From Gammaproteobacteria bacterium (GTDB lineage Bacteria; Pseudomonadota; Gammaproteobacteria; Pseudomonadales; Halieaceae), in assembly GCA_024742415.1 (NCBI GenBank), contig JANSYN010000004.1, forward strand, positions 248,001 through 312,000: a stretch of 64,000 bases of DNA, written 5' to 3'. The position numbers were made by a program, and so were the translations under genes. The number at the start of each line of letters is the position of its first letter. The stretch's first letter is position 1. Shown piece after piece: positions 1 to 64,000 of this stretch. The notes below the pieces were generated by a model, which had not been told where the DNA came from, did no database searches, and saw only the letters and a program-made list of their open reading frames with translations.

Positions 1-285
1 GTAAAGGTCGGGCCGTTTAAACTGCGCTGCTGCTGGTCACTACTGTTAACAGCTCTGACCTCGACAGCGTTCGCAGTTTATTGCTATCAAGCCGCCGCCC
101 TGATCATCCGTGCGCTGGCGACTGCGCGCTCCTGCCCTCTTGATGGAAGCAGTTTGACTTGTCCACCCGGCCTAAAGTTCCAACGCCCTTGTGTGCGTTA
201 CAGCAGGCACGTTACTTCAGGCAAACCGGCCAGCGCGACGATCTTTACTGTATCACCGCCACCGCTACGCAGATACAGGGATTAG
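1..285 (+). CDS. possible 3' end of an upstream gene (partial)
   Basis: Frame 1 is open from the first base to a TAG at 283-285 and gives about 94 residues with no ATG. It contains a hydrophobic stretch around residues 13-40, and its early codons are G/C-rich at the third position, like a real gene. The last third is Arg/Pro/Ser-rich and unremarkable. It may be the tail of a membrane or exported protein starting outside the window, or a chance open frame. I do not recognise it. Confidence 0.25.
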   Translation, partial: VKVGPFKLRCCWSLLLTALTSTAFAVYCYQAAALIIRALATARSCPLDGSSLTCPPGLKFQRPCVRYSRHVTSGKPASATIFTVSPPPLRRYRD

Positions 286-504
286 CAGTTGCTGTGACAC
301 AATTCACACAAGCCAGTTTCGTAGTGTGCAATACGGCTCGGGTCAGTTAATGCAAATATTGTGCCTCAAACCTAAAAAGACTAACTAAAACAACAGGATG
401 TGATTCGCTCGAGTGCGGCCCCCGTTTCACTCCCCTAATGCCCGACCGGGTTTGTAAATAATCCTGACGTGCACTTTGGCAGCTCGGTAGGCGCACCGCC
501 GGTC
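286..504. other. non-coding stretch, nothing recognised
   Basis: No ORF here has convincing composition or a ribosome binding site. I see no tRNA, terminator with a T-run or clear promoter. It separates the possible partial gene at the left edge from the small minus-strand membrane protein. Confidence 0.4.
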
Positions 505-714
505 CTACACTTTCGAGCGCCCCTGGGCCGCCAACTCTTCCAGTTTGATCAAGCAGCCGAAAACCATGAGTCCAACGCCGACATTAAACAACGTCGTCGA
601 TTGGAAACCGAGTACATAGAACAGGCCGGCGACCCGTGCCAGTCCGGCCACTGCACAGACGGCCATGCCAATAAATCCCGAGATTGAGCCTGCGAGGACG
701 ATATTTTTATTCAC
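505..714 (-). CDS. small two-helix membrane protein
   Basis: A 69-residue protein of unknown function. Two hydrophobic segments (about residues 5-28 and 40-57) are rich in Gly, Ala and Val and linked by a short loop; the C-terminus is short and charged. I start at the GTG at 714 because an AGGAG sits 8 nt upstream; a GTG nine bases further out lies directly against that AGGAG and is too close to use it. It is divergent from the large polysaccharide operon, so the 715-898 gap probably carries both promoters. It could be an inner-membrane accessory of the locus or an unrelated neighbour. Confidence 0.55.
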   Translation of the reverse strand: MNKNIVLAGSISGFIGMAVCAVAGLARVAGLFYVLGFQSTTLFNVGVGLMVFGCLIKLEELAAQGRSKV

Positions 715-898
715 TGGTGTCACTCCTGATAAGCGTTTGGAAGTACACGCTGGTAGGCGCGATTGCGATGCCAGTCGTGCGCAGTTCGCAGTTTAGACAA
801 AAAAGGCAACAGGGGTAACCGCAATGTCTCTTGCAAAGCCATCATAACTCTGTAAAGCTCTGATTTATCTCCATTTTGCACAGAGTGGCCAGCCTGGG

Positions 899-3208
899 AT
901 GTACGAGCTCTTTTACAACTTGAAGGCAGAGCCGTTTCGTCTGAGCCCCGACCACAAGTTCTGTTACGAGCATACCGGCTACGCCAAGGCACGTGCCTAT
1001 ATGGCCTACGCGTTTCTACGCGCTGAGGGCTTTGTGATGATTACGGGGCGACCGGGCACCGGCAAGACCACCCTGGTGGGCGAACTGGTCGAGAACCTCG
1101 CCAGGGATAACGTCTCAACTGCGAACCTCGTCTGTACCCAGCTGGGTGCCGATGATCTCCTCAAGACCGTCGCCTATAACTTTGGCATTCAGGCCGACAG
1201 CGTCGACAAAGCCGAGCTGTTGCAGCATTTATCGACATTGTTCCACCGTTGGCACCGGGATGGGCGCCGCGCCCTGCTCGTTGTGGACGAAGCGCAGGAT
1301 TTGTCGCTGCCGGCAATGGAAGAGCTGCGCCTGCTGACGAATATCCAGAAAGATGGCCAGCCACTACTGCAGATCTTTCTGTTGGGTCAACCGGAATTGC
1401 GCGAACTCATCCTGTCTCCCGAGATGGAGCAAGTGCACCAGCGTATTGTGGCGGCCAGCCATCTCGAGGGGCTGGCAGCGGATGAAGTCGAAAACTACGT
1501 AATGCACCGATTGCTCAAGGTCGGTTGGGCCGGCGACCCGGCGATCAGTCGTGCTATTTTTCCACTCATACACCAGTTCAGCGAGGGCGTTCCAAGGCGC
1601 ATTAATCTGATTTGTAGTCGGCTCTTTCTGCATGGCGGCGTAGAGCAACGCCATGAGATCAGTGTCGCGGATCTAAGGGTGGTTATTGGCGAGCTGCAAT
1701 CCGAGCATCTTGCAGCGGGCACCAGAATCCTCCCCGAGGATTTCGAACTGGCCGGCCAGCAGGAGTGGGTACAGGTGCCAGAGAGCGCGATGGTCGAGAA
1801 GCGCCAGTCCGAGTTGCATTTGCGGGCGGTCAGTAACTCGGCACCCGCCCGGCCCGCCCCTACATCTACTGGCGAAACGACGCCCGGTTTGGCTGGTGCG
1901 GCGGCAAAAAAAAAAGGGGTAGCCGATCGCCTGCCACGGGAAAAAACAACTCCGCTGGATGAGCAATGGCCGCGCACCGGCGCAGCCCCACAAACCCAGG
2001 CGCCGCAGGATACACCCCGCGAGCCATTAGAGCCTGCGGTGTCGCCGTTTACGGAACGCAAGGCCGACACGGATCGCGCACGTTCCTACCCTGTGCGCAG
2101 CACCGAGCCCTCGTTGGATGATGCCGGCCGCCCCGGTGGCTCCGGGCGCAGCGAGAGGGCGTCAAAAGCCGCACGTGCACGGGGCAGGACGGCGTCCGTC
2201 GACAAGGCCGCTGCCGGGCAGGGGAGCGCTCCCTCGCGGTTTCGCCCCTTTGTCATCCTGATGACCGTGCTCGTGCTGTTTGCGCTTGCAGCGGGAGTCT
2301 TCTTGCTGCCTTATATTGCCGCCGACAAGCGCTTCGCGGATCTTGCCTGGTGGAATGAGGGTGCTGCTGTAGTGCCCGCAGTGGCCTCGGGCGATGATGC
2401 TGTGTTGCGCACGGTAGGGCCGGAAGAGGATTCAGCGGCAGTGTTCGATAAGCCCGCACTGGCTGGCGATGCGGGGCGCCTCGGCGGCGACCTGGCGCCA
2501 GGTGACAGCGCTTCGCCTATGACCGCAGACTGGAATGCGGACATGAATGGGGATATGAATTCGCGCGGCGCCAGCTTCGACAAGCGCGCAACTGCGCCCG
2601 GCCCCGCACCGTTGCCCGTGGCCCCCAGCGCGCTTGATGATCCTGGCCTGCCACTGCAGCAACCCGAGGCAGGCAGAGAGCGTGCGCCAGTGGAAGCCCC
2701 GCAACGTGGTCTCGCGCCGCTGGCCTCCAGCGCTGGAGCCGGTGCAGAAGACATCGATGAATGGGTCGATGGCGACAGCGGCACGCTTGTCGACCCCGCG
2801 CAGATCACAGCAGCGGCGGCCCCTGAACCCGCAGTGGCAAGTCTCGACCAGCCTTTGATGCTGTTGGTGGGTTTTTCCTTCGACAGCGTTCGGCTCGAGG
2901 AGGAAGCGCTTGCCGTGCTGGCCGAGGCGGCACGCGTACTGGAGCGGCAGTGGTCCAGTCGCGCTGAAATTACCGGGTTTGCAGACCAGTCAGGTGATGC
3001 CGTATACAACCTCGACCTGTCCTGGGATCGGGCACGCGCGGTCGAAGAGTATCTGGTCGCCGCAGGCATCGACAGGCAGCGCCTGGAAGTGGAAGGGCGC
3101 GGGGTGGTAAGTGAATTGACGCCCAGTGAGATGGCGGACAATAAACCTGCCGCGGATGCGGAACGCAATCGAATTGTGCAGATCAAAATTTACCCTGGGC
3201 CCGAATAG
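899..3208 (+). CDS. XrtA-associated secretion ATPase fused to an OmpA-like domain
   Basis: 769 residues. Residues 1-270 are an ExeA/GspA-type AAA ATPase of the PEP-CTERM locus family: Walker A GRPGTGKTT at 50-58, Walker B VVDEAQD at 128-134. A long Pro/Ala/Arg-rich linker follows, then one membrane helix near 449-473, a second low-complexity linker, and an OmpA-like peptidoglycan-binding domain from about 650 (conserved pieces TGFADQSG, WDRARAVEEYL, AERNRIVQI). Family members are usually ATPase only. The layout suggests an inner-membrane ATPase tethered to the cell wall beside the export machinery, comparable to ExeA, which carries a different peptidoglycan-binding domain. First gene of the main operon; the ribosome binding site is weak. 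A run of ten A at 1906-1915 lies in the linker. Confidence 0.88.
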   Translation: MYELFYNLKAEPFRLSPDHKFCYEHTGYAKARAYMAYAFLRAEGFVMITGRPGTGKTTLVGELVENLARDNVSTANLVCTQLGADDLLKTVAYNFGIQADSVDKAELLQHLSTLFHRWHRDGRRALLVVDEAQDLSLPAMEELRLLTNIQKDGQPLLQIFLLGQPELRELILSPEMEQVHQRIVAASHLEGLAADEVENYVMHRLLKVGWAGDPAISRAIFPLIHQFSEGVPRRINLICSRLFLHGGVEQRHEISVADLRVVIGELQSEHLAAGTRILPEDFELAGQQEWVQVPESAMVEKRQSELHLRAVSNSAPARPAPTSTGETTPGLAGAAAKKKGVADRLPREKTTPLDEQWPRTGAAPQTQAPQDTPREPLEPAVSPFTERKADTDRARSYPVRSTEPSLDDAGRPGGSGRSERASKAARARGRTASVDKAAAGQGSAPSRFRPFVILMTVLVLFALAAGVFLLPYIAADKRFADLAWWNEGAAVVPAVASGDDAVLRTVGPEEDSAAVFDKPALAGDAGRLGGDLAPGDSASPMTADWNADMNGDMNSRGASFDKRATAPGPAPLPVAPSALDDPGLPLQQPEAGRERAPVEAPQRGLAPLASSAGAGAEDIDEWVDGDSGTLVDPAQITAAAAPEPAVASLDQPLMLLVGFSFDSVRLEEEALAVLAEAARVLERQWSSRAEITGFADQSGDAVYNLDLSWDRARAVEEYLVAAGIDRQRLEVEGRGVVSELTPSEMADNKPAADAERNRIVQIKIYPGPE
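1906..1915 (+). repeat. A10 homopolymer in the ATPase linker
   Basis: Ten consecutive A followed by GGGG, read as Ala-Lys-Lys-Lys-Gly in frame. Loss of one A puts a TAG at 1920-1922 in frame, leaving an ATPase-only protein of about 340 residues. Gain of one A also ends the frame soon after. The tract is a candidate slippage or phase-variation site. Confidence 0.7.
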
Positions 3209-3421
3209 TGGTTAGTTTTTGCAGGCGATTTATACGTTGGCAAAGTGCGTTATGATCCCTCTCGAAGCGGCAAGGACCGGCATCGGAAACCTTGTTCACA
3301 ATGCCCGAAGTATCTCTGTGACGTTGTTCACAGTGTCTGTCTGTTGCGGCATTGCCGCCTTGGGCGCCATGATAGACTTTTCCAATAACACAGGGGTTGT
3401 AAGTACCCACAGGAGTTCAAT
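3209..3421 (+). promoter_or_regulatory. intergenic region before the export gene
   Basis: This 213-bp gap is long for the operon. It contains the word TTGTTCACA twice (near 3292 and 3324) and ends in a CAGGAG ribosome binding site 6 nt before the ATG at 3422. A 68-residue ORF inside it has no gene-like features. It may hold an internal promoter, but I see no clear -35/-10 pair. Confidence 0.35.
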
Positions 3422-4075
3422 ATGACTGTTCAGGCTGCCACACCAGGCCTTTCTTCTTTGCCCCGGTATGTTGGGCTTATTATCTGCGCACTGATGCTAT
3501 TGCTTGTGATGGGCTGTAGTGGAACCTCCTATCCGCCCGTGCCGGAGTCACAGCGCAACGTTGAAGTTGACTACGACTACATCCTCGGCCCGGGTGATTC
3601 GGTGTCGATTTATGTCTGGGGGAATGAAGAGTTGAGCACCGGCGGCACAGTGCGCCCAGACGGCAAGCTCACAACTCATCTGGTGGAAGATCTTCAAGCC
3701 AGCGGTAAAACTTCAACACAACTGGCGCGCGACATTGAACGCGCTTACTCAGAGTACGTGCGTGAGCCGGTGGTCAGCGTGATGGTCGGCGGTTTTAGCG
3801 GTGTGCCCGAGCAAATGATTCGCGTGATGGGTGAGGCAACCAATCCCAAGCGCGTGCCTTTCAAGAAGCACATGACCCTGCTTGATCTCATGATCGGCGT
3901 TGGCGGACTGACCCCTTTTGCCGATGGCAACAATTCGGTACTGGTGCGCATGGTAGACGGCAAACAGACGACGTACGCGTTGCGCCTGGATGATCTGGTG
4001 CGCGAAGGGGATATCACCGCCAACATCAATATGATGCCGGGTGACATTGTCATTATCGCTGAGTCCTGGTTCTAG
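3422..4075 (+). CDS. XrtA-type polysaccharide export lipoprotein (Wza-like)
   Basis: 217 residues. A signal peptide with lipobox LVMGC puts the lipidated cysteine at about residue 32. From residue 50 comes the polysaccharide-export domain (DYDYILGPGDSVSIYVWG), then SLBB-like sequence to the end. Members of this family form or line the outer-membrane export channel for exopolysaccharide; the short length fits the PEP-CTERM-linked subfamily. CAGGAG lies 6 nt before the ATG. It is followed by the chain-length gene after 34 bp, the usual order in XrtA loci. Confidence 0.93.
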   Translation: MTVQAATPGLSSLPRYVGLIICALMLLLVMGCSGTSYPPVPESQRNVEVDYDYILGPGDSVSIYVWGNEELSTGGTVRPDGKLTTHLVEDLQASGKTSTQLARDIERAYSEYVREPVVSVMVGGFSGVPEQMIRVMGEATNPKRVPFKKHMTLLDLMIGVGGLTPFADGNNSVLVRMVDGKQTTYALRLDDLVREGDITANINMMPGDIVIIAESWF

Positions 4076-4109
4076 GGATTTCAGGCAGGCGGCAAAACGG
4101 ATTTAGCAC

Positions 4110-5738
4110 ATGCAAGATATACTGGGCCAGGTTTTTTCCTACGTTTGGGGTGTATGGCGCCATCGCTGGCTGGCGCTGGTGATCGCCTGGCTCGTGGCTA
4201 TTGGCGGCTGGATCTGGGTGTGGCAACTGCCTGAGTCTTATGTCGCCAAAGCCCGCGTGTACGTCGATACCAACAGTGTACTGCGCCCCTTGTTGCGCGG
4301 TCTGGCAGTGCAGCCGGACGTTGAAGAGCGCATCGGGCTGCTCAGTCGAACGCTGTTGAGTCGCCCTAACCTCGAGAAGCTGATGCGCATGACGGACCTG
4401 GATCTGCAGGTCACTACCGCTAAGGAAAAAGACGAACTACTCTCTGAGTTGCAAAGGGCTATCCATCTGGGAGCCGGGCGCAGGGACCCTTCACTGTATT
4501 CCATCAGCGTGCGCGATCCTGATCGTGACACCGCCAAGCGCGTTGCGCAGGCATTGATTACTGTGTTTATCGAGAGTTCGCTCAGCGGTAAGCGCGAAGA
4601 CAGTTCAGGTGCCCAGGACTTTCTCGACGAACAGATCAAGGAATACGAAGCACGTCTGATTTCTGCGGAAACGCGTTCAGCGAACTTCCGCCAGAAGCAC
4701 ATCGATATTCTCGGTGGCAGTGGTGGTTATTATCGCAATCTGAACAGTGCCCGGGCACGCTTGCGCCAGGCACAACTGAACCTTAAGGAAGAACAGAACC
4801 GCGTGGTCGATCTGCAGCGCCAGATTGATGGCGAAGACCCGCTCTATATGCCCAGTCGAGAACCGGCAAGGCTGCCTTCGCAGCCCCAGGGCCCGAAACT
4901 GCCACCAGCAAACTCACAATACCTCGAGCAAATTCGCAGTGCCGAAGCGGCGCTGGATGACCTGCAGCTAAAATACACGGATCGCCACCCCGAGGTACGA
5001 CGAACCATGTCGCTGATAGAGGATTTGAAGGCTCGGCAGGCGGCCGAAGATGCTGAGCGTAGAGCGCAACTACGGGCCTTGAACAATAAGCGCAGGGCGG
5101 GAGAAACCATCCAGGAGATTGACCTGGGCGACCTTTCAGGCCTTGCCAATAGCCCTGTGTATCTCAATATGAAGAAGATGCTGGCGGAGTCCAAGTCGCG
5201 TGTAGCGGCACTGCAGGTCCGGGTCAAAGAGTACCAGGACAGCGTCCGGGAACTGGAAGAGAAGGTCAATACGATTCCGCAGATCGAAGGCCAGTTAAAG
5301 CAGATGGACAGGGATTACGGCGTCATTCGGGGCCAGCACAGTGCATTGCTCAAACGTCGCGAGACGGCGCGCATGGGCCAGGATGTCGAGCAAAAAGCCA
5401 GCGATGTCACCTTCCGTGTGATTGATCCACCTTATGTTCCGCTCAAGCCCAGCGAACCCAACAAGGCAATGTTGAACGGTATCGTACTGCTGGGATCCCT
5501 GGGTGTGGGAATTGCCTTGAGCTTCCTGGTGTCATTGCTCAACCCTGTTTTCTTCGACTCGCGGACGCTTTCTTCAACGACCGGGCTACCCGTGCTGGGT
5601 TCGGTAACGATCAATTTACAGCCCGAGGAAAAACGCAGGGAACGCATAGCAACGGCGGCTTTTGCATCGCTCACGGTGGGACTGCTAATCGCTTTTGTGG
5701 GTATGACATTAACGACAGGCGGATCACTGTTTGCCTGA
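4110..5738 (+). CDS. XrtA-type polysaccharide chain-length determinant (Wzz-like)
   Basis: 542 residues. N-terminal membrane helix about residues 20-40, a large periplasmic part with long coiled-coil segments, and two C-terminal hydrophobic segments near 450-478 and 515-537. The family is a polysaccharide co-polymerase that controls chain length and works with a separate BY-kinase, which is encoded next. A Pro-rich PPYVPLKPSEPN motif precedes the second membrane helix, as is typical of Wzz proteins. The cytoplasmic kinase domain is not fused here. Confidence 0.92.
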   Translation: MQDILGQVFSYVWGVWRHRWLALVIAWLVAIGGWIWVWQLPESYVAKARVYVDTNSVLRPLLRGLAVQPDVEERIGLLSRTLLSRPNLEKLMRMTDLDLQVTTAKEKDELLSELQRAIHLGAGRRDPSLYSISVRDPDRDTAKRVAQALITVFIESSLSGKREDSSGAQDFLDEQIKEYEARLISAETRSANFRQKHIDILGGSGGYYRNLNSARARLRQAQLNLKEEQNRVVDLQRQIDGEDPLYMPSREPARLPSQPQGPKLPPANSQYLEQIRSAEAALDDLQLKYTDRHPEVRRTMSLIEDLKARQAAEDAERRAQLRALNNKRRAGETIQEIDLGDLSGLANSPVYLNMKKMLAESKSRVAALQVRVKEYQDSVRELEEKVNTIPQIEGQLKQMDRDYGVIRGQHSALLKRRETARMGQDVEQKASDVTFRVIDPPYVPLKPSEPNKAMLNGIVLLGSLGVGIALSFLVSLLNPVFFDSRTLSSTTGLPVLGSVTINLQPEEKRRERIATAAFASLTVGLLIAFVGMTLTTGGSLFA

Positions 5739-5797
5739 TCGGGTAGCACTGTGACATTACAACAATATTGGGGCAGGTTTAACGTGCGGGAAGGGTC

Positions 5798-6877
5798 ATG
5801 AGTATTATCGAGAAGGCGGTTAATGCCCTTGGCAAAGGCGATGCGTCGCGGGATTCCGCGAAGGGCGGCACCGGCGCGCACGACAATTCTGCGCAGGATG
5901 CGAGCACCGTAGAGCGTGCCGCGGAAAGTGTCACCGAAAACGTTTCTGAGAACATTTCTGAGAACATTTCTGAGAACAAAGTATCTTCCGGTACCGACTA
6001 CAATGCCGAACCCGAAACGCGCATCGAACCGGTCACTGCAGCGCCCACGACGCCATCGTTTTCGGTTCATGCGGACGGCTACGAACGCAGCTCGATCATT
6101 TCGGACAAGTACCTGAAGCTCAACTTTGAGGAGCTGCGCCAGCTGGGTTTGTTGACGCCGAACGTACCGCGAAGCGCCATTGCGGAAGAGTTCAGAACCA
6201 TCAAGCGGCCACTGATTTCCAATATCAACGGTGGTGATTCGTTTGATCCTATCAAGTACGGCAACCTGATCATGGTGACCAGCGCACTCGAGGGCGACGG
6301 CAAAACATTTACCTCTATAAGCCTGGCGATCAGTATTGCGATGGAGCAGGACAAAACCGTGCTTTTTGTCGATGCCGACACCGCAAAAGCAGAAGCTGGC
6401 CGCATACTCGGCATACCTTCGGATTGCCCGGGCCTGATTGACGTACTGGAGGATGACAACGTCGATGTCTCAGATGTCGTGCTGCGCACCAATATTGAGA
6501 AGCTCAGGATTCTTCCGGCGGGCGATCTTCACACCCATGCCAATGAATTGCTGGCGAGCGACAGGATGCGCCAGCTGATGATCGAGATGTCCGAGGCGTA
6601 TTCCGATCGCGTCATCGTGTTTGACTCGCCACCCTTGCTACTGACCACAGAGGCTGCCGTGCTGGCCAACTTTATGGGCCAGATTGTTTTTGTTGTCAGT
6701 GCGGACATGACGCCGCAGCATGCGGTCACACAGGCAGTAGAACATATTGGCGAGGACAAAATGGTCGGTATGGTATTGAACCGGGCCCGTCGTCGCAGCA
6801 ATCCCTACTACTACACCTATGGCGAAGTGTATGGCTATGGGCGTAACCGGCAGACCGGTGGGGCAGAGGCGGGATAG
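5798..6877 (+). CDS. XrtA-type tyrosine-protein kinase (BY-kinase)
   Basis: 359 residues. Residues 1-95 are a polar, low-complexity N-terminus. The kinase domain has Walker A SALEGDGKT (162-170), Walker A' VLFVDAD (188-194) and Walker B VIVFDSPPL (272-280). A tyrosine cluster near the C-terminus (NPYYYTYGEVYGYG) is the expected autophosphorylation tail. Its partner is the chain-length protein just upstream; a matching phosphatase domain occurs in the fusion at 28948-30693. A 12-bp tandem repeat encodes three near-identical Ser-Glu-Asn units at about residues 50-61. The ATG follows GGAAGGG. Confidence 0.93.
   Translation: MSIIEKAVNALGKGDASRDSAKGGTGAHDNSAQDASTVERAAESVTENVSENISENISENKVSSGTDYNAEPETRIEPVTAAPTTPSFSVHADGYERSSIISDKYLKLNFEELRQLGLLTPNVPRSAIAEEFRTIKRPLISNINGGDSFDPIKYGNLIMVTSALEGDGKTFTSISLAISIAMEQDKTVLFVDADTAKAEAGRILGIPSDCPGLIDVLEDDNVDVSDVVLRTNIEKLRILPAGDLHTHANELLASDRMRQLMIEMSEAYSDRVIVFDSPPLLLTTEAAVLANFMGQIVFVVSADMTPQHAVTQAVEHIGEDKMVGMVLNRARRRSNPYYYTYGEVYGYGRNRQTGGAEAG
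5945..5980 (+). repeat. 12-bp tandem repeat, three units, in the BY-kinase gene
   Basis: TCTGAGAACATT occurs twice in tandem, followed by a third unit ending in AAA instead of ATT. It encodes Ser-Glu-Asn-Ile steps in the disordered N-terminus. The unit is a multiple of three, so copy-number change would keep the frame. Confidence 0.85.
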
Positions 6878-6882
6878 CAACC

Positions 6883-8373
6883 ATGCGAACTGTTCCCGAT
6901 CACATAACAATGAGCAGTTTTGCGGTCTGTACGGTAGCAACCCTGCTGGCCTCAAACGCTGCAGTAGCGGCCACCAACTATGAGATAAGCGCCAATGTGA
7001 CCCCGAGTATTACCTACTCGGATAACATCTGCCTGTCCAATGACAACGAAAAGGATGGGTGGTTTGCGTCGCTGACACCGTCTGCTGCGATTTCTGGCAA
7101 GAGTCGCAAGAGTCGCTTCAGTGTCCGCGGCTCCATCAACCTCAATACACTGACCAATAGCCTTCTGAACAGCAAAGGCTGTATCGGTAATTTTGATGAT
7201 CGCAATCGCTACAATCCGGAGTTCTTCGGTAACTTCAACACCGTGCTGGTGAGTAACCTGCTGGATGTGTCGGCGCGGGCGCGGGTTGGGCAGAACGAGG
7301 TGAGTACCAGGTTTCGCGGCGGTGATGATGAATTCGATCGAACCGGAACCGGCAATACGTTTTATCGCTATTCCGTGACGCCAAGAGTCCGTTATCGACT
7401 CAATAGCAGCTACTCTACAACCGCCAGCTACACCTTCGATGAAGTGCTCAACGATAACCGGTTTCTCACTGACAGCCGTCGTCATGCGGTGGTGGGCACC
7501 CTGAATTATACCAAGCCCTCCAACTGGACACGCTCGGCCAGGGTGCGCTCGTCACGACTGGAATATGATGAGAATTTTAACGGCGTCCAGAGGCGCGACA
7601 GCGAGTTTACCTCGCTGCGCTTCAACCTTGGCTATCGCTTCAGCAACAAGTTGTCCGTTAATGGCAGCATTGGGCACGAGTGGAATAATTTCCAGACATT
7701 GATTCCGCGCGATGAAGACGGCAATGCATGGCAGGCCACGGTGCTCTGGACGCCCTCACCGCGAACGACGGTGAGCGTTGGTCAAGGCGACAGATTTTTT
7801 GGCAGGACGCCAAGAATTAATATCTCCCATCAGCATAAGCGCAGCCATTTTACCGCCCGCTACGCGCGTGAGCTGCGTTTCCGGCGCGACATCACAACAG
7901 AGGATCTGGAAGGGTTTCCCCTGGATATCGAGAATATCTCCAATCCCGCGCTGTATACCGAAACGCCGATAATTGAGGAGCGCCTGTCAGCAGGGTGGGC
8001 CTGGAAGGGGCGGGCGTCGACGCTGGCACTGACGGGAAACTACTCCGAGCAAACGCGTACGGAAGATGGCGAGGAGGCAATATTCCGCGACGTGCGCGTG
8101 ACCTTCATACCGCAATGGTCAGGAACCTATAACTTCTCCGGCTCCCTGGGCTGGCGCGACGACGAGCCGCGTGGACGGCTGTTTGACCTCAATACGCCGA
8201 TTATCGGAGATGCCTCCTCGCAGGCATGGACGATGACCCTCACCACATCCCGTACCCTGAGCAGCCGCCTGAATGTTGCACTGACTTACGTATTTACGGA
8301 TCGCACAGGCAATACAACCCTGGCCGATTACCAGGAGAACCGGATTACTGCCTCATTTGGCATTCGCTTTTAA
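6883..8373 (+). CDS. PEP-CTERM system-associated outer-membrane beta-barrel
   Basis: 496 residues with a signal peptide (hydrophobic about 10-27, cut after Ala near 29). The rest has alternating polar/hydrophobic strands and many Arg, Asn, Tyr and Thr, and ends in a classical outer-membrane C-terminal pattern finishing in Phe (RITASFGIRF). Such barrels accompany XrtA loci and are thought to act in export or anchoring of the polysaccharide; the exact role is not established. Starts 5 bp after the kinase stop. Met10 is an alternative start that would still leave a short signal peptide. Confidence 0.88.
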   Translation: MRTVPDHITMSSFAVCTVATLLASNAAVAATNYEISANVTPSITYSDNICLSNDNEKDGWFASLTPSAAISGKSRKSRFSVRGSINLNTLTNSLLNSKGCIGNFDDRNRYNPEFFGNFNTVLVSNLLDVSARARVGQNEVSTRFRGGDDEFDRTGTGNTFYRYSVTPRVRYRLNSSYSTTASYTFDEVLNDNRFLTDSRRHAVVGTLNYTKPSNWTRSARVRSSRLEYDENFNGVQRRDSEFTSLRFNLGYRFSNKLSVNGSIGHEWNNFQTLIPRDEDGNAWQATVLWTPSPRTTVSVGQGDRFFGRTPRINISHQHKRSHFTARYARELRFRRDITTEDLEGFPLDIENISNPALYTETPIIEERLSAGWAWKGRASTLALTGNYSEQTRTEDGEEAIFRDVRVTFIPQWSGTYNFSGSLGWRDDEPRGRLFDLNTPIIGDASSQAWTMTLTTSRTLSSRLNVALTYVFTDRTGNTTLADYQENRITASFGIRF

Positions 8374-8384
8374 ACGGAGTTGCC

Positions 8385-9530
8385 ATGATGGAGGTAGACA
8401 CGCCGCGTAAGCACATTCTTTGTGTGGTGGGAGCCAGGCCCAACTTCATGAAGATTGCGCCGATCATGCGTGCGTTTGCGTCTGCTGACTCAGCACTCGA
8501 CGCTACCCTGTTGCATACCGGGCAGCACTATGACGCTGCCATGAAGCACACCTTTTTTGACCAGCTTGGTATTCCCGAGCCGGCTATCGATCTCGAGGTG
8601 GGTTCCGGCTCCCACGCCCAGCAAACGGCCGACATCATGAAGCGCTTTGAACCCGTGCTGGATGCCAACCCCCCCGCGGCAGTGTTGGTTGTTGGCGATG
8701 TCAATTCGACCATCGCGTGTGCACTGGTGGCGGTAAAGAAAAATATTCCTGTCATCCACGTGGAGGCCGGCCTGCGCAGCGGCGACCGGCAAATGCCGGA
8801 AGAAATCAACAGGGTGCTGACCGATCAGCTCTCGGAGTTACTGTTCATCACAGAGGCCGACGCGCGCGGTAACCTTGAGCGCGAAGGTATTCGCGATGAG
8901 GCCATACACTTTGTTGGCAACGTAATGATTGATACGCTTCGTTACAACCTGCGGAATGCGCAACCCGCTGCAGACGTTCTGGCTGCGCAACTGCCAGACG
9001 CTGCGGCAACCCTGCCCGCAAGCTATGGCCTGATGACTCTGCACCGTCCGTCCAATGTCGACCAGCCCGAGGTCTTGCAGCGCCTGGTGCAGGTACTGGC
9101 ACAGATAAGCCAGGACACGCCGCTGTACTTTCCGGTGCATCCGCGCACGGCCTCGAGAATCACCGCCGCGGGCCTCGATGAACTGCTACACAATGCGCGG
9201 ATTACCTTACTGCCTCCGCTGGGCTACCTGGAAATGCTCGGTATGATGCGCGACGCCAAGGTCGTGTTTACCGACTCCGGCGGCATTCAGGAAGAAACCA
9301 CCGCTCTGGGCGTGCCGTGCATTACGCTGCGTGAGAACACAGAGCGCCCCATTACCGTCACCCAGGGCACCAATACCGTCGTGGGAACGGACCCGGAGGC
9401 GATCCTGAGTGCCTATGACAGTGTCATCCAGACCGGGGGCAAGCGCGGTAAAGTGCCAGAGCTATGGGACGGAGAGTCTGCACAGCGCATAGTCCGGGTG
9501 ATCAATGACTGGGCGAGTGCGGCCCCATGA
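8385..9530 (+). CDS. wecB: UDP-N-acetylglucosamine 2-epimerase (non-hydrolysing)
   Basis: 381 residues. Interconverts UDP-GlcNAc and UDP-ManNAc in the cytoplasm, supplying ManNAc-type sugars. Recognisable stretches are VVGARPNFMKIAPIM near the N-terminus, LLHTGQHYD, VVGDVNST, HVEAGLRSGD with PEEINR, and FTDSGGIQEE near the C-terminus. I start at the ATG at 8385, with CGGAG just upstream and 11 bp after the previous stop; an open frame reaches back to 8226, but that part overlaps the barrel gene. Ends in an ATGA overlap with the deacetylase gene. Confidence 0.95.
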   Translation: MMEVDTPRKHILCVVGARPNFMKIAPIMRAFASADSALDATLLHTGQHYDAAMKHTFFDQLGIPEPAIDLEVGSGSHAQQTADIMKRFEPVLDANPPAAVLVVGDVNSTIACALVAVKKNIPVIHVEAGLRSGDRQMPEEINRVLTDQLSELLFITEADARGNLEREGIRDEAIHFVGNVMIDTLRYNLRNAQPAADVLAAQLPDAAATLPASYGLMTLHRPSNVDQPEVLQRLVQVLAQISQDTPLYFPVHPRTASRITAAGLDELLHNARITLLPPLGYLEMLGMMRDAKVVFTDSGGIQEETTALGVPCITLRENTERPITVTQGTNTVVGTDPEAILSAYDSVIQTGGKRGKVPELWDGESAQRIVRVINDWASAAP

Positions 9531-10399
9531 GCACGCTGCGTCGACGCGCCGATGGTCCGCTCGTCAATGCGATGACGGTGGATGTCGAGGATTACTTTCA
9601 GGTCTCTGCATTCGAATCCACGGTCGATCGTGACCAGTGGGAGAATTTTGAACAGCGCGTTGACCGCAACACTCGCAATATCCTGGAGCTTTTTGCCCGC
9701 CACGATGTGAAGGCAACGTTCTTCACGCTTGGCTGGGTGGCCGAGCAGTTTCCCGAGCTGGTGCGCGACATTGCCGCTGCCGGGCACGAAGTGGCCAGCC
9801 ACGGCTGGCAACATACGCGCGTCAATACGCAGCAACCAGAGGACTTTCGCAACGATATTCGACGTACGCGCGCGCTACTGCAGGATATCAGTGGTCAGCC
9901 AGTGCTCGGTTATCGCGCTGCCAGTTATTCCATCGGTCGTTCGGAGGCCTGGGCCTGGGATGAGCTGGCAGAGGCGGGTTACAGCTACAGCTCCAGTATC
10001 GTACCAATATCCCATGATTTGTATGGCATTCCCGATGCGCCACGATTTGCGTTTGACACTGCGCAGGGTCGTTTGCTGGAGATTCCGATTACCACCATTT
10101 CATTCGCGGGCCGCAACATTAACTGCGGCGGTGGCGGCTGGTTTCGTTTGTTTCCCTATTCCTTCTCGCGTTGGGCTCTGCGCAAAGTCAATGCCAGTGA
10201 TGTTGAGCCGGGGATTTTTTACTTTCATCCCTGGGAAATCGACCCGCACCAGCCGCGGCCCGAGGGCCTGGGTCTCAAAACACGTTTTCGGCACTACCTG
10301 AACCTTGACCGCACTTACGGTCGACTGGAACAGATGTTGAGCGATTTCCAGTGGGGTCGAATGGATGAGATTTTCCTGCACGGGAACAATACACCATGA
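9527..10399 (+). CDS. XrtA-type polysaccharide deacetylase
   Basis: 290 residues, a NodB-fold deacetylase of the exosortase-linked subfamily with a DUF3473-like C-terminus. Metal-site pieces visible are VDVED (18-22) and HEVASHGWQH (87-96), followed by GYRAASYSIG. It would remove N-acetyl groups from sugars of the polysaccharide or its lipid-linked precursors. No signal peptide is apparent, so it likely acts in the cytoplasm or at the membrane. Translationally coupled on both sides by 4-bp overlaps with wecB and the FemAB gene. Confidence 0.92.
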   Translation: MSTLRRRADGPLVNAMTVDVEDYFQVSAFESTVDRDQWENFEQRVDRNTRNILELFARHDVKATFFTLGWVAEQFPELVRDIAAAGHEVASHGWQHTRVNTQQPEDFRNDIRRTRALLQDISGQPVLGYRAASYSIGRSEAWAWDELAEAGYSYSSSIVPISHDLYGIPDAPRFAFDTAQGRLLEIPITTISFAGRNINCGGGGWFRLFPYSFSRWALRKVNASDVEPGIFYFHPWEIDPHQPRPEGLGLKTRFRHYLNLDRTYGRLEQMLSDFQWGRMDEIFLHGNNTP

Positions 10400-11427
10400 C
10401 GTGCACGATAAAGCCATTGCAAGCTGCCGACTGTGAACGCTGGGACAGCTACGTCAGGGCGGCAAAGGGCGCCACGTTTTTCCATCTGAGCGGCTGGAAA
10501 GAAGTCATCGAGCGTGCCTTTGGCCATACCACGCACTTTCTTTTTGCGGAGGAGGGCGGTGAGATCGTTGGCGTCCTGCCGCTGGCAGAAGTGCGCAGCC
10601 TGCTGTTTGGTCATTCCTTGTCGTCCACTCCCTTTTGTGTTTATGGCGGCGTGCTGGCCGACAGTGCGGCGGCCGCCGCAGGCCTGCGCACGCACGCCTG
10701 CGAGTTGGCGCAAAAGCTTGGCGTTGATGCGCTTGAAATGCGCAATATGCAGGCAACAGACACCGGCTGGCCCGTGAAAGAGCTGTACTACACGTTCCGT
10801 AAGGAAATCGACCCGGACGATGAGGTGAACCTAAAGGCAATACCCAACCGGCAGCGGGCTATGGTACGCAAAGGTATCAAGGAAGGTCTGCAAAGCGAAT
10901 GGGATGACGACGTGTCACGCCTTTACCGTGTTTATGCAGAAAGCGTGCGTAATCTGGGTACACCGGTATTTTCCCGTAAGTATCTTCGTATTCTGCGCGA
11001 GGTGTTTGCCGAACACAGTAGTGTGCTGATGATTACCCACAAGGGCGAAGATGTCGCTGCGGTGATGAGCTTTTACTTTAATGACGAGGTCATTCCTTAC
11101 TATGGCGGCAGTACCGCAGCCGCGCGCCACATCAAGGGCGTGAATCACTTTATGTACTGGGAGCTGATGCGATTGTCCCGTGAGCAGGGCTGTACACGTT
11201 TTGATTTTGGCCGCAGCAAGGCAGGTACCGGGCCTTACAGTTTCAAGAAAAATTTTGGTTTTACACCCGAGCCGTTGCCCTATGAGTATTACCTGGTCAA
11301 AGCCCAGGCGATGCCGGATATCAACCCACTCAACCCCAAGTACCAGCTGATGATTAAAGTCTGGTCACGCCTGCCGCTGCCGCTTGCCAACGCAGTGGGT
11401 CCATTGCTTGCGCGCTCGCTGGGGTAG
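10396..11427 (+). CDS. FemAB/GNAT-like protein, XrtA system-associated
   Basis: 343 residues of the exosortase-associated FemAB family. It has the GNAT-type double domain with stretches such as FHLSGWKEVIERAFGH near the start, and YYGGSTAAARHIKGVNHFMYW and FDFGRSKAGTGPYSFKKNFGF in the second half. FemAB proteins transfer amino acids from aminoacyl-tRNA; the substrate of this branch is unknown. It is regularly found beside exosortase A, so polymer or protein modification is likely. Overlaps the deacetylase by 4 bp and precedes the exosortase by 3 bp. Confidence 0.88.
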   Translation: MTCTIKPLQAADCERWDSYVRAAKGATFFHLSGWKEVIERAFGHTTHFLFAEEGGEIVGVLPLAEVRSLLFGHSLSSTPFCVYGGVLADSAAAAAGLRTHACELAQKLGVDALEMRNMQATDTGWPVKELYYTFRKEIDPDDEVNLKAIPNRQRAMVRKGIKEGLQSEWDDDVSRLYRVYAESVRNLGTPVFSRKYLRILREVFAEHSSVLMITHKGEDVAAVMSFYFNDEVIPYYGGSTAAARHIKGVNHFMYWELMRLSREQGCTRFDFGRSKAGTGPYSFKKNFGFTPEPLPYEYYLVKAQAMPDINPLNPKYQLMIKVWSRLPLPLANAVGPLLARSLG

Positions 11428-11430
11428 CTT

Positions 11431-12972
11431 ATGCCACAGTCGTACCGCTCTGGCCTTACCCTCAAAAACAGTTTGCTGGCTGCCGCGCTCTACGCAGTGC
11501 TGGCGCTTATTGTCTTTTATGCCACAGCGGCCTCGATGGTTGCCATATGGTCGCGCTCTGACACTTTCGCGCACGGCTACCTGATCCTGCCCATCTCGTT
11601 GTGGCTTGTCTGGAATCAGCGCGATTACCTCGCAACCGTGACGCCGCAACCTGCCGCCTGGATAGGCCTTCTGATTTTACCGGTCGGTGCCGTCTGGTTG
11701 CTGGCTTGGCTGGTAGATGTGTTGGTCGTTCAGCAACTCGCGCTGGTCACTATCCTGATCGTGGGCGTCTGGGCAATATTGGGTCATCGGCTGGCGTGGG
11801 CACTGGCGTTTCCCCTGTTGTTTCTTTTCTTTGCCGTGCCCATGGGTGAGGGCCTGATCGCGCCCATGATGGACTTTACCGCCTACTCCACGGTGTGGCT
11901 GGTGCAGCAAAGTGGTATTCCTGTCTTTCGCGAGGGCCTGTACTTCACGCTGCCTACCGGCCGCTGGTCAGTGGTCGAGGCATGTAGTGGTGTACGTTAC
12001 ATTATTGCCTCGGTGACGGTGGGCGCGCTGTTTGCCTATCTGACCTATGTGAGCTGGTGGCGCAGGGCATTGTTTATCCTGGTCTCTATTATCGTGCCGA
12101 TTCTTGCCAATACCTTGCGCGCTTACATGATTGTCATGCTTGGGCATCACAGTGATATGCGCATCGCAACGGGCGCCGATCATCTGGTCTATGGTTGGGT
12201 ATTTTTTGGTGTGGTGATTTTCGTGCTGTTCTGGATTGGCTCTTTCTTTCGCGAGGAGCCGCTGTCACCTGCCGAGACAGCCGCCAGGCGTCCGGTGCGC
12301 GCACCCCAGGCCATGTCTAACGGGGCGATCCTGCCCGCATTCCTGCTGGCGGTCGTTGCTGCTTCCGCTGCGCCCTTACTGGCTTCGCGCCTGGATGTGG
12401 GCCCGGTCAATATCTCCTACGGTGTACAGGAGTTGCCAGTGCCGGCCAATGGTTGGGCCAGGACGGATGCCTCTGCCCTGTCGTGGGAGCCCTTCGCCTC
12501 GGTTGCGGGCTCAGTACACGCTGCCTATGCGCAAGACGATGATAGTGTCTTTGTCGAGCTGCAATACTGGGCCGGTCAACAAGACCCGGGGGAGGTCGTG
12601 GGCAGTGCTGCAAGGTTTGCGCGACAGGACGGCGACTGGCGGGAGATTGCCAGGGCTGTGCCCGTCATTGCCATTGGTGCCCGGCAGACCGCCGTGCAAG
12701 AGGCCAGGCTGCGTGGGCCGGAAGGCGAGCTGGTTGCCTGGTCATGGTACCTGCTTGGGCAGAGGCAGACCGCGAATGACTATGTCGGTAAGCTGCTGGA
12801 AGCTGCTTCCGTACTGGGTGCTGCCCCGCCAGGCGCAGTCAGGATCGTGCTCTATGCGCAGGCCTATTCGGATGTGGACACTGTGCGTGAGCGTTTGCAG
12901 GCTTTTGTCAATGACCACGGTGAAGCCCTGGTAGCGAAACTGCGTGCGCGCCATCTTGCGTACCAGCCATGA
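11431..12972 (+). CDS. xrtA: exosortase A fused to an EpsI-like domain
   Basis: 513 residues. Residues 1-265 form the multi-helix membrane exosortase with the catalytic residues Cys185 (VVEACSGVRY), Arg230 (ANTLRAY) and His251 (GADHLVYGW). From about 300 to the end is the EpsI-type periplasmic domain that is often fused to, or next to, XrtA. Exosortase cleaves the C-terminal PEP-CTERM sorting signal of exported proteins in a step coupled to EPS production. No PEP-CTERM substrate lies in this window, so targets must be elsewhere. Overlaps the following glycosyltransferase gene by 4 bp. Confidence 0.95.
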   Translation: MPQSYRSGLTLKNSLLAAALYAVLALIVFYATAASMVAIWSRSDTFAHGYLILPISLWLVWNQRDYLATVTPQPAAWIGLLILPVGAVWLLAWLVDVLVVQQLALVTILIVGVWAILGHRLAWALAFPLLFLFFAVPMGEGLIAPMMDFTAYSTVWLVQQSGIPVFREGLYFTLPTGRWSVVEACSGVRYIIASVTVGALFAYLTYVSWWRRALFILVSIIVPILANTLRAYMIVMLGHHSDMRIATGADHLVYGWVFFGVVIFVLFWIGSFFREEPLSPAETAARRPVRAPQAMSNGAILPAFLLAVVAASAAPLLASRLDVGPVNISYGVQELPVPANGWARTDASALSWEPFASVAGSVHAAYAQDDDSVFVELQYWAGQQDPGEVVGSAARFARQDGDWREIARAVPVIAIGARQTAVQEARLRGPEGELVAWSWYLLGQRQTANDYVGKLLEAASVLGAAPPGAVRIVLYAQAYSDVDTVRERLQAFVNDHGEALVAKLRARHLAYQP

Positions 12973-14108
12973 GCGCGCCGCCCCATGTTGTCCATATCAT
13001 CTATGCGCTGTCTACCGGCGGACTTGAAAACGGCCTGGTCAATATCATCAATCGTATGCCCTCTAACCGGTACCGGCACACGATTGTTTGCCTGACTAGC
13101 GCTGATGACTTCTCGCAGCGTATCACCGCGGCCGATGTTCAGGTGATCGCGCTGCACAAACAGCCCGGACACGATCTGCGTTTCTACCTGCGTTTGCGAA
13201 AACTACTGCGGGAGTTGCGTCCCGATATCGTCCACAGCCGCAATTTGGCAGCGCTCGAAGCGCAGCTGTGCACTGTTGCCATGCGTGGCGTTAGACGCGT
13301 CCATGGCGAACACGGTCGAGAGGTTGGCGACCTCGACGGATTGAATCGCAAGTACCTGATGCTGCGACGCCTGATGAAGTTCATCATTCACCACTACATC
13401 GCGGTCAGTCAGGATCTTCAATGCTGGCTGATTGATACCGTCCACGTGGCGCCGCAAACAGTGACACAGATCTACAATGGTGTGGATCTGCATCGATTCA
13501 GACAGCGAAATGTGAAGCCCTTGGCATTATTGCCGCAGCGTTGGCAGCAGCGTGATGATATGTTGATACTAGGGACTGTCGGGCGTCTGACGCCGGTGAA
13601 AGACCAGCAGCTTCTGTTGCACGCAATGGCTCGAATTCGACCAACCGCCCCGGATATTTTTTCACGATTGTATCTGGTGATGGTGGGTGATGGGCCGCTG
13701 CGCTCCAATCTGGTTGACCTTGCACAGGAGCTGGAACTGGCCGAGCGAGTCTGGTTTGCAGGTGACAGAACAGACGTGCCCGAGTTGCTGGGCATGATGG
13801 ACGTGTTTGTGCTGCCGTCACTGGGTGAGGGCGTTTCCAATACGGTTCTGGAGGCAATGGCCACCGGATTGCCCATTGTAGCGACTGCAGTAGGCGGAAA
13901 CCTGGAGCTGGTGCAGCAGCCCGCGAATGGCGCCCTGGTGCCAGCCGGGGATGACCGCGCCCTGGCAGACGCTATCGTCGAGCTGATGCGCGACAACCAA
14001 AGACGCAAAACGGCCGGCAGCAATGCCCGGCAGTATGTATCTGCAAACTTTGACTGGGACAAAACAGTGACGCAGTACATGCGCGTCTATGATGAGCTTC
14101 TGCGGTGA
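12969..14108 (+). CDS. GT4 glycosyltransferase, PEP-CTERM/XrtA-associated
   Basis: 379 residues with two Rossmann halves of the GT-B fold. The N-terminal part opens VVHIIYALSTGGLENGLVN, which I recognise from the exosortase-linked sugar transferase family. The donor-binding half has GTVGRLTPVKDQ, VMVGDGPL and the E-x7-E motif within LPSLGEGVSNTVLEAMATG. It would add a sugar to the lipid-linked repeat unit on the cytoplasmic face. Coupled to xrtA by an ATGA overlap; the amidotransferase follows after 31 bp. Confidence 0.9.
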   Translation: MSAPPHVVHIIYALSTGGLENGLVNIINRMPSNRYRHTIVCLTSADDFSQRITAADVQVIALHKQPGHDLRFYLRLRKLLRELRPDIVHSRNLAALEAQLCTVAMRGVRRVHGEHGREVGDLDGLNRKYLMLRRLMKFIIHHYIAVSQDLQCWLIDTVHVAPQTVTQIYNGVDLHRFRQRNVKPLALLPQRWQQRDDMLILGTVGRLTPVKDQQLLLHAMARIRPTAPDIFSRLYLVMVGDGPLRSNLVDLAQELELAERVWFAGDRTDVPELLGMMDVFVLPSLGEGVSNTVLEAMATGLPIVATAVGGNLELVQQPANGALVPAGDDRALADAIVELMRDNQRRKTAGSNARQYVSANFDWDKTVTQYMRVYDELLR

Positions 14109-14139
14109 TGATTTTGATTTAGGGGTGGGCAGGAAAGAT

Positions 14140-16041
14140 ATGTGCGGTATAGCGGGACTCTTTGACTTATCCGGCAGGCGTGATTTTGACCACGACCTGC
14201 TGCGTGCAATGAATGAAGTGCAGCATCACCGCGGGCCGGACGAGGACGGCCTCTACGTTGACCCGGGCGTGGCATTTGCGCACAAGCGCCTATCCATCAT
14301 CGACCTGTCTTCCGGTCAGCAACCCATGCGCAGTGAAGACGACAATGTCGTGGTTGTCTACAACGGCGAGGTCTACAACTTTGCAGAGCTTGCGCGCGAA
14401 CTGCAGGGTCTGGGTTTTAGCTTTCGAACGCGCTGCGATACCGAGGTTATTCTGCACGCCTGGCGCGCCTGGGGCGAGGCATGTGTCGAGCGTTTTCGTG
14501 GCATGTTCGCGTTTGCCATTTATGACAAAAACCAGCAAAGCGTTTTTCTTGCGCGCGATCGCCTTGGCATCAAGCCGCTGTTTTACTCCATCATTGGCGG
14601 TGACACCCTGGTGTTTGGTTCCGAGCTCAAGGTCCTCAAGGCACACCCGGGTGTGCCGCGTAAGCTGGAACCGCAAGCGGTGGAGGACTACTTCACCCTG
14701 GGGTATATACCAGAGCCAAAAACCATTTATAAGGATGTGTACAAACTCCGCCCCGGGCATACCTTATTGCTGCAGCGTGGTCGCCCCGTCCCCCAGCAGC
14801 GTGAGTACTGGGACATACCCTTCAAGCCCGTCGCAGTACAGTCACAGGCAGCCGTCGAGGAAGAGCTGTTTGTGCGTATGCGCGAAGCCGTGGACATCCG
14901 ACTAGTGTCAGAGGTCCCACTGGGGGCTTTCCTGTCTGGCGGCGTAGATTCCAGCGCTGTGGTTGCGGCGATGGCGCAATTGCAGGACGCTCCCGTCAAT
15001 ACCTGTGCGATCGGGTTCGATGTGCCGCAATACAACGAGACAGACTTCGCCCGACAGGTAGCACAGCGCTATGCCACCAACCACATAGAGCGCGTTGTCG
15101 CCAGTGATGACTTCGACCTGCTGGATACGCTGGCGGGTTTCTATGACGAGCCCTACGCAGACAGCTCCGCGATTCCCACCTACCGTGTTTGCCAGCTTGC
15201 GCGCGAGCGGGTGACTGTGGCTCTATCGGGTGACGGCGGCGATGAGAACTTCGCCGGTTATCGACGTTATCGCTGGCATATGAACGAGCAGCGCTTGCGC
15301 GACTTGTTGCCGCTGGGCTTGCGTAAGCCTGTGTTTGGTGCGCTGGGCAGCTTGTACCCGAAGCTGGATTGGGCGCCACGCGTTTTTCGCGCCAAGACGA
15401 CCTTTGAAGCACTGGCGCGCAACTCCGTTGAGGCCTATCTGCACTCGGTGTCATTGACCTCCCAGGCACAACGTAACGCAATGTTCAGCGACGCCTTGAA
15501 ACGCGAATTGCAAGGCTATCGCGCCGTGGAAACCTTCAATCACCACGCGGCACGCAGCCCGACGGATGATCCGCTATCGTTGATCCAGTACCTCGACATG
15601 AAAACTTACCTTGTCGGCGACATATTGACCAAGGTAGACCGCGCATCGATGGCGCATTCGCTGGAAGTGCGCGTACCGCTGCTGGATCACAAGTTCGTGG
15701 AATGGGTGTCAGGACTCCCGGTCGATATGAAACTTCGTGGGCAGGAAGGCAAGTACATTCTGAAAAAGGCAATGGAACCACATTTGCCGCACGATGTGCT
15801 GTATCGTCCGAAGATGGGCTTTGGCGTGCCCCTGGGCAAGTGGTTTCGGGGCCCGCTGAAGCAGCGCCTGCGCGATGCGTTGCTCAGTGGTGGCCTGGCC
15901 GAAACCGGGCTGTTCAATACCCAGTACCTGGAAACACTGGTCAATGACCACCAGTCCGGGCTGCGCGAATACAGTGCGCCCCTGTGGTCGCTGATGATGT
16001 TCCAGGCGGCCATTGCCGCAGATGATTTTGCGCTGCAGTAA
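14140..16041 (+). CDS. XrtA-associated asparagine synthase-type amidotransferase
   Basis: 633 residues. Starting at the ATG at 14140 gives MCGIAG, so Cys2 is the N-terminal glutaminase nucleophile after Met removal; AGGAAAG at 14131 supports it. An open frame starts 51 bp earlier but would bury the cysteine. The synthetase half carries the ATP-pyrophosphatase loop FLSGGVDSSAV and GDGGDENFAG. The enzyme probably amidates a carboxylate (a uronic acid or an attached amino acid) of the polysaccharide using glutamine. A second, glutaminase-dead relative lies at 36058-37950. Confidence 0.93.
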   Translation: MCGIAGLFDLSGRRDFDHDLLRAMNEVQHHRGPDEDGLYVDPGVAFAHKRLSIIDLSSGQQPMRSEDDNVVVVYNGEVYNFAELARELQGLGFSFRTRCDTEVILHAWRAWGEACVERFRGMFAFAIYDKNQQSVFLARDRLGIKPLFYSIIGGDTLVFGSELKVLKAHPGVPRKLEPQAVEDYFTLGYIPEPKTIYKDVYKLRPGHTLLLQRGRPVPQQREYWDIPFKPVAVQSQAAVEEELFVRMREAVDIRLVSEVPLGAFLSGGVDSSAVVAAMAQLQDAPVNTCAIGFDVPQYNETDFARQVAQRYATNHIERVVASDDFDLLDTLAGFYDEPYADSSAIPTYRVCQLARERVTVALSGDGGDENFAGYRRYRWHMNEQRLRDLLPLGLRKPVFGALGSLYPKLDWAPRVFRAKTTFEALARNSVEAYLHSVSLTSQAQRNAMFSDALKRELQGYRAVETFNHHAARSPTDDPLSLIQYLDMKTYLVGDILTKVDRASMAHSLEVRVPLLDHKFVEWVSGLPVDMKLRGQEGKYILKKAMEPHLPHDVLYRPKMGFGVPLGKWFRGPLKQRLRDALLSGGLAETGLFNTQYLETLVNDHQSGLREYSAPLWSLMMFQAAIAADDFALQ

Positions 16042-16110
16042 CGATGATGACCAGGCGGCCTTTTTTCTTTCAACACCCGATACCCTGCGCAGACGGGGCT
16101 GTGTCCTGTC

Positions 16111-17196
16111 GTGGTTGATACAGCACCCGTCATAGGCCTGGTAGGTCCGGTACCGCCACCCAATGGTGGTATGGCCATGCAAACGCTGCAGTTGGCTCGG
16201 TTACTGCGGGAGGAGGGCGTGCGGGTTGAGCTGGAGCCGACGAATGCGCCCTATCATCCGCAATGGTTGGCGAAGGTGCGTGGGGTGCGGGCACTGTGTC
16301 GTCTCTTTCCTTACCTGTATCGCATCTGGCGGTTAGCCGGCCGCGTGCCGGTGATTCACCTGATGGCGAACTCGGGTTGGTCCTGGCAGCTTTTTGCAGC
16401 CCCCGTGGTGTGGATTGGCGCATGGCGCGGCACACCGGTCATTGTGAACTACCGCGGTGGCGAAGCGCGCAGCTATCTGGAGCAATCGCGACGTTACATC
16501 GCCCCCACGCTGAACAGGGCCGCACGCTTGGTGGTTCCCAGCGGTTTTTTGCGGGATGTATTTAAAGATTTCGGATTTGGCGCCGAGATCGTTCCGAATA
16601 TCGTTGATTTCGACACCTTTTCCCCGGCAGTTGAGCCATCGCCAGAGGATGGTTTCTGCCTGGTGATTACGCGAAATCTCGAAGCCATCTACGGCCTCGA
16701 TACCGCGATCAGGGCGATGACGATTGTCGCGCGGCGGCATCCTCACGTTTGCCTGAAGATCGCCGGCAGCGGCCCTCTGGAGCAGGAACTCAAGGCACTG
16801 GTCACACAGTTGGGCCTTGATGGGCGGGTCATTTTTCTGGGCCGGCTGGAACGCCCGGAGGTCGTTTGCCTGTACCGCAGTGCCAGCGGCATGCTGAACC
16901 CAAGCCGTGTGGACAACATGCCCAACTCCATTCTGGAAGCGCTGGCTTGCGAATTGCCGGTTGTGTCAACCAACGTCGGCGGCGTGCCCTACATCGTTGA
17001 GGATGGCGTCACCGCGCTGCTGGTGCCGCCGGACGACCCCGAGGCGATGGCGCAGGCTGTGTGTGCACTGGTCGAAGACCCTGCATTGTGCCGGAGTCTG
17101 GCCAAAGCCGGCTGCGCCTCCGTGCAGCAGTACAGTTGGCAAGCGGTGGGTGCACAATGGCTCAAACTTTACCAACGCCTGACGGTGGCGGCGTGA
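16111..17196 (+). CDS. GT4 glycosyltransferase
   Basis: 361 residues, GT-B fold. N-terminal IGLVGPVPPPNGGMAMQTLQ is a Gly-rich acceptor-side loop; the C-terminal half has LKIAGSGPLEQEL and a donor-site motif around NPSRVDNMPNSILEALACE. I start at the GTG at 16111, because in-frame stops at 16045 and 16048 exclude longer versions and no ATG is available. It has no good ribosome binding site and may be read by coupling to the amidotransferase gene 69 bp upstream. Overlaps the next gene by 4 bp (GTGA). Confidence 0.87.
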   Translation: MVDTAPVIGLVGPVPPPNGGMAMQTLQLARLLREEGVRVELEPTNAPYHPQWLAKVRGVRALCRLFPYLYRIWRLAGRVPVIHLMANSGWSWQLFAAPVVWIGAWRGTPVIVNYRGGEARSYLEQSRRYIAPTLNRAARLVVPSGFLRDVFKDFGFGAEIVPNIVDFDTFSPAVEPSPEDGFCLVITRNLEAIYGLDTAIRAMTIVARRHPHVCLKIAGSGPLEQELKALVTQLGLDGRVIFLGRLERPEVVCLYRSASGMLNPSRVDNMPNSILEALACELPVVSTNVGGVPYIVEDGVTALLVPPDDPEAMAQAVCALVEDPALCRSLAKAGCASVQQYSWQAVGAQWLKLYQRLTVAA

Positions 17197-18545
17197 GCCT
17201 GTATACGAAGCTGGTTTCGGGGCTGCTCTTTCCGCTGCATGAACGCCTGAAGAAACACAGCTCGGTGCGCGTCATGCACGGCATGGAGTCATCCCAGTGG
17301 CTGTCGGCAGACGAACTGCAAGCACTGCAGCTCAATCGTTTACGCGGCTTCTTGCAGCGCATAGGCACTGATGTGCCGTATTTCACGTCGCAGTTCGAGG
17401 CGCTTGACTTCGATCCTGCAGCGATCGACTCGGTGACTGACCTGCAGCGGCTGCCATTGATCGGCAAGCCTGAAATCCGTGCAAACTTCGACGCACTGGT
17501 GTCTGCAACAGCCGGACCACTGGAGAAGTTCAGCACGGGTGGTTCAAGTGGAGAGCCGCTGATCTTCTATCGGGGCAAGGAGCGCGTCAGTCATGATGTC
17601 GCTGCCAAGTGGCGCGCCACCCGCTGGTGGGGTGTGGACATCGGCGATCCCGAAATCGTTGTGTGGGGCTCTCCTATTGAACTGGGGGCGCAGGACCGGG
17701 TGCGCTGGCTGCGCGACAAGCTTCTGCGCACGCAGTTGCTGTCTGCGTTTGAAATGTCGAACGCCAACATGCTCCAGTTCACGACGCGCTTGCGCAACGT
17801 CCGTCCCAGGATGTTGTTCGGATACCCTTCTTCCATCGCACTGTTGGCTGAATACGTCCTGGCGAACGCCTACAAGGTGGATGATCTGGGCATCGAAGTG
17901 GTATTTGTCACCTCCGAACGGCTTTATGACCATCAGCGCGCATTGATCGAAGAGGCTTTTGGTTGCCCGGTAGCTAATGGTTATGGCGGTCGCGATGCAG
18001 GCTTTATTGCACATGAGTGCCCGCAGGGCGGCATGCATATCACCGCTGAAGACATCATTGTGGAGATTGTCAACGAGGCCGGCGAGGTGCTGCCCCAAGG
18101 GGAGCGCGGAGAGATCGTAATCACGCACATGGCAACGGCGGATTTTCCGTTCGTGCGTTATCGCACCGGCGATGTCGGTAGCCTGGGTGAAGGCCAATGC
18201 AGCTGCGGACGCACGCTGCCCCTGATGGGCGAGATAGACGGCCGTACCACCGATTTTGTGCGCGCCGCAGACGGTACCGTGCTGCATGGCCTTGCACTGA
18301 TCTATGTGCTGCGCGAGATGCCGCAGATTCGGGAATTCAAGGTCATCCAGGAGTCGCTGACGCGGCTAACGCTGCAGTTGGTGAGCGATGGCAATGACAA
18401 GCCCGCTATGGAAGCGGAGATTACCGAGCAGTTTCAGCGGCGACTTGGACCGTCGCTATTGGTAGACTTCGACTACGTGGAGAAAATCCCGCGCGAAAAA
18501 TCAGGAAAGTTTCGTTATGTTGTCAGCCGGCTTGATGACACTTGA
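17193..18545 (+). CDS. PaaK-like AMP-forming ligase, exosortase-associated
   Basis: 450 residues resembling phenylacetate-CoA ligases. The phosphate-binding loop STGGSSGEP is at 114-122, and the C-terminus has the lysine loop PREKSGKFRYV. I start at the GTG at 17193, which overlaps the preceding stop as GTGA and gives the N-terminus MSLYTKLVSGLLFPLHERLK; longer in-frame versions only add sequence overlapping the glycosyltransferase. These loci often carry such a protein; it probably adenylates a carboxylic acid for attachment to sugar or carrier. The true substrate is unknown. Confidence 0.85.
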   Translation: MSLYTKLVSGLLFPLHERLKKHSSVRVMHGMESSQWLSADELQALQLNRLRGFLQRIGTDVPYFTSQFEALDFDPAAIDSVTDLQRLPLIGKPEIRANFDALVSATAGPLEKFSTGGSSGEPLIFYRGKERVSHDVAAKWRATRWWGVDIGDPEIVVWGSPIELGAQDRVRWLRDKLLRTQLLSAFEMSNANMLQFTTRLRNVRPRMLFGYPSSIALLAEYVLANAYKVDDLGIEVVFVTSERLYDHQRALIEEAFGCPVANGYGGRDAGFIAHECPQGGMHITAEDIIVEIVNEAGEVLPQGERGEIVITHMATADFPFVRYRTGDVGSLGEGQCSCGRTLPLMGEIDGRTTDFVRAADGTVLHGLALIYVLREMPQIREFKVIQESLTRLTLQLVSDGNDKPAMEAEITEQFQRRLGPSLLVDFDYVEKIPREKSGKFRYVVSRLDDT

Positions 18546-18564
18546 GGTGACCAGCAGGTAACTT

Positions 18565-19890
18565 ATGCGCGATATTATCGTCACTGCTGTGGTATTCGGG
18601 TTGTTGCCCTTTGTGTTGCGCAACGCCTGGGTCGGCGTGCTCGTCTGGTCCTGGTTGGGCTATATGAACCCCCATCGCCTCGCCTGGGGTTTTGCCTATA
18701 CGTTTCCGTTTGCGCAAGTGGTTGCGCTGACGCTACTGTTCTCGATGTTGTTTACCAAGGATAAACTCGCGCTGCCCAAAAATGGCCTGGTGGTGGTGTG
18801 GGTGATATTCCTGCTGTGGATGGTTTTCTGCACCTTCTTTGCCGTCTACCCGGACATGGCGGTACTGCAGCTGGAAACGGTGCTTAAGATACAACTGGTG
18901 ACGTTTGTCACGCTATTGATGATGAACAGCATGGAGCGTGTCAACCAACTGGTTTGGGTTATCGTTTTTTCGATCGGTTTTTACAGCGTGAAAGGTGGCG
19001 GTTTCACCCTGCTCACGGGCGGCGCATTTCACGTCTATGGCCCGGTGGGTTCGTATATCTATGAGAACAACACGCTGGCTGTAGCGGTACTCATGATTAT
19101 TCCGATGATGCTCTATATTCACCGTTTTCCACCGCATCGCCTGGTCAAGCTCGCCATGCCGTGGTGCGTGTTCTTAAGCCTCGCGGCGGTGATTGGTTCG
19201 CAGTCCCGTGGTGCTCTTATAGCGATTGCCGCGGTGGGCGCCTTTTATTGGTGGCAATCCAAGAACAAAGTGCTGGCGGCGATTGTGTTCATGTTCCTGG
19301 GCCTGTTCGGTTACATTTTCATGCCTGCGAGCTGGCATGAACGCATGGCTTCAATTACTGAGTACCAGGAAGATTCGTCCGCGATGGAGCGAATACGGGC
19401 TTGGGAATTCAGCATCAAGATCGCCAACGACCGTTTCACCGGCGGTGGTTTTAACTCGTGGTCGATGGAGAACTATGCCAAGTACGTGCCCGAGGCGAAG
19501 CGTGCTTTCGTCGCGCACAGCATCTATTTCGGCGTGCTGGGAGATTCCGGCTGGGTCGGCCTGGCGCTGTTCCTGGGCGTGCTTTTCCTGGTGTGGCGGC
19601 AGCTCAACCAGATAATAGCGGTAACGCGTGATGACCCCGACAGGGAAGACTTTAATTTCCTGGCGCGGATGTTAAAGATCAGCATGATCGCCTTTATGGC
19701 CGGTGGCTCTTTCCTCAGCCTGTCCTATTTCGACCTGGCCTGGCACATCATGGCGATGACGGTGGCGATGTCGCAGCTCACACGCGCCGATGGCAGCCCC
19801 GCGCGGCAGGAAAGAACAGCAAAGCGTGGTCCGCGCAGGCGTGGTGTTCCGCAGCGTTCGCGCAGGCCAGGCATGTCGGTACGCTCATGA
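18565..19890 (+). CDS. O-antigen ligase/polymerase-like protein, XrtA-associated
   Basis: 441 residues, about ten membrane helices, with a periplasmic loop near residues 235-300 and a very basic C-terminal tail. The N-terminal LPFVLRNAWVGVLVWSWLGY and the middle GSQSRGALIAIAA match the putative O-glycosylation ligase family of exosortase A loci (Wzy/WaaL-like). Such proteins polymerise or transfer glycan from an undecaprenyl carrier in the periplasm. It may act as the polymerase of this locus, since no other Wzy candidate is present. Overlaps the next gene by 4 bp. Confidence 0.9.
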   Translation: MRDIIVTAVVFGLLPFVLRNAWVGVLVWSWLGYMNPHRLAWGFAYTFPFAQVVALTLLFSMLFTKDKLALPKNGLVVVWVIFLLWMVFCTFFAVYPDMAVLQLETVLKIQLVTFVTLLMMNSMERVNQLVWVIVFSIGFYSVKGGGFTLLTGGAFHVYGPVGSYIYENNTLAVAVLMIIPMMLYIHRFPPHRLVKLAMPWCVFLSLAAVIGSQSRGALIAIAAVGAFYWWQSKNKVLAAIVFMFLGLFGYIFMPASWHERMASITEYQEDSSAMERIRAWEFSIKIANDRFTGGGFNSWSMENYAKYVPEAKRAFVAHSIYFGVLGDSGWVGLALFLGVLFLVWRQLNQIIAVTRDDPDREDFNFLARMLKISMIAFMAGGSFLSLSYFDLAWHIMAMTVAMSQLTRADGSPARQERTAKRGPRRRGVPQRSRRPGMSVRS

Positions 19891-20870
19891 GTGCGCCTGT
19901 GCTGAACATGGCCAGCCGTGTGGCAACCCGGTTACTGCCAGCGGCCAGGCAGCAGCGGCTAACAATACTGATCTATCACAGGGTGCTGCCGCAGTCCGAC
20001 CCCATGCGGCCCGATGAGCCGACGGTGGAGGTGTTCGACTGGCAGATGCGGGTCTTGCGCCATGCCTTTAACCCGCTGTCTTTGATGGAGGCTGTGGAAG
20101 CTCTCGCCGCCGGAACACTGCCCGAGAGGGCAGTCTGCGTGACCTTTGACGACGGCTATGCGGATAACGAAACCTGTGCATTACCCATTCTGCAGAAGTA
20201 TCAGATCCCCGCGAGCGTCTTTGTCAGTACCGGTTTTCTCAACGGCGGCCGCATGTTTAACGACTCAGTGATCGAAGCGGTACGAGGGTTTACCTCAGAT
20301 TCCCTCGACCTGCGGGACCTCGGCCTGGAGGTCTACCCGCTGGTTGACTGGCCTGCCCGCCTGCGCTGCGCCGAACAGATTCTGCACGCTATCAAGCACC
20401 TGGAACCGCATGAACGATCCGCCGTGGTGGGGCAGATCACGCGCGATTCTACAGCGCTTCCCGAGGACCTGATGATGACGGATGCACAGGTCCGCAACCT
20501 GGCCGACAACGGGGTTTACATCGGTGCGCATACGGTGAACCACCCCATACTGGCCAGCACAGCGGCGGTGCAGGCGCGCGCCGAAATCGCGCAAAGCAAG
20601 CAGCAGCTCGAGGAGCTCTTGCAGCGTCCGGTGCAGGCGTTCGCCTATCCCAACGGCAAGCCCGGAGCGGACTACCGCCCTGAACACCGGGACATGGTTG
20701 GCGATCTGGGGTTCGATACGGCCCTGGCAACGCACTGGGGCGCAGCGGCGGCGGCCAGTGACCCACTGCAACTGCCGCGGTTCACGCCCTGGGACAGGAC
20801 ACAATGGCGGTTTATGCTGCGTCTGCTGTTGAACTATCGTCGACTTGACCCGCTGTTAGGGTCGTCGTAG
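19887..20870 (+). CDS. second polysaccharide deacetylase (NodB family)
   Basis: 327 residues. Metal-site motif TFDDGYADN lies at about 92-100, and GAHTVNHPILAS further on supplies the His residues. FAYPNGKPGADY matches the later conserved motif of the family. It differs from the DUF3473-type enzyme at 9527 and is closer to generic NodB/PgaB-like deacetylases. The N-terminus has no clear signal peptide, so its compartment is unsure. Last gene of the main plus-strand operon; convergent with the TPR/radical-SAM pair. Confidence 0.87.
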   Translation: MSAPVLNMASRVATRLLPAARQQRLTILIYHRVLPQSDPMRPDEPTVEVFDWQMRVLRHAFNPLSLMEAVEALAAGTLPERAVCVTFDDGYADNETCALPILQKYQIPASVFVSTGFLNGGRMFNDSVIEAVRGFTSDSLDLRDLGLEVYPLVDWPARLRCAEQILHAIKHLEPHERSAVVGQITRDSTALPEDLMMTDAQVRNLADNGVYIGAHTVNHPILASTAAVQARAEIAQSKQQLEELLQRPVQAFAYPNGKPGADYRPEHRDMVGDLGFDTALATHWGAAAAASDPLQLPRFTPWDRTQWRFMLRLLLNYRRLDPLLGSS

Positions 20871-21013
20871 AGCAGGCGGCGCTGGTCATCTACGCAAGCG
20901 AGGCTTGATTGATGCGCGGCCGCGTCAGGACGCCGTGATAATCGCCGTCAGCAGGGACACCGACAGAATGCGATTCACGATTGTATGTCTTGCCAAGGCT
21001 GTTGATTCAAGCG

Positions 21014-21925
21014 CTAGGGTTGTAGTGTGTTCTGCCCGGTAGCAGGCTCAGGGTCGGCATCAGCGGTGCGCTGTGCGGCTGCGGGTTGCAGTGCGCCGGA
21101 GGCTGCCGCTGGTGCGGAGGGCGTCGCTTCGGCCTGAGGCTCGCTGGGATCGGCCTTTGCGGCTTCCAGCTCGGCCTGGGCGTCCAGGTAGGCCTTGATT
21201 TTTTGAAGTTCCTCGGCACTGGGCTTCCATTTTCCAGCGGCGACCAGCTTGTTTTTCAGGCCTGGCAGGGTCAACCCGGCGTCATAAAGCGTGCGGGCCA
21301 TTGTCATTGCCTCATCATAGCGCTTCATTTTCACCAGTAGCAGCGCCGTGTTGTAGTGGAGCATGGCGTCGTTTGGGTAAAGCTGCAGTGCTTTGAGATT
21401 GGCTTCCAGCGCCTCGGGGAAGCGCCCCTTTTTGTGCATGTAATAGCCGTAGAGCCGGTAGGGTACGCCGTCCCTCGGGTTGTAGTTCATCGCGCGCTGC
21501 AGATAGCACTCCGCCGGTACACCGTGTTCATCTGCCGGCCACTTCTTGAACCGCATGCTGTACTGCACCGACGTATTCAGGGCGCGATGGTGGTTGGGGA
21601 AAGAGCGCAGCACAAAGTCCAGATCATCCATCATGCGGCCGGTCTTGCCGGCGATGCCCTGTTCTACCTCGGGCGGAAAGTGGGCAGTTTCGATCATGTT
21701 GAGCTTGCCCATCATGGTGTGGCGCTGCAGGTAATCAAAGGGACCACCGCCGGGCGACGGCCGCGGATTCGCGCATTTCTTTCCATCGAGTTGCTTGCCT
21801 ACCCAGGGCGCGGGTGGATTGGCGGCGTTGGCCCCCAGCGGCGCTGAGACGCCGTACACAAGCCCGGCGATCAGTACCAGCGCCATGAGCGGCGTGAAGC
21901 GTGTTGGTGCGCTGTTGGTTTTCAT
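21014..21925 (-). CDS. secreted TPR-repeat protein
   Basis: 303 residues with a signal peptide (hydrophobic about 12-27, likely cut after ANA near 34). The mature part contains a cysteine pair (Cys51 and Cys138) and TPR-like helices around 140-230 (RLYGYYMHKKGRFPEALEAN, then a second unit). It ends in a Glu/Ala/Pro-rich disordered tail. Unknown function; probably a periplasmic scaffold. It overlaps the radical SAM gene upstream by 4 bp, so the two are co-expressed and may work together, although one is cytoplasmic. Confidence 0.78.
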   Translation of the reverse strand: MKTNSAPTRFTPLMALVLIAGLVYGVSAPLGANAANPPAPWVGKQLDGKKCANPRPSPGGGPFDYLQRHTMMGKLNMIETAHFPPEVEQGIAGKTGRMMDDLDFVLRSFPNHHRALNTSVQYSMRFKKWPADEHGVPAECYLQRAMNYNPRDGVPYRLYGYYMHKKGRFPEALEANLKALQLYPNDAMLHYNTALLLVKMKRYDEAMTMARTLYDAGLTLPGLKNKLVAAGKWKPSAEELQKIKAYLDAQAELEAAKADPSEPQAEATPSAPAAASGALQPAAAQRTADADPEPATGQNTLQP

Positions 21926-23307
21926 GGGTGTATGCGGCCTTCATGCATCGCGGCATATTCCTGTTCAAAAAAGAACTGTTCCTGGCCAAACGCGGGTTTC
22001 AGATCGTCCAGCCAATAGGCCTGCTCGTCATAGGCGGCGAAGAAGGGCCGGTGCGTCCATTCGGGATTGCGGGCCTGCAGAAAGCGTAACACGAACACTT
22101 TCTCACCATGAATTTCGGCAAAGCCCTGAATCTCGACTTTACCCGGACCTGCTGACATCACCGGGCCCCTGGCGGTGCGCCCGATACCCGAGACCTGTCG
22201 AATAGCGTCCCGGTAGATTTCGAAGACGCGCACCAGCGGCACCTCGAAGTACTGGCTGGCTCCGGTGTCGCGTTCGATAAACATATAGTAGGGAATGATG
22301 CCGCAGTTAACCTGCTGCTTCCAGGTGCGCGCCCAGTCATCAGCGTTGTCATTGATGTGGGCCAGCAGCGGTGCCTGGCTGCGAATCTCTACGCCAGCGC
22401 GTCGCACCCGCTCTATAGCGGCGCGAGCAATGTCTGTTTCCATCTCGCGCCAGTGGTTGAAGTGCGCCATCAAGGCGACGTGTTTCCCGGCACGAATCAG
22501 TCTTGTGAACAGGCTGATCAATTCAGCGGCGTCGTCGTCGCTGACAAAACGCTGCGGCCAGAAGGTCAGTGCCTTTGTGCCGATGCGGATGGTACGAATG
22601 TGGTCATACTCCGGCGCTGTGAGCGGGTCAAGATAGGCGGCAAGGTGCTTGGTTTTCATCACCATCGGGTCACCACCGGTCACCAGCAGATCTGACACCT
22701 CAGTGTGCCGGGCAAGATAGCCGTGCATCGCCGCCGCTTCAGTGCTGGCCATGCGCAGGTCTTTATCGCCTACAAACTGGGCCCAGCGAAAGCAGAACGT
22801 GCAGTAGCTGTGGCAGGTCTGGCCCTGGCCGGGGAAGAACAAAACGGTTTCGCGATACTTGTGCTGCAGACCGTTGAGCTTTGTGCCGGACAGTTCGTCC
22901 AGCGGGATATTCAGCTCCATCTGGCCGGCAGGGTGGGGGTTCAGCTGAGCGCGTAACGATTTCGCCAGTGCGTGTATTTCGGCGCTGGCCGCGCCCGACT
23001 TCAGTAGCGCAGCCATTTGCTCATACATCGGGGCAGGCAGCATGGCTTTTTGCGGAAACGTCAGCTGGTACAGGGGATCTTCCGGTACTTTCGTCCAGTC
23101 GATCAGTTCCTCAATGACATAGCGATTGACCCGGAATGGCAAAATGGAAGACACCACCAGCATCTCGAAGCGTGTGTCATCTGATAGCGCCTGCAGTTGC
23201 TCAATGCGCTGCAAGTCTTTCTGGGTGTAAACCTTAAACCTGTGGCGTTCGTCGACCGCGATGACGTCGTCGAGAAAGTTATCTTCAACTGTAGTTATTC
23301 GGTTCAT
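21922..23307 (-). CDS. KamA-family radical SAM aminomutase-like protein
   Basis: 461 residues. The iron-sulfur motif C-x3-C-x2-C is at Cys165, Cys169 and Cys172 (CHSYCTFC), as in lysine 2,3-aminomutases. MAHFNHWREME and NDNADD match conserved stretches, and a PLP lysine is likely in AGPGKVEI. By eye, the two aspartates that bind the side-chain amino group of lysine (Asp293 and Asp330 in the clostridial enzyme) are not conserved; a basic residue replaces the first. The substrate may therefore be another amino acid. Minus strand, coupled to the TPR gene; no strong ribosome binding site. Confidence 0.85.
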   Translation of the reverse strand: MNRITTVEDNFLDDVIAVDERHRFKVYTQKDLQRIEQLQALSDDTRFEMLVVSSILPFRVNRYVIEELIDWTKVPEDPLYQLTFPQKAMLPAPMYEQMAALLKSGAASAEIHALAKSLRAQLNPHPAGQMELNIPLDELSGTKLNGLQHKYRETVLFFPGQGQTCHSYCTFCFRWAQFVGDKDLRMASTEAAAMHGYLARHTEVSDLLVTGGDPMVMKTKHLAAYLDPLTAPEYDHIRTIRIGTKALTFWPQRFVSDDDAAELISLFTRLIRAGKHVALMAHFNHWREMETDIARAAIERVRRAGVEIRSQAPLLAHINDNADDWARTWKQQVNCGIIPYYMFIERDTGASQYFEVPLVRVFEIYRDAIRQVSGIGRTARGPVMSAGPGKVEIQGFAEIHGEKVFVLRFLQARNPEWTHRPFFAAYDEQAYWLDDLKPAFGQEQFFFEQEYAAMHEGRIHP

Positions 23308-23838
23308 AGTCTAGGTTTGCTGGTACTCAATGGCACGGTAGTGCCGGTTAGGCAAATTCTGCCTGTTGCCCGGGCAGGCAGGACGCGCGCTGTACAACCT
23401 CCGCATGACACGCCGTGCAGGATTACCGGCGGGCGGGTGGGTAGGTGGTGTGTAACGGCTATGCATGAAAGACCACGTTTAATGACTGACTGTTAATGGC
23501 TTACAGTTCACGATTGACTATGCGTTGTCCAAACCAGCGTGCCGGAAGCCGGACGCTGGCTCTTCATCCCGGTAAATCGTCGTTCAAGCATAAATTACTG
23601 CAGGTTACTGTGCCAGTCGTACAGCGGGCTTTTTCCAGTATGAGACTTGGCGCACAAATCGGAAGATCTGTTATTTTAGGGGTTATTTCACGCCCCAAAG
23701 CCCGATGTTCGGGGTATTCAACCGCACCATACTGCAATAATATGCGCCCTGCGCCCGTGCGATTGAAGACGCCTTTTGCGGGTTGCACGGCTGCGACAAG
23801 CCGGCTTGACCGTGATCATTTGACAAGGGGATTTCGCC
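23308..23838. promoter_or_regulatory. divergent intergenic region between radical SAM gene and ACP
   Basis: A 531-bp stretch without a supportable gene. Near the radical SAM start it holds tight dyads (GGCAC/GTGCC at 23332-23345 and CTGCCTG/CAGGCAG at 23359-23381). The part next to the ACP gene is more A/T-rich, as expected for promoters, but I cannot assign a clear -35/-10 pair. AAGGGGA lies before the ACP ATG. Confidence 0.5.
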
Positions 23839-24084
23839 ATGAGTGCATTGGATGTGGCCATCAGGATACTCGCTTCGAACCTGCAGATAGACCGCGAGGA
23901 ACTGGATGCCGACACCGAGATACTCGGGAACTTTCCGGAGTTCAACTCATTGACCATTGTCGGCATTGTCAGTGCCATCGAGGAGGAACTGGACTGCGTT
24001 ATCGAAGATGACGAAATCAATACCGAGATATTTGCCACGGTGGAAGACCTGGCAGACTTTATCCAGTCCAAGTCTGAAGACTAG
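23839..24084 (+). CDS. acyl carrier protein, exosortase-associated (copy 1)
   Basis: 81 residues, very acidic. FNSLTI places the phosphopantetheine serine at Ser37, where ordinary ACPs have DSL. AAGGGGA lies 9 nt before the ATG. It is followed by the AMP-forming ligase and hydrolase 2, a trio that recurs in XrtA loci. The carrier probably holds an acyl or aminoacyl group loaded by the ligase, for transfer to the polysaccharide or a protein. A second ACP is at 34058-34312. Confidence 0.9.
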   Translation: MSALDVAIRILASNLQIDREELDADTEILGNFPEFNSLTIVGIVSAIEEELDCVIEDDEINTEIFATVEDLADFIQSKSED

Positions 24085-24198
24085 CCATTGCCATTGTATG
24101 GCCTGCAAGGTGTCCTTTGGGCGCGGCAGGCCACCTTGCCCAGGCCGTGCTGCCTTTGATAGCCAGTGTGAACCGGACGCTCCCTAGTTGAGATAAGT

Positions 24199-25800
24199 AT
24201 GTTGAACCAGAAAATACGCTTGTTACATGAACTGGTGGCGCACCGCGCCCTGTCCCATCCTGACGCTTTGGCCCTGCTGCACAAGGACGACACGCTCACA
24301 TTTTCACAGTTGCAATCCCGGGTGGAGTCTGTGGCAAGCGGGCTTGTGGCCCTTGGGCTGAATCCCGATGACCGTGTGGCAATCTACCTTCCCAAGCAGT
24401 TTGAAACCGTGATTGGTTTCTTCGCGGCGGCGGCAGCGGGCGGTGTGTCAGTGCCGGTAAATCCCATGCTGAAGCCGCAGCAGGTTGGCCACATCCTGCG
24501 CGACTGTAATGTGCGTGTGCTGATCACCTCGGCGCAGCGCCTCAAGCAACTGGAGAGTGTGATCCAGGGCTGCCCTGATCTTGAAGCGATCATTCTTACT
24601 ACTGAACGCAAGCCTGATGCGCCAGAACTGGCCACACGGCTACTGGGTTGGGACGATGTACAGGGTGACGGCTCTGCGGCGTGTCATGAGCGCATTGATG
24701 TCGATATGGCAGCCATACTCTATACATCGGGCAGTACCGGGTCGCCAAAGGGGGTTGTACTGTCTCACGCCAATATGGTTGCCGCTGCTGAGAGCAGTGC
24801 AGAGTTTTTGCGGTTGTCGCAGGCAGATCGCCTGCTCGCCGTACTGCCCCTGAGTTTTGACTATGGCTTGAGTCAACTCACCACCGCCTATTTTGTAGGC
24901 GCCTCTGTGGTGTTGATGGACTTCCTGTTGGCCAAAGAGGTGGTTGCCGCGGTGGCCAGGTATTCGATCACCGGAATCTCTGCAGTACCCCCTATATGGA
25001 ACCAACTCGCGATACTGGATTGGCCTCCCGAGGCCGTCGCCAGCATGCGCTACCTGACCACCTCGGGCGGTGCCGCGCAGCGCTCTACCTTGTTGCGACT
25101 CAAAGAGGCGTTGCCATCGACGGGAATTTACCAGATGTATGGTTTGACAGAGGCGTTTCGTTCATCTTACTTGCCGCCGGAGGAGTTCGATCGACGCCCG
25201 GGCAGCGTGGGCAAGGCATTGCCGAACGTAGAGTTAATGGTGGTCAGGCCGGACGGGTCCCGCTGTGATCCGGATGAACCCGGCGAGTTGGTGCACCGGG
25301 GTTCGCTGGTGGCCATGGGCTACTGGAATGACCCGCAGCGCACTGCGCAGCGTTTTCGTGAGGCCCCCGGACAGCCCCAGGGGATTCCTCTGCGTGAGAT
25401 GGCAGTATGGTCTGGCGACCAGATGCGTATGGATGCCGAGGGTTACCTGTACTTTGAAAGCCGGCAGGATGAAATGATCAAGACCTCCGGTTATCGCGTC
25501 AGCCCAACAGAAGTGGAGGAGGTCGTCTTCGCGTCCGGCCTGGTGACTGAAGCAGTGGCCGTTGGTGTCACGCACCCCGAGCTGGGGCAGGCCATTGTGC
25601 TGCTGGTAGAGACAGGCGCTGATGCCGACGTTGAGGTGGCGGCCATACTGAAGTACTGCCAGAAAGAACTGCCCAGTTTTATGGTGCCCGCCCATATCGA
25701 GATAGCGGCGGACTTGCCCAGAAACCCCAACGGCAAGATAGATCGCCCCAACCTGCGGGCGCGTTACTCGGACTTTTTTACCCGAGAATCCTCGCAGTAG
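24199..25800 (+). CDS. AMP-forming acyl ligase, exosortase A system-associated
   Basis: 533 residues of the ANL superfamily. P-loop ILYTSGSTGSPKG at about 173-185, core QMYGLTEAFRSSYLPP, then the C-terminal hinge FESRQDEMIKTSGYRVSPTE and catalytic lysine in NPNGKIDR. It adenylates a carboxylate and passes it to a thiol, very likely the ACP encoded 114 bp upstream. The sequence resembles both acyl-CoA ligases and amino-acid adenylation domains, so the substrate cannot be read from it. Start by GAGATAAG before the ATG. Confidence 0.92.
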   Translation: MLNQKIRLLHELVAHRALSHPDALALLHKDDTLTFSQLQSRVESVASGLVALGLNPDDRVAIYLPKQFETVIGFFAAAAAGGVSVPVNPMLKPQQVGHILRDCNVRVLITSAQRLKQLESVIQGCPDLEAIILTTERKPDAPELATRLLGWDDVQGDGSAACHERIDVDMAAILYTSGSTGSPKGVVLSHANMVAAAESSAEFLRLSQADRLLAVLPLSFDYGLSQLTTAYFVGASVVLMDFLLAKEVVAAVARYSITGISAVPPIWNQLAILDWPPEAVASMRYLTTSGGAAQRSTLLRLKEALPSTGIYQMYGLTEAFRSSYLPPEEFDRRPGSVGKALPNVELMVVRPDGSRCDPDEPGELVHRGSLVAMGYWNDPQRTAQRFREAPGQPQGIPLREMAVWSGDQMRMDAEGYLYFESRQDEMIKTSGYRVSPTEVEEVVFASGLVTEAVAVGVTHPELGQAIVLLVETGADADVEVAAILKYCQKELPSFMVPAHIEIAADLPRNPNGKIDRPNLRARYSDFFTRESSQ

Positions 25801-25882
25801 CACGCGCCAGTATGCAGGGGCCAGTGGTATCAAATAACGGGCGTGGCGTCTGCGCGTCGCTGTCCATTCAGGGAGTTGCCTT

Positions 25883-26713
25883 ATGACAGCAACAGATGTG
25901 ACACTCCAGCCGCGTTTTTTGGGCGGTGAAGGCAGTCGGCATTTTACCCTGACCTTCGAATCGCATGGCGCAGCCCGCGGACATATTGTGTTTTTGCCGC
26001 CCTTTGCCGAGGAGATGAATCGTTGCAGGGCGCTGGTGGCGCAGCAGGCCCGCGCATTTTGTGCGCTTGGGTACCACTGCACCCTGATTGACTTCTTCGG
26101 CACCGGTGACAGCGAAGGCGAACTTGCCGATGCCCGCCTTGCGCACTGGCAGCAGAACATCGACACGACTATCGATACAATTACCTCACAGTCGGCTTTG
26201 CCGGTGACACTGTGGGGGCTGCGCACGGGCGCCTTGATTGCGGCCGACTACGCATCGCGAACCGCGCGTGATATCCAGCACATACTGATGTGGCAGCCGG
26301 TCACTTCAGGCAAACGCTATGTGGTGCAACTGCTGCGCCAGCGCGTTGCGTCGCTGGCCAACAGTGGCCTGCCGGCAGAGACAACCGCACAAATTCGCCA
26401 GCGCCTGGGTGATGGTCAAACCGTGGAGGTATCGGGCTATGTTCTGGGCGGGGGCATCGTTGCGGATCTGGAATCCCTGACGCTTTCAGACACCACACCG
26501 CGCTGTGCGGGCAGCGTGTTCTGGCTGGAGCATGCGGACAGCGAAGGTGAGCCCCTGTCGGCCGGTGCCCAAAAAGCGGTCGATAAACTCGCGCAGGGCA
26601 GCACCGAGGTGCAGGTCCACACCTTCAGCGGTGCCCCGGTGTGGCAATTGCACAAGCGCGACCACGCCCCACGCCTGCTGGAGATCTCCACCGGTTTGTT
26701 CAGCCGCGACTAG
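25883..26713 (+). CDS. exosortase A system-associated hydrolase 2 (copy 1)
   Basis: 276 residues, alpha/beta-hydrolase fold. FLPPFAEEMNRCR (37-49) and GTGDSEGE (73-80) are family signatures. At the nucleophile elbow the sequence is WGLRTGA, with Arg114 where Ser, Cys or Asp is expected, so classical hydrolysis is doubtful. Follows the ligase after 82 bp and probably acts on the ACP-bound group. The paralogue at 34316 has the same arginine. Confidence 0.88.
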   Translation: MTATDVTLQPRFLGGEGSRHFTLTFESHGAARGHIVFLPPFAEEMNRCRALVAQQARAFCALGYHCTLIDFFGTGDSEGELADARLAHWQQNIDTTIDTITSQSALPVTLWGLRTGALIAADYASRTARDIQHILMWQPVTSGKRYVVQLLRQRVASLANSGLPAETTAQIRQRLGDGQTVEVSGYVLGGGIVADLESLTLSDTTPRCAGSVFWLEHADSEGEPLSAGAQKAVDKLAQGSTEVQVHTFSGAPVWQLHKRDHAPRLLEISTGLFSRD

Positions 26714-26732
26714 GGTCTCGCCCCGGTGGCCC

Positions 26733-27548
26733 TCAGGCGGTGTACTGTCCGTGCTCGCAGGCGTTGATCATTGTTTGCCTGACGCGGGTGTAAACCAGTT
26801 CCGCTTCCTCGACCAGGCCATGACTGATAGCGACAGTTTTGGTGTCATCCGCAATGCTGGTGGTGATTTGGCCGCTGCCCAGGCGTTCTGAGGTGTCACC
26901 GACACGTTCCTGTGAGGTCTTTTTCTGGATGTCATAGTCTGGACTGAGCGCAGGTGTCAAATCCAGCCACTGGGTCAGTGCTGCAAGTGTGTCTTGCGAA
27001 TCCGATACCAAAGCCTGCGCGTCCATGTAAAAGAAGCCGCTGCGCATCGACTGGGCCATGCGTTCAAGGGTGTTCAGCCGGCCGATGTAGTAGTCGGTTG
27101 CGTAGCGCGCGTCATTGAATTCATGGGAAGGGTCAACGTTCTCATAGAGCCGCAGGATGCTGGGTATGGTCTTGCCCGGTGGGCGCAGAGCGAATATGAC
27201 CTGTGAACGTGGATGATCCAGCATCTCGGTGCTGATGGCATGATCGTTGTGCAGTATCTTGTCAAACATGTACCTGAACTTTGCCTTGGGCTGTTCATCA
27301 CGAAAATACAGCAGCTTTTGTCGTACAAAGCTACGCCAGCTGTAGTAGCCCATATGCATCTCGTAGTAACCACAAATGGCCGGGTGGGAACCCATAATGT
27401 GGCCAAACAGGCTGGAGTAGGCACGCATATGACTGAGCATGAGAATGTGCTCGTGTCGTGAAAGTAATGTGTTGAATCGCCGCAGCTGTGCAACAAGGCT
27501 CATCGGGCCCGCTGCCTGCTCAGTGCTCTGTGACGGGGAAGGGCTCAC
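26733..27548 (-). CDS. sulfotransferase-like protein
   Basis: 271 residues. The N-terminal HILMLSHMRAYSSLFGHIMG resembles the PAPS-binding 5'-phosphosulfate loop, followed by a GYYEMHMGYYSW stretch; RSQVIFALRPPGKTIPSIL resembles the 3'-phosphate site. It would move sulfate from PAPS to a sugar hydroxyl. The GTG at 27548 lies 7 bp after the GT2 gene stop; Met16 (27503) is an alternative. Convergent with hydrolase 2, 19 bp apart. Confidence 0.72.
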   Translation of the reverse strand: MSPSPSQSTEQAAGPMSLVAQLRRFNTLLSRHEHILMLSHMRAYSSLFGHIMGSHPAICGYYEMHMGYYSWRSFVRQKLLYFRDEQPKAKFRYMFDKILHNDHAISTEMLDHPRSQVIFALRPPGKTIPSILRLYENVDPSHEFNDARYATDYYIGRLNTLERMAQSMRSGFFYMDAQALVSDSQDTLAALTQWLDLTPALSPDYDIQKKTSQERVGDTSERLGSGQITTSIADDTKTVAISHGLVEEAELVYTRVRQTMINACEHGQYTA

Positions 27549-27555
27549 TCGACGC

Positions 27556-28536
27556 TCAGCTCAACAGTGACTTGGTACAGATATACACGGTATAACCAAG
27601 CCAGCGCGGGTTGAAACCGTTGAGCAAAGCCTCGCGTGCATAGTGCGCGGCCCGGGTGTAGTCGCCCCTGGCGGCAAGAATCTGCGTGAGGTGTTTCAGT
27701 TCATAGACTTTACCCTTGCGACAGTGTGCCAGAACCGCCGGCTGGGTCGAGTTTGATATGCCTTTGTCATAAACGCGTATCTGGAACAGTTTTTTGTCCG
27801 TATCGGAGGCGACCGTCGACATGTTTTCCTTCTTGGCGCTGTCCGGAATGTTGTGCCGTGACACATAGTGCGTGCTGAACAATATGGTCCCGGCGCCGTC
27901 GACCGAGCGAATAAACACATCGCGATCGTTCTCGTAGCGAATGCTTTCGTCCATGCCCTGGATGTCGAGGTAAAACTCGCGCCGGAAAATACTGCAGTTC
28001 AGGTGCCCAAAACCACCGCTGCGCATCATGAATTCAGCGTCAACGACGAAGGTGTCGTTTTCATTGGCAGGAAACTCTGCCGTCTGGGGTATGAGGTCTT
28101 CCAGCCATACCAGGTCAGTTTGCGCGGTGCCGTCCGCAAAAAACGCTTTCTGGTTGCTGTAATGCATATCGACAGCCTGCGCACAGGATGTGATGCTGCG
28201 GTGGGCGCGCTCAAGGTAGTGGTTGTCTGTCCATGAGTCGTCATCATCGAGGAAGCACAGGTACTGGCCGCTTGAGGCGCGCACCCCGCAGTTCATCGAG
28301 TAGCTCTGGCCATGGCCGTTGGGTTGGTGAACGAGGTACTGAAAGTTCGATCGCGTGTAGCGAGTTTCCAGTTCATGGTATGCCACCAGATGCTCATCGC
28401 TGGAGCCATCCACGACTACAACCACTTCAATCGCGTCAAAGGATTGATCCAGAACCGAGCGCAGCGCACGTTCAAACAGCATTGGGCGGTTGCGCGTTGA
28501 GATAATCACGGAGAAAAAAGGTGCGGCTGGCGTCAC
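27556..28536 (-). CDS. GT2-family glycosyltransferase
   Basis: 326 residues, GT-A fold. FSVIISTRNRPMLFERAL begins the nucleotide-binding domain; VVVVDGSSD and the metal site in FLDDDDSW are clear, and MNCGVRASSGQYLCFLDD is typical. The C-terminal 60 residues are helical, with an alpha-hairpin repeat (LAHCRKGKVYELKHLTQIL). It likely adds a sugar to the polymer or a decoration. GTG start at 28536 with CAGGG upstream. In an operon with the sulfotransferase, suggesting a sulfated side-branch. Confidence 0.87.
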   Translation of the reverse strand: MTPAAPFFSVIISTRNRPMLFERALRSVLDQSFDAIEVVVVVDGSSDEHLVAYHELETRYTRSNFQYLVHQPNGHGQSYSMNCGVRASSGQYLCFLDDDDSWTDNHYLERAHRSITSCAQAVDMHYSNQKAFFADGTAQTDLVWLEDLIPQTAEFPANENDTFVVDAEFMMRSGGFGHLNCSIFRREFYLDIQGMDESIRYENDRDVFIRSVDGAGTILFSTHYVSRHNIPDSAKKENMSTVASDTDKKLFQIRVYDKGISNSTQPAVLAHCRKGKVYELKHLTQILAARGDYTRAAHYAREALLNGFNPRWLGYTVYICTKSLLS

Positions 28537-28947
28537 TGCAAAAGGCCCTGTAGAACGGTAGGTGTCATACGTCTGCGACCTGCATCAAACCTGTGCCTTA
28601 TTATTGGGCGGGACGCGCATACCGGCTATCTTAGGAACCCGCTGGATGCGGGTCAACTTGCTGCCAAAGATATGTGAACTGGTTTTCCCCAAAGCGGTCA
28701 CAGTTGTCATCAATGGCTTGATCGCGCTCACAAAAATGGCAGAATCTGCGCCATCTTGAGTGCTTCCCAGTCCATATCCACCTAATATGGCTCTGGAATT
28801 CTCCGACCGCGTCCTGGAAATGATCACTACGCCCGTGTTTGACCTTGCTGCTATCGCCTGTGCTGGCGAAAACGTCGAAGCGATGCTGCGCAGTGTGCGG
28901 GCGCCTATGCCCGAGCCGTGCGACGCCACCAGGACCGCCACCGAACA
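28537..28947. other. divergent intergenic region, no supported gene
   Basis: A 411-bp stretch between the minus-strand GT2 gene and the plus-strand ATP-grasp gene. It contains a perfect 6-bp hairpin at 28637-28653 (ACCCGC/GCGGGT, 5-nt loop) with no T-run. A 63-residue ORF at 28760-28951 ends in an ATGA overlap with the next gene but has no ribosome binding site or recognisable features. The divergent promoters must lie here. Confidence 0.45.
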
Positions 28948-30693
28948 ATGACAACGTTAGCGGGACGCAAAGTACTGGTGCTTGATGCAGACATGGTGCC
29001 TGCCCTGACCATTACGCGGTCGTTGGCTGCGCAGTCCTGTGTCGTTGATGTTGCCAGCCATGTTGCTGCCCCTATAGCTGGTCGTTCACGCAGGGCATCT
29101 CGCAAGTTCTGCTATCCAAGCCCCCTGGCTTCACCAGCCAAGTTTGTCGATTGGCTGTGTCACCACCTGGCCGCAGAGCACTATGACCTGGTGATCCCCG
29201 TTACGGAGCGTACCCTGGTGCCTTTATCCAATGCCAGGCAGCGGCTGAGTGCCGCGAAGGTCGCGATGCCAGGGGAGCACAGCCTCACGCTGGTACTGGA
29301 TAAAGCCCAAACTATGACGCTCGCACAGGAACTGGGGGTTGCCATCCCGCGCAGCGTGACCGTAGCTTCGCTGGAGGAGTTGAATGACATCCAGGAGACG
29401 CTGCACTACCCCGTAGTCGTCAAGCCGGCACGCTCCATCGGTTCGAAAGACGGTGGCGCCAGCCACCTGCAGGTCAGTTATGCCTTCGATGCCGTCGGCC
29501 TGGTGGCGCGCTGTAAACATGCTCTGCGCTACGGCGCGGTAGTGCTGCAGGAATATTTTGGCGGTGACGGCGTCGGTGTAGAACTGATCGCTGACCAGGG
29601 TGCGATTCACTATGCATTTCAGCACCGCAGGTTGCATGAGGTACCGTTAACCGGAGGTGGCAGTAGTTTGCGCGTGAGCGAACCCCTGAACCCGCGATTA
29701 CTTGAGGCCTCGGCCGCCTTGATCGGCGCGCTGCAGTGGCACGGGGTTGCCATGGTTGAATTCAAACTGGACACACAAACCGGAGCGTTTTGCCTGATGG
29801 AAATCAACGGTCGCTTCTGGGGTTCCCTGCCTCTGGCGAACGCCGCCGGTGCTGATTTTCCCGCTATGCTGGCGCAGCTTGAGCTCAATGGGCGGATCGG
29901 CAGTTTTCCCGACTATCGCCCCGGCGTGTACTGTCGACTGCTGGCGCGTGACTTGTGGTGGTATGAATCGGTGCTCAGGGGAGAGGGCGACCCGCGCCTG
30001 GTAAAAATCCCGTCGACCGGTGAAGTGATCAGGGAACTGCGCTTGTTTCTTTCACCGCGCCACTATTTCGATGTGCAGAACTTTTCTGATCCGTTACCGG
30101 GTCTGTTTGACCTGATCGGCATTCTCGACAGTTACGCGGCCAGGTTGAAATCGCTGGCCAATGACTGGTTATTCAGGCGGCAGCAGAAGCGTGCCTGGCG
30201 CAATAATGTGGTAATGCGCGAAGTAGAAAGGGCACAGTCGATTCTGTTTTTATGTTACGGCAACATCAATCGCAGTGCCCTGGCCGATGCCATGATCAGG
30301 GCTTACGCCGAGGATTCGGGAGTTGCGATCTACTCGGCCGGTTTTCACGAGGAGTCAGCCAGGCCGGCTGACCCCATGATGGTGGAAATTGCCGCGCACA
30401 ACGGTGTCGATATGACCTGGCTGCGCTCTACGACGGTGACTGATGAGATGCTGCGCAAGAGCGATGTCATTTTCGTGATGGAAAAAGCCCACTATGACAG
30501 ATTGCTGGCCATGCGTCCGGATGTGGAAGGCCGGGTATTCCTACTCGGTGCCTATCCTTCAAGGGCGCCTCGACATGCAGAAATTGGTGATCCGTACGGG
30601 CAATCTCGACAAGCCTATGCACAGTGTTATGCCCGAATTGCCGAGTCTGCCGACCACATCAAGGCCATGTTGGCGATGCGCGTTGAGGGCTAG
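28948..30693 (+). CDS. ATP-grasp enzyme fused to a low-molecular-weight tyrosine phosphatase
   Basis: 581 residues. Residues 1-400 are a carboxylate-amine ligase of the ATP-grasp fold: VLVLDADMVPALTITRSLA at the start, the ATP-lysine in YPVVVKPARSIGSKDGG, and LMEINGRFWGSLPLA carrying metal-binding Glu and Asn. From about residue 430 a complete low-molecular-weight phosphatase follows, with the C-x5-R-S loop CYGNINRS (Cys436) and catalytic Asp in GDPYG near 548. Such phosphatases normally reset BY-kinases in polysaccharide export; the ligase half implies formation of an amide or similar bond. I start at the ATG at 28948; a GTG 30 bp upstream is possible. Confidence 0.88.
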   Translation: MTTLAGRKVLVLDADMVPALTITRSLAAQSCVVDVASHVAAPIAGRSRRASRKFCYPSPLASPAKFVDWLCHHLAAEHYDLVIPVTERTLVPLSNARQRLSAAKVAMPGEHSLTLVLDKAQTMTLAQELGVAIPRSVTVASLEELNDIQETLHYPVVVKPARSIGSKDGGASHLQVSYAFDAVGLVARCKHALRYGAVVLQEYFGGDGVGVELIADQGAIHYAFQHRRLHEVPLTGGGSSLRVSEPLNPRLLEASAALIGALQWHGVAMVEFKLDTQTGAFCLMEINGRFWGSLPLANAAGADFPAMLAQLELNGRIGSFPDYRPGVYCRLLARDLWWYESVLRGEGDPRLVKIPSTGEVIRELRLFLSPRHYFDVQNFSDPLPGLFDLIGILDSYAARLKSLANDWLFRRQQKRAWRNNVVMREVERAQSILFLCYGNINRSALADAMIRAYAEDSGVAIYSAGFHEESARPADPMMVEIAAHNGVDMTWLRSTTVTDEMLRKSDVIFVMEKAHYDRLLAMRPDVEGRVFLLGAYPSRAPRHAEIGDPYGQSRQAYAQCYARIAESADHIKAMLAMRVEG

Positions 30694-30696
30694 CCT

Positions 30697-31014
30697 GTGA
30701 TTTTCTGGCTGGCGTCATTGGCTGCTGGGTCTTTGCAGTACTCTGTACAGGCAGCAACGCCGGCAACCTTATGGGCAACGGTACAGGCAACAATACAGGC
30801 AACAACACAGGCAACAATACAGGCAACAACACAGGCAACAACACAGGCAACAACACAGGTAACGACGCAGGCAACAGTACAGGAAACTGAACGGGTGAAA
30901 GTACAGGTCGTAACGACACGACGCAGCAACAGCGGGGCACACCGGCCGGCAGTTGGCAGCGCTTGCGCAGGGCTCTGCCGGGCACCCATCGAGGCACACC
31001 ACAATGAGCAGTGA
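30697..31014 (+). CDS. candidate small secreted Thr/Gln-rich repeat protein
   Basis: 105 residues, uncertain. GTG start with GAGGG 7 nt upstream and only 3 bp after the previous stop. The N-terminus (MIFWLASLAAGSLQYSVQA) reads like a signal peptide. A run of Gln-Ala-Thr-Thr/Ile tetrapeptides encoded by the 12-bp tandem array follows, then a basic tail with two cysteines. It overlaps the sulfotransferase gene by 11 bp, which is compatible with coupling. Against it, the repeat DNA is open in several frames and could simply be a spacer. No homologue is known to me. Confidence 0.35.
   Translation: MIFWLASLAAGSLQYSVQAATPATLWATVQATIQATTQATIQATTQATTQATTQVTTQATVQETERVKVQVVTTRRSNSGAHRPAVGSACAGLCRAPIEAHHNEQ
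30771..30887 (+). repeat. 12-bp tandem repeat array (minisatellite)
   Basis: About ten 12-bp units with consensus ACAGGCAACAAC. Six adjacent units (30783-30854) differ only at the last base (T or C); one divergent unit precedes them and three more degenerate ones follow. The unit length keeps every reading frame open: Gln-Ala-Thr-Thr in the 30697 frame, Thr-Gly-Asn-Asn in another, and Pro-Val-Leu-Leu on the minus strand. Copy number is probably variable between strains. Confidence 0.93.
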
Positions 31015-31789
31015 GCGCGCCCGTGGCCGACTTGTGATCGGCCTTGGTTCAGGTCGATCGGGTACGGCCTCACTGACAAGTTTGCTCAATCGCCAGCCTG
31101 GTGGGCTTTGTTTTCATGAACTCAACCCGGCCTGCGCGGTTTTTCAAGGTAATGCGCAAGCGCCGCTGAATACCGTGCGGGAATTTCGGCAAATTTTGCA
31201 AGGCGGTGACAAGTCCAGGCTGACTGTCGATTACTCGCGACCCGCGTCTGTGGAAACCTACCGCCAGCTGCAGTCGATGAGCGCGGTCAATCTCATCGGT
31301 GATATTGCATTTTACTACCTGAAATACGTGGATGACTTGCTGCTGGCCGACCCTGATTGTGTTTTTGTGTGTATCCGTCGTGAACGAGAGGAAACCGTAC
31401 AGAGCTGGCTGCAGAAGTCGTCTATCAAACGGTGGCCTTCTCTATGGTGGGGTGACCGCATACGCGCCTGGCTGACCAGAACACCTTTTTACACGGCGTA
31501 TAACTACTGGCAAGAGCACGATGGCTCGTACTGGAAAAAGGATCCGGTATGGGACAGCGCTTTTCCCAAGTTTCAGGCTGCGTCCAGGGAGCAGGCTATC
31601 GGAATGTACTGGGACACCTACTACGCCCAGGCCGAAACACTGCAGCAGCGCCACCCGCAGCACTTCCGCATCTTTGATATCTCAGCACTGAGTCATCCCC
31701 AGGGCCAGCGGGAGATCCTGGCGTTTATCGGGCTGGATGACAGCGCCATGGTTGTTGGGCAGGAAGCGCATCTGCACAAGTCTGCCTGA
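31004..31789 (+). CDS. sulfotransferase-like protein
   Basis: 261 residues. The start of the mature fold is VIGLGSGRSGTASLTSLL, a good PAPS 5'-phosphosulfate loop; VFVCIRREREETVQSWL resembles the 3'-phosphate-binding strand and helix. The middle is rich in Trp and Tyr. I choose the ATG at 31004 (GAGG 10 nt upstream) because earlier in-frame codons lack a ribosome binding site. Second sulfotransferase of the block. Its position after the ATP-grasp/phosphatase fusion suggests modification of the same polymer. Confidence 0.75.
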   Translation: MSSERARGRLVIGLGSGRSGTASLTSLLNRQPGGLCFHELNPACAVFQGNAQAPLNTVREFRQILQGGDKSRLTVDYSRPASVETYRQLQSMSAVNLIGDIAFYYLKYVDDLLLADPDCVFVCIRREREETVQSWLQKSSIKRWPSLWWGDRIRAWLTRTPFYTAYNYWQEHDGSYWKKDPVWDSAFPKFQAASREQAIGMYWDTYYAQAETLQQRHPQHFRIFDISALSHPQGQREILAFIGLDDSAMVVGQEAHLHKSA

Positions 31790-31892
31790 GGCGGTTAAAA
31801 TACGTTGCTTACCTGCCCGATTGCGGGTTGCGGTGTGAGGGCGTTGCAGTGCAAGCTCGAGTGGGGCATGGCAAGAGCATGAGGGCACAGAA

Positions 31893-32765
31893 TTGAAAGC
31901 AGTCGAAGTTCCACTGGTGTTTACCTGTGAGTCACAGTCACTTGTGGGTATCCTGCATCGCCCGGAGCAGCCGATCGATACCGCCATCGTGTGCGTGATA
32001 GCCGGTGGGCCTCAGTATCGTGCGGGCGTTGGCCGCAACATGGTGTCGATGGCGCGCGCGCTATCATCCAGAGGTGTCGCGGTTCTGCGCTTTGATCACC
32101 GCGGACTGGGCGATAGCGCCGGCGAATTTGCCGGCTTTGAGCACACGCGCGCCGATATCCAGGCCGCCGTCGACTGTCTGCGTGAGGCGCTTCCCGAGCT
32201 GAAAAATATTGTACTTTGGGGCGGGTGCGATGCTGCCTCAGGTTGCATGATGCATGGGCTGCACATCAATGGTGTTACCAGTATGGTTCTGGGTAACCCG
32301 TGGATCAGCACGCAGCAAACGCAGGCCGTGGTGCGTAAGCAGCACTACCTGGCACGACTGCGGCAAGCGTCTTTCTGGCGGAAGGTTGTCCGGTTTGAAT
32401 ATGACCTTGTGGCCTACCTGCACTCGGCGGTACGCAGCCTGGCAACGCGCCTGAAGCGCGTGGCGCAGCGGCCTGCGCCCGGCGCAGAAGCCGGTGGCGG
32501 CGCCGATCACTGGATGGCGCGTATGCAGGGCGGTTTGCGGGATTTTCCGGGCCCGGTGTTGTTTCTTATCAGCGGGCAAAGTGTGGTGAGCAAGGAGTTC
32601 GATGCGCTGCTGGCCCGTGATCGGGCCTGGTTTGATGCGTGCAACAAGCCGTTGAATCGCCGCATTGACTTGCCGCAGGCGGACCAAACCTTCTCCTCAG
32701 TCGATGCCAGACAACGGGTCAACGAGGCGCTGCTGGATTGGGCGACGCAGCTAAGTGCGGCGTGA
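31893..32765 (+). CDS. exosortase A system-associated hydrolase 1 (copy 1)
   Basis: 290 residues, alpha/beta-hydrolase fold. IAGGPQYRAG (36-45), FDHRGLGDSAGEF and LWGGCDAASG match the family; the nucleophile elbow has Cys112 in place of Ser. TTG start at 31893 is chosen because GAGGG lies 7 nt upstream and no ATG is nearby. Usually found with hydrolase 2; here its partner of the same module is about 5 kb away, separated by sulfotransferase and glycosyltransferase genes. Convergent with the GNAT gene, 7 bp apart. Confidence 0.88.
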   Translation: MKAVEVPLVFTCESQSLVGILHRPEQPIDTAIVCVIAGGPQYRAGVGRNMVSMARALSSRGVAVLRFDHRGLGDSAGEFAGFEHTRADIQAAVDCLREALPELKNIVLWGGCDAASGCMMHGLHINGVTSMVLGNPWISTQQTQAVVRKQHYLARLRQASFWRKVVRFEYDLVAYLHSAVRSLATRLKRVAQRPAPGAEAGGGADHWMARMQGGLRDFPGPVLFLISGQSVVSKEFDALLARDRAWFDACNKPLNRRIDLPQADQTFSSVDARQRVNEALLDWATQLSAA

Positions 32766-32772
32766 GGCGGGT

Positions 32773-33861
32773 TCATTCGCGTGTGCTGGACGTCGCTGGG
32801 CGATGTAAATACTTCAGCCCGCGTTTCACAGTATAAGCCAGCAGTGCGCCGACGCCGCGCGCGCTGGCCGGGTTGTACGCGGCGACGCCGCGCATTTCGC
32901 GTCTTTGCGACATCCAGTCTCGCTTGTACGTGTCATCACCTGACAGGTAATCAATGTTGCGGATCGCATCTTGGCTGATTACCTGCTGCATCATGTAGGC
33001 GGTGAGTACGGTCCCTGGAGACTGCTGTGCATAGTCTTCGTCATAGGCCAGCTTGTAGATATACGCCGTTGCGCCACTGACCAGCCATATCTGGCTGGCA
33101 ATGGGCAGGCCATCGTAGTGGGCAAGGCCCAGCCTCAGCCAGCCTTTTTCGGCGGCCAGGCGCACCAGGTTGGGAATGAAATCGGTAAAGGGTTCGTTGC
33201 GCTTCCAGCTCTTTGCGTAAATCTGCGTGTAGCTTTCGATGGCCTCATCCAGTGCATCCGTCGGCCTTATCAGCGCCAGGCTGCCCCTGCCGTCGCGCAG
33301 AAAGGCGCGCGTTTTGCGCGACACCGTATTCCTGACGCGAGAAGAGCGGGACGCGAGGTATCCGTCCCAATCGCCTTGCCTGAGCGAGTGCCGCCAGTTG
33401 CCAAAGCAGAAGTAGTGGTGGCAGCCGCGCCAGCCAGTGTCGGTCAGTGCGGCCTGCAACTCACCAAACAGGGCATTGGCGGGATCCATTGGCGCCAGCG
33501 TCAGGCGCGTGATGCCCGGCGTTTTGCGCAGGTGGCGCAGCAGTGCGCGCAACAGCAGCGCGCGGTCGGGTGTTGGGCCAACCGGTTGATAGAGCGAGGT
33601 GTAAAAGTTGGCCAGGGCACTGACGGCGCCGTCTTCTTCGTATAACAGCGGAAGAATGCACGGTCGGTGTGCCATGTCCCAGGCGACCAGCAAAACGGGC
33701 CTGGCGCCGGCCTGCGTGGCATGCTGAACAAGGTTTAACAGCCAGTCGAGACCGAGTTGCGGGTGTTCGGATTCCGCCTCAGCCAAACACTGCTGTACCT
33801 GCGCAGGTACGCTGTGCTGGTGTAAATCGATTGTTTCGACGCGAAAAGCGTGGTTGTCCAA
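32773..33861 (-). CDS. GNAT/FemAB-like acyltransferase
   Basis: 362 residues, double-GNAT architecture as in BioF2/CelD-type proteins. Visible stretches are SSRVRNTVSRKTRAFLRD, an internal GLAHYDGLPIASQIWLVSG strand pair, and IDYLSGDDTYKRDWMSQRRE near the end. Likely moves an acyl or aminoacyl group onto a sugar amine or hydroxyl. It differs from the exosortase-linked FemAB at 10396. Single gene facing away from the ACP2 module, so the 33862-34057 gap holds divergent promoters. Confidence 0.8.
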   Translation of the reverse strand: MDNHAFRVETIDLHQHSVPAQVQQCLAEAESEHPQLGLDWLLNLVQHATQAGARPVLLVAWDMAHRPCILPLLYEEDGAVSALANFYTSLYQPVGPTPDRALLLRALLRHLRKTPGITRLTLAPMDPANALFGELQAALTDTGWRGCHHYFCFGNWRHSLRQGDWDGYLASRSSRVRNTVSRKTRAFLRDGRGSLALIRPTDALDEAIESYTQIYAKSWKRNEPFTDFIPNLVRLAAEKGWLRLGLAHYDGLPIASQIWLVSGATAYIYKLAYDEDYAQQSPGTVLTAYMMQQVISQDAIRNIDYLSGDDTYKRDWMSQRREMRGVAAYNPASARGVGALLAYTVKRGLKYLHRPATSSTRE

Positions 33862-33960
33862 GGGAGTTACGCCCGCTGCTGGGTCTGCAAAACACTATCG
33901 GGGAATCACTGGTTATTGGCAATACCTTTCACAGACTGCTACGACAGTCACAAAACAATC

Positions 33961-33989
33961 TTGAGTGCTGGCATTGGCAGGGTTAGCAT
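33961..33989 (+). promoter_or_regulatory. candidate sigma70 promoter of the ACP2-hydrolase module
   Basis: -35 TTGAGT (33961-33966), 17-bp spacer, -10 TAGCAT (33984-33989). Each box matches 4 of 6 consensus positions. It lies about 70 bp before the ACP2 start, in the gap between divergent genes. Confidence 0.45.
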
Positions 33990-34057
33990 TGGGGATGGTA
34001 TTCCACACATGTGGTGCTGTCCGGCACTCTATCCACTGCAATCAGGGCGTAAAATCA

Positions 34058-34312
34058 TTGGAAACAGGTATTCAATCCGAAGTTGTTGAGATACTGCATT
34101 CCACTTTGGGCTTGCCGCCGGGTTCTATCAACCCGCACGCAGACACTCGCGTTCTGGGGGTGATTCCCGAAATGGATTCGATGTCCGTTGTGGGCATTCT
34201 AACGACGCTTGAGGAGCAATACGGTATCCGTGTCGATGATGACGAGGTCGACGCTGACGTTTTTGCCACCGTGGGCAGCCTGACCCGGTTCGTCGAGTCC
34301 AAGCTTGGCTAG
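34058..34312 (+). CDS. acyl carrier protein, exosortase-associated (copy 2)
   Basis: 84 residues, acidic C-terminal half. The phosphopantetheine site is Ser41 in MDSMSVVG. I start at the TTG at 34058 with AGGG 10 nt upstream, giving an N-terminus that lines up with ACP copy 1; the next ATG upstream (33995) would add unrelated sequence. It is followed after 3 bp by hydrolase 2 and then hydrolase 1, a compact three-gene module. No second ligase accompanies it, so the ligase at 24199 may load both carriers. Confidence 0.86.
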   Translation: METGIQSEVVEILHSTLGLPPGSINPHADTRVLGVIPEMDSMSVVGILTTLEEQYGIRVDDDEVDADVFATVGSLTRFVESKLG

Positions 34313-34315
34313 ATC

Positions 34316-35134
34316 ATGACGCCGCCTGCCCATCGCCTGTCTGCTGACTTCCTGCAGCACTCAGAGCGACAGATCTTTCATATCCTGTTGCAGCCAGAGC
34401 GCGGTGAGGCGCAGGGCGCCGTGCTGTTTCTGCACCCATTTGCTGAGGAAATGCACAAGGCGCGACGCACCGTTGCGGCCCAGGCGCGCCTGCTTGCCGC
34501 CCAGGGCTACTTGGTCATGCAAATAGATCTCAATGGCTGTGGTGACAGCGATGGCGAGTTTGTCGATGCACGTTGGGAAACCTGGCTGGAAGACGCGAAC
34601 GCTGCCCTGGACTACCTGCGCCAACACTGTGCAGGCCCGATCACGCTGTGGGGCCTTCGGCTGGGGGCCTTGCTGGCTTGCGAGCTGGAGCGCACACACA
34701 CTGACATTCAACGGCTTGTGCTCTGGCAGCCGGTACTCAATGGTGAGCAGCAGGTCGATCAGTTCCTGCGCCTGCGCGTGGCGGCGGCTGCAGTGGGCGA
34801 ACGCCCCAGCTTTGATCGCAAAACGCTGTGGAGTGAACTGCGTGAAGGCAAGACGCTTGAGGTAGCCGGCTATGAGCTGTCGGCTGAGTTGGCCATGGCC
34901 ATCTCGAAAAGCCGGCTACACGACCTGATACCGTCCTGTGAGGTATTGTGGATGGAAGTGACACCGGGCACTGGCCGTGAACTGGCTCTACCCTCGCGCA
35001 ATGTCACTGCCTATTGGGAGGATCACGGCGTACAGGTGCAGGCGTATGCGTTACCCGGTGAGGCGTTCTGGCGCAATCACGATGCCGCCATCAATCCCGA
35101 CTTGCTGCGCCTGACCCTGGATGGTCTGCGATGA
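34316..35134 (+). CDS. exosortase A system-associated hydrolase 2 (copy 2)
   Basis: 272 residues, paralogue of the protein at 25883. Shared signatures are FLHPFAEEMHKARR (38-51), GCGDSDGE and the elbow WGLRLGA, again with Arg115 at the nucleophile position. The same substitution in both copies means it is a family trait and not a chance mutation. Starts 3 bp after ACP2 and overlaps hydrolase 1 by 4 bp. The role in acyl transfer is unproven. Confidence 0.88.
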   Translation: MTPPAHRLSADFLQHSERQIFHILLQPERGEAQGAVLFLHPFAEEMHKARRTVAAQARLLAAQGYLVMQIDLNGCGDSDGEFVDARWETWLEDANAALDYLRQHCAGPITLWGLRLGALLACELERTHTDIQRLVLWQPVLNGEQQVDQFLRLRVAAAAVGERPSFDRKTLWSELREGKTLEVAGYELSAELAMAISKSRLHDLIPSCEVLWMEVTPGTGRELALPSRNVTAYWEDHGVQVQAYALPGEAFWRNHDAAINPDLLRLTLDGLR

Positions 35135-35997
35135 AGGGCGCTGGCTGGCGTGAGCGTGGTCTGGTTTTTGCCTGTGGCGGTCATCGCCTGGTAGGGGTGG
35201 CGACTCTCCCCGAGGCTCACGATGGCACTGCGGTACTGATACTGGTTGGCGGCCCGCAGTATCGCGTAGGCAGCCATCGCCAGTTCACTTTGCTGGCGCG
35301 CGACCTGGCGGAGCAGGCGATCCCTTCACTGCGTTTCGATTATTCCGGCATGGGCGATAGCGAGGGCGAGCAGCGCGAATTCAGCGACGTTGAGGAAGAC
35401 ATCGCCTGTGCTATCGATGCACTGATGGGCGAGGATCCAACGATCAAGCGTATCGTCTTGTGGGGGCTGTGCGATGCAGCATCGGCGGCCATGATGTATG
35501 CGCATCGCCATACGGCCATTTGCTCAATGGTGCTACTGAATCCCTGGGTGCATGGGGTGGAGTACTCGCCGCAAGTGAAGCTCTCACACTATTACCGTTC
35601 GCTGGCAACGGGATCCAGCGGATGGCGCCGCCTGTTATCTGGCAAGGTAAACGTTGCGGCCTCGATCAAGGAGTTCTTGCTCAGTTCAGTGCGTACCATC
35701 GCCGGTTCAGTCGGGCTACGCAGCGGCGCTGGCTCGCGCCACTCTTTTGTCGACCGGATGCTCAACGGGTTCAGTCAATATGACCGCAGCGCCCTGATCG
35801 TACTGAGTGAGAATGACCTCACCGCCAAAGAGTTTGCCACCCTGGCAGAGACTGATCGTGCGTGGCGTCGCCTACTTGCTCGTCCGGGCATCGAGTCACG
35901 GATGGTCGCAGACGCTGATCATACCTTTTCAGGCAAGCAGTGGCGTGGGGTGGTGTCAAGCATGACCTGTGAGTGGGTAAAAGGGGTGATTGAGTAA
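35131..35997 (+). CDS. exosortase A system-associated hydrolase 1 (copy 2)
   Basis: 288 residues, paralogue of the protein at 31893. LVGGPQYRVGSHRQ, FDYSGMGDSEGE and LWGLCDAASAAMM (Cys114 at the nucleophile elbow) are conserved. A late DADHTFS holds the expected catalytic histidine. Overlaps hydrolase 2 by ATGA. Together with ACP2 and hydrolase 2 it is the complete, compact copy of the module, while copy 1 is spread over 8 kb. Confidence 0.9.
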   Translation: MKGAGWRERGLVFACGGHRLVGVATLPEAHDGTAVLILVGGPQYRVGSHRQFTLLARDLAEQAIPSLRFDYSGMGDSEGEQREFSDVEEDIACAIDALMGEDPTIKRIVLWGLCDAASAAMMYAHRHTAICSMVLLNPWVHGVEYSPQVKLSHYYRSLATGSSGWRRLLSGKVNVAASIKEFLLSSVRTIAGSVGLRSGAGSRHSFVDRMLNGFSQYDRSALIVLSENDLTAKEFATLAETDRAWRRLLARPGIESRMVADADHTFSGKQWRGVVSSMTCEWVKGVIE

Positions 35998-36057
35998 GCG
36001 CTGCAGCGTTATGGCAGTTCGTGTGCAGACAGCGCCTCATGGCAGGTGTTCTTCGTG

Positions 36058-37950
36058 CTACCTGACTGATTCAGCGTTAGCATCCATCCATAGTTCAAAC
36101 ACGGTAAATATCCACACCAGTTCGCCGTAGTAGGCGGCGTGCTTGCTCTGATGCATTTCGATCGTCTTGTCGATAAATTCCGGCCGAATGAGCTGGCGTT
36201 TTTTCAGGGCCAGCAAGTTGTCATAGGCCATTTCTCGCAGTGGCTGGTAATCCTGCATCCATACACCAAAAGGCAGGCCAAAACCCTGCTTGCTCTTGGA
36301 GATGGTTTCCTGGGGCAACCAGCCCGTTAGCGCCTGTTTATAAAAATGCCTTAATTCCTTGCCCTTGATTTTTATGTCGCTGGGAATCGAGCAGGAAAAC
36401 TCAATTAATACGTCATCAAGCATAGGGTAGGTAACGTCTACTCCCGCGACGCAACACATATGCGACACCTTGCGCAAGTCGTTGTCCGCCAGAGTGAACT
36501 GCCAGTCCAGGTACAGCATGCGGTTGAGGTCGCTGCCCGCCTCTGGGCGGTGATAGACCGCGCGCTGCAGTTCCAGCGGCAGTGCGACGTTCACTTCGTG
36601 CAGAAAGTCATCGCTGAAGATCTCTTCTGGCAGGTGCTGGTGCAGGAAGTTATAGTTTTGCAGGCGATCGGGTAGCGGCGTCTTGGCCTGCGCGACGTAG
36701 CTGCGTGCCTTGCTGACCAGGCCCAGGGAAGCGGGCAGGGCGCGCAGTAGTGGCTCCAGCAGTCCGTTGCGTACCGCTTTCGGCACGTGTTGGTAGTGTT
36801 CGAACACACGCTGGAAATTGTAACGCTCATTGCCGGCAAACAGTTCGTCGCCACCATCACCGGCAAGCAGGGTGTCTACGCCGTGTTCCGCTGCCATACG
36901 CGCACAGAAGTAGGCAGGCAGTGCCGATGAATTACCAAAAGGTTCGTCGTAGCTGGTGGCGATCATGGGCAGTGCATCGACCACGTCCTGTGGGGTTACG
37001 TAGTATTCATTGAGCTTTACACCGAAATGCCGGGCGGTGGTTCTGGCAAACGGCATTTCGTCGTAGCCATCGGCAGCGAAGCCAATGGAGAATGCCTGCG
37101 CCTGTTCGTCACACAGTTCCGACATCACGCCCGTCACCGTTGAGCTATCCAGCCCGCCACTGAGAAAAGCGCCAACCTTGCCCTGCGTCGGCAGGTTGTT
37201 GGCAATCGCCTCGCGTAACTTGTCGCGCAGTGACTGGTGCAGTTCCTTGAGATGGCCCCGGGTATGTGATTCGTTGAAGCGCGGCGCCCAGTAGCACCTG
37301 AGCGTTACTTCACCGCCTTGCCACTCCAGGCAATGAGCGGCAGGGAGCTTTTTTATCTGGGCGAAAATTGAGCCGGGGCTGGGCACCATGTGGAAGTAGA
37401 CATAGTTGAAAACCCCCTGATTGAGCACGTTGGTGCTGGCGGTATCGAGATCGCGCAAGCAGGCACTGTCGCTACCAAAAGCCAGTGCGGCGTCAAGCTG
37501 GCGATAGTACAGAGTGTGTTGACCCACGCGATCAATAGCGGCGAGGAGCCGGTCGTTGGACGGATCGATGATACAGCAGGCAAAACTGCCATAGACATGC
37601 TCGAAGACGTCGCCGGCATGATCCCGGTAAGCCTCGGCAATGGCGGCGGCGCTGTCCTGTTGCTCATGAATGTGCTCGAGATGGGCGTCTTTGAAGCGTG
37701 GCCGACCGACAACGATCACCGCGCCACCACTGGGCATCGCAAAGAGCGAGCCGGTGGTGGCAACGCGATGATGTTCGGATCGATGAATCTTCGCAGGTAG
37801 CGTTGTGCGCAGGTTGCGCGCAGCCTCTGCGTCGCTGTCGGCAGTTTGGCTGATGGTGCCTTGCGTATACAGGCCCATCATGCCATGGCGTCGGGCCTGT
37901 GACGGCGGCTGATCGGTCTGCTCGGATGCTGACCCCATGTGCGGTTCCAT
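36058..37950 (-). CDS. asparagine synthase-like protein lacking the glutaminase cysteine
   Basis: 630 residues. The synthetase half is intact (FLSGGLDSSTV, GDGGDELFAGNERY, KSKQGFGLPFGVW). The N-terminal glutaminase-like domain reads HGMMGLYTQG where active enzymes have MCGIAG, so the catalytic Cys2 is replaced by Met and extra residues may precede it. It therefore cannot use glutamine in the usual way and may take free ammonia or another amine, or form a different bond, as beta-lactam synthetase does. Start at 37950 is uncertain (Met5 and Met24 are alternatives). Convergent with hydrolase 1; divergent from the esterase gene. Confidence 0.88.
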   Translation of the reverse strand: MEPHMGSASEQTDQPPSQARRHGMMGLYTQGTISQTADSDAEAARNLRTTLPAKIHRSEHHRVATTGSLFAMPSGGAVIVVGRPRFKDAHLEHIHEQQDSAAAIAEAYRDHAGDVFEHVYGSFACCIIDPSNDRLLAAIDRVGQHTLYYRQLDAALAFGSDSACLRDLDTASTNVLNQGVFNYVYFHMVPSPGSIFAQIKKLPAAHCLEWQGGEVTLRCYWAPRFNESHTRGHLKELHQSLRDKLREAIANNLPTQGKVGAFLSGGLDSSTVTGVMSELCDEQAQAFSIGFAADGYDEMPFARTTARHFGVKLNEYYVTPQDVVDALPMIATSYDEPFGNSSALPAYFCARMAAEHGVDTLLAGDGGDELFAGNERYNFQRVFEHYQHVPKAVRNGLLEPLLRALPASLGLVSKARSYVAQAKTPLPDRLQNYNFLHQHLPEEIFSDDFLHEVNVALPLELQRAVYHRPEAGSDLNRMLYLDWQFTLADNDLRKVSHMCCVAGVDVTYPMLDDVLIEFSCSIPSDIKIKGKELRHFYKQALTGWLPQETISKSKQGFGLPFGVWMQDYQPLREMAYDNLLALKKRQLIRPEFIDKTIEMHQSKHAAYYGELVWIFTVFELWMDANAESVR

Positions 37951-38126
37951 CCCGTGGGTTTATTGTGCAAGATGCTATCATTGTGTTCGAACACAGGTAA
38001 GGACGAACCGACAAAATAGCGGCTGAGTCGCTCCCAAGTGCGACTCAGTTCCAGTTCTTTCCCTTCGTCGGGCGGTGTCACGGAATTGAATTGCGCTGGC
38101 ATTTTGAAAAGATAGGAACCACAAAC

Positions 38127-39707
38127 ATGTTCGGACAACCAATCCTGGCAATGGCTGTGCTGGCCACACTTGCCTCTGCGAATCCCGCCGGTCCCGAAGC
38201 ACGCGCAAGCGCTGTGTCCGGGGCGCCTGTCGTTGCCCAGAACAGCTGGGACGACTACAAGCGAATTCGCCAGGGTAAATCCGTGCAGGTTGCCCCCGGT
38301 AGTGGCCCTGTACAAACCCATCCTGATCCCCGCCAGAACCAGCCTGTTGATACGGGTGCCAAGGCGATTACCCAGGGCGCTGCGCCTCAGGCGCAGGGTG
38401 CCAGTCATTTACCGCAGCCAAAGCGCCCGGGCGATGGTCGCTTTGAGATGCGCGCGAACGCGCAGCCCGTCTCTGCGCCTGCGCAGCCGACGCAGCAAAG
38501 CAACAGCTGGAAGTTCTACCTGGGAGAGTTAGCGCTGGCCGACACGCCGTTTTATGGAGCCTACCAGCGTGATTTTAAATGGGCCTACTCGCACCGGATA
38601 CCATTGTCGAATACCCCGCGTATTGTTGTGAGCATGCACGGTTCGGGTGGTGGAGAGGGCGCCATGCGCGTGTTTGGTCCCTCGGCCCTGGGCGACCTGG
38701 AAGTGAGAAACCAGGATGCCGAGGCCTATAGCCAGAGCCTGCGCGAGTGGTGGACATTCGGCCCGCAGTTTCGGCCCGCGCCTGGCAGGCGAATTGCGGC
38801 GACCCTGCACTACCTGCAAAAACGCTATAAGTTCAACGTCGACAAATACGGGATTGTTCTGGAAGGGTCTTCGATGGGAGGCGCTGGGGCGGTAGTCCAG
38901 ACGATGATATTACCCAGTCCCTGGCGCGAGAAAATCGCCTGGTCGTCGGCGCGCGCCGGCATCGTGATGCCGCGCCGGGTGTATGCCAGGCAACCGGGCC
39001 AGTACCGTAACTTTCCGCCGGACGCCGGCTGGGGCACCTGGCTCTGGGACAGGATCGACTTCGCCGTACAGGCCGCCCGGGACCCGGTCGTGCGCGGTAT
39101 TCACTACCGGCACGCCTTTGGTACCAATGACCAGTTCAGTGATGGGCCCGACGGCAGCACTATTTTGGAGTTCGTCAACATTGTTGAAGAAAACAGGATT
39201 GGCGGTGCCTTCAGCTGGACCCAGGGTGGGCACGGTGTTGGTGAGGCGGGCTTCAACATGCCGATGTTGTCAGTCTTTGAAGCGCCTGAGCAGGATGTCA
39301 CACTCGACCGGGCGCATCCGGCATTCACCCGGTCCACCGGAAACTATCCGCGCTCACCGGTTGACAGGTTAGACGAGCAGCGTTTTCCGCGCGGGCACTA
39401 TAATCTGGGCATCCTGTGGAATCACGCCGGCATCATCGACGATAAAACCCAGCTCGTGTTTCCGCTGCGCTACGTTGCTCGCTCAGGTTTCGGGAAGGGT
39501 GTTCCCGACCAGCCGCGCAATATCACGGTGAGTGTTACGCCGCGCAGGCCAGCGCATTTTGCGTTTCACGATGGCCAGAGGCTGAACTGGACGTGGGACG
39601 ACGGTGCGCTGTTTGGCACCGCTGTAGTGCAGGGTGATACGGTCACTATCGACAATATCCCACTGGACTCGGGCCAGCCCTACAAGAAGCTACGAATTTT
39701 CCATTGA
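38127..39707 (+). CDS. secreted esterase-like alpha/beta-hydrolase
   Basis: 526 residues. Signal peptide (MFGQPILAMAVLATLASANP), a Pro/Gln-rich spacer to about 140, then a hydrolase domain with the oxyanion-hole stretch VVSMHGSGGGEGA and nucleophile serine in LEGSSMGGAGA. A likely catalytic His lies in TQGGHGVGEAG. The C-terminal 90 residues look like a beta-sandwich. Resembles feruloyl-esterase and PHB-depolymerase type secreted esterases; it may deacylate the exported polymer. ATG at 38127 has AGGA 9 nt upstream, and an upstream GTG adds only 12 unsupported residues. Confidence 0.75.
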   Translation: MFGQPILAMAVLATLASANPAGPEARASAVSGAPVVAQNSWDDYKRIRQGKSVQVAPGSGPVQTHPDPRQNQPVDTGAKAITQGAAPQAQGASHLPQPKRPGDGRFEMRANAQPVSAPAQPTQQSNSWKFYLGELALADTPFYGAYQRDFKWAYSHRIPLSNTPRIVVSMHGSGGGEGAMRVFGPSALGDLEVRNQDAEAYSQSLREWWTFGPQFRPAPGRRIAATLHYLQKRYKFNVDKYGIVLEGSSMGGAGAVVQTMILPSPWREKIAWSSARAGIVMPRRVYARQPGQYRNFPPDAGWGTWLWDRIDFAVQAARDPVVRGIHYRHAFGTNDQFSDGPDGSTILEFVNIVEENRIGGAFSWTQGGHGVGEAGFNMPMLSVFEAPEQDVTLDRAHPAFTRSTGNYPRSPVDRLDEQRFPRGHYNLGILWNHAGIIDDKTQLVFPLRYVARSGFGKGVPDQPRNITVSVTPRRPAHFAFHDGQRLNWTWDDGALFGTAVVQGDTVTIDNIPLDSGQPYKKLRIFH

Positions 39708-39722
39708 TGCAGCGGCGCCGAA

Positions 39723-41063
39723 TCAGGCGCGGTTCTTGAAGCGCTCAGGGTTGATGTTCTGGCGCTTGAGCAGTTTGTAGAAATCGGTCCGATTGCGCTG
39801 GGCCAGTTGTGCGGCCTCGGCGACCGAACCGTTGGTCAGTCGCAGTACCTTCACCAGGTAATCATGCTCAAACTGCTCCCGGGCCTGGCTCAAAGAGGGC
39901 AGGAAATGGTCCTCTACGGTGAGCGCCTCGCGCACGAGGGAATCCGGGATGACGGGTGTCGTGGAGAGCGCCGCGCTGCGCTGCACGACGTTCTCGAGTT
40001 GCCGGACGTTACCGGGCCAGCTCGCGCTGATCATGACCTCCATTGCCCCCGGTGCGAAGCTGCTGACGTTACCCATCTGGTAGGCGCCTGTCTTGCGCAG
40101 GAAATGATTCGCCAGCAGGGGGATGTCCTCTACGCGCTCCGCCAGCGTTGGCAAGTGCAGGTTGACCACGTTCAGCCGGTAGAACAGGTCTTCGCGGAAA
40201 AGCCCATCGTGCATATCACGATCCAGATCCCTGTTGGTTGCTGAGATAATGCGCACGTCTACCGGAATGCTCTCGGTGCTGCCGATGGGTCGAATGCGGC
40301 GTTCCTGCAGTGCGCGCAACAGTTTCACCTGCAGCGGTGGTGGCATGTCGCCGATTTCGTCCAGCAGCAACGTGCCGCCATTGGCCGCACGAAAAAGCCC
40401 GCCGTGTTCGCTGATGGCGCCGGTGAAAGCGCCCTTTACATGCCCAAAGAGCTCCGACTCCAGTAATTGCTCCGGCAGCGCGCCGCAGTTCACGGCAACC
40501 AGGGGGCCCTGGCGCTGGGCATCGGCCTCGTGAATCGCCCTGGCCAGAAGCTCCTTGCCGGTACCGCTGTCTCCGGTGATCAGCACACTCACATCAGAAC
40601 CGGCAATCTGCTTTACCTGGTTGAGAATCCTTTCCATAGCGGAACTGTGCGTGACGATGTGCTCGCGCCAATCTTCGAAGATCTCGCTTTGCTGGCCGCC
40701 TGACTGCATCAGGGCCGCGCGAATGGTCGCGAGCAGGCGAGTCTTGTCGACCGGCTTGGTAAGAAACTCGAATACGCCTTTCTGCGTTGCTGAAACGGCT
40801 TCGGGTATGGTGCCCTGCGCGGACATAATGATGACCGGCAGGCCCGGATAAAAGTGGCGTACCTGCTCGAACAACTCCAGCCCGCTGGCGCCTTCCATGC
40901 GCAGGTCGGTGACGATGAGATCGGCAGGCGCGTTGCGCATTGCCTGCAGCGCCAGTTCCGCAGACTCTGCTGTTTCTACATCAAACCCCTCCGCTTCCAG
41001 GCGAATGGCAAGCAGCTTCAGGAGACTGCTGTCATCATCAACGAGGAGCAATCGATCCTGCAC
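39723..41063 (-). CDS. glrR: sigma54-dependent response regulator (GlrR/QseF type)
   Basis: 446 residues in order receiver, AAA+, Fis-type helix-turn-helix. Receiver: acidic DDD at the start and phospho-Asp in VTDLRM. AAA+: Walker A GDSGTGKE, the sigma54-contacting loop GAFTGA, and GGTLLLDEIGD. The DNA-binding part ends at about residue 440 (AAQLAQRNRTDFYKLLKR). I start at the GTG at 41063, with AGAGGAG 7 nt upstream; a longer reading to 41102 lacks this. Overlaps the lipoprotein gene by 26 bp. It replaces the PrsK/PrsR pair often found in exosortase loci. Confidence 0.92.
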   Translation of the reverse strand: MQDRLLLVDDDSSLLKLLAIRLEAEGFDVETAESAELALQAMRNAPADLIVTDLRMEGASGLELFEQVRHFYPGLPVIIMSAQGTIPEAVSATQKGVFEFLTKPVDKTRLLATIRAALMQSGGQQSEIFEDWREHIVTHSSAMERILNQVKQIAGSDVSVLITGDSGTGKELLARAIHEADAQRQGPLVAVNCGALPEQLLESELFGHVKGAFTGAISEHGGLFRAANGGTLLLDEIGDMPPPLQVKLLRALQERRIRPIGSTESIPVDVRIISATNRDLDRDMHDGLFREDLFYRLNVVNLHLPTLAERVEDIPLLANHFLRKTGAYQMGNVSSFAPGAMEVMISASWPGNVRQLENVVQRSAALSTTPVIPDSLVREALTVEDHFLPSLSQAREQFEHDYLVKVLRLTNGSVAEAAQLAQRNRTDFYKLLKRQNINPERFKNRA

Positions 41064-41592
41064 CTGGCGACTCCTCTTTACGTGTGCTGATGTCAGCTTC
41101 AAGGTCAGTTAATGCCTGTATTTTTTGTTCCAGAAGTACGCGCTGTTCCTGCGCCAGTTGCAGCTGTGCTTCCAGCTCCGCTTGTCTTTCGCTCGCCTGC
41201 TGGCTTCCCAGGTGGCTGTTAATCCGCGCCTGGTTATAGCGCCGCAGGATGCTTGCCAACCGCTGCTGTTCTATCAGTAGCGCTGTGTCTTCTTCCAGTT
41301 GTTGCAGCGCGTCGCGTGCCAGCGTCATGCCGCCGTAGGACCCGAGCTGCTGGTTCAGCAAGGCAAACAGAAACAGCGTGTCGGGCGTTTGCGGCCGGCC
41401 CATCTCAACCAGGCTGGCCACTGCATCTTCAGCGCTCATCTGCGCAACGTGCTTTTCCATCCCGAACCATTGCTGTAACGCGGCCACCGGGTTCTCGCGA
41501 ATCACGGGAACGGGCGGGGGAGTCGCGGGTGGCGCGATACAGCCACCCAGACACAGCGCGCAGAGAACGCTGGCGGCTAGTGCCCGGGGCAT
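41038..41592 (-). CDS. qseG: QseG-like lipoprotein
   Basis: 184 residues. Signal peptide with lipobox-type LGGC (lipidated Cys near residue 18), then a helical domain with a coiled coil from about 85. In enterobacteria the lipoprotein between glrK and glrR (QseG) activates the kinase from the outer membrane side. The same gene order here is the main evidence; sequence similarity is not obvious by eye. ATG at 41592 overlaps glrK by 16 bp, and the longer frame to 41664 has no signal-peptide logic. Confidence 0.8.
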   Translation of the reverse strand: MPRALAASVLCALCLGGCIAPPATPPPVPVIRENPVAALQQWFGMEKHVAQMSAEDAVASLVEMGRPQTPDTLFLFALLNQQLGSYGGMTLARDALQQLEEDTALLIEQQRLASILRRYNQARINSHLGSQQASERQAELEAQLQLAQEQRVLLEQKIQALTDLEADISTRKEESPGAGSIAPR

Positions 41593-43049
41593 GTCAGGCG
41601 GAAACACACGGGTAAATAGGGATGGTCGGCCATGGTTAGCGTGCCGCCCTGGGCCTCGATGCACTCGCGGGCAACGCTCAGGCCGATGCCCGAGCCCTTG
41701 ATCGGCCCGCTGCGTTTAGCAGCACTTTGGAAAAATGGCTCAAACACGCGCTCGGCATCCTCAATGGGAATGGCTTCACCGGAATTGGCAACGTCGATCA
41801 CAAGAGTAGCATCTTCAGCCCGCCAGTCGATATCAATGAGCCCGCCTTCGGGGGTGTAGGCCACCGCATTGGACAGCAAGTTATCCAGTGATGTGCGCAG
41901 TTTGTCACGATCGGCTGTCCATTGGGCGACGTGACCCTGACGCTCCAGGTGCAGGGCTTTTTTGTCCAGCATAAGACTGTAACTATTGAGCAGGTTTTGC
42001 CACATCTCCTCGAGGTCGAAGCGCTCAAGGGTGAGCGCTTGCGCCGGTAGTCGGTTGTAATCCAGCAGATTCTCGATGAGCCTTTGCAGCTCGATACCGT
42101 TTTGACGCAGGATGTCTACGATCTCCAGCTGCTGCTGCGACAGGTGCCCTGTCACCTGGTCGGCAAGGAGGTCTGCGCCTTCGCGAAGGCTCGACAGCGG
42201 TGTTTTTAATTCATGGGAGATATGTCGAAGAAACTGTTCCTTTTGCTGCTCGGATTCCTGCAGGCTTTGGCGCAGCCACTCCAGTTCACTGCCTACTGCC
42301 TGTAACTCCAGCGGCCCTGATATTTCTATCGGGTGGCTCAGGCCCGCAGTCCCCAGCTGGTGGATCTCCTGTGTCAGGGCTTTGACGGGTTTGTTGATCC
42401 AGTAGGCAAGAAACAGCAGCAATGCGAGGGTGGCTGCGGCCAGAATCAATAGCTGTAGCGTCAGATTCTCAATCAGCGAATCTGCCTCGCGGGCGTTGGA
42501 TGCCAGCATCTGGTCAACAGAGGACAGTAGCCAGGTCTTCACCGCGCTGCCCTGTTCCGAGATCACCGAAAAATCATGACTGACCCTTTGTCCCCTGTCC
42601 TGTGAGGTGGCCACGGGTGCGGTTTGGCCGGGCAGCGCGTTGGCCAGGGGCTCTGTCGTGAGTTCGGTAGCGGCGGGGTCGGGCAGCTCGATGCGCTCAA
42701 GCGAACCCATCAGGCGCCGGATGTCAGGGCTTTGTGAGGGCATGGCTGCTTGCAGGGCGCCCAGTTTCTGGATGAGTATGCTGCGCTCTCTTTCAAACAG
42801 TTCTGCCAGTTCGAAATCTGCCAGTGCAAGATACTGACGCGCTCGCCGCTCAAGTTCGAGTACATCGCGCTGGATTTCTTGTCCCAGGCGTGTGGCGTAC
42901 ACGACGGTCTGGTTCACCTCAAGGTTGGTTTCCGATAGCCGGCCCAGGGTGTTGACCGTAAACAGGATCGCAAGACACAGCGGTGCCAGCGCAGCAAAGA
43001 TGCTGACCAGTACCAATTGCTGCAGCGATCTTGGTTGCCACACTTGCAT
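41577..43049 (-). CDS. glrK: sensor histidine kinase (GlrK/QseE type)
   Basis: 490 residues. Membrane helix about 12-35, periplasmic helical region, second helix about 198-216, HAMP, then HisKA with H-box HISHELKTPLSSL and an ATPase domain with DNLLSNAVAYTP and GSGIGLSVAREC. Signals to GlrR. In enterobacteria this pair senses envelope conditions and drives the small RNA GlmY; here the position inside an EPS locus suggests control of polysaccharide genes. First gene of the three-gene operon. Confidence 0.92.
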   Translation of the reverse strand: MQVWQPRSLQQLVLVSIFAALAPLCLAILFTVNTLGRLSETNLEVNQTVVYATRLGQEIQRDVLELERRARQYLALADFELAELFERERSILIQKLGALQAAMPSQSPDIRRLMGSLERIELPDPAATELTTEPLANALPGQTAPVATSQDRGQRVSHDFSVISEQGSAVKTWLLSSVDQMLASNAREADSLIENLTLQLLILAAATLALLLFLAYWINKPVKALTQEIHQLGTAGLSHPIEISGPLELQAVGSELEWLRQSLQESEQQKEQFLRHISHELKTPLSSLREGADLLADQVTGHLSQQQLEIVDILRQNGIELQRLIENLLDYNRLPAQALTLERFDLEEMWQNLLNSYSLMLDKKALHLERQGHVAQWTADRDKLRTSLDNLLSNAVAYTPEGGLIDIDWRAEDATLVIDVANSGEAIPIEDAERVFEPFFQSAAKRSGPIKGSGIGLSVARECIEAQGGTLTMADHPYLPVCFRLTCPGH

Positions 43050-43163
43050 GTTGTGTTGACCGGGTTGGGGGCAGGGGCGATTGTAGCGTGACGCCGCGCA
43101 CGTGCAACAGGCGCTTTGCGGCCCGACTCAGACAGCCGTGCGCTCCGGCCATTATGCGGCGTG

Positions 43164-44414
43164 TCAGTCAGTGGCGGGCGTTGAGCGGGCGTAAGCTTGC
43201 AGGCGCTCGGTTACCGCCTGCAGGATACCGCCGGTAGGCACCTGCAGGCCGGTAATGCCAACAGCCCTGCCGGCCGCCGCATCCTTTTCAGCATCGCCGA
43301 GCATGAAGCTATGCTCCAGCTGTGGCTGCCATTGTGTGATGAGGTCTTCCAGCATGGCAGTGCCGGGCTTGCGGCAGTCGCACGCAACCGCCAGTGGTGC
43401 CACTGTGCCCTCTGGGTGGTGCGGGCAAAAGCGGATGTCGTCGATATGCGCGCCACACATGGCCAGTTGCTCCTGCATCCACGTGTGCAATACCGTGACC
43501 TGCTCCGGTTCATAATAGCCGCGCGCAATACCGGCTTGATTGGTCACTACGAACACGTTGAAACCGGCATCATTGAGCGCCTTGATGGCCTCTTTTGCAC
43601 CCTCGACCCAGCGGAACTGGTCGATCCGGTGAGTGTAGCCCTCGTCGTAATTTAGCGTGCCATCCCGATCCAGGAAGGCCGCGGGCCGGCGCAGCTTGTT
43701 CGTTAGCTCCTTGCGCGCACGTTCAAGGTCCTGCGGAATACCAATGTCGATGAAGTAGCCGCGGTAGCTCCGTCCGATCAAGCCGGACTGCTCGATTAAC
43801 CTTGGGAATACGTCCTGTTCGAGGGAGCACGGGGTGGAGCCTATGTGCTCGAGCACGGCAGATTTCAACCAGTACACTCCGCTGTTGATAAGCCCGCTTT
43901 GTGGCGTGTCGGGCTTTTCGCGAAAGGCGCTGATAACAGCGCCATCCAGCTCTACAAACCCGTAGCGGTCGGCCTCCTGTACCGGTAGCAGGGCGACGCG
44001 TGCCAGCCAGTTGTCTGGCTCGTTGGCGCAGCTGCCGCGGCACAGATCCAGATAGTTGAAGTCAAAAATAGAGTCGCCATTGAGCAGCAAAAATTCATCG
44101 TGCAGGTACCCGGCGGCGCATTGCAGGGCGCCAGCGGTGCCCAGCGGTTGCGGTTCCACGACCACCTGTATGTTTGCACCCAGTGTTCTGGCAAAGCTGC
44201 AATCTGGCCCGTAGCGCTCTTTCACGACCTCGGCGCGATAACCTGCCAGCAGTAAAAAGTCCGTAAAACCGAAGCGGCGTAGATTGCACATCACGTGTTC
44301 GACGAAGGGCCTGCCACAGACTTCAAGCAGTGGCTTGGGCGTCTCTGCGACGGCGTTGCCAAGTCGAGTTCCCTTGCCGCCAATGAGAATGGCGGCTTGC
44401 ATCACAGTTTTCAT
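43164..44414 (-). CDS. heptose-1-phosphate nucleotidyltransferase fused to GmhB phosphatase
   Basis: 416 residues, two enzymes in one chain. Residues 1-235 are a sugar nucleotidyltransferase (ILIGGKGTRLGNAV, LNGDSIFDFN, INSGVYWL). From 245 to the end is a GmhB-type HAD phosphatase (FLDRDGTLNYDEGY, VVTNQAGIARGYY and the zinc-binding CPHHPEG...CDCRKPG pattern). GmhB turns heptose 1,7-bisphosphate into the 1-phosphate; the other half then makes the nucleotide sugar (GDP if it is HddC-like). It sits head-to-head with the other heptose genes. Confidence 0.87.
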   Translation of the reverse strand: MKTVMQAAILIGGKGTRLGNAVAETPKPLLEVCGRPFVEHVMCNLRRFGFTDFLLLAGYRAEVVKERYGPDCSFARTLGANIQVVVEPQPLGTAGALQCAAGYLHDEFLLLNGDSIFDFNYLDLCRGSCANEPDNWLARVALLPVQEADRYGFVELDGAVISAFREKPDTPQSGLINSGVYWLKSAVLEHIGSTPCSLEQDVFPRLIEQSGLIGRSYRGYFIDIGIPQDLERARKELTNKLRRPAAFLDRDGTLNYDEGYTHRIDQFRWVEGAKEAIKALNDAGFNVFVVTNQAGIARGYYEPEQVTVLHTWMQEQLAMCGAHIDDIRFCPHHPEGTVAPLAVACDCRKPGTAMLEDLITQWQPQLEHSFMLGDAEKDAAAGRAVGITGLQVPTGGILQAVTERLQAYARSTPATD

Positions 44415-44582
44415 GAAAATTGGCTTCTCGCCCGGGCGTTATCGCTTTATATCGTTCTGCTTGGGCTTTAGTATCAGTGCTTGGGCACTTCGGTACAAGT
44501 TCACGCCAGTCAATGCCGGATACAACGACTGCGTGCTACAGGTAAAGCAGGAGTGCCAGACAATATAACTGCGCTCCCGGGG

Positions 44583-45836
44583 GTGAGCAAGGGGCTTCCT
44601 TGCTGCGACGAATTGAATCAAAGCAAAAACAAAAAGTTGCTCTATCTTGTTCATCGCCTGCCTTTCCCACCTAATAAGGGCGATAAGATATCGTCCAATA
44701 ATATGCTCAAGTTCTTCTCGGCAGGTTGGCGGGTACACTTGGGTACGTTCGTCGATGACCCGCAGGACTGGCAGCACACCGCCATTGTTGAGCGTTACTG
44801 TGAAGACAGCTGCATCGTGGATTTGCCGCGGCGCAAGAAGATTACCGGAAGCCTGCACGGCCTGCTCACGGGTAACGCCCTGAGCCTGAGTTACTACGCC
44901 AACACAGCGTTAGCCGATTGGGTTCGTGCCAGCGTGGCGCGCGAAAGCCCCGACGCGGTGCTGGTGTTTAGCGGCGTGATGGCACAGTTTGTCAAAGACG
45001 TCATTCCTGCCGATGTGCCGGTGGTGTTCGATGCTGAAGATGTCGATAGCGAGAAGTGGCGCAGCTATGCAGCAGCAAAACCCTGGCCACTTTCCTGGCT
45101 GTATCGGCGCGAGGCTGACAAACTGCTGGCCTATGAGCGCGAAATGGCTGCTGCCACCGATGTCAGTATTTTTGTGTCGGCGGAGGAGGCTGCGCTGTTT
45201 AAAGCCCTGGCTCCCGAGAGTGCTGATAAGATCCATTTTCGTACCCAGGGAGTGGACAGCGCCTACTTTGACCCGGCGCTGAGTTACGAGAATCCCTACG
45301 GGCCGCAGGATAAAGTCCTGGTGTTTACCGGTGCGATGGATTATTGGCCCAACGTTGAGGCGGTAAAATGGTTTTGCGACCACGTCTTGACCGAAGTGCG
45401 CAAGGCAGAGCCGGACTTTGTGTTCTGCATCGTAGGCATGAAGCCCAGCGACGAGGTACAACAATTGGCCAGGTTACCAGGCGTGCGGGTAACGGGCGGC
45501 GTGCCCGATGTCAGGCCCTATCTGGCACACGCGCTGGCCGCCTGCCTGCCCTTGCAACTGGCGCGCGGTATACAGAACAAGGCTCTGGAGGCGATGGCCA
45601 TGGAGCTGCCGGTGCTGGCTACCCGCGACGCCCTGGTCGGCATCGTGGAGCATGCCGGCGTAAATGCACGCGTCGCGGATGAGCCGCAAGAGATGGTCAC
45701 GCAGGCGCTGGCAATTTTGTCACAGGAGCGCCAGTATAATCGCGCCGGCCGTGAATGCGTGCTCGCACACTACAACTGGGATACGAATTTAAAGCGAATG
45801 GAAAGTTTTCTCACGCGAGACGGGAGTGCGAGTTAG
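44583..45836 (+). CDS. PEP-CTERM/XrtA system GT4 glycosyltransferase
   Basis: 417 residues. LLYLVHRLPFPPNKGDKI near the N-terminus is the hallmark of the first exosortase-linked sugar transferase family; VVFDAEDVDSEKW and a C-terminal QNKALEAMAMELPVLAT carry the GT-B donor site. The start is uncertain: I use the GTG at 44583. A GTG-like open frame from 44481 adds 34 residues with no ribosome binding site, and TTG at 44613 is possible. One nucleotide overlap with the next gene. Confidence 0.85.
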   Translation: MSKGLPCCDELNQSKNKKLLYLVHRLPFPPNKGDKISSNNMLKFFSAGWRVHLGTFVDDPQDWQHTAIVERYCEDSCIVDLPRRKKITGSLHGLLTGNALSLSYYANTALADWVRASVARESPDAVLVFSGVMAQFVKDVIPADVPVVFDAEDVDSEKWRSYAAAKPWPLSWLYRREADKLLAYEREMAAATDVSIFVSAEEAALFKALAPESADKIHFRTQGVDSAYFDPALSYENPYGPQDKVLVFTGAMDYWPNVEAVKWFCDHVLTEVRKAEPDFVFCIVGMKPSDEVQQLARLPGVRVTGGVPDVRPYLAHALAACLPLQLARGIQNKALEAMAMELPVLATRDALVGIVEHAGVNARVADEPQEMVTQALAILSQERQYNRAGRECVLAHYNWDTNLKRMESFLTRDGSAS

Positions 45837-47059
45837 TGCGAGTGTTGCATGTGCTTGATCATTCCATCCCGCTGCAAAGCGGCTATACGTTCCGTAGTCG
45901 GGCAATCATTCAGGCACAGCGGGCCCTGGGCTGGGAGACGCTCCACCTGACCGGCCCCAAGCACAACCCGGGCAAGACACCCCCGCGCAATGAAGAGGTA
46001 GACGGACTCGAGTTCCATCGCTGCACCGAAGACGGCCTGTTTGCCAGGCTGCCGATTATCGGCCAGTTGTCGGTGATTCGTGTTCTGACCAGGCGTCTTC
46101 TGGAAGTTGCCGGAGGCGAACGCCCCGACGTCATACACGCGCACTCGCCAGCATTGAACGGTGTGGCAGCGCTACGTGCAGGGCGCAAACTGGGTATTCC
46201 CGTGGTTTACGAGATTCGCGGTTTCTGGGAAGACGCCGCAGTCAGTCACGGTACGAGCAAGGAGGGTGGCCTGCGCTACCGCTTGACGCGGGCGATGGAG
46301 ACCTGGGTGCTCAAGCGCGCCGACGCGGTGACCTGCATCTGCGAAGGCATTCGCCAGGACCTTTTGCAGCGTGGCATTCCTGCGCAAAAAATTACCATCG
46401 TCCCCAACGCTGTCGACGCCAACCGCTTTGTCCCTGTGGGCGAGCGCAACCCGGTGATCGAGCAGAAGTGGCAGCTGCAGGGCAAGAAAGTCATCGCGTT
46501 TATCGGTTCATTCTATGCCTATGAAGGACTGGATCTGTTGGTAGAGGGGTTTGCACGGCTGCAGAAACAGCGTGCGGACGTCCGCTTGCTCCTGGTCGGT
46601 GGCGGGCAGGTGGCCGATGAACTGGCAGCCCAGGTCGCCGGGCTCGCGCTGCAGGATAAAGTGGTCATGACAGGGCGCGTGCCTTACGATGAGGTCGAGC
46701 AGTATTACTCGGTGACTGATATCCTCGTCTACCCGCGTAAGTCCATGCGCATTACCGACCTGGTGACCCCGTTGAAACCGCTGGAAGCCATGGCACAAAA
46801 AAGTATGTTCGTCGCCTCCGATGTGGGTGGGCACAAGGAACTGGTGCGCGACGGCGTGACCGGCACGTTGTTCAGGGCCGATGATGTTGAGGACCTGGTG
46901 CGTGTATTGAACCGGCTGCTTGACGACGAGGCATCCTGGCCTGCCATCCGCGACGCCGGCCGTGCTTTTGTTGAGCACGAGCGCACATGGGCCAATAGCG
47001 TTGCCAATTTGCAGCCTGTCTATGCAAGACTGCTCGAGGGAGTCGCCACAGAATGCTGA
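45836..47059 (+). CDS. PEP-CTERM/XrtA system GT4 glycosyltransferase (Daro_2409-like)
   Basis: 407 residues. Opens VRVLHVLDHSIPLQSGYTFR, the signature of this exosortase-linked family, and has YEIRGFWEDAAVSHG, IVPNAVDANRF and LKPLEAMAQKSMFVASDVGG. The GTG at 45836 shares one base with the preceding stop (TAGTG) and has GGGAG upstream; the longer frame from 45755 only overlaps the neighbour. Overlaps the heptose kinase gene by 7 bp, tying it to heptose supply. Confidence 0.92.
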   Translation: MRVLHVLDHSIPLQSGYTFRSRAIIQAQRALGWETLHLTGPKHNPGKTPPRNEEVDGLEFHRCTEDGLFARLPIIGQLSVIRVLTRRLLEVAGGERPDVIHAHSPALNGVAALRAGRKLGIPVVYEIRGFWEDAAVSHGTSKEGGLRYRLTRAMETWVLKRADAVTCICEGIRQDLLQRGIPAQKITIVPNAVDANRFVPVGERNPVIEQKWQLQGKKVIAFIGSFYAYEGLDLLVEGFARLQKQRADVRLLLVGGGQVADELAAQVAGLALQDKVVMTGRVPYDEVEQYYSVTDILVYPRKSMRITDLVTPLKPLEAMAQKSMFVASDVGGHKELVRDGVTGTLFRADDVEDLVRVLNRLLDDEASWPAIRDAGRAFVEHERTWANSVANLQPVYARLLEGVATEC

Positions 47060-48084
47060 TTCGTTCCAAAGCACCACTGCGCCTCGGGCTTGCCGGTGGC
47101 GGCAGTGACGTTGCCCCCTACTGTGACCTGTATGGTGGGGCGGTACTCAATGCCACCATTAACCTCAGTTCTTACTGCACCATCGAAACACTGAACAACG
47201 GCGAGGTGTTGTTTGAGGCCCATGATCGGCAAGAGACGTTTCGCGCTTCCTGTGAAGCAGCCTACGCCTACGATGGGTTGCTCGACTTGCACAAGGGCGT
47301 GTACAACCGCGTGGTGCGCGAATTCAACAACGGCCAACCGCTGTCACTGCGCGTCAGTACCTACTCAGATGCACCTGCCGGATCGGGTCTGGGTTCGTCT
47401 TCGACGATGGTGGTTGCCATACTGACTGCGTATGCCGAGCTACTGCGCCTGCCGCTTGGAGAGTACGACGTGGCCCACCTGGCCTTCGAGATAGAGCGGC
47501 AGGACATCGGGTTGCGTGGTGGCGCCCAGGATCAATACGCCGCGACATTTGGTGGCGTGAACTTCATGGAGTTTCTCGACCAGACGCGGGTCATCGTCAA
47601 CCCGTTGCGCGTCAAGCAGTGGATACTGAGCGAACTCGAGGCGTCTACTGTCCTGTACTACACCGGCGTGTCGCGATCCTCTGACAAAATCATTGCCCAG
47701 CAGATAGAGAGCTTCAAGAGCGGCGAGGGTAAATCGGTGGAGGCCGTGCACCAGCTCAAAGCTGATGCCAGCGCAATGAAAGAAGCCCTGCTGCGCGGCA
47801 ACATTCGGCGCTTTGGTGAAATCCTCGGCAGCAGCTGGCAGGCCAAGCGTCATCTTGCCGACCAGATCAGCAACCCCCAGATCGAGGAGGTCATGTCGGT
47901 GGCGCTGGACGCTGGCGCGTGGTCCGGTAAGGTGTCGGGCGCTGGCGGCGGCGGATTTATCGTGTTTATCGTGGACCCTGTCGACAGAGTCAACCTGGTA
48001 CGCGTGCTAAATACACTCGACGGTAACGTCGTACCTTTTCAATTTGAACCGCACGGAGCTTCAGCATGGAACGTCCCGACCTGA
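47053..48084 (+). CDS. hddA: D-glycero-D-manno-heptose 7-phosphate kinase (GHMP family)
   Basis: 343 residues. N-terminal RLGLAGGGSDVAPYCDLYGG, ATP loop PAGSGLGSSSTMV, and late GKVSGAGGGGFI are GHMP-kinase motifs in the arrangement seen in heptose kinases. Adds a 1-phosphate to heptose 7-phosphate. Together with GmhA directly downstream (19-bp overlap) and the fused GmhB/nucleotidyltransferase, it completes activated heptose synthesis. A fucose or L-glycero kinase is the alternative, less likely given the neighbours. Confidence 0.9.
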   Translation: MLIRSKAPLRLGLAGGGSDVAPYCDLYGGAVLNATINLSSYCTIETLNNGEVLFEAHDRQETFRASCEAAYAYDGLLDLHKGVYNRVVREFNNGQPLSLRVSTYSDAPAGSGLGSSSTMVVAILTAYAELLRLPLGEYDVAHLAFEIERQDIGLRGGAQDQYAATFGGVNFMEFLDQTRVIVNPLRVKQWILSELEASTVLYYTGVSRSSDKIIAQQIESFKSGEGKSVEAVHQLKADASAMKEALLRGNIRRFGEILGSSWQAKRHLADQISNPQIEEVMSVALDAGAWSGKVSGAGGGGFIVFIVDPVDRVNLVRVLNTLDGNVVPFQFEPHGASAWNVPT

Positions 48085-48668
48085 ATTACGTCCTGGGAGA
48101 ATTCCAGGCGTCTATCGGTGTTAAGCAGCAGCTCCTGGACGATGTTGCCCTTATGCAGCAGATTACCGATCTTGGTCATCTACTGATCGACCGATACCAG
48201 GCAGGTAACAAACTGTTGATAGCCGGCAATGGTGGAAGCGCGGCGGATGCGCAGCATATCGCGGCAGAATTCGTCAGCCGCTTTAACTTTGATCGGCCGG
48301 GTCTTCCGGCACTGGCACTGACTACCGATACCTCGATACTAACCGCGGTAGGCAATGATTATGGCTACGACCAACTGTTTCGTCGGCAGTTGGAGGCCAA
48401 TGGCAATGAAGGCGATGTGTTTCTTGGAATTTCAACCTCTGGTAACAGCGCGAATGTGCTTGAGGCGCTGCGCGTTTGCGCCGCCAAGGGCATCACATCG
48501 ATTGCGCTGACAGGTGCAAGCGGCGGCAAGATGCGACAGTTGTGTGACTATTGTGTGCGGGTACCCAGCGACGATACGCCACGAATACAGGAAGCGCACA
48601 TCGTGATAGGTCATACCTGGTGCGCAATGGTTGAACTGGCAATGTTTGAGCCGCCCGGGGTGCGCTAG
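48066..48668 (+). CDS. gmhA: phosphoheptose isomerase
   Basis: 200 residues, SIS fold. LLIAGNGGSAADAQHIAAEF, the GNDYGYD loop and FLGISTSGNSANVLEA are characteristic of GmhA. Converts sedoheptulose 7-phosphate to D-glycero-D-manno-heptose 7-phosphate, first step of the heptose branch. Coupled to hddA by overlap. Its stop codon overlaps the stop of the convergent coiled-coil gene. Confidence 0.94.
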   Translation: MERPDLNYVLGEFQASIGVKQQLLDDVALMQQITDLGHLLIDRYQAGNKLLIAGNGGSAADAQHIAAEFVSRFNFDRPGLPALALTTDTSILTAVGNDYGYDQLFRRQLEANGNEGDVFLGISTSGNSANVLEALRVCAAKGITSIALTGASGGKMRQLCDYCVRVPSDDTPRIQEAHIVIGHTWCAMVELAMFEPPGVR

Positions 48669-50083
48669 GCGATCTTGTCCGGCGCAGGGTCTCGGGTGGT
48701 GGTGTTTCTGAGTTCGGCCAGCGCTGCGTTTTGACGTTCCTTGAGGACGTCTTCCAGCGCCTTCAGCTTGGACAGTGCATCCTCGGTGCGCTCGCGCAAT
48801 TCAGCACAGGCGTTTTCCATGGACGCTTCGCTGGATTCGCTTTTCGCTTTCAGCTCTTTCTCCTGCTGGGCAAGGTTTTGCAGCTCGACATCAAGCGCCT
48901 GACGCAGGGATTCCTGCTCTTGCTGTAAAGCCCTGGTTGACGCTTCCAGTTTCTGGCGCACAGCATTTTGCTCGGTCAGTAGCTGGTCCTGCGCGGTATT
49001 CTGCGCGTCGTGCATGGCTTGTCGCTGTGCGCCGATCGCGGACACCTCGTTCTGAATTTCCCTGCGCGCCGCCTGCATCTCATCTTCGATTGCCTGGATA
49101 TCCGCCTCTGCCTGTCGTTTCGTTTCGTTGAGCAGTTGCTCAAGTCGCGCGATCTCTTCGTCGGCCAGGCGCCGGGTGCTGTCCATTTTCTCTTGCAGGG
49201 CTTCAACCGACTGTTGTTCGCGCTGCTGCTCTTCTATTTCCTGTACGTCGAGCGCCTCGAGCTGTTTTTGCGCTTCATGCGCTGCCTGAAGGTGCTGTTG
49301 TGTCAGCGCTTCCATGGCATTCTGGGCATCGTCACGCAACCGTTGTTCGTCTGCCCACAGTGTTTCGAGCTTCTCCTGCGTTGCCTCTTCCAGTTCCAGC
49401 CGTGTCGAGGCAATCCTGGCAATTTCCTGCGTGGTTTGCTGTTCATGACGAGCATAGCAGCGCCGCAACGCAGAGATTTCCTTGACCGATTCTGCACGGG
49501 TTTCTGCCGCCTTCGCTTCCAGCCGCGCCAACTCCTTACCCGTGCTGGTCAGTATCAGATTGGCGCGTGTTGCCTCATAGGACTGGCTAAGCCTGGTAAC
49601 GCCGCCGTCTTGCAAATGGGTAACATGCTCGCCGCTGTGTCCGTTGGGATCCTCATTGGCAGAACCGGGCGAAGACTGGGACTTCACCAGGCGGTTTTTG
49701 CTGATTGCCCATACCTGGTCGGAGCCCTTGTCGAGGAGGTCTGCGGCGTCCTGGTCCGTCCCGCTGGTTGCTCCGCAGCGCACGATGCGGGCGGGTTTGC
49801 CGCACTGTTGTACCAGAATAACGGCGCTGTCACTGCGGCTTTTGCCGCGTTCGCTGGATGCTACCAGTTGTGACAGGCCGCCCATCTCGGTGATTTCCCG
49901 GAAGTAGCCTGCGGCCGTCTTGCGGTCCAGGTCGCAGCGCAGGTACACGGTGTCGCCACTGAAAAGCTGCTCAATAATTTGCGGGTCGTCGATGCAGAAC
50001 AGTCGGGCAATATTGATCTTCAGCTGCCCGACCGAGTGGCCGGGAAGCGTTTTGCCATTAAATGTCAGATCAAAGGTCTTCAT
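48665..50083 (-). CDS. long coiled-coil protein with a small N-terminal domain
   Basis: 472 residues, unknown function. Residues 1-70 form a compact domain with FNGKTLPGHSVGQLKINIAR and LFSGDTVYLRCDLDRKTA, a pattern I have seen at the front of diverse proteobacterial proteins. A polar stretch follows, then from about 170 almost to the end one continuous Glu/Gln/Ala-rich coiled coil. No signal peptide or membrane helix. I start at the ATG at 50083 (AGG 5-6 nt upstream); the open frame extends 20 residues further without a site. Possibly a cytoplasmic filament or scaffold. Confidence 0.75.
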   Translation of the reverse strand: MKTFDLTFNGKTLPGHSVGQLKINIARLFCIDDPQIIEQLFSGDTVYLRCDLDRKTAAGYFREITEMGGLSQLVASSERGKSRSDSAVILVQQCGKPARIVRCGATSGTDQDAADLLDKGSDQVWAISKNRLVKSQSSPGSANEDPNGHSGEHVTHLQDGGVTRLSQSYEATRANLILTSTGKELARLEAKAAETRAESVKEISALRRCYARHEQQTTQEIARIASTRLELEEATQEKLETLWADEQRLRDDAQNAMEALTQQHLQAAHEAQKQLEALDVQEIEEQQREQQSVEALQEKMDSTRRLADEEIARLEQLLNETKRQAEADIQAIEDEMQAARREIQNEVSAIGAQRQAMHDAQNTAQDQLLTEQNAVRQKLEASTRALQQEQESLRQALDVELQNLAQQEKELKAKSESSEASMENACAELRERTEDALSKLKALEDVLKERQNAALAELRNTTTRDPAPDKIA

Positions 50084-50206
50084 CGTGACCTGCGTCCTGT
50101 TATCCAGCTCCAGCCGGGAGTGAGTCCAGCCTGTGTGACTCAAATGCTAGCAGCAGATTTCTGATATGCGATATCGGAAAGTGTAAAAAAAGAGAAAATT
50201 CTCTCT

Positions 50207-50226
50207 GGTTATATCTAGATATAACC
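50207..50226. promoter_or_regulatory. perfect 20-bp palindrome, probable operator
   Basis: GGTTATATCTAGATATAACC equals its own reverse complement. It is A/T-rich in a GC-rich genome and lies next to two other dyads upstream of the minus-strand coiled-coil gene. Such a site typically binds a dimeric regulator; the protein is unknown. Confidence 0.75.
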
Positions 50227-50347
50227 CGGTGCGTTTTTCCCAATGACGACCTGCCAGGCCAGGTGTTGGAGGCCGATGCCTATAGAACTTGCCTGGCGAT
50301 CATCAGAGGCCGTGCAACTGTGACCGACCACCGGACGCCGCAGGGAG

Positions 50348-50374
50348 AGGGCGCGCGCCTTGGTTGCGCGCCCT
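50348..50374 (-). terminator. strong hairpin downstream of tRNA-Leu
   Basis: Perfect 9-bp stem AGGGCGCGC/GCGCGCCCT with a 9-nt loop, about 120 bp beyond the tRNA 3' end in the direction of tRNA transcription. No T-run follows on either strand, so it may be a weak or factor-assisted terminator or an RNA-processing structure. Confidence 0.35.
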
Positions 50375-50491
50375 GTGATCTATCGACGCTCGCTTGCGCC
50401 AAAGTTTAAGTGGAGGACAGAACCGCAACCGCATGGTGGTGAGGGGCGTGTTTGTAGTGCGATAGCCATAACGGCCGGGCGGTGAGGGTAG

Positions 50492-50578
50492 TGGTACCGG
50501 AGGCCGGACTTGAACCGGCACGCTATCTCTAGCACCGGATTTTGAATCCGGCGTGTCTACCAATTTCACCACTCCGGC
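50492..50578 (-). tRNA. tRNA-Leu, anticodon CAA
   Basis: 87 nt including an encoded CCA. Acceptor stem GCCGGAG pairs with CTCCGGT (one G-T at the end), discriminator A. The anticodon arm has stem CCGGA/TCCGG and loop TTCAAAA, giving CAA, which reads UUG. A long variable arm (GTGCTAGAGATAGC) and the T arm GCCGG/CCGGC with loop TTCAAGT make it a class II tRNA. Sequence and layout closely follow enteric leuX. Confidence 0.96.
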
Positions 50579-50623
50579 ACGAGAAGGGGCGCTGGGCCAT
50601 AGTGGCCCGAAAAGCAGCGCGCG

Positions 50624-50651
50624 ATTATAACAACGAACCTCGAAACTGCAA
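50624..50651 (-). promoter_or_regulatory. tRNA-Leu promoter
   Basis: On the minus strand: -35 TTGCAG, 16-bp spacer, perfect -10 TATAAT, then a GC-only discriminator (CGCGCGC) typical of stringently controlled stable-RNA promoters. A/T-rich sequence lies upstream of the -35. The start point would be about 40 nt before the mature tRNA end. Confidence 0.8.
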
Positions 50652-50771
50652 TTATTTTCCCTTAACCTCGCCGTGCTTTGCCTGTAGACTTGCCGCCGGT
50701 TTGCCGCTGCGCGGCCAGTAATGATTTTCCTGCCTACGGGCAGTCATCTGAGTATCGAAGGAGAAAAGAGC

Positions 50772-51077
50772 ATGGCGATGAAATTGGTTAAAAAGACCAG
50801 CGAATACAGTATTTTCAAGCGTGGTGATGAGCGCTACGCGGTAAAGGGTGCGAACAGACAGCCGATCAACGGTGAGGAGAAAGCGCGCATTCTCCTGGCT
50901 GAAGACCTGATTAAAGTGACCCTGCCGGCAGAGAAACCCGCAGAAGAACCGGAAGCAGCAGAATCGTCTGATGAAGCGTCGGCTGAAGCAGAAGCCTCTG
51001 CTGAGGAATCTCCGGCTGAGGCAGCGGCCACAGAAGAAGCGGCCGGGGAAGCTGAGGCTGACGAAGAAGCCAAGTAG
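50772..51077 (+). CDS. small protein with acidic Ala/Glu tail
   Basis: 101 residues, unknown function. Residues 1-50 are a compact basic domain (KLVKKTSEYSIFKRGDERYA, then GEEKARILLAEDLIKV); residues 55-101 are almost only Glu, Ala, Ser and Pro. Such a pairing is seen in small conserved gammaproteobacterial proteins, but I cannot name the family. AAGGAG lies 8 nt before the ATG at 50772. An in-frame start at 50721 lacks this. Ends 19 bp before a strong terminator. Confidence 0.82.
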   Translation: MAMKLVKKTSEYSIFKRGDERYAVKGANRQPINGEEKARILLAEDLIKVTLPAEKPAEEPEAAESSDEASAEAEASAEESPAEAAATEEAAGEAEADEEAK

Positions 51078-51096
51078 GCTATCTGTTGAGTTAGGG

Positions 51097-51120
51097 AGCC
51101 GGCCAAGCGCCGGCTTTTTT
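51097..51120 (+). terminator. rho-independent terminator
   Basis: Stem AGCCGGC/GCCGGCT with loop CAAGC, followed by six T. It ends the small acidic-protein gene and lies only 4 nt before the queA ATG. Confidence 0.92.
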
Positions 51121-51124
51121 GTCT

Positions 51125-53656
<2,532 letters not shown>

Positions 53657-53660
<4 letters not shown>

Positions 53661-54277
53661 CTGCGGTCCAGTCCGAATCCCTGCAGCGGCTCGAGCGCGA
53701 GTTACCCCTGCGCGCGTCACCCTGGCAAGAATCCATGCATGCCGCTGAATTTCCCGAGGCGGGTGTGCTGGTTGCGTTGACCAATGAACCGCGACCCCGC
53801 GTGCTACTGGGGCGTCGTGCGCTACACCTGCCGTTGCATCCCGGAGAAGTGGCCTTTGCCGGTGGTAAACGCGAGCCAGGGGACGATTCGCCCTGGGCAA
53901 CCGCCATACGTGAGGCGTGCGAGGAGGTGGGTCTGACCCCACAGCAGATTCGTCCTCTGGGTGAACTGGAGCCATTGGTGACGCGCACAGGCTTTCGTGT
54001 GTATCCCTGTGTGGCCGCGGTGCCGGCGCAGTTGACTTTGCAGGTGGATGCCGCAGAGTTTGATAGCGTGCTCATGCCCGAGCTGTACGCGTTTGCGGAT
54101 CGCTCACGTTTCCGACTGGAAGTGATGTTCGACGGCGAGCGCAATCGCAAGGTGCCGCATTACCGGTTTTCGCAGGACAACATATGGGGTGTTACCGCCG
54201 CTATACTGGCGCTGGTAGTGAATGTGGCCTACGATGCCGGCCTTGACTTGCAACGCGACTGGAAAGAACAACCGTGA
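53657..54277 (+). CDS. NUDIX hydrolase, probable CoA pyrophosphatase (NudL-like)
   Basis: 206 residues. The NUDIX box is complete: [20 protein letters not shown], then [19 protein letters not shown] just before it matches the CoA-diphosphatase subgroup. GTG at 53657 overlaps the previous stop as GTGA; the 42 codons upstream only overlap the neighbouring gene. It would clean up CoA or related nucleotide conjugates. Confidence 0.9.
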
Positions 54278-54798
54278 AATATCGTCTGGGTGAAAAAAAG
54301 ATAACCTTCATTGGGAGTACACATTACATTGCGCCCAGTGCCGCAGTGATAGGTGACGTGACCTTGCACGACAACGCCAGCATCTGGTTCGGCTGCGTAT
54401 TGCGCGGTGATGCCGAACGTATTGAGGTGGGCCCCGGGAGCAACATCCAGGACGGCACCGTCATGCATGCCGACCCGGGGTTTCCCATGATTGTTGGCGC
54501 AAACGTGACGATTGGCCACAACGCCATGTTGCATGGTTGTACCATCGGCGATGGCAGCCTGGTGGGTATCGGTGCGGTGGTTCTCAATGGGGCCAAGGTG
54601 GGCAAGGGCTGTCTGATAGGTGCCAATGCACTCGTTACCGAGGGCATGGAGATACCAGACGGCTCTATGGTTCTAGGTATGCCCGCCAGGATTCGCGGGC
54701 AACTGTCGGCTGAGCAGCAATTGGCCCTGAGCATGAACGCAGATCACTACATGTCCAATGCACGCTATTTCGCAGAACATCTGGAGGAGGATACATGA
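54274..54798 (+). CDS. gamma-carbonic anhydrase-like hexapeptide-repeat protein (YrdA-like)
   Basis: 174 residues, left-handed beta-helix of hexapeptide repeats ([40 protein letters not shown]). Three metal-binding His are visible in the expected places ([13 protein letters not shown]). GTG start in a GTGA overlap. Whether such proteins have carbonic anhydrase activity varies between members. Confidence 0.93.
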
Positions 54799-54986
54799 GC
54801 GACAGCGAGCCCAAGTCGCCCTGTGTGTCCATCTGCTGGTTGGACGAGGCGGACATCTGCAAAGGTTGCTATCGCTCTGCCGACGAAATTACCGATTGGC
54901 GCATGAAAAATGCAGAAGGCAAGCGGGAGATACTGCGTCGAGCCCAGCAGCGCCGCGACGAAGACAGCATTATCAAGTTGAACTAG
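54795..54986 (+). CDS. DUF1289 small cysteine-rich protein
   Basis: 63 residues. [18 protein letters not shown] shows the four-cysteine pattern of DUF1289, probably a small zinc- or iron-binding knot, followed by [17 protein letters not shown], the conserved helix. Function unknown. Overlaps the hexapeptide gene by ATGA; last gene of the queA operon. Confidence 0.93.
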
Positions 54987-55058
54987 TGAGCGTTTAATGT
55001 CACCGGTGAGGGCCGCGCCAATGGTCCTGGCCTTACCCGGGCGCGCAATGCAGGCGGC

Positions 55059-56318
55059 TCACTCTGGCGCGGGTTTGGCGCGCACCATGCGCACCACGTT
55101 GCCCTCAAGCTCCAGGATCTCCAGCCGGTAGCTGTCAATGGTAAGCCCTGCGTTGGCGTCGGGAAACAACTCAAGGTATTCAAGTATCAGCCCGCTGAGT
55201 GTTTTGGGGCCATCGGTGGGCAGGCCCCACTCCAGCGCCTTGTTGATCTCGCGAATGTTCGCTCCGCCGTCGATAATGAAACTGCCATCGCGCTGAGGGA
55301 AAATACTGTCAGCCGAGTCACTAAGGTTGGAGGTAAATTCGCCAACGATCTCTTCCAGGATATCTTCCAGCGCTGCCACGCCGACGACTTCGCCGTACTC
55401 ATCTACCACAACGGCGAAGGGGCTCTTTTTCTTCTGGAAATTCATCAGCTGGGTATGCAGTGGCGTGCTTTCCGGCACGAAGTAGGGTGCCTCCATTTCG
55501 CTTTCCAGCGCCGCTCGGTCGATGCCGTTGATGGTCATCACGCGGCTGGCGCTGCGCATATGCAGCACACCGACGATGTTGTTGATGTCTTCGCGCCATA
55601 CGGGCAGGCGGGTATGCGAGCTTGTCTGGATGCAGCGCAGGATCTCTTCATCACAGTGGTCCAGGTCGATACCATAAACCTCGTTGCGCGGTACCATGAT
55701 GTCGTCGACAGAGACTTCTTCCAGATCGAGAATATTCAACAGCATGCCGCGGTGGCGTGGCGGGATCAGGCGGCCGGCTTCGGTGACGATAGTGCGCAGT
55801 TCCTCGCTGGAGACATTTTCATCGCTGCCCGCGCTTGGGTCCACGCCGAGCAAGCGCAACAGGCCATTGGTGATGGCATTGAGCGAGATCACGACCGGCT
55901 GGAAAATTTTCATCATCGGAAGCAGCAGAACGGTGGCGGGAAACGCGATTCGTTCGGGATGCAGTGCCGCAATGGTTTTCGGGGTGACCTCTGCGAAGAT
56001 CAACACCACCAGCGTCAGCGAGACGGCGGCGACGAGCGCGCCAGATTCCCCCCACAGACGGATGGCAATCACCGTTGCAATAGAGGCAGCAATAAAGTTG
56101 ACAAGGTTGTTGCCGATGAGAATCAGCCCTATCAGGCGGTCCGGCCGACTCAGCAGTTCACTTGCCCTGGCAGCACCGCGATGGCCACTGTTGAGGAGGT
56201 GCTTGAGACGGTATCGATTCAGCGACATCATCCCGGTCTCTGAGCTGGAAAAAAAAGCAGAGAAAATCAAAAGGGTACAGAGAATGCTGAAAAGCAGACC
56301 CAGCGGGGCATCATTCAA
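55059..56318 (-). CDS. CNNM/CorC-type membrane protein with CBS domains (YfjD-like)
   Basis: 419 residues. DUF21 membrane domain with about four helices in residues 5-150 (SAFFSSSETGMMSLNRYRL; IGLILIGNNLVNFIAASI), a CBS pair at about 195-330 (DDIMVPRNEVYGIDLD, VVDEYGEVVGVAALEDILEE) and a CorC_HlyC domain at the C-terminus. The family is linked to magnesium or cobalt transport and resistance. Convergent with the DUF1289 gene, same strand as the next gene upstream. Confidence 0.93.
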   Translation of the reverse strand: MNDAPLGLLFSILCTLLIFSAFFSSSETGMMSLNRYRLKHLLNSGHRGAARASELLSRPDRLIGLILIGNNLVNFIAASIATVIAIRLWGESGALVAAVSLTLVVLIFAEVTPKTIAALHPERIAFPATVLLLPMMKIFQPVVISLNAITNGLLRLLGVDPSAGSDENVSSEELRTIVTEAGRLIPPRHRGMLLNILDLEEVSVDDIMVPRNEVYGIDLDHCDEEILRCIQTSSHTRLPVWREDINNIVGVLHMRSASRVMTINGIDRAALESEMEAPYFVPESTPLHTQLMNFQKKKSPFAVVVDEYGEVVGVAALEDILEEIVGEFTSNLSDSADSIFPQRDGSFIIDGGANIREINKALEWGLPTDGPKTLSGLILEYLELFPDANAGLTIDSYRLEILELEGNVVRMVRAKPAPE

Positions 56319-56421
56319 GGCCGTGATAAACCTGTAGGGCGGTATGGATGGCTATCTTGAAGAAAAACGACAGGAGGAGCAAGTAGGAACTGGGGGCCAT
56401 TTCGGTGGCGCGTAGCTCAGG

Positions 56422-57222
56422 CTAGCGTTGCAGGACGAGTTCCAGCACCAGCTTGGAGCCGAAGAACGCCAGCATGAGAAAAACAAAGCCTGCGAGGGTC
56501 AGGCTGATGGCCGTCCTGCTGCGCCAGCCCAACTGGTGATGTCCCCATAGCAGGGTAGTGAACAGCAGCCAGGCGATAATCGACAATACGGTTTTGTGTG
56601 CCAGATGCTGGGCAAAGATATCCTCGATAAAGACGAAGCCCGAGAGGATGGCAATCGCCAGAAGCACTACGCCGATCCACAGCAACTCGAACAGCATGAC
56701 CTCCATCAGCTGCAGCGGCGGCAGGACCTGGATGATGCCGCGCGTGTGGTGGTGCTTGAGCTGGTAGTCCTGCAGCCATAGCAAGGCCGATTGCACGGCG
56801 GCGAGCGTCAGCACTGCGTAGGCCAGTATAGAACTGCCGATATGCAGCAGCATGCCTCCGCCGAGGTGGTTTTCGATGGGTGCGGTGTCTGGCGCAAACG
56901 TCGCTACCAGAACCGCCAGCGCGGACAGCGGAAACAGGGCGACCAGCAGATTCTGCAAAGGTCGCCTGATAAGGGAGCCAAGGCAGGCAATATTGATCAC
57001 GAGAAAAATCAGTGCGGAGACTTTGAAGAAGCCAAGATTGGCACCGCCGTGGGCGAAGACACTGTGATACGTCAGTAGCGCATGCAGCGCCAGTGCAACG
57101 AGGCCGACTCCAATGACACCGCGCCCAATCGCATGACGGCGCTGTGATGCGTGAAATAGCTGCAGGGCGGTCGCTGCCAGGTAAAGCAGGGCGCAGAGCG
57201 GGGCGAGAAGAGTGACGGGCAT
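56422..57222 (-). CDS. YpjD/CcsA-like cytochrome c assembly-type membrane protein
   Basis: 266 residues, about eight membrane helices. GGGMLLHIGSSILAYAVLTL and LWGHHQLGWRSRTAI carry the conserved histidines of CcsA/CcmC-type heme-handling proteins. In gammaproteobacteria this gene typically lies next to ffh and the CorC-type gene, as here; its function there is not settled. Divergent from ffh, sharing a 110-bp promoter gap. Confidence 0.9.
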   Translation of the reverse strand: MPVTLLAPLCALLYLAATALQLFHASQRRHAIGRGVIGVGLVALALHALLTYHSVFAHGGANLGFFKVSALIFLVINIACLGSLIRRPLQNLLVALFPLSALAVLVATFAPDTAPIENHLGGGMLLHIGSSILAYAVLTLAAVQSALLWLQDYQLKHHHTRGIIQVLPPLQLMEVMLFELLWIGVVLLAIAILSGFVFIEDIFAQHLAHKTVLSIIAWLLFTTLLWGHHQLGWRSRTAISLTLAGFVFLMLAFFGSKLVLELVLQR

Positions 57223-57226
57223 GTGT

Positions 57227-57255
57227 TTGGGGCTTCGCCGCGGGTGACGTATACT
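57227..57255 (+). promoter_or_regulatory. candidate ffh promoter
   Basis: -35 TTGGGG (57227-57232, weak), 17-bp spacer, -10 TATACT (57250-57255, 5 of 6). It lies about 80 bp before the ffh ATG and right next to the divergent ypjD-like start. Confidence 0.5.
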
Positions 57256-57332
57256 GCCTCCTTTGTACCGACTTGTCCCTGCAGAATCAATAGCGAACGC
57301 TGTGCGCAGGGCTTTCTTCTAGAGAGTGACCC

Positions 57333-58724
57333 ATGTTCCAGAGCTTAAGTGATCGCCTGTCATCGTCCCTGCGCAGTATCACCGGCAAGGCAAAGCTGAC
57401 CGAAGACAATATTCAGGACACCATGCGTGAGGTTCGCATGGCCCTGCTGGAGGCAGATGTTGCACTTCCTGTGGTGAAGGATTTCGTTGAATCCGTGAAA
57501 CAGCGCGCGCTGGGGCAGGAGGTCATGAAAAGCCTCAGTCCCGGCCAGGCATTCTTGAAGATCGTGCAGATGGAGTTGGAAGCCGTCATGGGTTCTTCCA
57601 ACGAAGGGTTGAATCTGGCAACCACACCACCTGCGGTCATCCTCATGGCGGGCCTGCAGGGTGCGGGTAAGACCACGACCGTGGCCAAGTTGGCCCGGTT
57701 GCTGCAAGAGCGTGACAAGAAAAAAGTCACCGTAGTCAGTGCTGACGTCTACCGTCCTGCGGCGATAAAACAGCTCGAAACGCTCGCGGGTGAGGTTGGC
57801 GCCGATTTCTTTCCCAGCGATGCCCAGCAAAAACCCGTGGACATCGTGCAGGCTGCCATTGAGTACGCCAGGATCCAGTTTAGCGATGTACTGATCGTTG
57901 ATACCGCGGGCCGGTTGGCCATCGACCAGGACATGATGGACGAGATAGCCGCCGTGCACGCGATTGCCAAGCCCGTCGAGACGCTGTTTGTGGTGGATGC
58001 GATGACCGGGCAGGACGCCGCCAACACCGCCAGGGCGTTCGGCCAGGCATTGCCCCTGACCGGTGTCGTGCTGACCAAGGTAGATGCCGATACCCGTGGC
58101 GGTGCAGCGCTATCGGTGCGGTCGGTAACCGGCAAGCCGATCAAGTTTCTTGGTGTGGGTGAAAAGACGGCAGCGCTGGACCCCTTCCATCCCGATCGTC
58201 TGGCCTCGCGCATATTGGGCATGGGTGATGTCCTGTCGCTGATCGAAGAGGCCGAACAGAATGTTGACCGCGCAAAAGCGGAGCGTCTGGCGAAAAAGGT
58301 CAAGAAAGGCCAGCGCTTCGACCTTGAGGATTTTCGCGATCAACTGCAGCAGATGAATAACATGGGCGGCATTACCAACATGCTGGACAAACTGCCCGGT
58401 ATGGGCAACGTCGCCCAGATGGCACAACAGAACATGGACCAAAAACTTTTCGCCCGTATGGAAGCGATGATTAACTCGATGACGCCGGCAGAGCGTCGTC
58501 GCCCCGAGTTGATCCAGGGCTCGCGCAAGCGACGCATCACCCAGGGTTCGGGAACGCAGGTGCAGGATCTTAATCGTCTGCTGAAGCAACACAAGCAGAT
58601 GCAGAAAATGATGAAGAAGATGAAAGGCGGCGGCATGCAAAAAATGATGCGCGGCCTGGGCGGTATGATGGGGCAGGGGGGTCCCGGCGGTCAGGGCGGT
58701 CCCGGTGGGTTCCCGTTTCAGTAG
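57333..58724 (+). CDS. ffh: signal recognition particle protein Ffh
   Basis: 463 residues: N domain, G domain with LQGAGKTTTVAKLA, DTAGRLAID and LTKVDADTRGG, and a Met-rich M domain ending in repeats of Met, Lys and Gly (MQKMMKKMKGGGMQKMMRG). Binds 4.5S RNA and hydrophobic signal sequences and delivers ribosomes to the membrane receptor FtsY. Start preceded by AGAGAGTGA. The Gly-rich tail is a little longer than usual. Confidence 0.98.
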   Translation: MFQSLSDRLSSSLRSITGKAKLTEDNIQDTMREVRMALLEADVALPVVKDFVESVKQRALGQEVMKSLSPGQAFLKIVQMELEAVMGSSNEGLNLATTPPAVILMAGLQGAGKTTTVAKLARLLQERDKKKVTVVSADVYRPAAIKQLETLAGEVGADFFPSDAQQKPVDIVQAAIEYARIQFSDVLIVDTAGRLAIDQDMMDEIAAVHAIAKPVETLFVVDAMTGQDAANTARAFGQALPLTGVVLTKVDADTRGGAALSVRSVTGKPIKFLGVGEKTAALDPFHPDRLASRILGMGDVLSLIEEAEQNVDRAKAERLAKKVKKGQRFDLEDFRDQLQQMNNMGGITNMLDKLPGMGNVAQMAQQNMDQKLFARMEAMINSMTPAERRRPELIQGSRKRRITQGSGTQVQDLNRLLKQHKQMQKMMKKMKGGGMQKMMRGLGGMMGQGGPGGQGGPGGFPFQ

Positions 58725-59043
58725 TGTGGCCGCTACGGTAAGGCGATAATGCGGCAGTCAGCTTTCCTGTGTGTGCAGCCGTCAGTGTCGCGCCAGTCGG
58801 GCCCGACAACGTTGCGGTGATCATCGGGATGCAAGGCCGCAGGCGGGCCTGACGGTTTCATCAAGAGCGAACTTTATTTTTGCCGTACGCCTGGCCACGG
58901 TGTGGAGGCCGCTCGGCCCATTGGCAGGCCGGGTTGTGCCGGCACCCACTCCCGCGGCGGCCGGGTCCGGCGGCGGTCTGCCCCCGACCTCTCGCAGGTA
59001 AGCTAAGACTCGGTTTCTAAAGCAAAAAATTAGGCAGCAGGGC

Positions 59044-59072
59044 TTTAAACCCGGCCCCATATTCCGTATGAT
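59044..59072 (+). promoter_or_regulatory. rpsP operon promoter
   Basis: -35 TTTAAA (59044-59049, 4 of 6), 17-bp spacer, -10 TATGAT (59067-59072, 5 of 6). Transcription would start near 59079, about 87 nt before the rpsP ATG. Confidence 0.7.
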
Positions 59073-59083
59073 ACGCCACCTTT

Positions 59084-59104
59084 GCGGCACCTGTGCCGCT
59101 TTTT
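59084..59104 (+). terminator. terminator-like hairpin in the rpsP leader
   Basis: GCGGCAC/GTGCCGC stem with a two-base loop (or six pairs and four bases), followed by TTTTT. It begins only about five bases after the predicted rpsP start point. It may end readthrough from ffh or act as an attenuator of the ribosomal-protein operon. Confidence 0.75.
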
Positions 59105-59165
59105 GTCGTGCGCAAATGCTGTAGATCAAGGCATTTAGGTACTAAATACTAGGATATCGCCGAAA

Positions 59166-59414
59166 ATGGTAACAATTCGATTAGCTCGCGGTGGCGCCAA
59201 GAAGCGCCCCTTTTATCACCTGACGGTGACGGACAGCCGCAATGCCCGCAACGGTCGTTTCATCGAGCGTGTGGGCTTCTTCAATCCCGTCGCGCGCGGA
59301 CAGGAAGAACGGTTGCGCGTGGATACCGACCGTATCGATTACTGGAAAAGCCAGGGCGCGCAGTTGTCAGAACGCGTCGCCAAGCTGGTCAAGGATGCAA
59401 GCGCAGCTGCCTGA
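59166..59414 (+). CDS. rpsP: 30S ribosomal protein S16
   Basis: 82 residues, full length. [19 protein letters not shown] and [13 protein letters not shown] are the S16 signatures. First gene of the conserved rpsP-rimM-trmD-rplS operon, transcribed from the promoter at 59044. AGGA lies 11-12 nt before the ATG. Confidence 0.99.
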
Positions 59415-59447
59415 TCCTGTTGCCTGTCCCGGGGCAGGTTGCGGTTC

Positions 59448-59990
59448 ATGAGTAGCACCCCCAGCGATACGTGGTTGGTTGTGGGTAAAATAACCGGCTG
59501 CTACGGGGTGAAGGGCTGGGTTCGCCTTCACTCGTATACGGAGCCGCAGGAGAATCTCCTGAGTCTCGAAGGGTTGCACCTGCAGCGCTCAGGACAACGT
59601 AAGCCGGTGTCCTTTGACCAGTGCAAACGGCAGGGGAAGGGGTTGGTTGCGCATATCGCCGGGGTGGATGATCGCACGCTGGCAGAGTCTTTTCAGGGTA
59701 TGGAAGTGGTAGTGCCGGAGACAGCGCTGCCGCCATTGGAAGAGGGCGAGTACTACTGGCGACAGCTGCAGGGCCTGGCCGTGTGGCTGGTGCAGGCGGA
59801 GGCAAGAACGCTGCTGGGTCATGTGGATTACCTGCTGGAAACCGGCGCGAACGACGTACTGGTTGTGAAGGCCAGCCCGGACAGCGTAGACGACAGGGAG
59901 CGACTCATTCCCTATCTGCCCGGGCAAACGGTGCTGAGGGTAGATGTAAACGAGGCACTCATCGAGGTGGATTGGTTTTTGGATGAGTAA
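59448..59990 (+). CDS. rimM: ribosome maturation factor RimM
   Basis: 180 residues. [20 protein letters not shown] begins the RimM N-domain; [12 protein letters not shown] opens the PRC-barrel; [14 protein letters not shown] closes the fold. Binds S19 during assembly of the 30S head. ATG at 59448 with CAGG upstream; a TTG three codons earlier is open but unlikely. Confidence 0.97.
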
Positions 59991-60063
59991 GGGCCTGGCC
60001 ACTGGTCTGGGCACGATAGCCAAAGAGCACAAAACAGGTAGTGGGCGCAGGAGGCAGGACGCG

Positions 60064-60807
60064 ATGCAGATTGCACTGGTAACCCTGTTCCCGGAAATGT
60101 TCGACGCCGTGATCGAGTACGGGGTCACTGGCAGGGCCATCAAGCAGGGTCTTGTCAGGCTGGACTGCATTAACCCGCGCGACTTTACCGCGGATGAACA
60201 CCGGACGGTCGACGACAGGCCCTACGGTGGCGGCCCGGGTATGGTGATGAAAGCGGAGCCGTTGCAACAGGCCATCGAGGCAGCGCGCAACTGCGCAGGG
60301 CCAGACGCCAGGGTGATCTACCTGTCGCCCCAGGGTCGCAGGCTCGACAACAACGCGGTAACGGCATTAGCCAGGCGCCAGGGGATGATTCTGTTATCCG
60401 GGCGTTATGAAGGTGTGGATGAGCGGCTGGTAGAGGCCGAGGTCGACGAAGAGTTATCGATAGGCGATTACGTACTCAGCGGCGGCGAGCTGGCCGCCAT
60501 GGTAGTGATCGATGCAGTAGCAAGGCAGGTGGAGGGTGTGTTGGGCCATGAACAGTCGGCAGAGGAAGATTCCTTTGCCAATGGCTTGCTCGATTGTGCC
60601 CATTACACCCGGCCTGAGAGCTGGCAGGGAAAGTCAGTGCCAGAGGTTTTACTCAGCGGCAATCACGAATTGATTCGCCGCTGGCGTTTGAAGCAGTCTT
60701 TGGGACGGACGTGGGAGCGTCGTCGCGGGTTGTTGCAGACAAGGAGCTTGACGTCCGAAGAAAATGAACTGTTGGCGGAGTATCTTCGCGAACGTGACCA
60801 GGGTTGA
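60064..60807 (+). CDS. trmD: tRNA (guanine-N1)-methyltransferase
   Basis: 247 residues. [32 protein letters not shown] and the SPOUT knot region [15 protein letters not shown] identify TrmD, which methylates G37 of tRNAs and prevents frameshifting. I start at the ATG at 60064, where the family start aligns and AGGAGG lies about 9 nt upstream; the open frame from 59983 overlaps rimM and adds 27 unrelated residues. Confidence 0.98.
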
Positions 60808-60853
60808 AGCGCTAGCTGTGAAGCTACGACACAAAAATGTATAGGAGCACCTC

Positions 60854-61207
60854 ATGAGTACTAACAAGATCATTGCGCAGATCGAAGCTGAGCAAATGCA
60901 GAAAGAACTGCCGGACTTTGGCCCCGGTGACACCGTGGTGGTTCAGGTCAAGGTAAAAGAAGGTACTCGGGAGCGCTTGCAGGCTTTTGAGGGCGTATGT
61001 ATCAGGCGCCGCAATCGCGCGTTGAACTCTGCGTTCACTGTCCGCAAGATTTCGCACGGTGTCGGTGTCGAGCGTACTTTCCAGGCGTACAGCCCGATGG
61101 TAGACAGCGTTGAACTCAAGCGCCGCGGCGATGTGCGTCAGGCCAAGCTGTACTACCTGCGCGAGCGCAGCGGTCGCTCTGCGCGAATCAAGGAAAAGTT
61201 GTCCTGA
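60854..61207 (+). CDS. rplS: 50S ribosomal protein L19
   Basis: 117 residues, full length. [39 protein letters not shown] and [18 protein letters not shown] are L19 signatures. AGGAG lies 5-6 nt before the ATG. A small hairpin (TAGCT/AGCTA) sits in the gap after trmD. The gene is followed by two hairpins, the second a strong terminator. Confidence 0.99.
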
Positions 61208-61213
61208 AAAAAT

Positions 61214-61241
61214 GTTGTCCTGAGCCAATGCTAAGGACAAC
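61214..61241 (+). repeat. hairpin after rplS built on a duplicated gene tail
   Basis: GTTGTCCT at 61214-61221 pairs with AGGACAAC at 61234-61241 (8-bp stem, 12-nt loop). The left arm plus GA repeats the last ten bases of rplS (61198-61207), so the gene tail could pair with the right arm instead. Confidence 0.7.
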
Positions 61242-61248
61242 CCCCCAC

Positions 61249-61279
61249 AAAAAAAGCGGCGATCACAGCCGCTTTTTTT
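61249..61279. terminator. bidirectional rho-independent terminator
   Basis: Seven A, GCGGC, loop GATCACA, GCCGC, seven T. The A-run and T-run extend the stem and allow termination on both strands. It ends the rpsP-rplS operon. Confidence 0.95.
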
Positions 61280-61410
61280 GTGCCTGCAAGGTAATGGGGC
61301 CTGGTCCGGTTCAGTGCCTGCGCATTGGCCCACGGTGGCACGCTTGTCTGTGGCTGTTGTCGGTATTTTTCTGCATTCGCGCTATCACAAAGGCGTGATA
61401 GTGTGTGCGT

Positions 61411-62319
61411 ATGAAGCTCGCCAGTGCGCCAGTCCACCCCGAAATAGAGCGTTACATCGACGCGATGTGGATGGAAAAGGGGTTAAGTGATAACACCTTG
61501 TCCTCCTACCGCCGCGATTTGCGGCAGTTTAATGACTGGCTGGTGCAATCGTCGGGCGATACTGTTCTGGTTGCCAGTCGCGCGTCGTTGCAAAAGTACC
61601 TCGGGGTGAGACTGCAGCAAGGGCAGTCTCCACGTTCCAGTGCCCGCTTCCTGTCCTGTGCCCGCGGGTTTTACCACTTCCTTATCCGGGAAGGTCGCAT
61701 CACGGTAGATCCAACCCTGGACATAGACAGCCCAAGGCTGGGGCGTCCCTTGCCCAAATCCCTGTCCGAGAAGGACGTCGAGCGATTGCTCGCCGCACCA
61801 AACCTGGAAGATGCGATCGAGTTTCGAGACCGCACCATGCTGGAGTTGCTCTATGCCTGCGGACTGCGGGTGAGTGAGCTGACAGGGCTGCAGGTATCCC
61901 AGGTCAGCCTGAACCAGGGCGTCGTGCGCGTGTTTGGCAAGGGCGGCAAGGAACGCCTGGTTCCGATGGGCGAAGAAGCCCTGGACTGGCTGCAGCGTTA
62001 CATGCGACAGATGCGCCAGGAACTGCTCGGTGGTGCGCCGTCCGATGTGGTTTTTCCCAGTCGACGCGGTCGACAGATGACGCGACAGACTTTCTGGTAC
62101 CGTATCAAGGTGTATGCGCACCGGGCAGAAATCAAACAGAATCTCTCGCCGCATACCTTGCGACATGCGTTTGCGACTCACTTGATCAATCATGGCGCTG
62201 ACCTGCGGGTGGTGCAGATGCTGCTCGGGCACAGCGATTTAACGACCACACAGATTTACACGCACGTCGCGCAACAGCGCATGCAGGAACTGCACAGCGC
62301 ACACCATCCTCGCGGCTGA
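61411..62319 (+). CDS. xerD: site-specific tyrosine recombinase XerD
   Basis: 302 residues. Catalytic residues sit in CGLRVSEL (Arg), GKGGKERLVP (Lys), LSPHTLRHAFATHL (His and Arg), LLGHSDL (His) and TTQIYTHV (Tyr). Works with XerC at dif to resolve chromosome dimers. The C-terminus HSAHHPRG and the dsbC neighbour indicate XerD over XerC. A GTG two codons upstream (61405) is better placed relative to AAAGG and may be the true start. Confidence 0.95.
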   Translation: MKLASAPVHPEIERYIDAMWMEKGLSDNTLSSYRRDLRQFNDWLVQSSGDTVLVASRASLQKYLGVRLQQGQSPRSSARFLSCARGFYHFLIREGRITVDPTLDIDSPRLGRPLPKSLSEKDVERLLAAPNLEDAIEFRDRTMLELLYACGLRVSELTGLQVSQVSLNQGVVRVFGKGGKERLVPMGEEALDWLQRYMRQMRQELLGGAPSDVVFPSRRGRQMTRQTFWYRIKVYAHRAEIKQNLSPHTLRHAFATHLINHGADLRVVQMLLGHSDLTTTQIYTHVAQQRMQELHSAHHPRG

Positions 62320-62414
62320 GGAACTTCAACCGCTCGCCGGGTTCCTACACTGGTGACTGGCATGCCCGTAGCGATTCAGGCACACTTGGGCCTGCGTTTA
62401 TCTGAGGACACAGC

Positions 62415-63164
62415 ATGATTTTTCGAACGATCAAAGCGCTCAGCGCGTTTGTACTTTTGAGCCTTGCCGGGATTGCCATTGCGCAACAGGCCGTTGACAA
62501 GAAAGTTGACGAAACACTGCGCAAAGCCCTGGCACAGCCGGCGCTAAACCTTGAAGTGTCCACCGTGGAAGCAAGTGAGATTCCCGGTATCTACGCGGTG
62601 CAGTTTCTCAATGGCCCGCTGGTGTACGCCACCGCTGATGGCAAGTTTTTTGTCGTGGGTGACCTGTACGCAACGGGCGGCGACGCGTTCGTCAACCTGA
62701 CCGAGCAGCGTCGCGATGGCGACAGGATGAAGCAACTGGCTGCCGTGAAAAAGGAGGATATGATTATCTTTCCCGCCAAGGGCGAGACCAAGACATTCAT
62801 CAGCGTATTTACCGACGTCACCTGCTTTTATTGCCAGAAGCTGCATCTGGAAGTTGAGGCCTTGAACAAGGCAGGAATCGAAGTGCGGTATCTGGCCTAT
62901 CCGCGCGCCGGACTTGCCAGTGATGGCTATCGCAAACTGGAGACGGCATGGTGTGCCGAGGATCGCCAGGACACCATAACGCGCCTCAAGGCCAAGAAGG
63001 CTGTGACTGAGCAGTCCTGTGGTGCAAACCCCATCGCTGATCAGTTCCAGTTGGGGCAGGCGATCGGCGTACGCGGTACGCCCGCGATCGTCACACAGGA
63101 AGGGCGTCTCATTCCGGGGTATCAGGCGGCGGATGAACTTATCGCCAATCTCGGCATCAAGTAA
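62415..63164 (+). CDS. dsbC: disulfide isomerase DsbC
   Basis: 249 residues. Signal peptide (hydrophobic 9-22, cut after Ala near 23), dimerisation domain, then a thioredoxin fold with the CxxC site CFYC in FTDVTCFYCQKLHLEV and cis-Pro loop GVRGTPAIV. A second cysteine pair is in WCAEDRQ...QSCGAN. Acts in the periplasm. GAGGA lies upstream of the ATG. Same order xerD-dsbC as in enterobacteria. Confidence 0.95.
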   Translation: MIFRTIKALSAFVLLSLAGIAIAQQAVDKKVDETLRKALAQPALNLEVSTVEASEIPGIYAVQFLNGPLVYATADGKFFVVGDLYATGGDAFVNLTEQRRDGDRMKQLAAVKKEDMIIFPAKGETKTFISVFTDVTCFYCQKLHLEVEALNKAGIEVRYLAYPRAGLASDGYRKLETAWCAEDRQDTITRLKAKKAVTEQSCGANPIADQFQLGQAIGVRGTPAIVTQEGRLIPGYQAADELIANLGIK

Positions 63165-63212
63165 GGCGTTGTAATCTCGTCAATAATACTCCCGGGGCCG
63201 CGTCTCGCGTTG

Positions 63213-63238
63213 ACAGTACAGGGTTGACTCAGTACTGT
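63213..63238 (+). promoter_or_regulatory. inverted repeat and possible promoter before the aminotransferase
   Basis: ACAGTAC (63213-63219) and GTACTGT (63232-63238) form a perfect 7-bp dyad with a 12-bp spacer. The left arm overlaps a consensus -35 hexamer TTGACA at 63210-63215; a poor -10 (TACTGT) lies 17 bp on. It may be an operator site. Confidence 0.5.
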
Positions 63239-63285
63239 TTGGCCCCTTTTTGGTACAGGGCAGCGGCTGCCCAGGTCGGTGTAAT

Positions 63286-64000
63286 TTGGATGATCAATTC
63301 AGGCGCATAGAGCGCCTCCCGCCATATGTTTTTAACATCATCGGAGAGCTGAAGCAGCAGGCGCGCGCAGCGGGCGAGGATGTGATCGATTTCGGTATGG
63401 GTAACCCCGATCAGCCAACACCGGCGCACATTGTCGACAAGCTCATTGAGACCGCTCACCGGGGTGACACGCACCGCTATTCGCAGTCCAAGGGAATACC
63501 GCGCCTGCGCAAGGCGATCTGCGATTGGTATCTACGCCGGTATAACGTGACGCTGGATCCGGCGACCGAAGCCATCGTTACGCTGGGTTCAAAAGAGGGT
63601 CTGGCGCACCTGGCGTTGGCGACCACGGGCCCCGGAGATGCGGTGCTCGTGCCCAACCCTTCGTATCCCATTCACCCTTACGGCTTTGTTATCTCCGGTG
63701 CTGACATTCGTCACGTTCCGATGCTCGGCGATGATGAAGCGTTTTTTGCCGAGCTTGAAAAGGGCATCCTCAATAGTTGGCCGCGGCCCAAAATGCTGGT
63801 GCTGAACTTTCCGTCCAACCCCACCGCCCAGTGTGTAGAGTTGGAGTTCTATGAGCGCGTGGTGGCCATCGCTCGCGAACACTCAATCTGGGTAATCCAG
63901 GATCTGGCCTACGCCGACCTTTGCTACGACGGCTATGTTGCTCCGTCAATCCTGCAGGTTGATGGTGCACGTGAGGTGGCGGTTGAATTTTTCAGTATGT
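63286..64000 (+). CDS. alaC: alanine transaminase-like class I aminotransferase (partial, cut by window end)
   Basis: The first 238 residues are inside the window. [53 protein letters not shown] and [19 protein letters not shown] place it in the AlaC/YfdZ group of PLP-dependent aminotransferases. It would interconvert pyruvate and alanine with glutamate. The start appears to be TTG at 63286: the sequence aligns with the family from there, AGG lies 10 nt upstream, and no ATG or GTG is available in frame. The PLP lysine lies beyond the window. Confidence 0.92.

Follow-up and report, generated by a model that had tools for sequence, protein, structure and literature searches.

Two putative aminoacyl-carrier-protein branches at an XrtA polysaccharide locus of a Halieaceae bacterium

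The window analysed here is the whole 64,000-nucleotide stretch of contig JANSYN010000004.1 (positions 248,001 to 312,000), and positions below count from its first letter. The original prediction had singled out the interval 21014–35997 as a carrier-protein pathway that decorates the exopolysaccharide. All of the genes that it named there are present at the coordinates below, with scores far above chance. The list also gives genes that the prediction did not name, which are the TPR protein, the two weak sulfotransferase-like proteins, the GT2, the second asparagine-synthase-like gene and the two genes upstream of the window:

21014..21925, (-) strand: TPR protein, with a signal peptide by eye; overlaps the 3' end of the KamA gene by 4 bp
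21922..23307, (-) strand: KamA-family radical SAM/PLP 2,3-aminomutase-like enzyme in a subfamily of its own (TIGR00238, 1e-40; Arg346 at the site of Asp293 in lysine 2,3-aminomutase)
23839..24084, (+) strand: acyl carrier protein ACP1 (PF00550, 5e-7; phosphopantetheine Ser37 in an FNSL motif)
24199..25800, (+) strand: ligase A, AMP-forming, of a variant clade (TIGR03098, 744 bits, cut-off 592)
25883..26713, (+) strand: hydrolase 2 copy A, 2A (TIGR03101, 232, cut-off 203; Arg replaces the nucleophile)
26733..27548, (-) strand: weak sulfotransferase-like protein (PF13469, just under cut-off)
27556..28536, (-) strand: family 2 glycosyltransferase (GT2)
28918..30693, (+) strand: ATP-grasp protein fused to a C-terminal low-molecular-weight tyrosine phosphatase whose nearest solved relative is Wzb
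30953..31789, (+) strand: another weak sulfotransferase-like protein, with a start that probably lies later than given
31893..32765, (+) strand: hydrolase 1 copy A, 1A (TIGR03100, 254, cut-off 168; Cys nucleophile)
32773..33861, (-) strand: GNAT/FemAB-like transferase, candidate aminoacyltransferase (PF13480, 9e-29)
within 33965..34312, (+) strand: ACP2 (PF00550, 2e-8; Ser in an MDSM motif); the coordinate is the ORF start, and the true start lies downstream at an uncertain position
34316..35134, (+) strand: hydrolase 2 copy B, 2B (TIGR03101, 257, cut-off 203; Arg115 replaces the nucleophile)
35131..35997, (+) strand: hydrolase 1 copy B, 1B (TIGR03100, 311, cut-off 168; Cys114-Asp229-His264)
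36058..37950, (-) strand: second asparagine-synthase-like amidotransferase, just past the interval and convergent with the ACP2 set
30–33 kb upstream of the window start: ligase B, the second TIGR03098 ligase, with a TIGR03099 PLP decarboxylase

The window also encodes exosortase A and FemAB-like and O-glycosylation-ligase-like XrtA proteins, and many neighbouring genes in it are glycan genes. Two parallel sets, and the usual decarboxylase partner, did not figure in the original prediction.

In this genome, all four families of the XrtA-associated set (TIGR03098, TIGR03099, TIGR03100 and TIGR03101, which accompany an ACP) exceed the curated cut-offs of their profiles, ligase B reaching 718 bits against the TIGR03098 cut-off of 592 in the profile search. 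This ligase, decarboxylase, ACP and hydrolase set is widespread in environmental Proteobacteria and has been catalogued without a function; the NCBIfam entries are "hypothetical equivalogs" whose names give none. Among the matches listed from openly licensed PMC papers, none addressed its function, and the terms sought for this gene set are absent from the text of Haft 2006 (PMC1569441). Set B keeps the usual order of ACP, hydrolase 2 and hydrolase 1. The genome differs from the catalogued arrangement in carrying two sets, and set A differs further in having KamA and ACP1 beside a ligase of a separate clade, with no decarboxylase next to it.

The usual partner of the ligase is a decarboxylase. 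The nearest solved relative of the TIGR03099 decarboxylase is BtrK (2e-83), with diaminopimelate (DAP) decarboxylases starting only at 5e-46, whereas for LysA of the same genome, taken as a control, DAP decarboxylases came first (4e-155) and BtrK ranked 16 of 25. The enzyme thus sides with BtrK and not with the DAP decarboxylases, and it is predicted to decarboxylate an aminoacyl group on an ACP. In the butirosin system (BtrI/BtrJ/BtrK), BtrK decarboxylates an ACP-bound acidic amino acid, and the portion of PMC7857480 concerned with this enzyme gives BtrI-S-Glu, ACP-bound glutamate, as its substrate. A decarboxylase lies behind the ligase in 71 of the 79 ligase loci with room for one, at a median gap of 27 bp between match edges. 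Ligase B upstream of the window has this ligase-then-decarboxylase order and set A does not. No locus has both a decarboxylase and KamA; three further ones (L101, L110 and L138) have neither beside the ligase. The likeness to butirosin has limits: the loader here is an A-domain-type ligase, whereas BtrJ is an ATP-grasp ligase, and the butirosin product goes to an aminoglycoside rather than a polysaccharide.

The original prediction had left it between a (beta-)amino acid and a fatty acid as the group adenylated and loaded. For the ligases, the beta-aminoacyl-ACP synthetase VinN is the best single-domain solved match, both for ligase B (2e-52) and for a profile of 18 ligases (265 bits). In an alignment of 83 TIGR03098 ligases, Asp221, Met313, Arg321, Ser322 and Lys513 are invariant (83/83 in each case); the Asp of the A4 motif, which in amino-acid A domains binds the amino group, is kept in all 83. 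VinN-type enzymes combine this Asp with a bulky residue after it and a short beta13-beta14 loop that bears a basic residue. The residue after the A4 Asp is Tyr in all five set A ligases and in 51 of 72 decarboxylase-linked ligases, the other 21 having Ala. The loop that bears Arg321 is two residues shorter than in the second A domain of LgrA; a short loop is given as a mark of VinN in the relevant section of PMC11253843.

One could instead suppose that the ligase is a fatty-acyl-AMP ligase, with the GNAT moving an ACP-borne fatty acid to an amino acid or sugar. The family name and the nearby GNAT gene fit this idea; outside its own family, ligase A scores best among NCBIfam profiles with a long-chain fatty-acid CoA ligase (330 bits), the profile for amino-acid adenylation domains coming lower (267 bits), and N-acyl amino acid synthases linked to PEP-CTERM loci have been published (Craig 2011). 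However, the invariant A4 Asp and the relationship to VinN speak against it, and it is hard to see what the usual BtrK-like partner would do if fatty acyl groups were loaded, so we regard this alternative as very unlikely. Because BtrK and VinN are the best solved matches of the decarboxylase and, among single-domain proteins, of the ligases, the ligases probably load an acidic amino acid. The amino acid half of the original prediction is thereby supported and, with KamA linked to one ligase clade, sharpened, and the fatty acid half is disfavoured.

KamA carries the CxxxCxxC motif and the PLP lysine of its family, which it shares with EpmB and lysine 2,3-aminomutase (LAM). Its assignment is at family level only, because its TIGR00238 score of 140 bits lies below the cut-off of 199; it also falls well short of the profiles for lysine 2,3-aminomutase (113 bits, cut-off 525), EpmB (104 bits, cut-off 369) and glutamate 2,3-aminomutase (TIGR04368; 85 bits, cut-off 650). 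It differs from the lysine enzymes at the position of LAM Asp293, a contact for the lysine side chain, where all 22 KamAs have Arg and all 11 other KamA-family proteins compared have Asp. Glutamate 2,3-aminomutase has a basic residue at this site. The uniform Arg where LAM has Asp suggests that KamA converts glutamate to beta-glutamate, and the enzyme may work like glutamate 2,3-aminomutase without being assigned to that family. We rejected beta-lysylation of EF-P as its role, given a true EpmB elsewhere in the genome and Arg at the lysine site.

KamA is linked with the ligase A clade both by gene position and by occurrence in the same genomes. In the ligase tree, the ligase A clade groups with its Nitrosomonas sisters (SH-aLRT 100), and none of the six of these ligases with room has a decarboxylase beside it. 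Seventeen alignment columns distinguish the clade from the 72 decarboxylase-linked ligases, 12 of them in residues 196–312. KamA accompanies ligase A as a divergent neighbour in all five sampled Halieaceae-type genomes, the source genome included, and occurs in 3 of 28 genomes whose sole ligase is of the other type and in 1 of 87 that lack both. Both Nitrosomonas genomes with ligase A sisters, which were tested specifically, also carry KamA, unlinked, although this co-occurrence alone is weak, with a background of 13/100 and two related genomes. The ACP1-linked KamAs form one clade (support 100/99), and genome G233 keeps the KamA-ACP1 adjacency without ligase A at that site.

KamA could also be a maker of a compatible solute, or have some other free-standing role, with no functional meaning in its position next to ACP1 and ligase A. 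Sampling 145 genomes across the order gave 19 with a close orthologue, and in the Nitrosomonas family 12 of the 99 other sampled genomes have KamA but no ligase A. Neither ACP1 nor a ligase was found near KamA at any of the 18 loci from the wider order that lie outside this genome, some of them on short contigs. These loci share neighbours only within one genus or family and have no partner common across families; in one family, the next gene after KamA encodes a RimK-like ATP-grasp protein. The many genomes that have KamA without ligase A imply that it has another role as well. However, the divergent arrangement in all five ligase A genomes of the family, the adjacency to ACP1 in G233, the single clade of linked KamAs and the lack of the usual decarboxylase beside ligase A all run counter to a purely incidental placement, which we consider unlikely. 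We favour a KamA that supplies ligase A, and the residues and relatives on which our substrate assignments rest would make beta-glutamate the group supplied.

The remaining genes bear on what happens after loading. The phosphopantetheine Ser is kept in 35 of 35 ACPs, the FNSL motif of ACP1 having Asn where Asp is usual. The hydrolases had been called noncanonical, which holds true in that the nucleophile elbow bears Cys in both type-1 copies and Arg in both type-2 copies. Across 28 sequences of each type, hydrolase 1 has an active-type triad (Cys in 28/28, Asp in 26/28, His in 26/28) and hydrolase 2 has Arg in place of the nucleophile (28/28). ACP, hydrolase 2 and hydrolase 1 stand in identical order and strand in 24 of 24 complete loci; in set A, 1A sits 5 kb from 2A. 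Structure models of hydrolases 1 and 2 (mean pLDDT 88 and 95) matched esterases and lipases generally, with GrgF (6lzh) and DcsB (7d79) among the matches of both, and none of the matches pointed to a transferase.

Other candidates for loading or transfer fared less well. Of the 24 complete loci, only 5 have a GNAT gene at 4 kb or less from the ACP-hydrolase set, and we therefore rejected it as a universal transferase; 6 of the 24 have an asnB-like gene nearby. The ATP-grasp protein made a weak candidate for a BtrJ-like loader since its fused domain is Wzb-like; the fusion looks more like a part of export control and probably stands outside the loading step.

The original prediction had likened the pathway to D-alanylation, a comparison that is loose. 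What it shares with Dlt (DltA/DltC/DltB/DltD) is the carrier-loading logic, in which an AMP-ligase charges a small carrier protein with an amino acid for decoration of a surface polymer. It differs in that the predicted substrate is an acidic or beta-amino acid and in the extra decarboxylase or aminomutase. Membership in Dlt was rejected: ligase B scores 168 bits against the DltA profile TIGR01734, far under its cut-off of 560, and although the genome has three genes for MBOAT proteins, the type of DltB, none lies in the window or in the stretch from there to the decarboxylase. Closer parallels are BtrI/BtrK and VinN/VinL/VinO. In the sections of PMC11284099 and PMC9230918 on these systems, VinN is a stand-alone A-domain enzyme that loads a beta-amino acid, 3-methylaspartate, on an ACP, where a PLP enzyme then decarboxylates it, and IdnL4 of the incednine pathway is a radical-SAM enzyme proposed from gene disruption to be a glutamate 2,3-aminomutase, its activity not having been seen in vitro. 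Vicenistatin (VinN/VinL/VinO) and incednine (IdnL4/IdnL1) resemble the present sets in combining a stand-alone A-domain loader with a PLP decarboxylase or a radical-SAM supplier. These systems differ in serving polyketide macrolactams, whereas the present sets come with paired hydrolases among polysaccharide genes.

Two polysaccharide clusters from Alphaproteobacteria bear on the acceptor. One, in Aureimonas, has a ligase-decarboxylase pair and an ACP; the other, in Sinorhizobium, has a ligase, an ACP and a match to the decarboxylase that is broken across two reading frames. The sequence covered around these two clusters, 17 kb for Aureimonas and 17–18 kb overall, gave no match to an exosortase. 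Neither cluster shows hydrolase 1 or 2, so the hydrolases are not needed everywhere. That the set is catalogued as XrtA/PEP-CTERM-associated, with exosortase A and XrtA proteins in the window, would agree with the same aminoacyl-ACP loading for another acceptor than the polysaccharide, either a lipid or a sorted PEP-CTERM protein, but these two clusters and the many glycan genes of the window make such an acceptor improbable, if less so than fatty acyl loading. It is also conceivable that the set makes a soluble small molecule, an amine-bearing natural product or signal, with the polysaccharide genes merely neighbours, since the nearest characterised relatives, BtrK and VinN, belong to antibiotic pathways. 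However, no polyketide or peptide synthase was present among the window genes scanned, and with ligase, ACP and decarboxylase recurring in the two alphaproteobacterial polysaccharide clusters we see only a slim chance of this.

We therefore propose a model, to which we give roughly even chances, in which the XrtA polysaccharide locus draws on two aminoacyl-ACP branches that work side by side and decorate its polysaccharide. In branch B, the canonical XrtA set of ligase B, BtrK-like decarboxylase, ACP2 and hydrolases 2B and 1B, ligase B would adenylate the side-chain carboxyl of aspartate or glutamate and load it on ACP2, and the decarboxylase would strip the alpha-carboxyl of the bound residue to leave a beta-alanyl or 4-aminobutyryl group. 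In branch A, which comprises KamA, ACP1, ligase A and hydrolases 2A and 1A without a decarboxylase, KamA would turn glutamate into beta-glutamate by shifting its amino group, and ligase A would load this product on ACP1; the pairing of each ligase with its ACP is one we infer. In both, hydrolase 1 would use its Cys-Asp-His triad to take the aminoacyl group from the ACP and, aided by the non-catalytic hydrolase 2, hand it on to one of the sugars in the exopolysaccharide, perhaps an amino sugar that has been deacetylated.

More tentatively, and with less confidence than in the model for this locus, we suggest that XrtA bacteria have an undescribed surface chemistry. Non-alpha aminoacyl groups, mostly beta-alanyl or 4-aminobutyryl and in the KamA variant beta-glutamyl, would be put on exopolysaccharide by a two-subunit acyltransferase composed of a Cys-type hydrolase and an inactive, Arg-bearing partner, the group being set by a swap of decarboxylase for aminomutase with a matched ligase. 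The set gains a testable role from its relatedness to BtrK and VinN, from its unvarying gene order and from this swap. If the suggestion is true, the hydrolase pair is a new kind of transferase, and these biofilm polymers bear primary amines or zwitterions, which an analysis of sugars could overlook.

Two minor observations concern further neighbours. Two Nitrosomonas loci (2 of 80) have an acyltransferase-looking gene beside the ligase, without a Pfam match; tblastn at 1e-5 did not join it to another acyltransferase-looking gene in two alphaproteobacterial plasmids, which resembles it by eye. The TPR gene adjoins KamA in locus L066 too, and an aminotransferase gene occupies that position in four related loci.

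The window covers a polysaccharide locus of the exosortase-A (XrtA) type, and all of the genes named in the original prediction, which proposed a carrier-protein pathway decorating the exopolysaccharide, were found at their predicted positions. For the two ligases, two ACPs of this kind, and two pairs of hydrolases, the genome has a single decarboxylase of the XrtA family. This decarboxylase, the one genome-wide TIGR03099 match above cut-off, is encoded some 32 kb ahead of the window on its contig. The gene immediately preceding it is another TIGR03098 ligase (ligase B), with 53% identity to the window ligase (ligase A). Hydrolase-2 matches above cut-off were limited to the window pair, and searching with the ACP family turned up two more ACPs beyond the window's two. 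The following features accompany the carrier genes or lie elsewhere in the window:

899-3208: one 769-residue ORF with an XrtA-system ATPase-like domain (just under cut-off) and an OmpA-like C-terminal domain
21922-23307, minus strand: KamA, a 2,3-aminomutase-like enzyme; a TPR protein gene overlaps it by 4 bp
26733-27548: weak sulfotransferase-like gene within the carrier cluster
28918-30693: fusion of an ATP-grasp domain with a Wzb-like low-molecular-weight tyrosine phosphatase
30953-31789: second weak sulfotransferase-like gene within the carrier cluster
43164-48668: heptose-type genes adjoining XrtA glycosyltransferases
same stretch as the carrier genes: a GT2 gene

The first sulfotransferase-like gene also adjoins hydrolase 2 in L066, another locus with KamA beside ACP1. 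The ATP-grasp/phosphatase fusion may link an amide ligase with control of the export kinase. Because the heptose-type genes adjoin XrtA glycosyltransferases, the window polymer may contain heptose; the HddC/GmhB-like fusion and HddA-like kinase both scored under their cut-offs, and GmhA scored at its cut-off.

Using this genome's two ligases as queries, we compared TIGR03098 loci of named genomes, taking the best 80 of 152 relatives. One locus has no room behind the ligase (L097); among the other 79, 71 carry a decarboxylase there on the same strand, with a median gap between match edges of 27 bp. Twenty-four loci additionally contain an ACP, hydrolase 2, and hydrolase 1, in that order and on one strand in all 24. 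The nearest solved structures to the decarboxylase are two BtrK chains (2e-83 and 4e-83), with diaminopimelate decarboxylases following from 5e-46, whereas LysA from the same genome, used as a control, matched diaminopimelate decarboxylases first (4e-155) and BtrK 16th of 25. BtrK is reported to decarboxylate glutamate while it is attached to its carrier, BtrI (PMC7857480).

Against solved structures, the ligases matched multi-domain NRPS chains first, by summed domains, and then VinN as the best single-domain protein (2e-52 for ligase B; 265 bits vs 237 for FadD5 with an 18-ligase profile). VinN loads 3-methylaspartate onto the ACP VinL, where VinO decarboxylates it (PMC11284099). Asp221 of the A4 motif, Met313, Arg321, Ser322, and Lys513 are invariant in 83/83 ligases, and the Arg321 loop is two residues shorter than in the second A domain of LgrA. 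A review gives a loop one residue shorter, with K330/R331, as the VinN hallmark (PMC11253843); the residue register of the ligases relative to VinN is inferred. Counting against an aminoacyl-loading reading, the highest-scoring general NCBIfam profile, once the ligases' own family is set aside, describes a fatty-acid CoA ligase. Nonetheless, the most likely chemistry of the canonical set is loading of an acidic amino acid via the side-chain carboxyl, followed by decarboxylation while the residue is carrier-bound.

In a quick tree, the window ligase falls in a five-member clade from Halieaceae-type genomes (SH-aLRT 99) whose sister is a Nitrosomonas pair (joint clade 100). None of the six of these seven ligases with sequence behind them is followed by a decarboxylase; for the seventh (G171), the sequence stops 334 bp behind the ligase. 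Seventeen alignment columns separate the set A ligases from 72 ligases linked to a decarboxylase, 12 of them in residues 196-312, including Thr288 (Asn in 70/72), Ser261 (Ala in 68/72), and Gln312 (Leu in 71/72).

In the five Halieaceae-type cases, KamA is the divergent neighbour of ACP1 and the ligase. In a sample of 120 genomes of this family, ligase A (called at ≥69% identity; next best ≤60%) occurs in five, all with KamA; KamA occurs in 3/28 genomes with the other ligase only and in 1/87 in which no ligase passed the threshold. Of the three, G233 has aminotransferase-KamA-ACP1 in XrtA surroundings with no ligase A there. All six KamAs linked to ACP1 group in a single clade (100/99). In four of the six KamA-ACP1 loci (L067, L068, L146, and L147), the gene behind KamA is an aminotransferase class I/II homologue; in the window and L066 it is a TPR protein. 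Beside KamA-ACP1 in the G233 locus (L146, 11235-15750) lie an Antibiotic_NAT-family gene, another small ORF that looks ACP-like by eye, and an FkbH-like protein, whose only match is a HAD-hydrolase just under cut-off; a different carrier chemistry occupies the same place here.

Since the two Nitrosomonas ligases lack a decarboxylase and, of the residues that set the clade apart, share six together with Ser at position 288, we searched the two genomes for KamA. It is present in each (62-63% identity), unlinked to the ligase; both also carry a canonical ligase-decarboxylase pair elsewhere. The genomes of L097 and of three loci with no decarboxylase behind the ligase (L101, L110, and L138) gave only EpmB-level KamA matches (27-30%). 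This co-occurrence is modest support, as the two genomes are related and KamA occurs in 13/100 sampled Nitrosomonas-family members, including one of the two tested, which is also the only one of the 100 with ligase A by identity.

The radical-SAM cysteines, PLP lysine, and Arg174 of KamA are present in 22/22 orthologues, and Arg174 aligns with Arg134 of lysine 2,3-aminomutase, its carboxylate ligand. At Asp293 of that enzyme, which holds the lysine side chain, all 22 KamAs have Arg and all 11 other KamA-family proteins from the same search have Asp; glutamate 2,3-aminomutase has a basic residue there. Because a positive residue facing the side chain would suit glutamate, beta-glutamate is the likely product. 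KamA scored 85 bits against a cut-off of 650 for the curated glutamate 2,3-aminomutase family, and its identity as EpmB was rejected, as the genome has a separate EpmB. No ACP1 or ligase was seen beside KamA orthologues outside this genus in the loci examined, so KamA was probably recruited to its place here from another role. In L060, L061, L062, and L063, all from one family, the gene behind the KamA orthologue belongs to a single cluster. Its scanned member, from L061, is a RimK-like ATP-grasp, which suggests that these loci make a ligated beta-amino acid with no relation to exosortase.

The nucleophile position of hydrolase 1 is Cys in 28/28 sequences, with Asp and His each in 26/28, and that of hydrolase 2 is Arg in 28/28; both predicted structures are confident and esterase-like. 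Transfer could proceed through a Cys acyl-enzyme on hydrolase 1, with hydrolase 2 as an inactive partner. We found no function for the XrtA ligase/decarboxylase/ACP/hydrolase set in the openly licensed literature, among the matches listed. Its chemistry resembles known carrier-protein aminoacylation; to our knowledge, the place, the exchange of decarboxylase for aminomutase, and the hydrolase pair are new.

Two polysaccharide clusters favour a polysaccharide over a sorted protein as acceptor. One, in Aureimonas, contains glycosyltransferases, a Wzz-type protein, an O-antigen translocase, and an O-antigen ligase, with no exosortase match within 17 kb. The other, in Sinorhizobium meliloti (L187; CP050512), contains the ligase, ACP, glycosyltransferases, and a polysaccharide deacetylase, with no exosortase match found in the cluster; an XrtA-type decarboxylase match behind the ligase is split over two frames (9651-10866). 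The window encodes two polysaccharide deacetylases, which could expose amines as acceptors. The hydrolase 1/2 pair was not found in either of these two plasmid clusters, where transfer must therefore depend on other enzymes. One common unannotated gene, acyltransferase-like by eye, adjoins the ligase in both.
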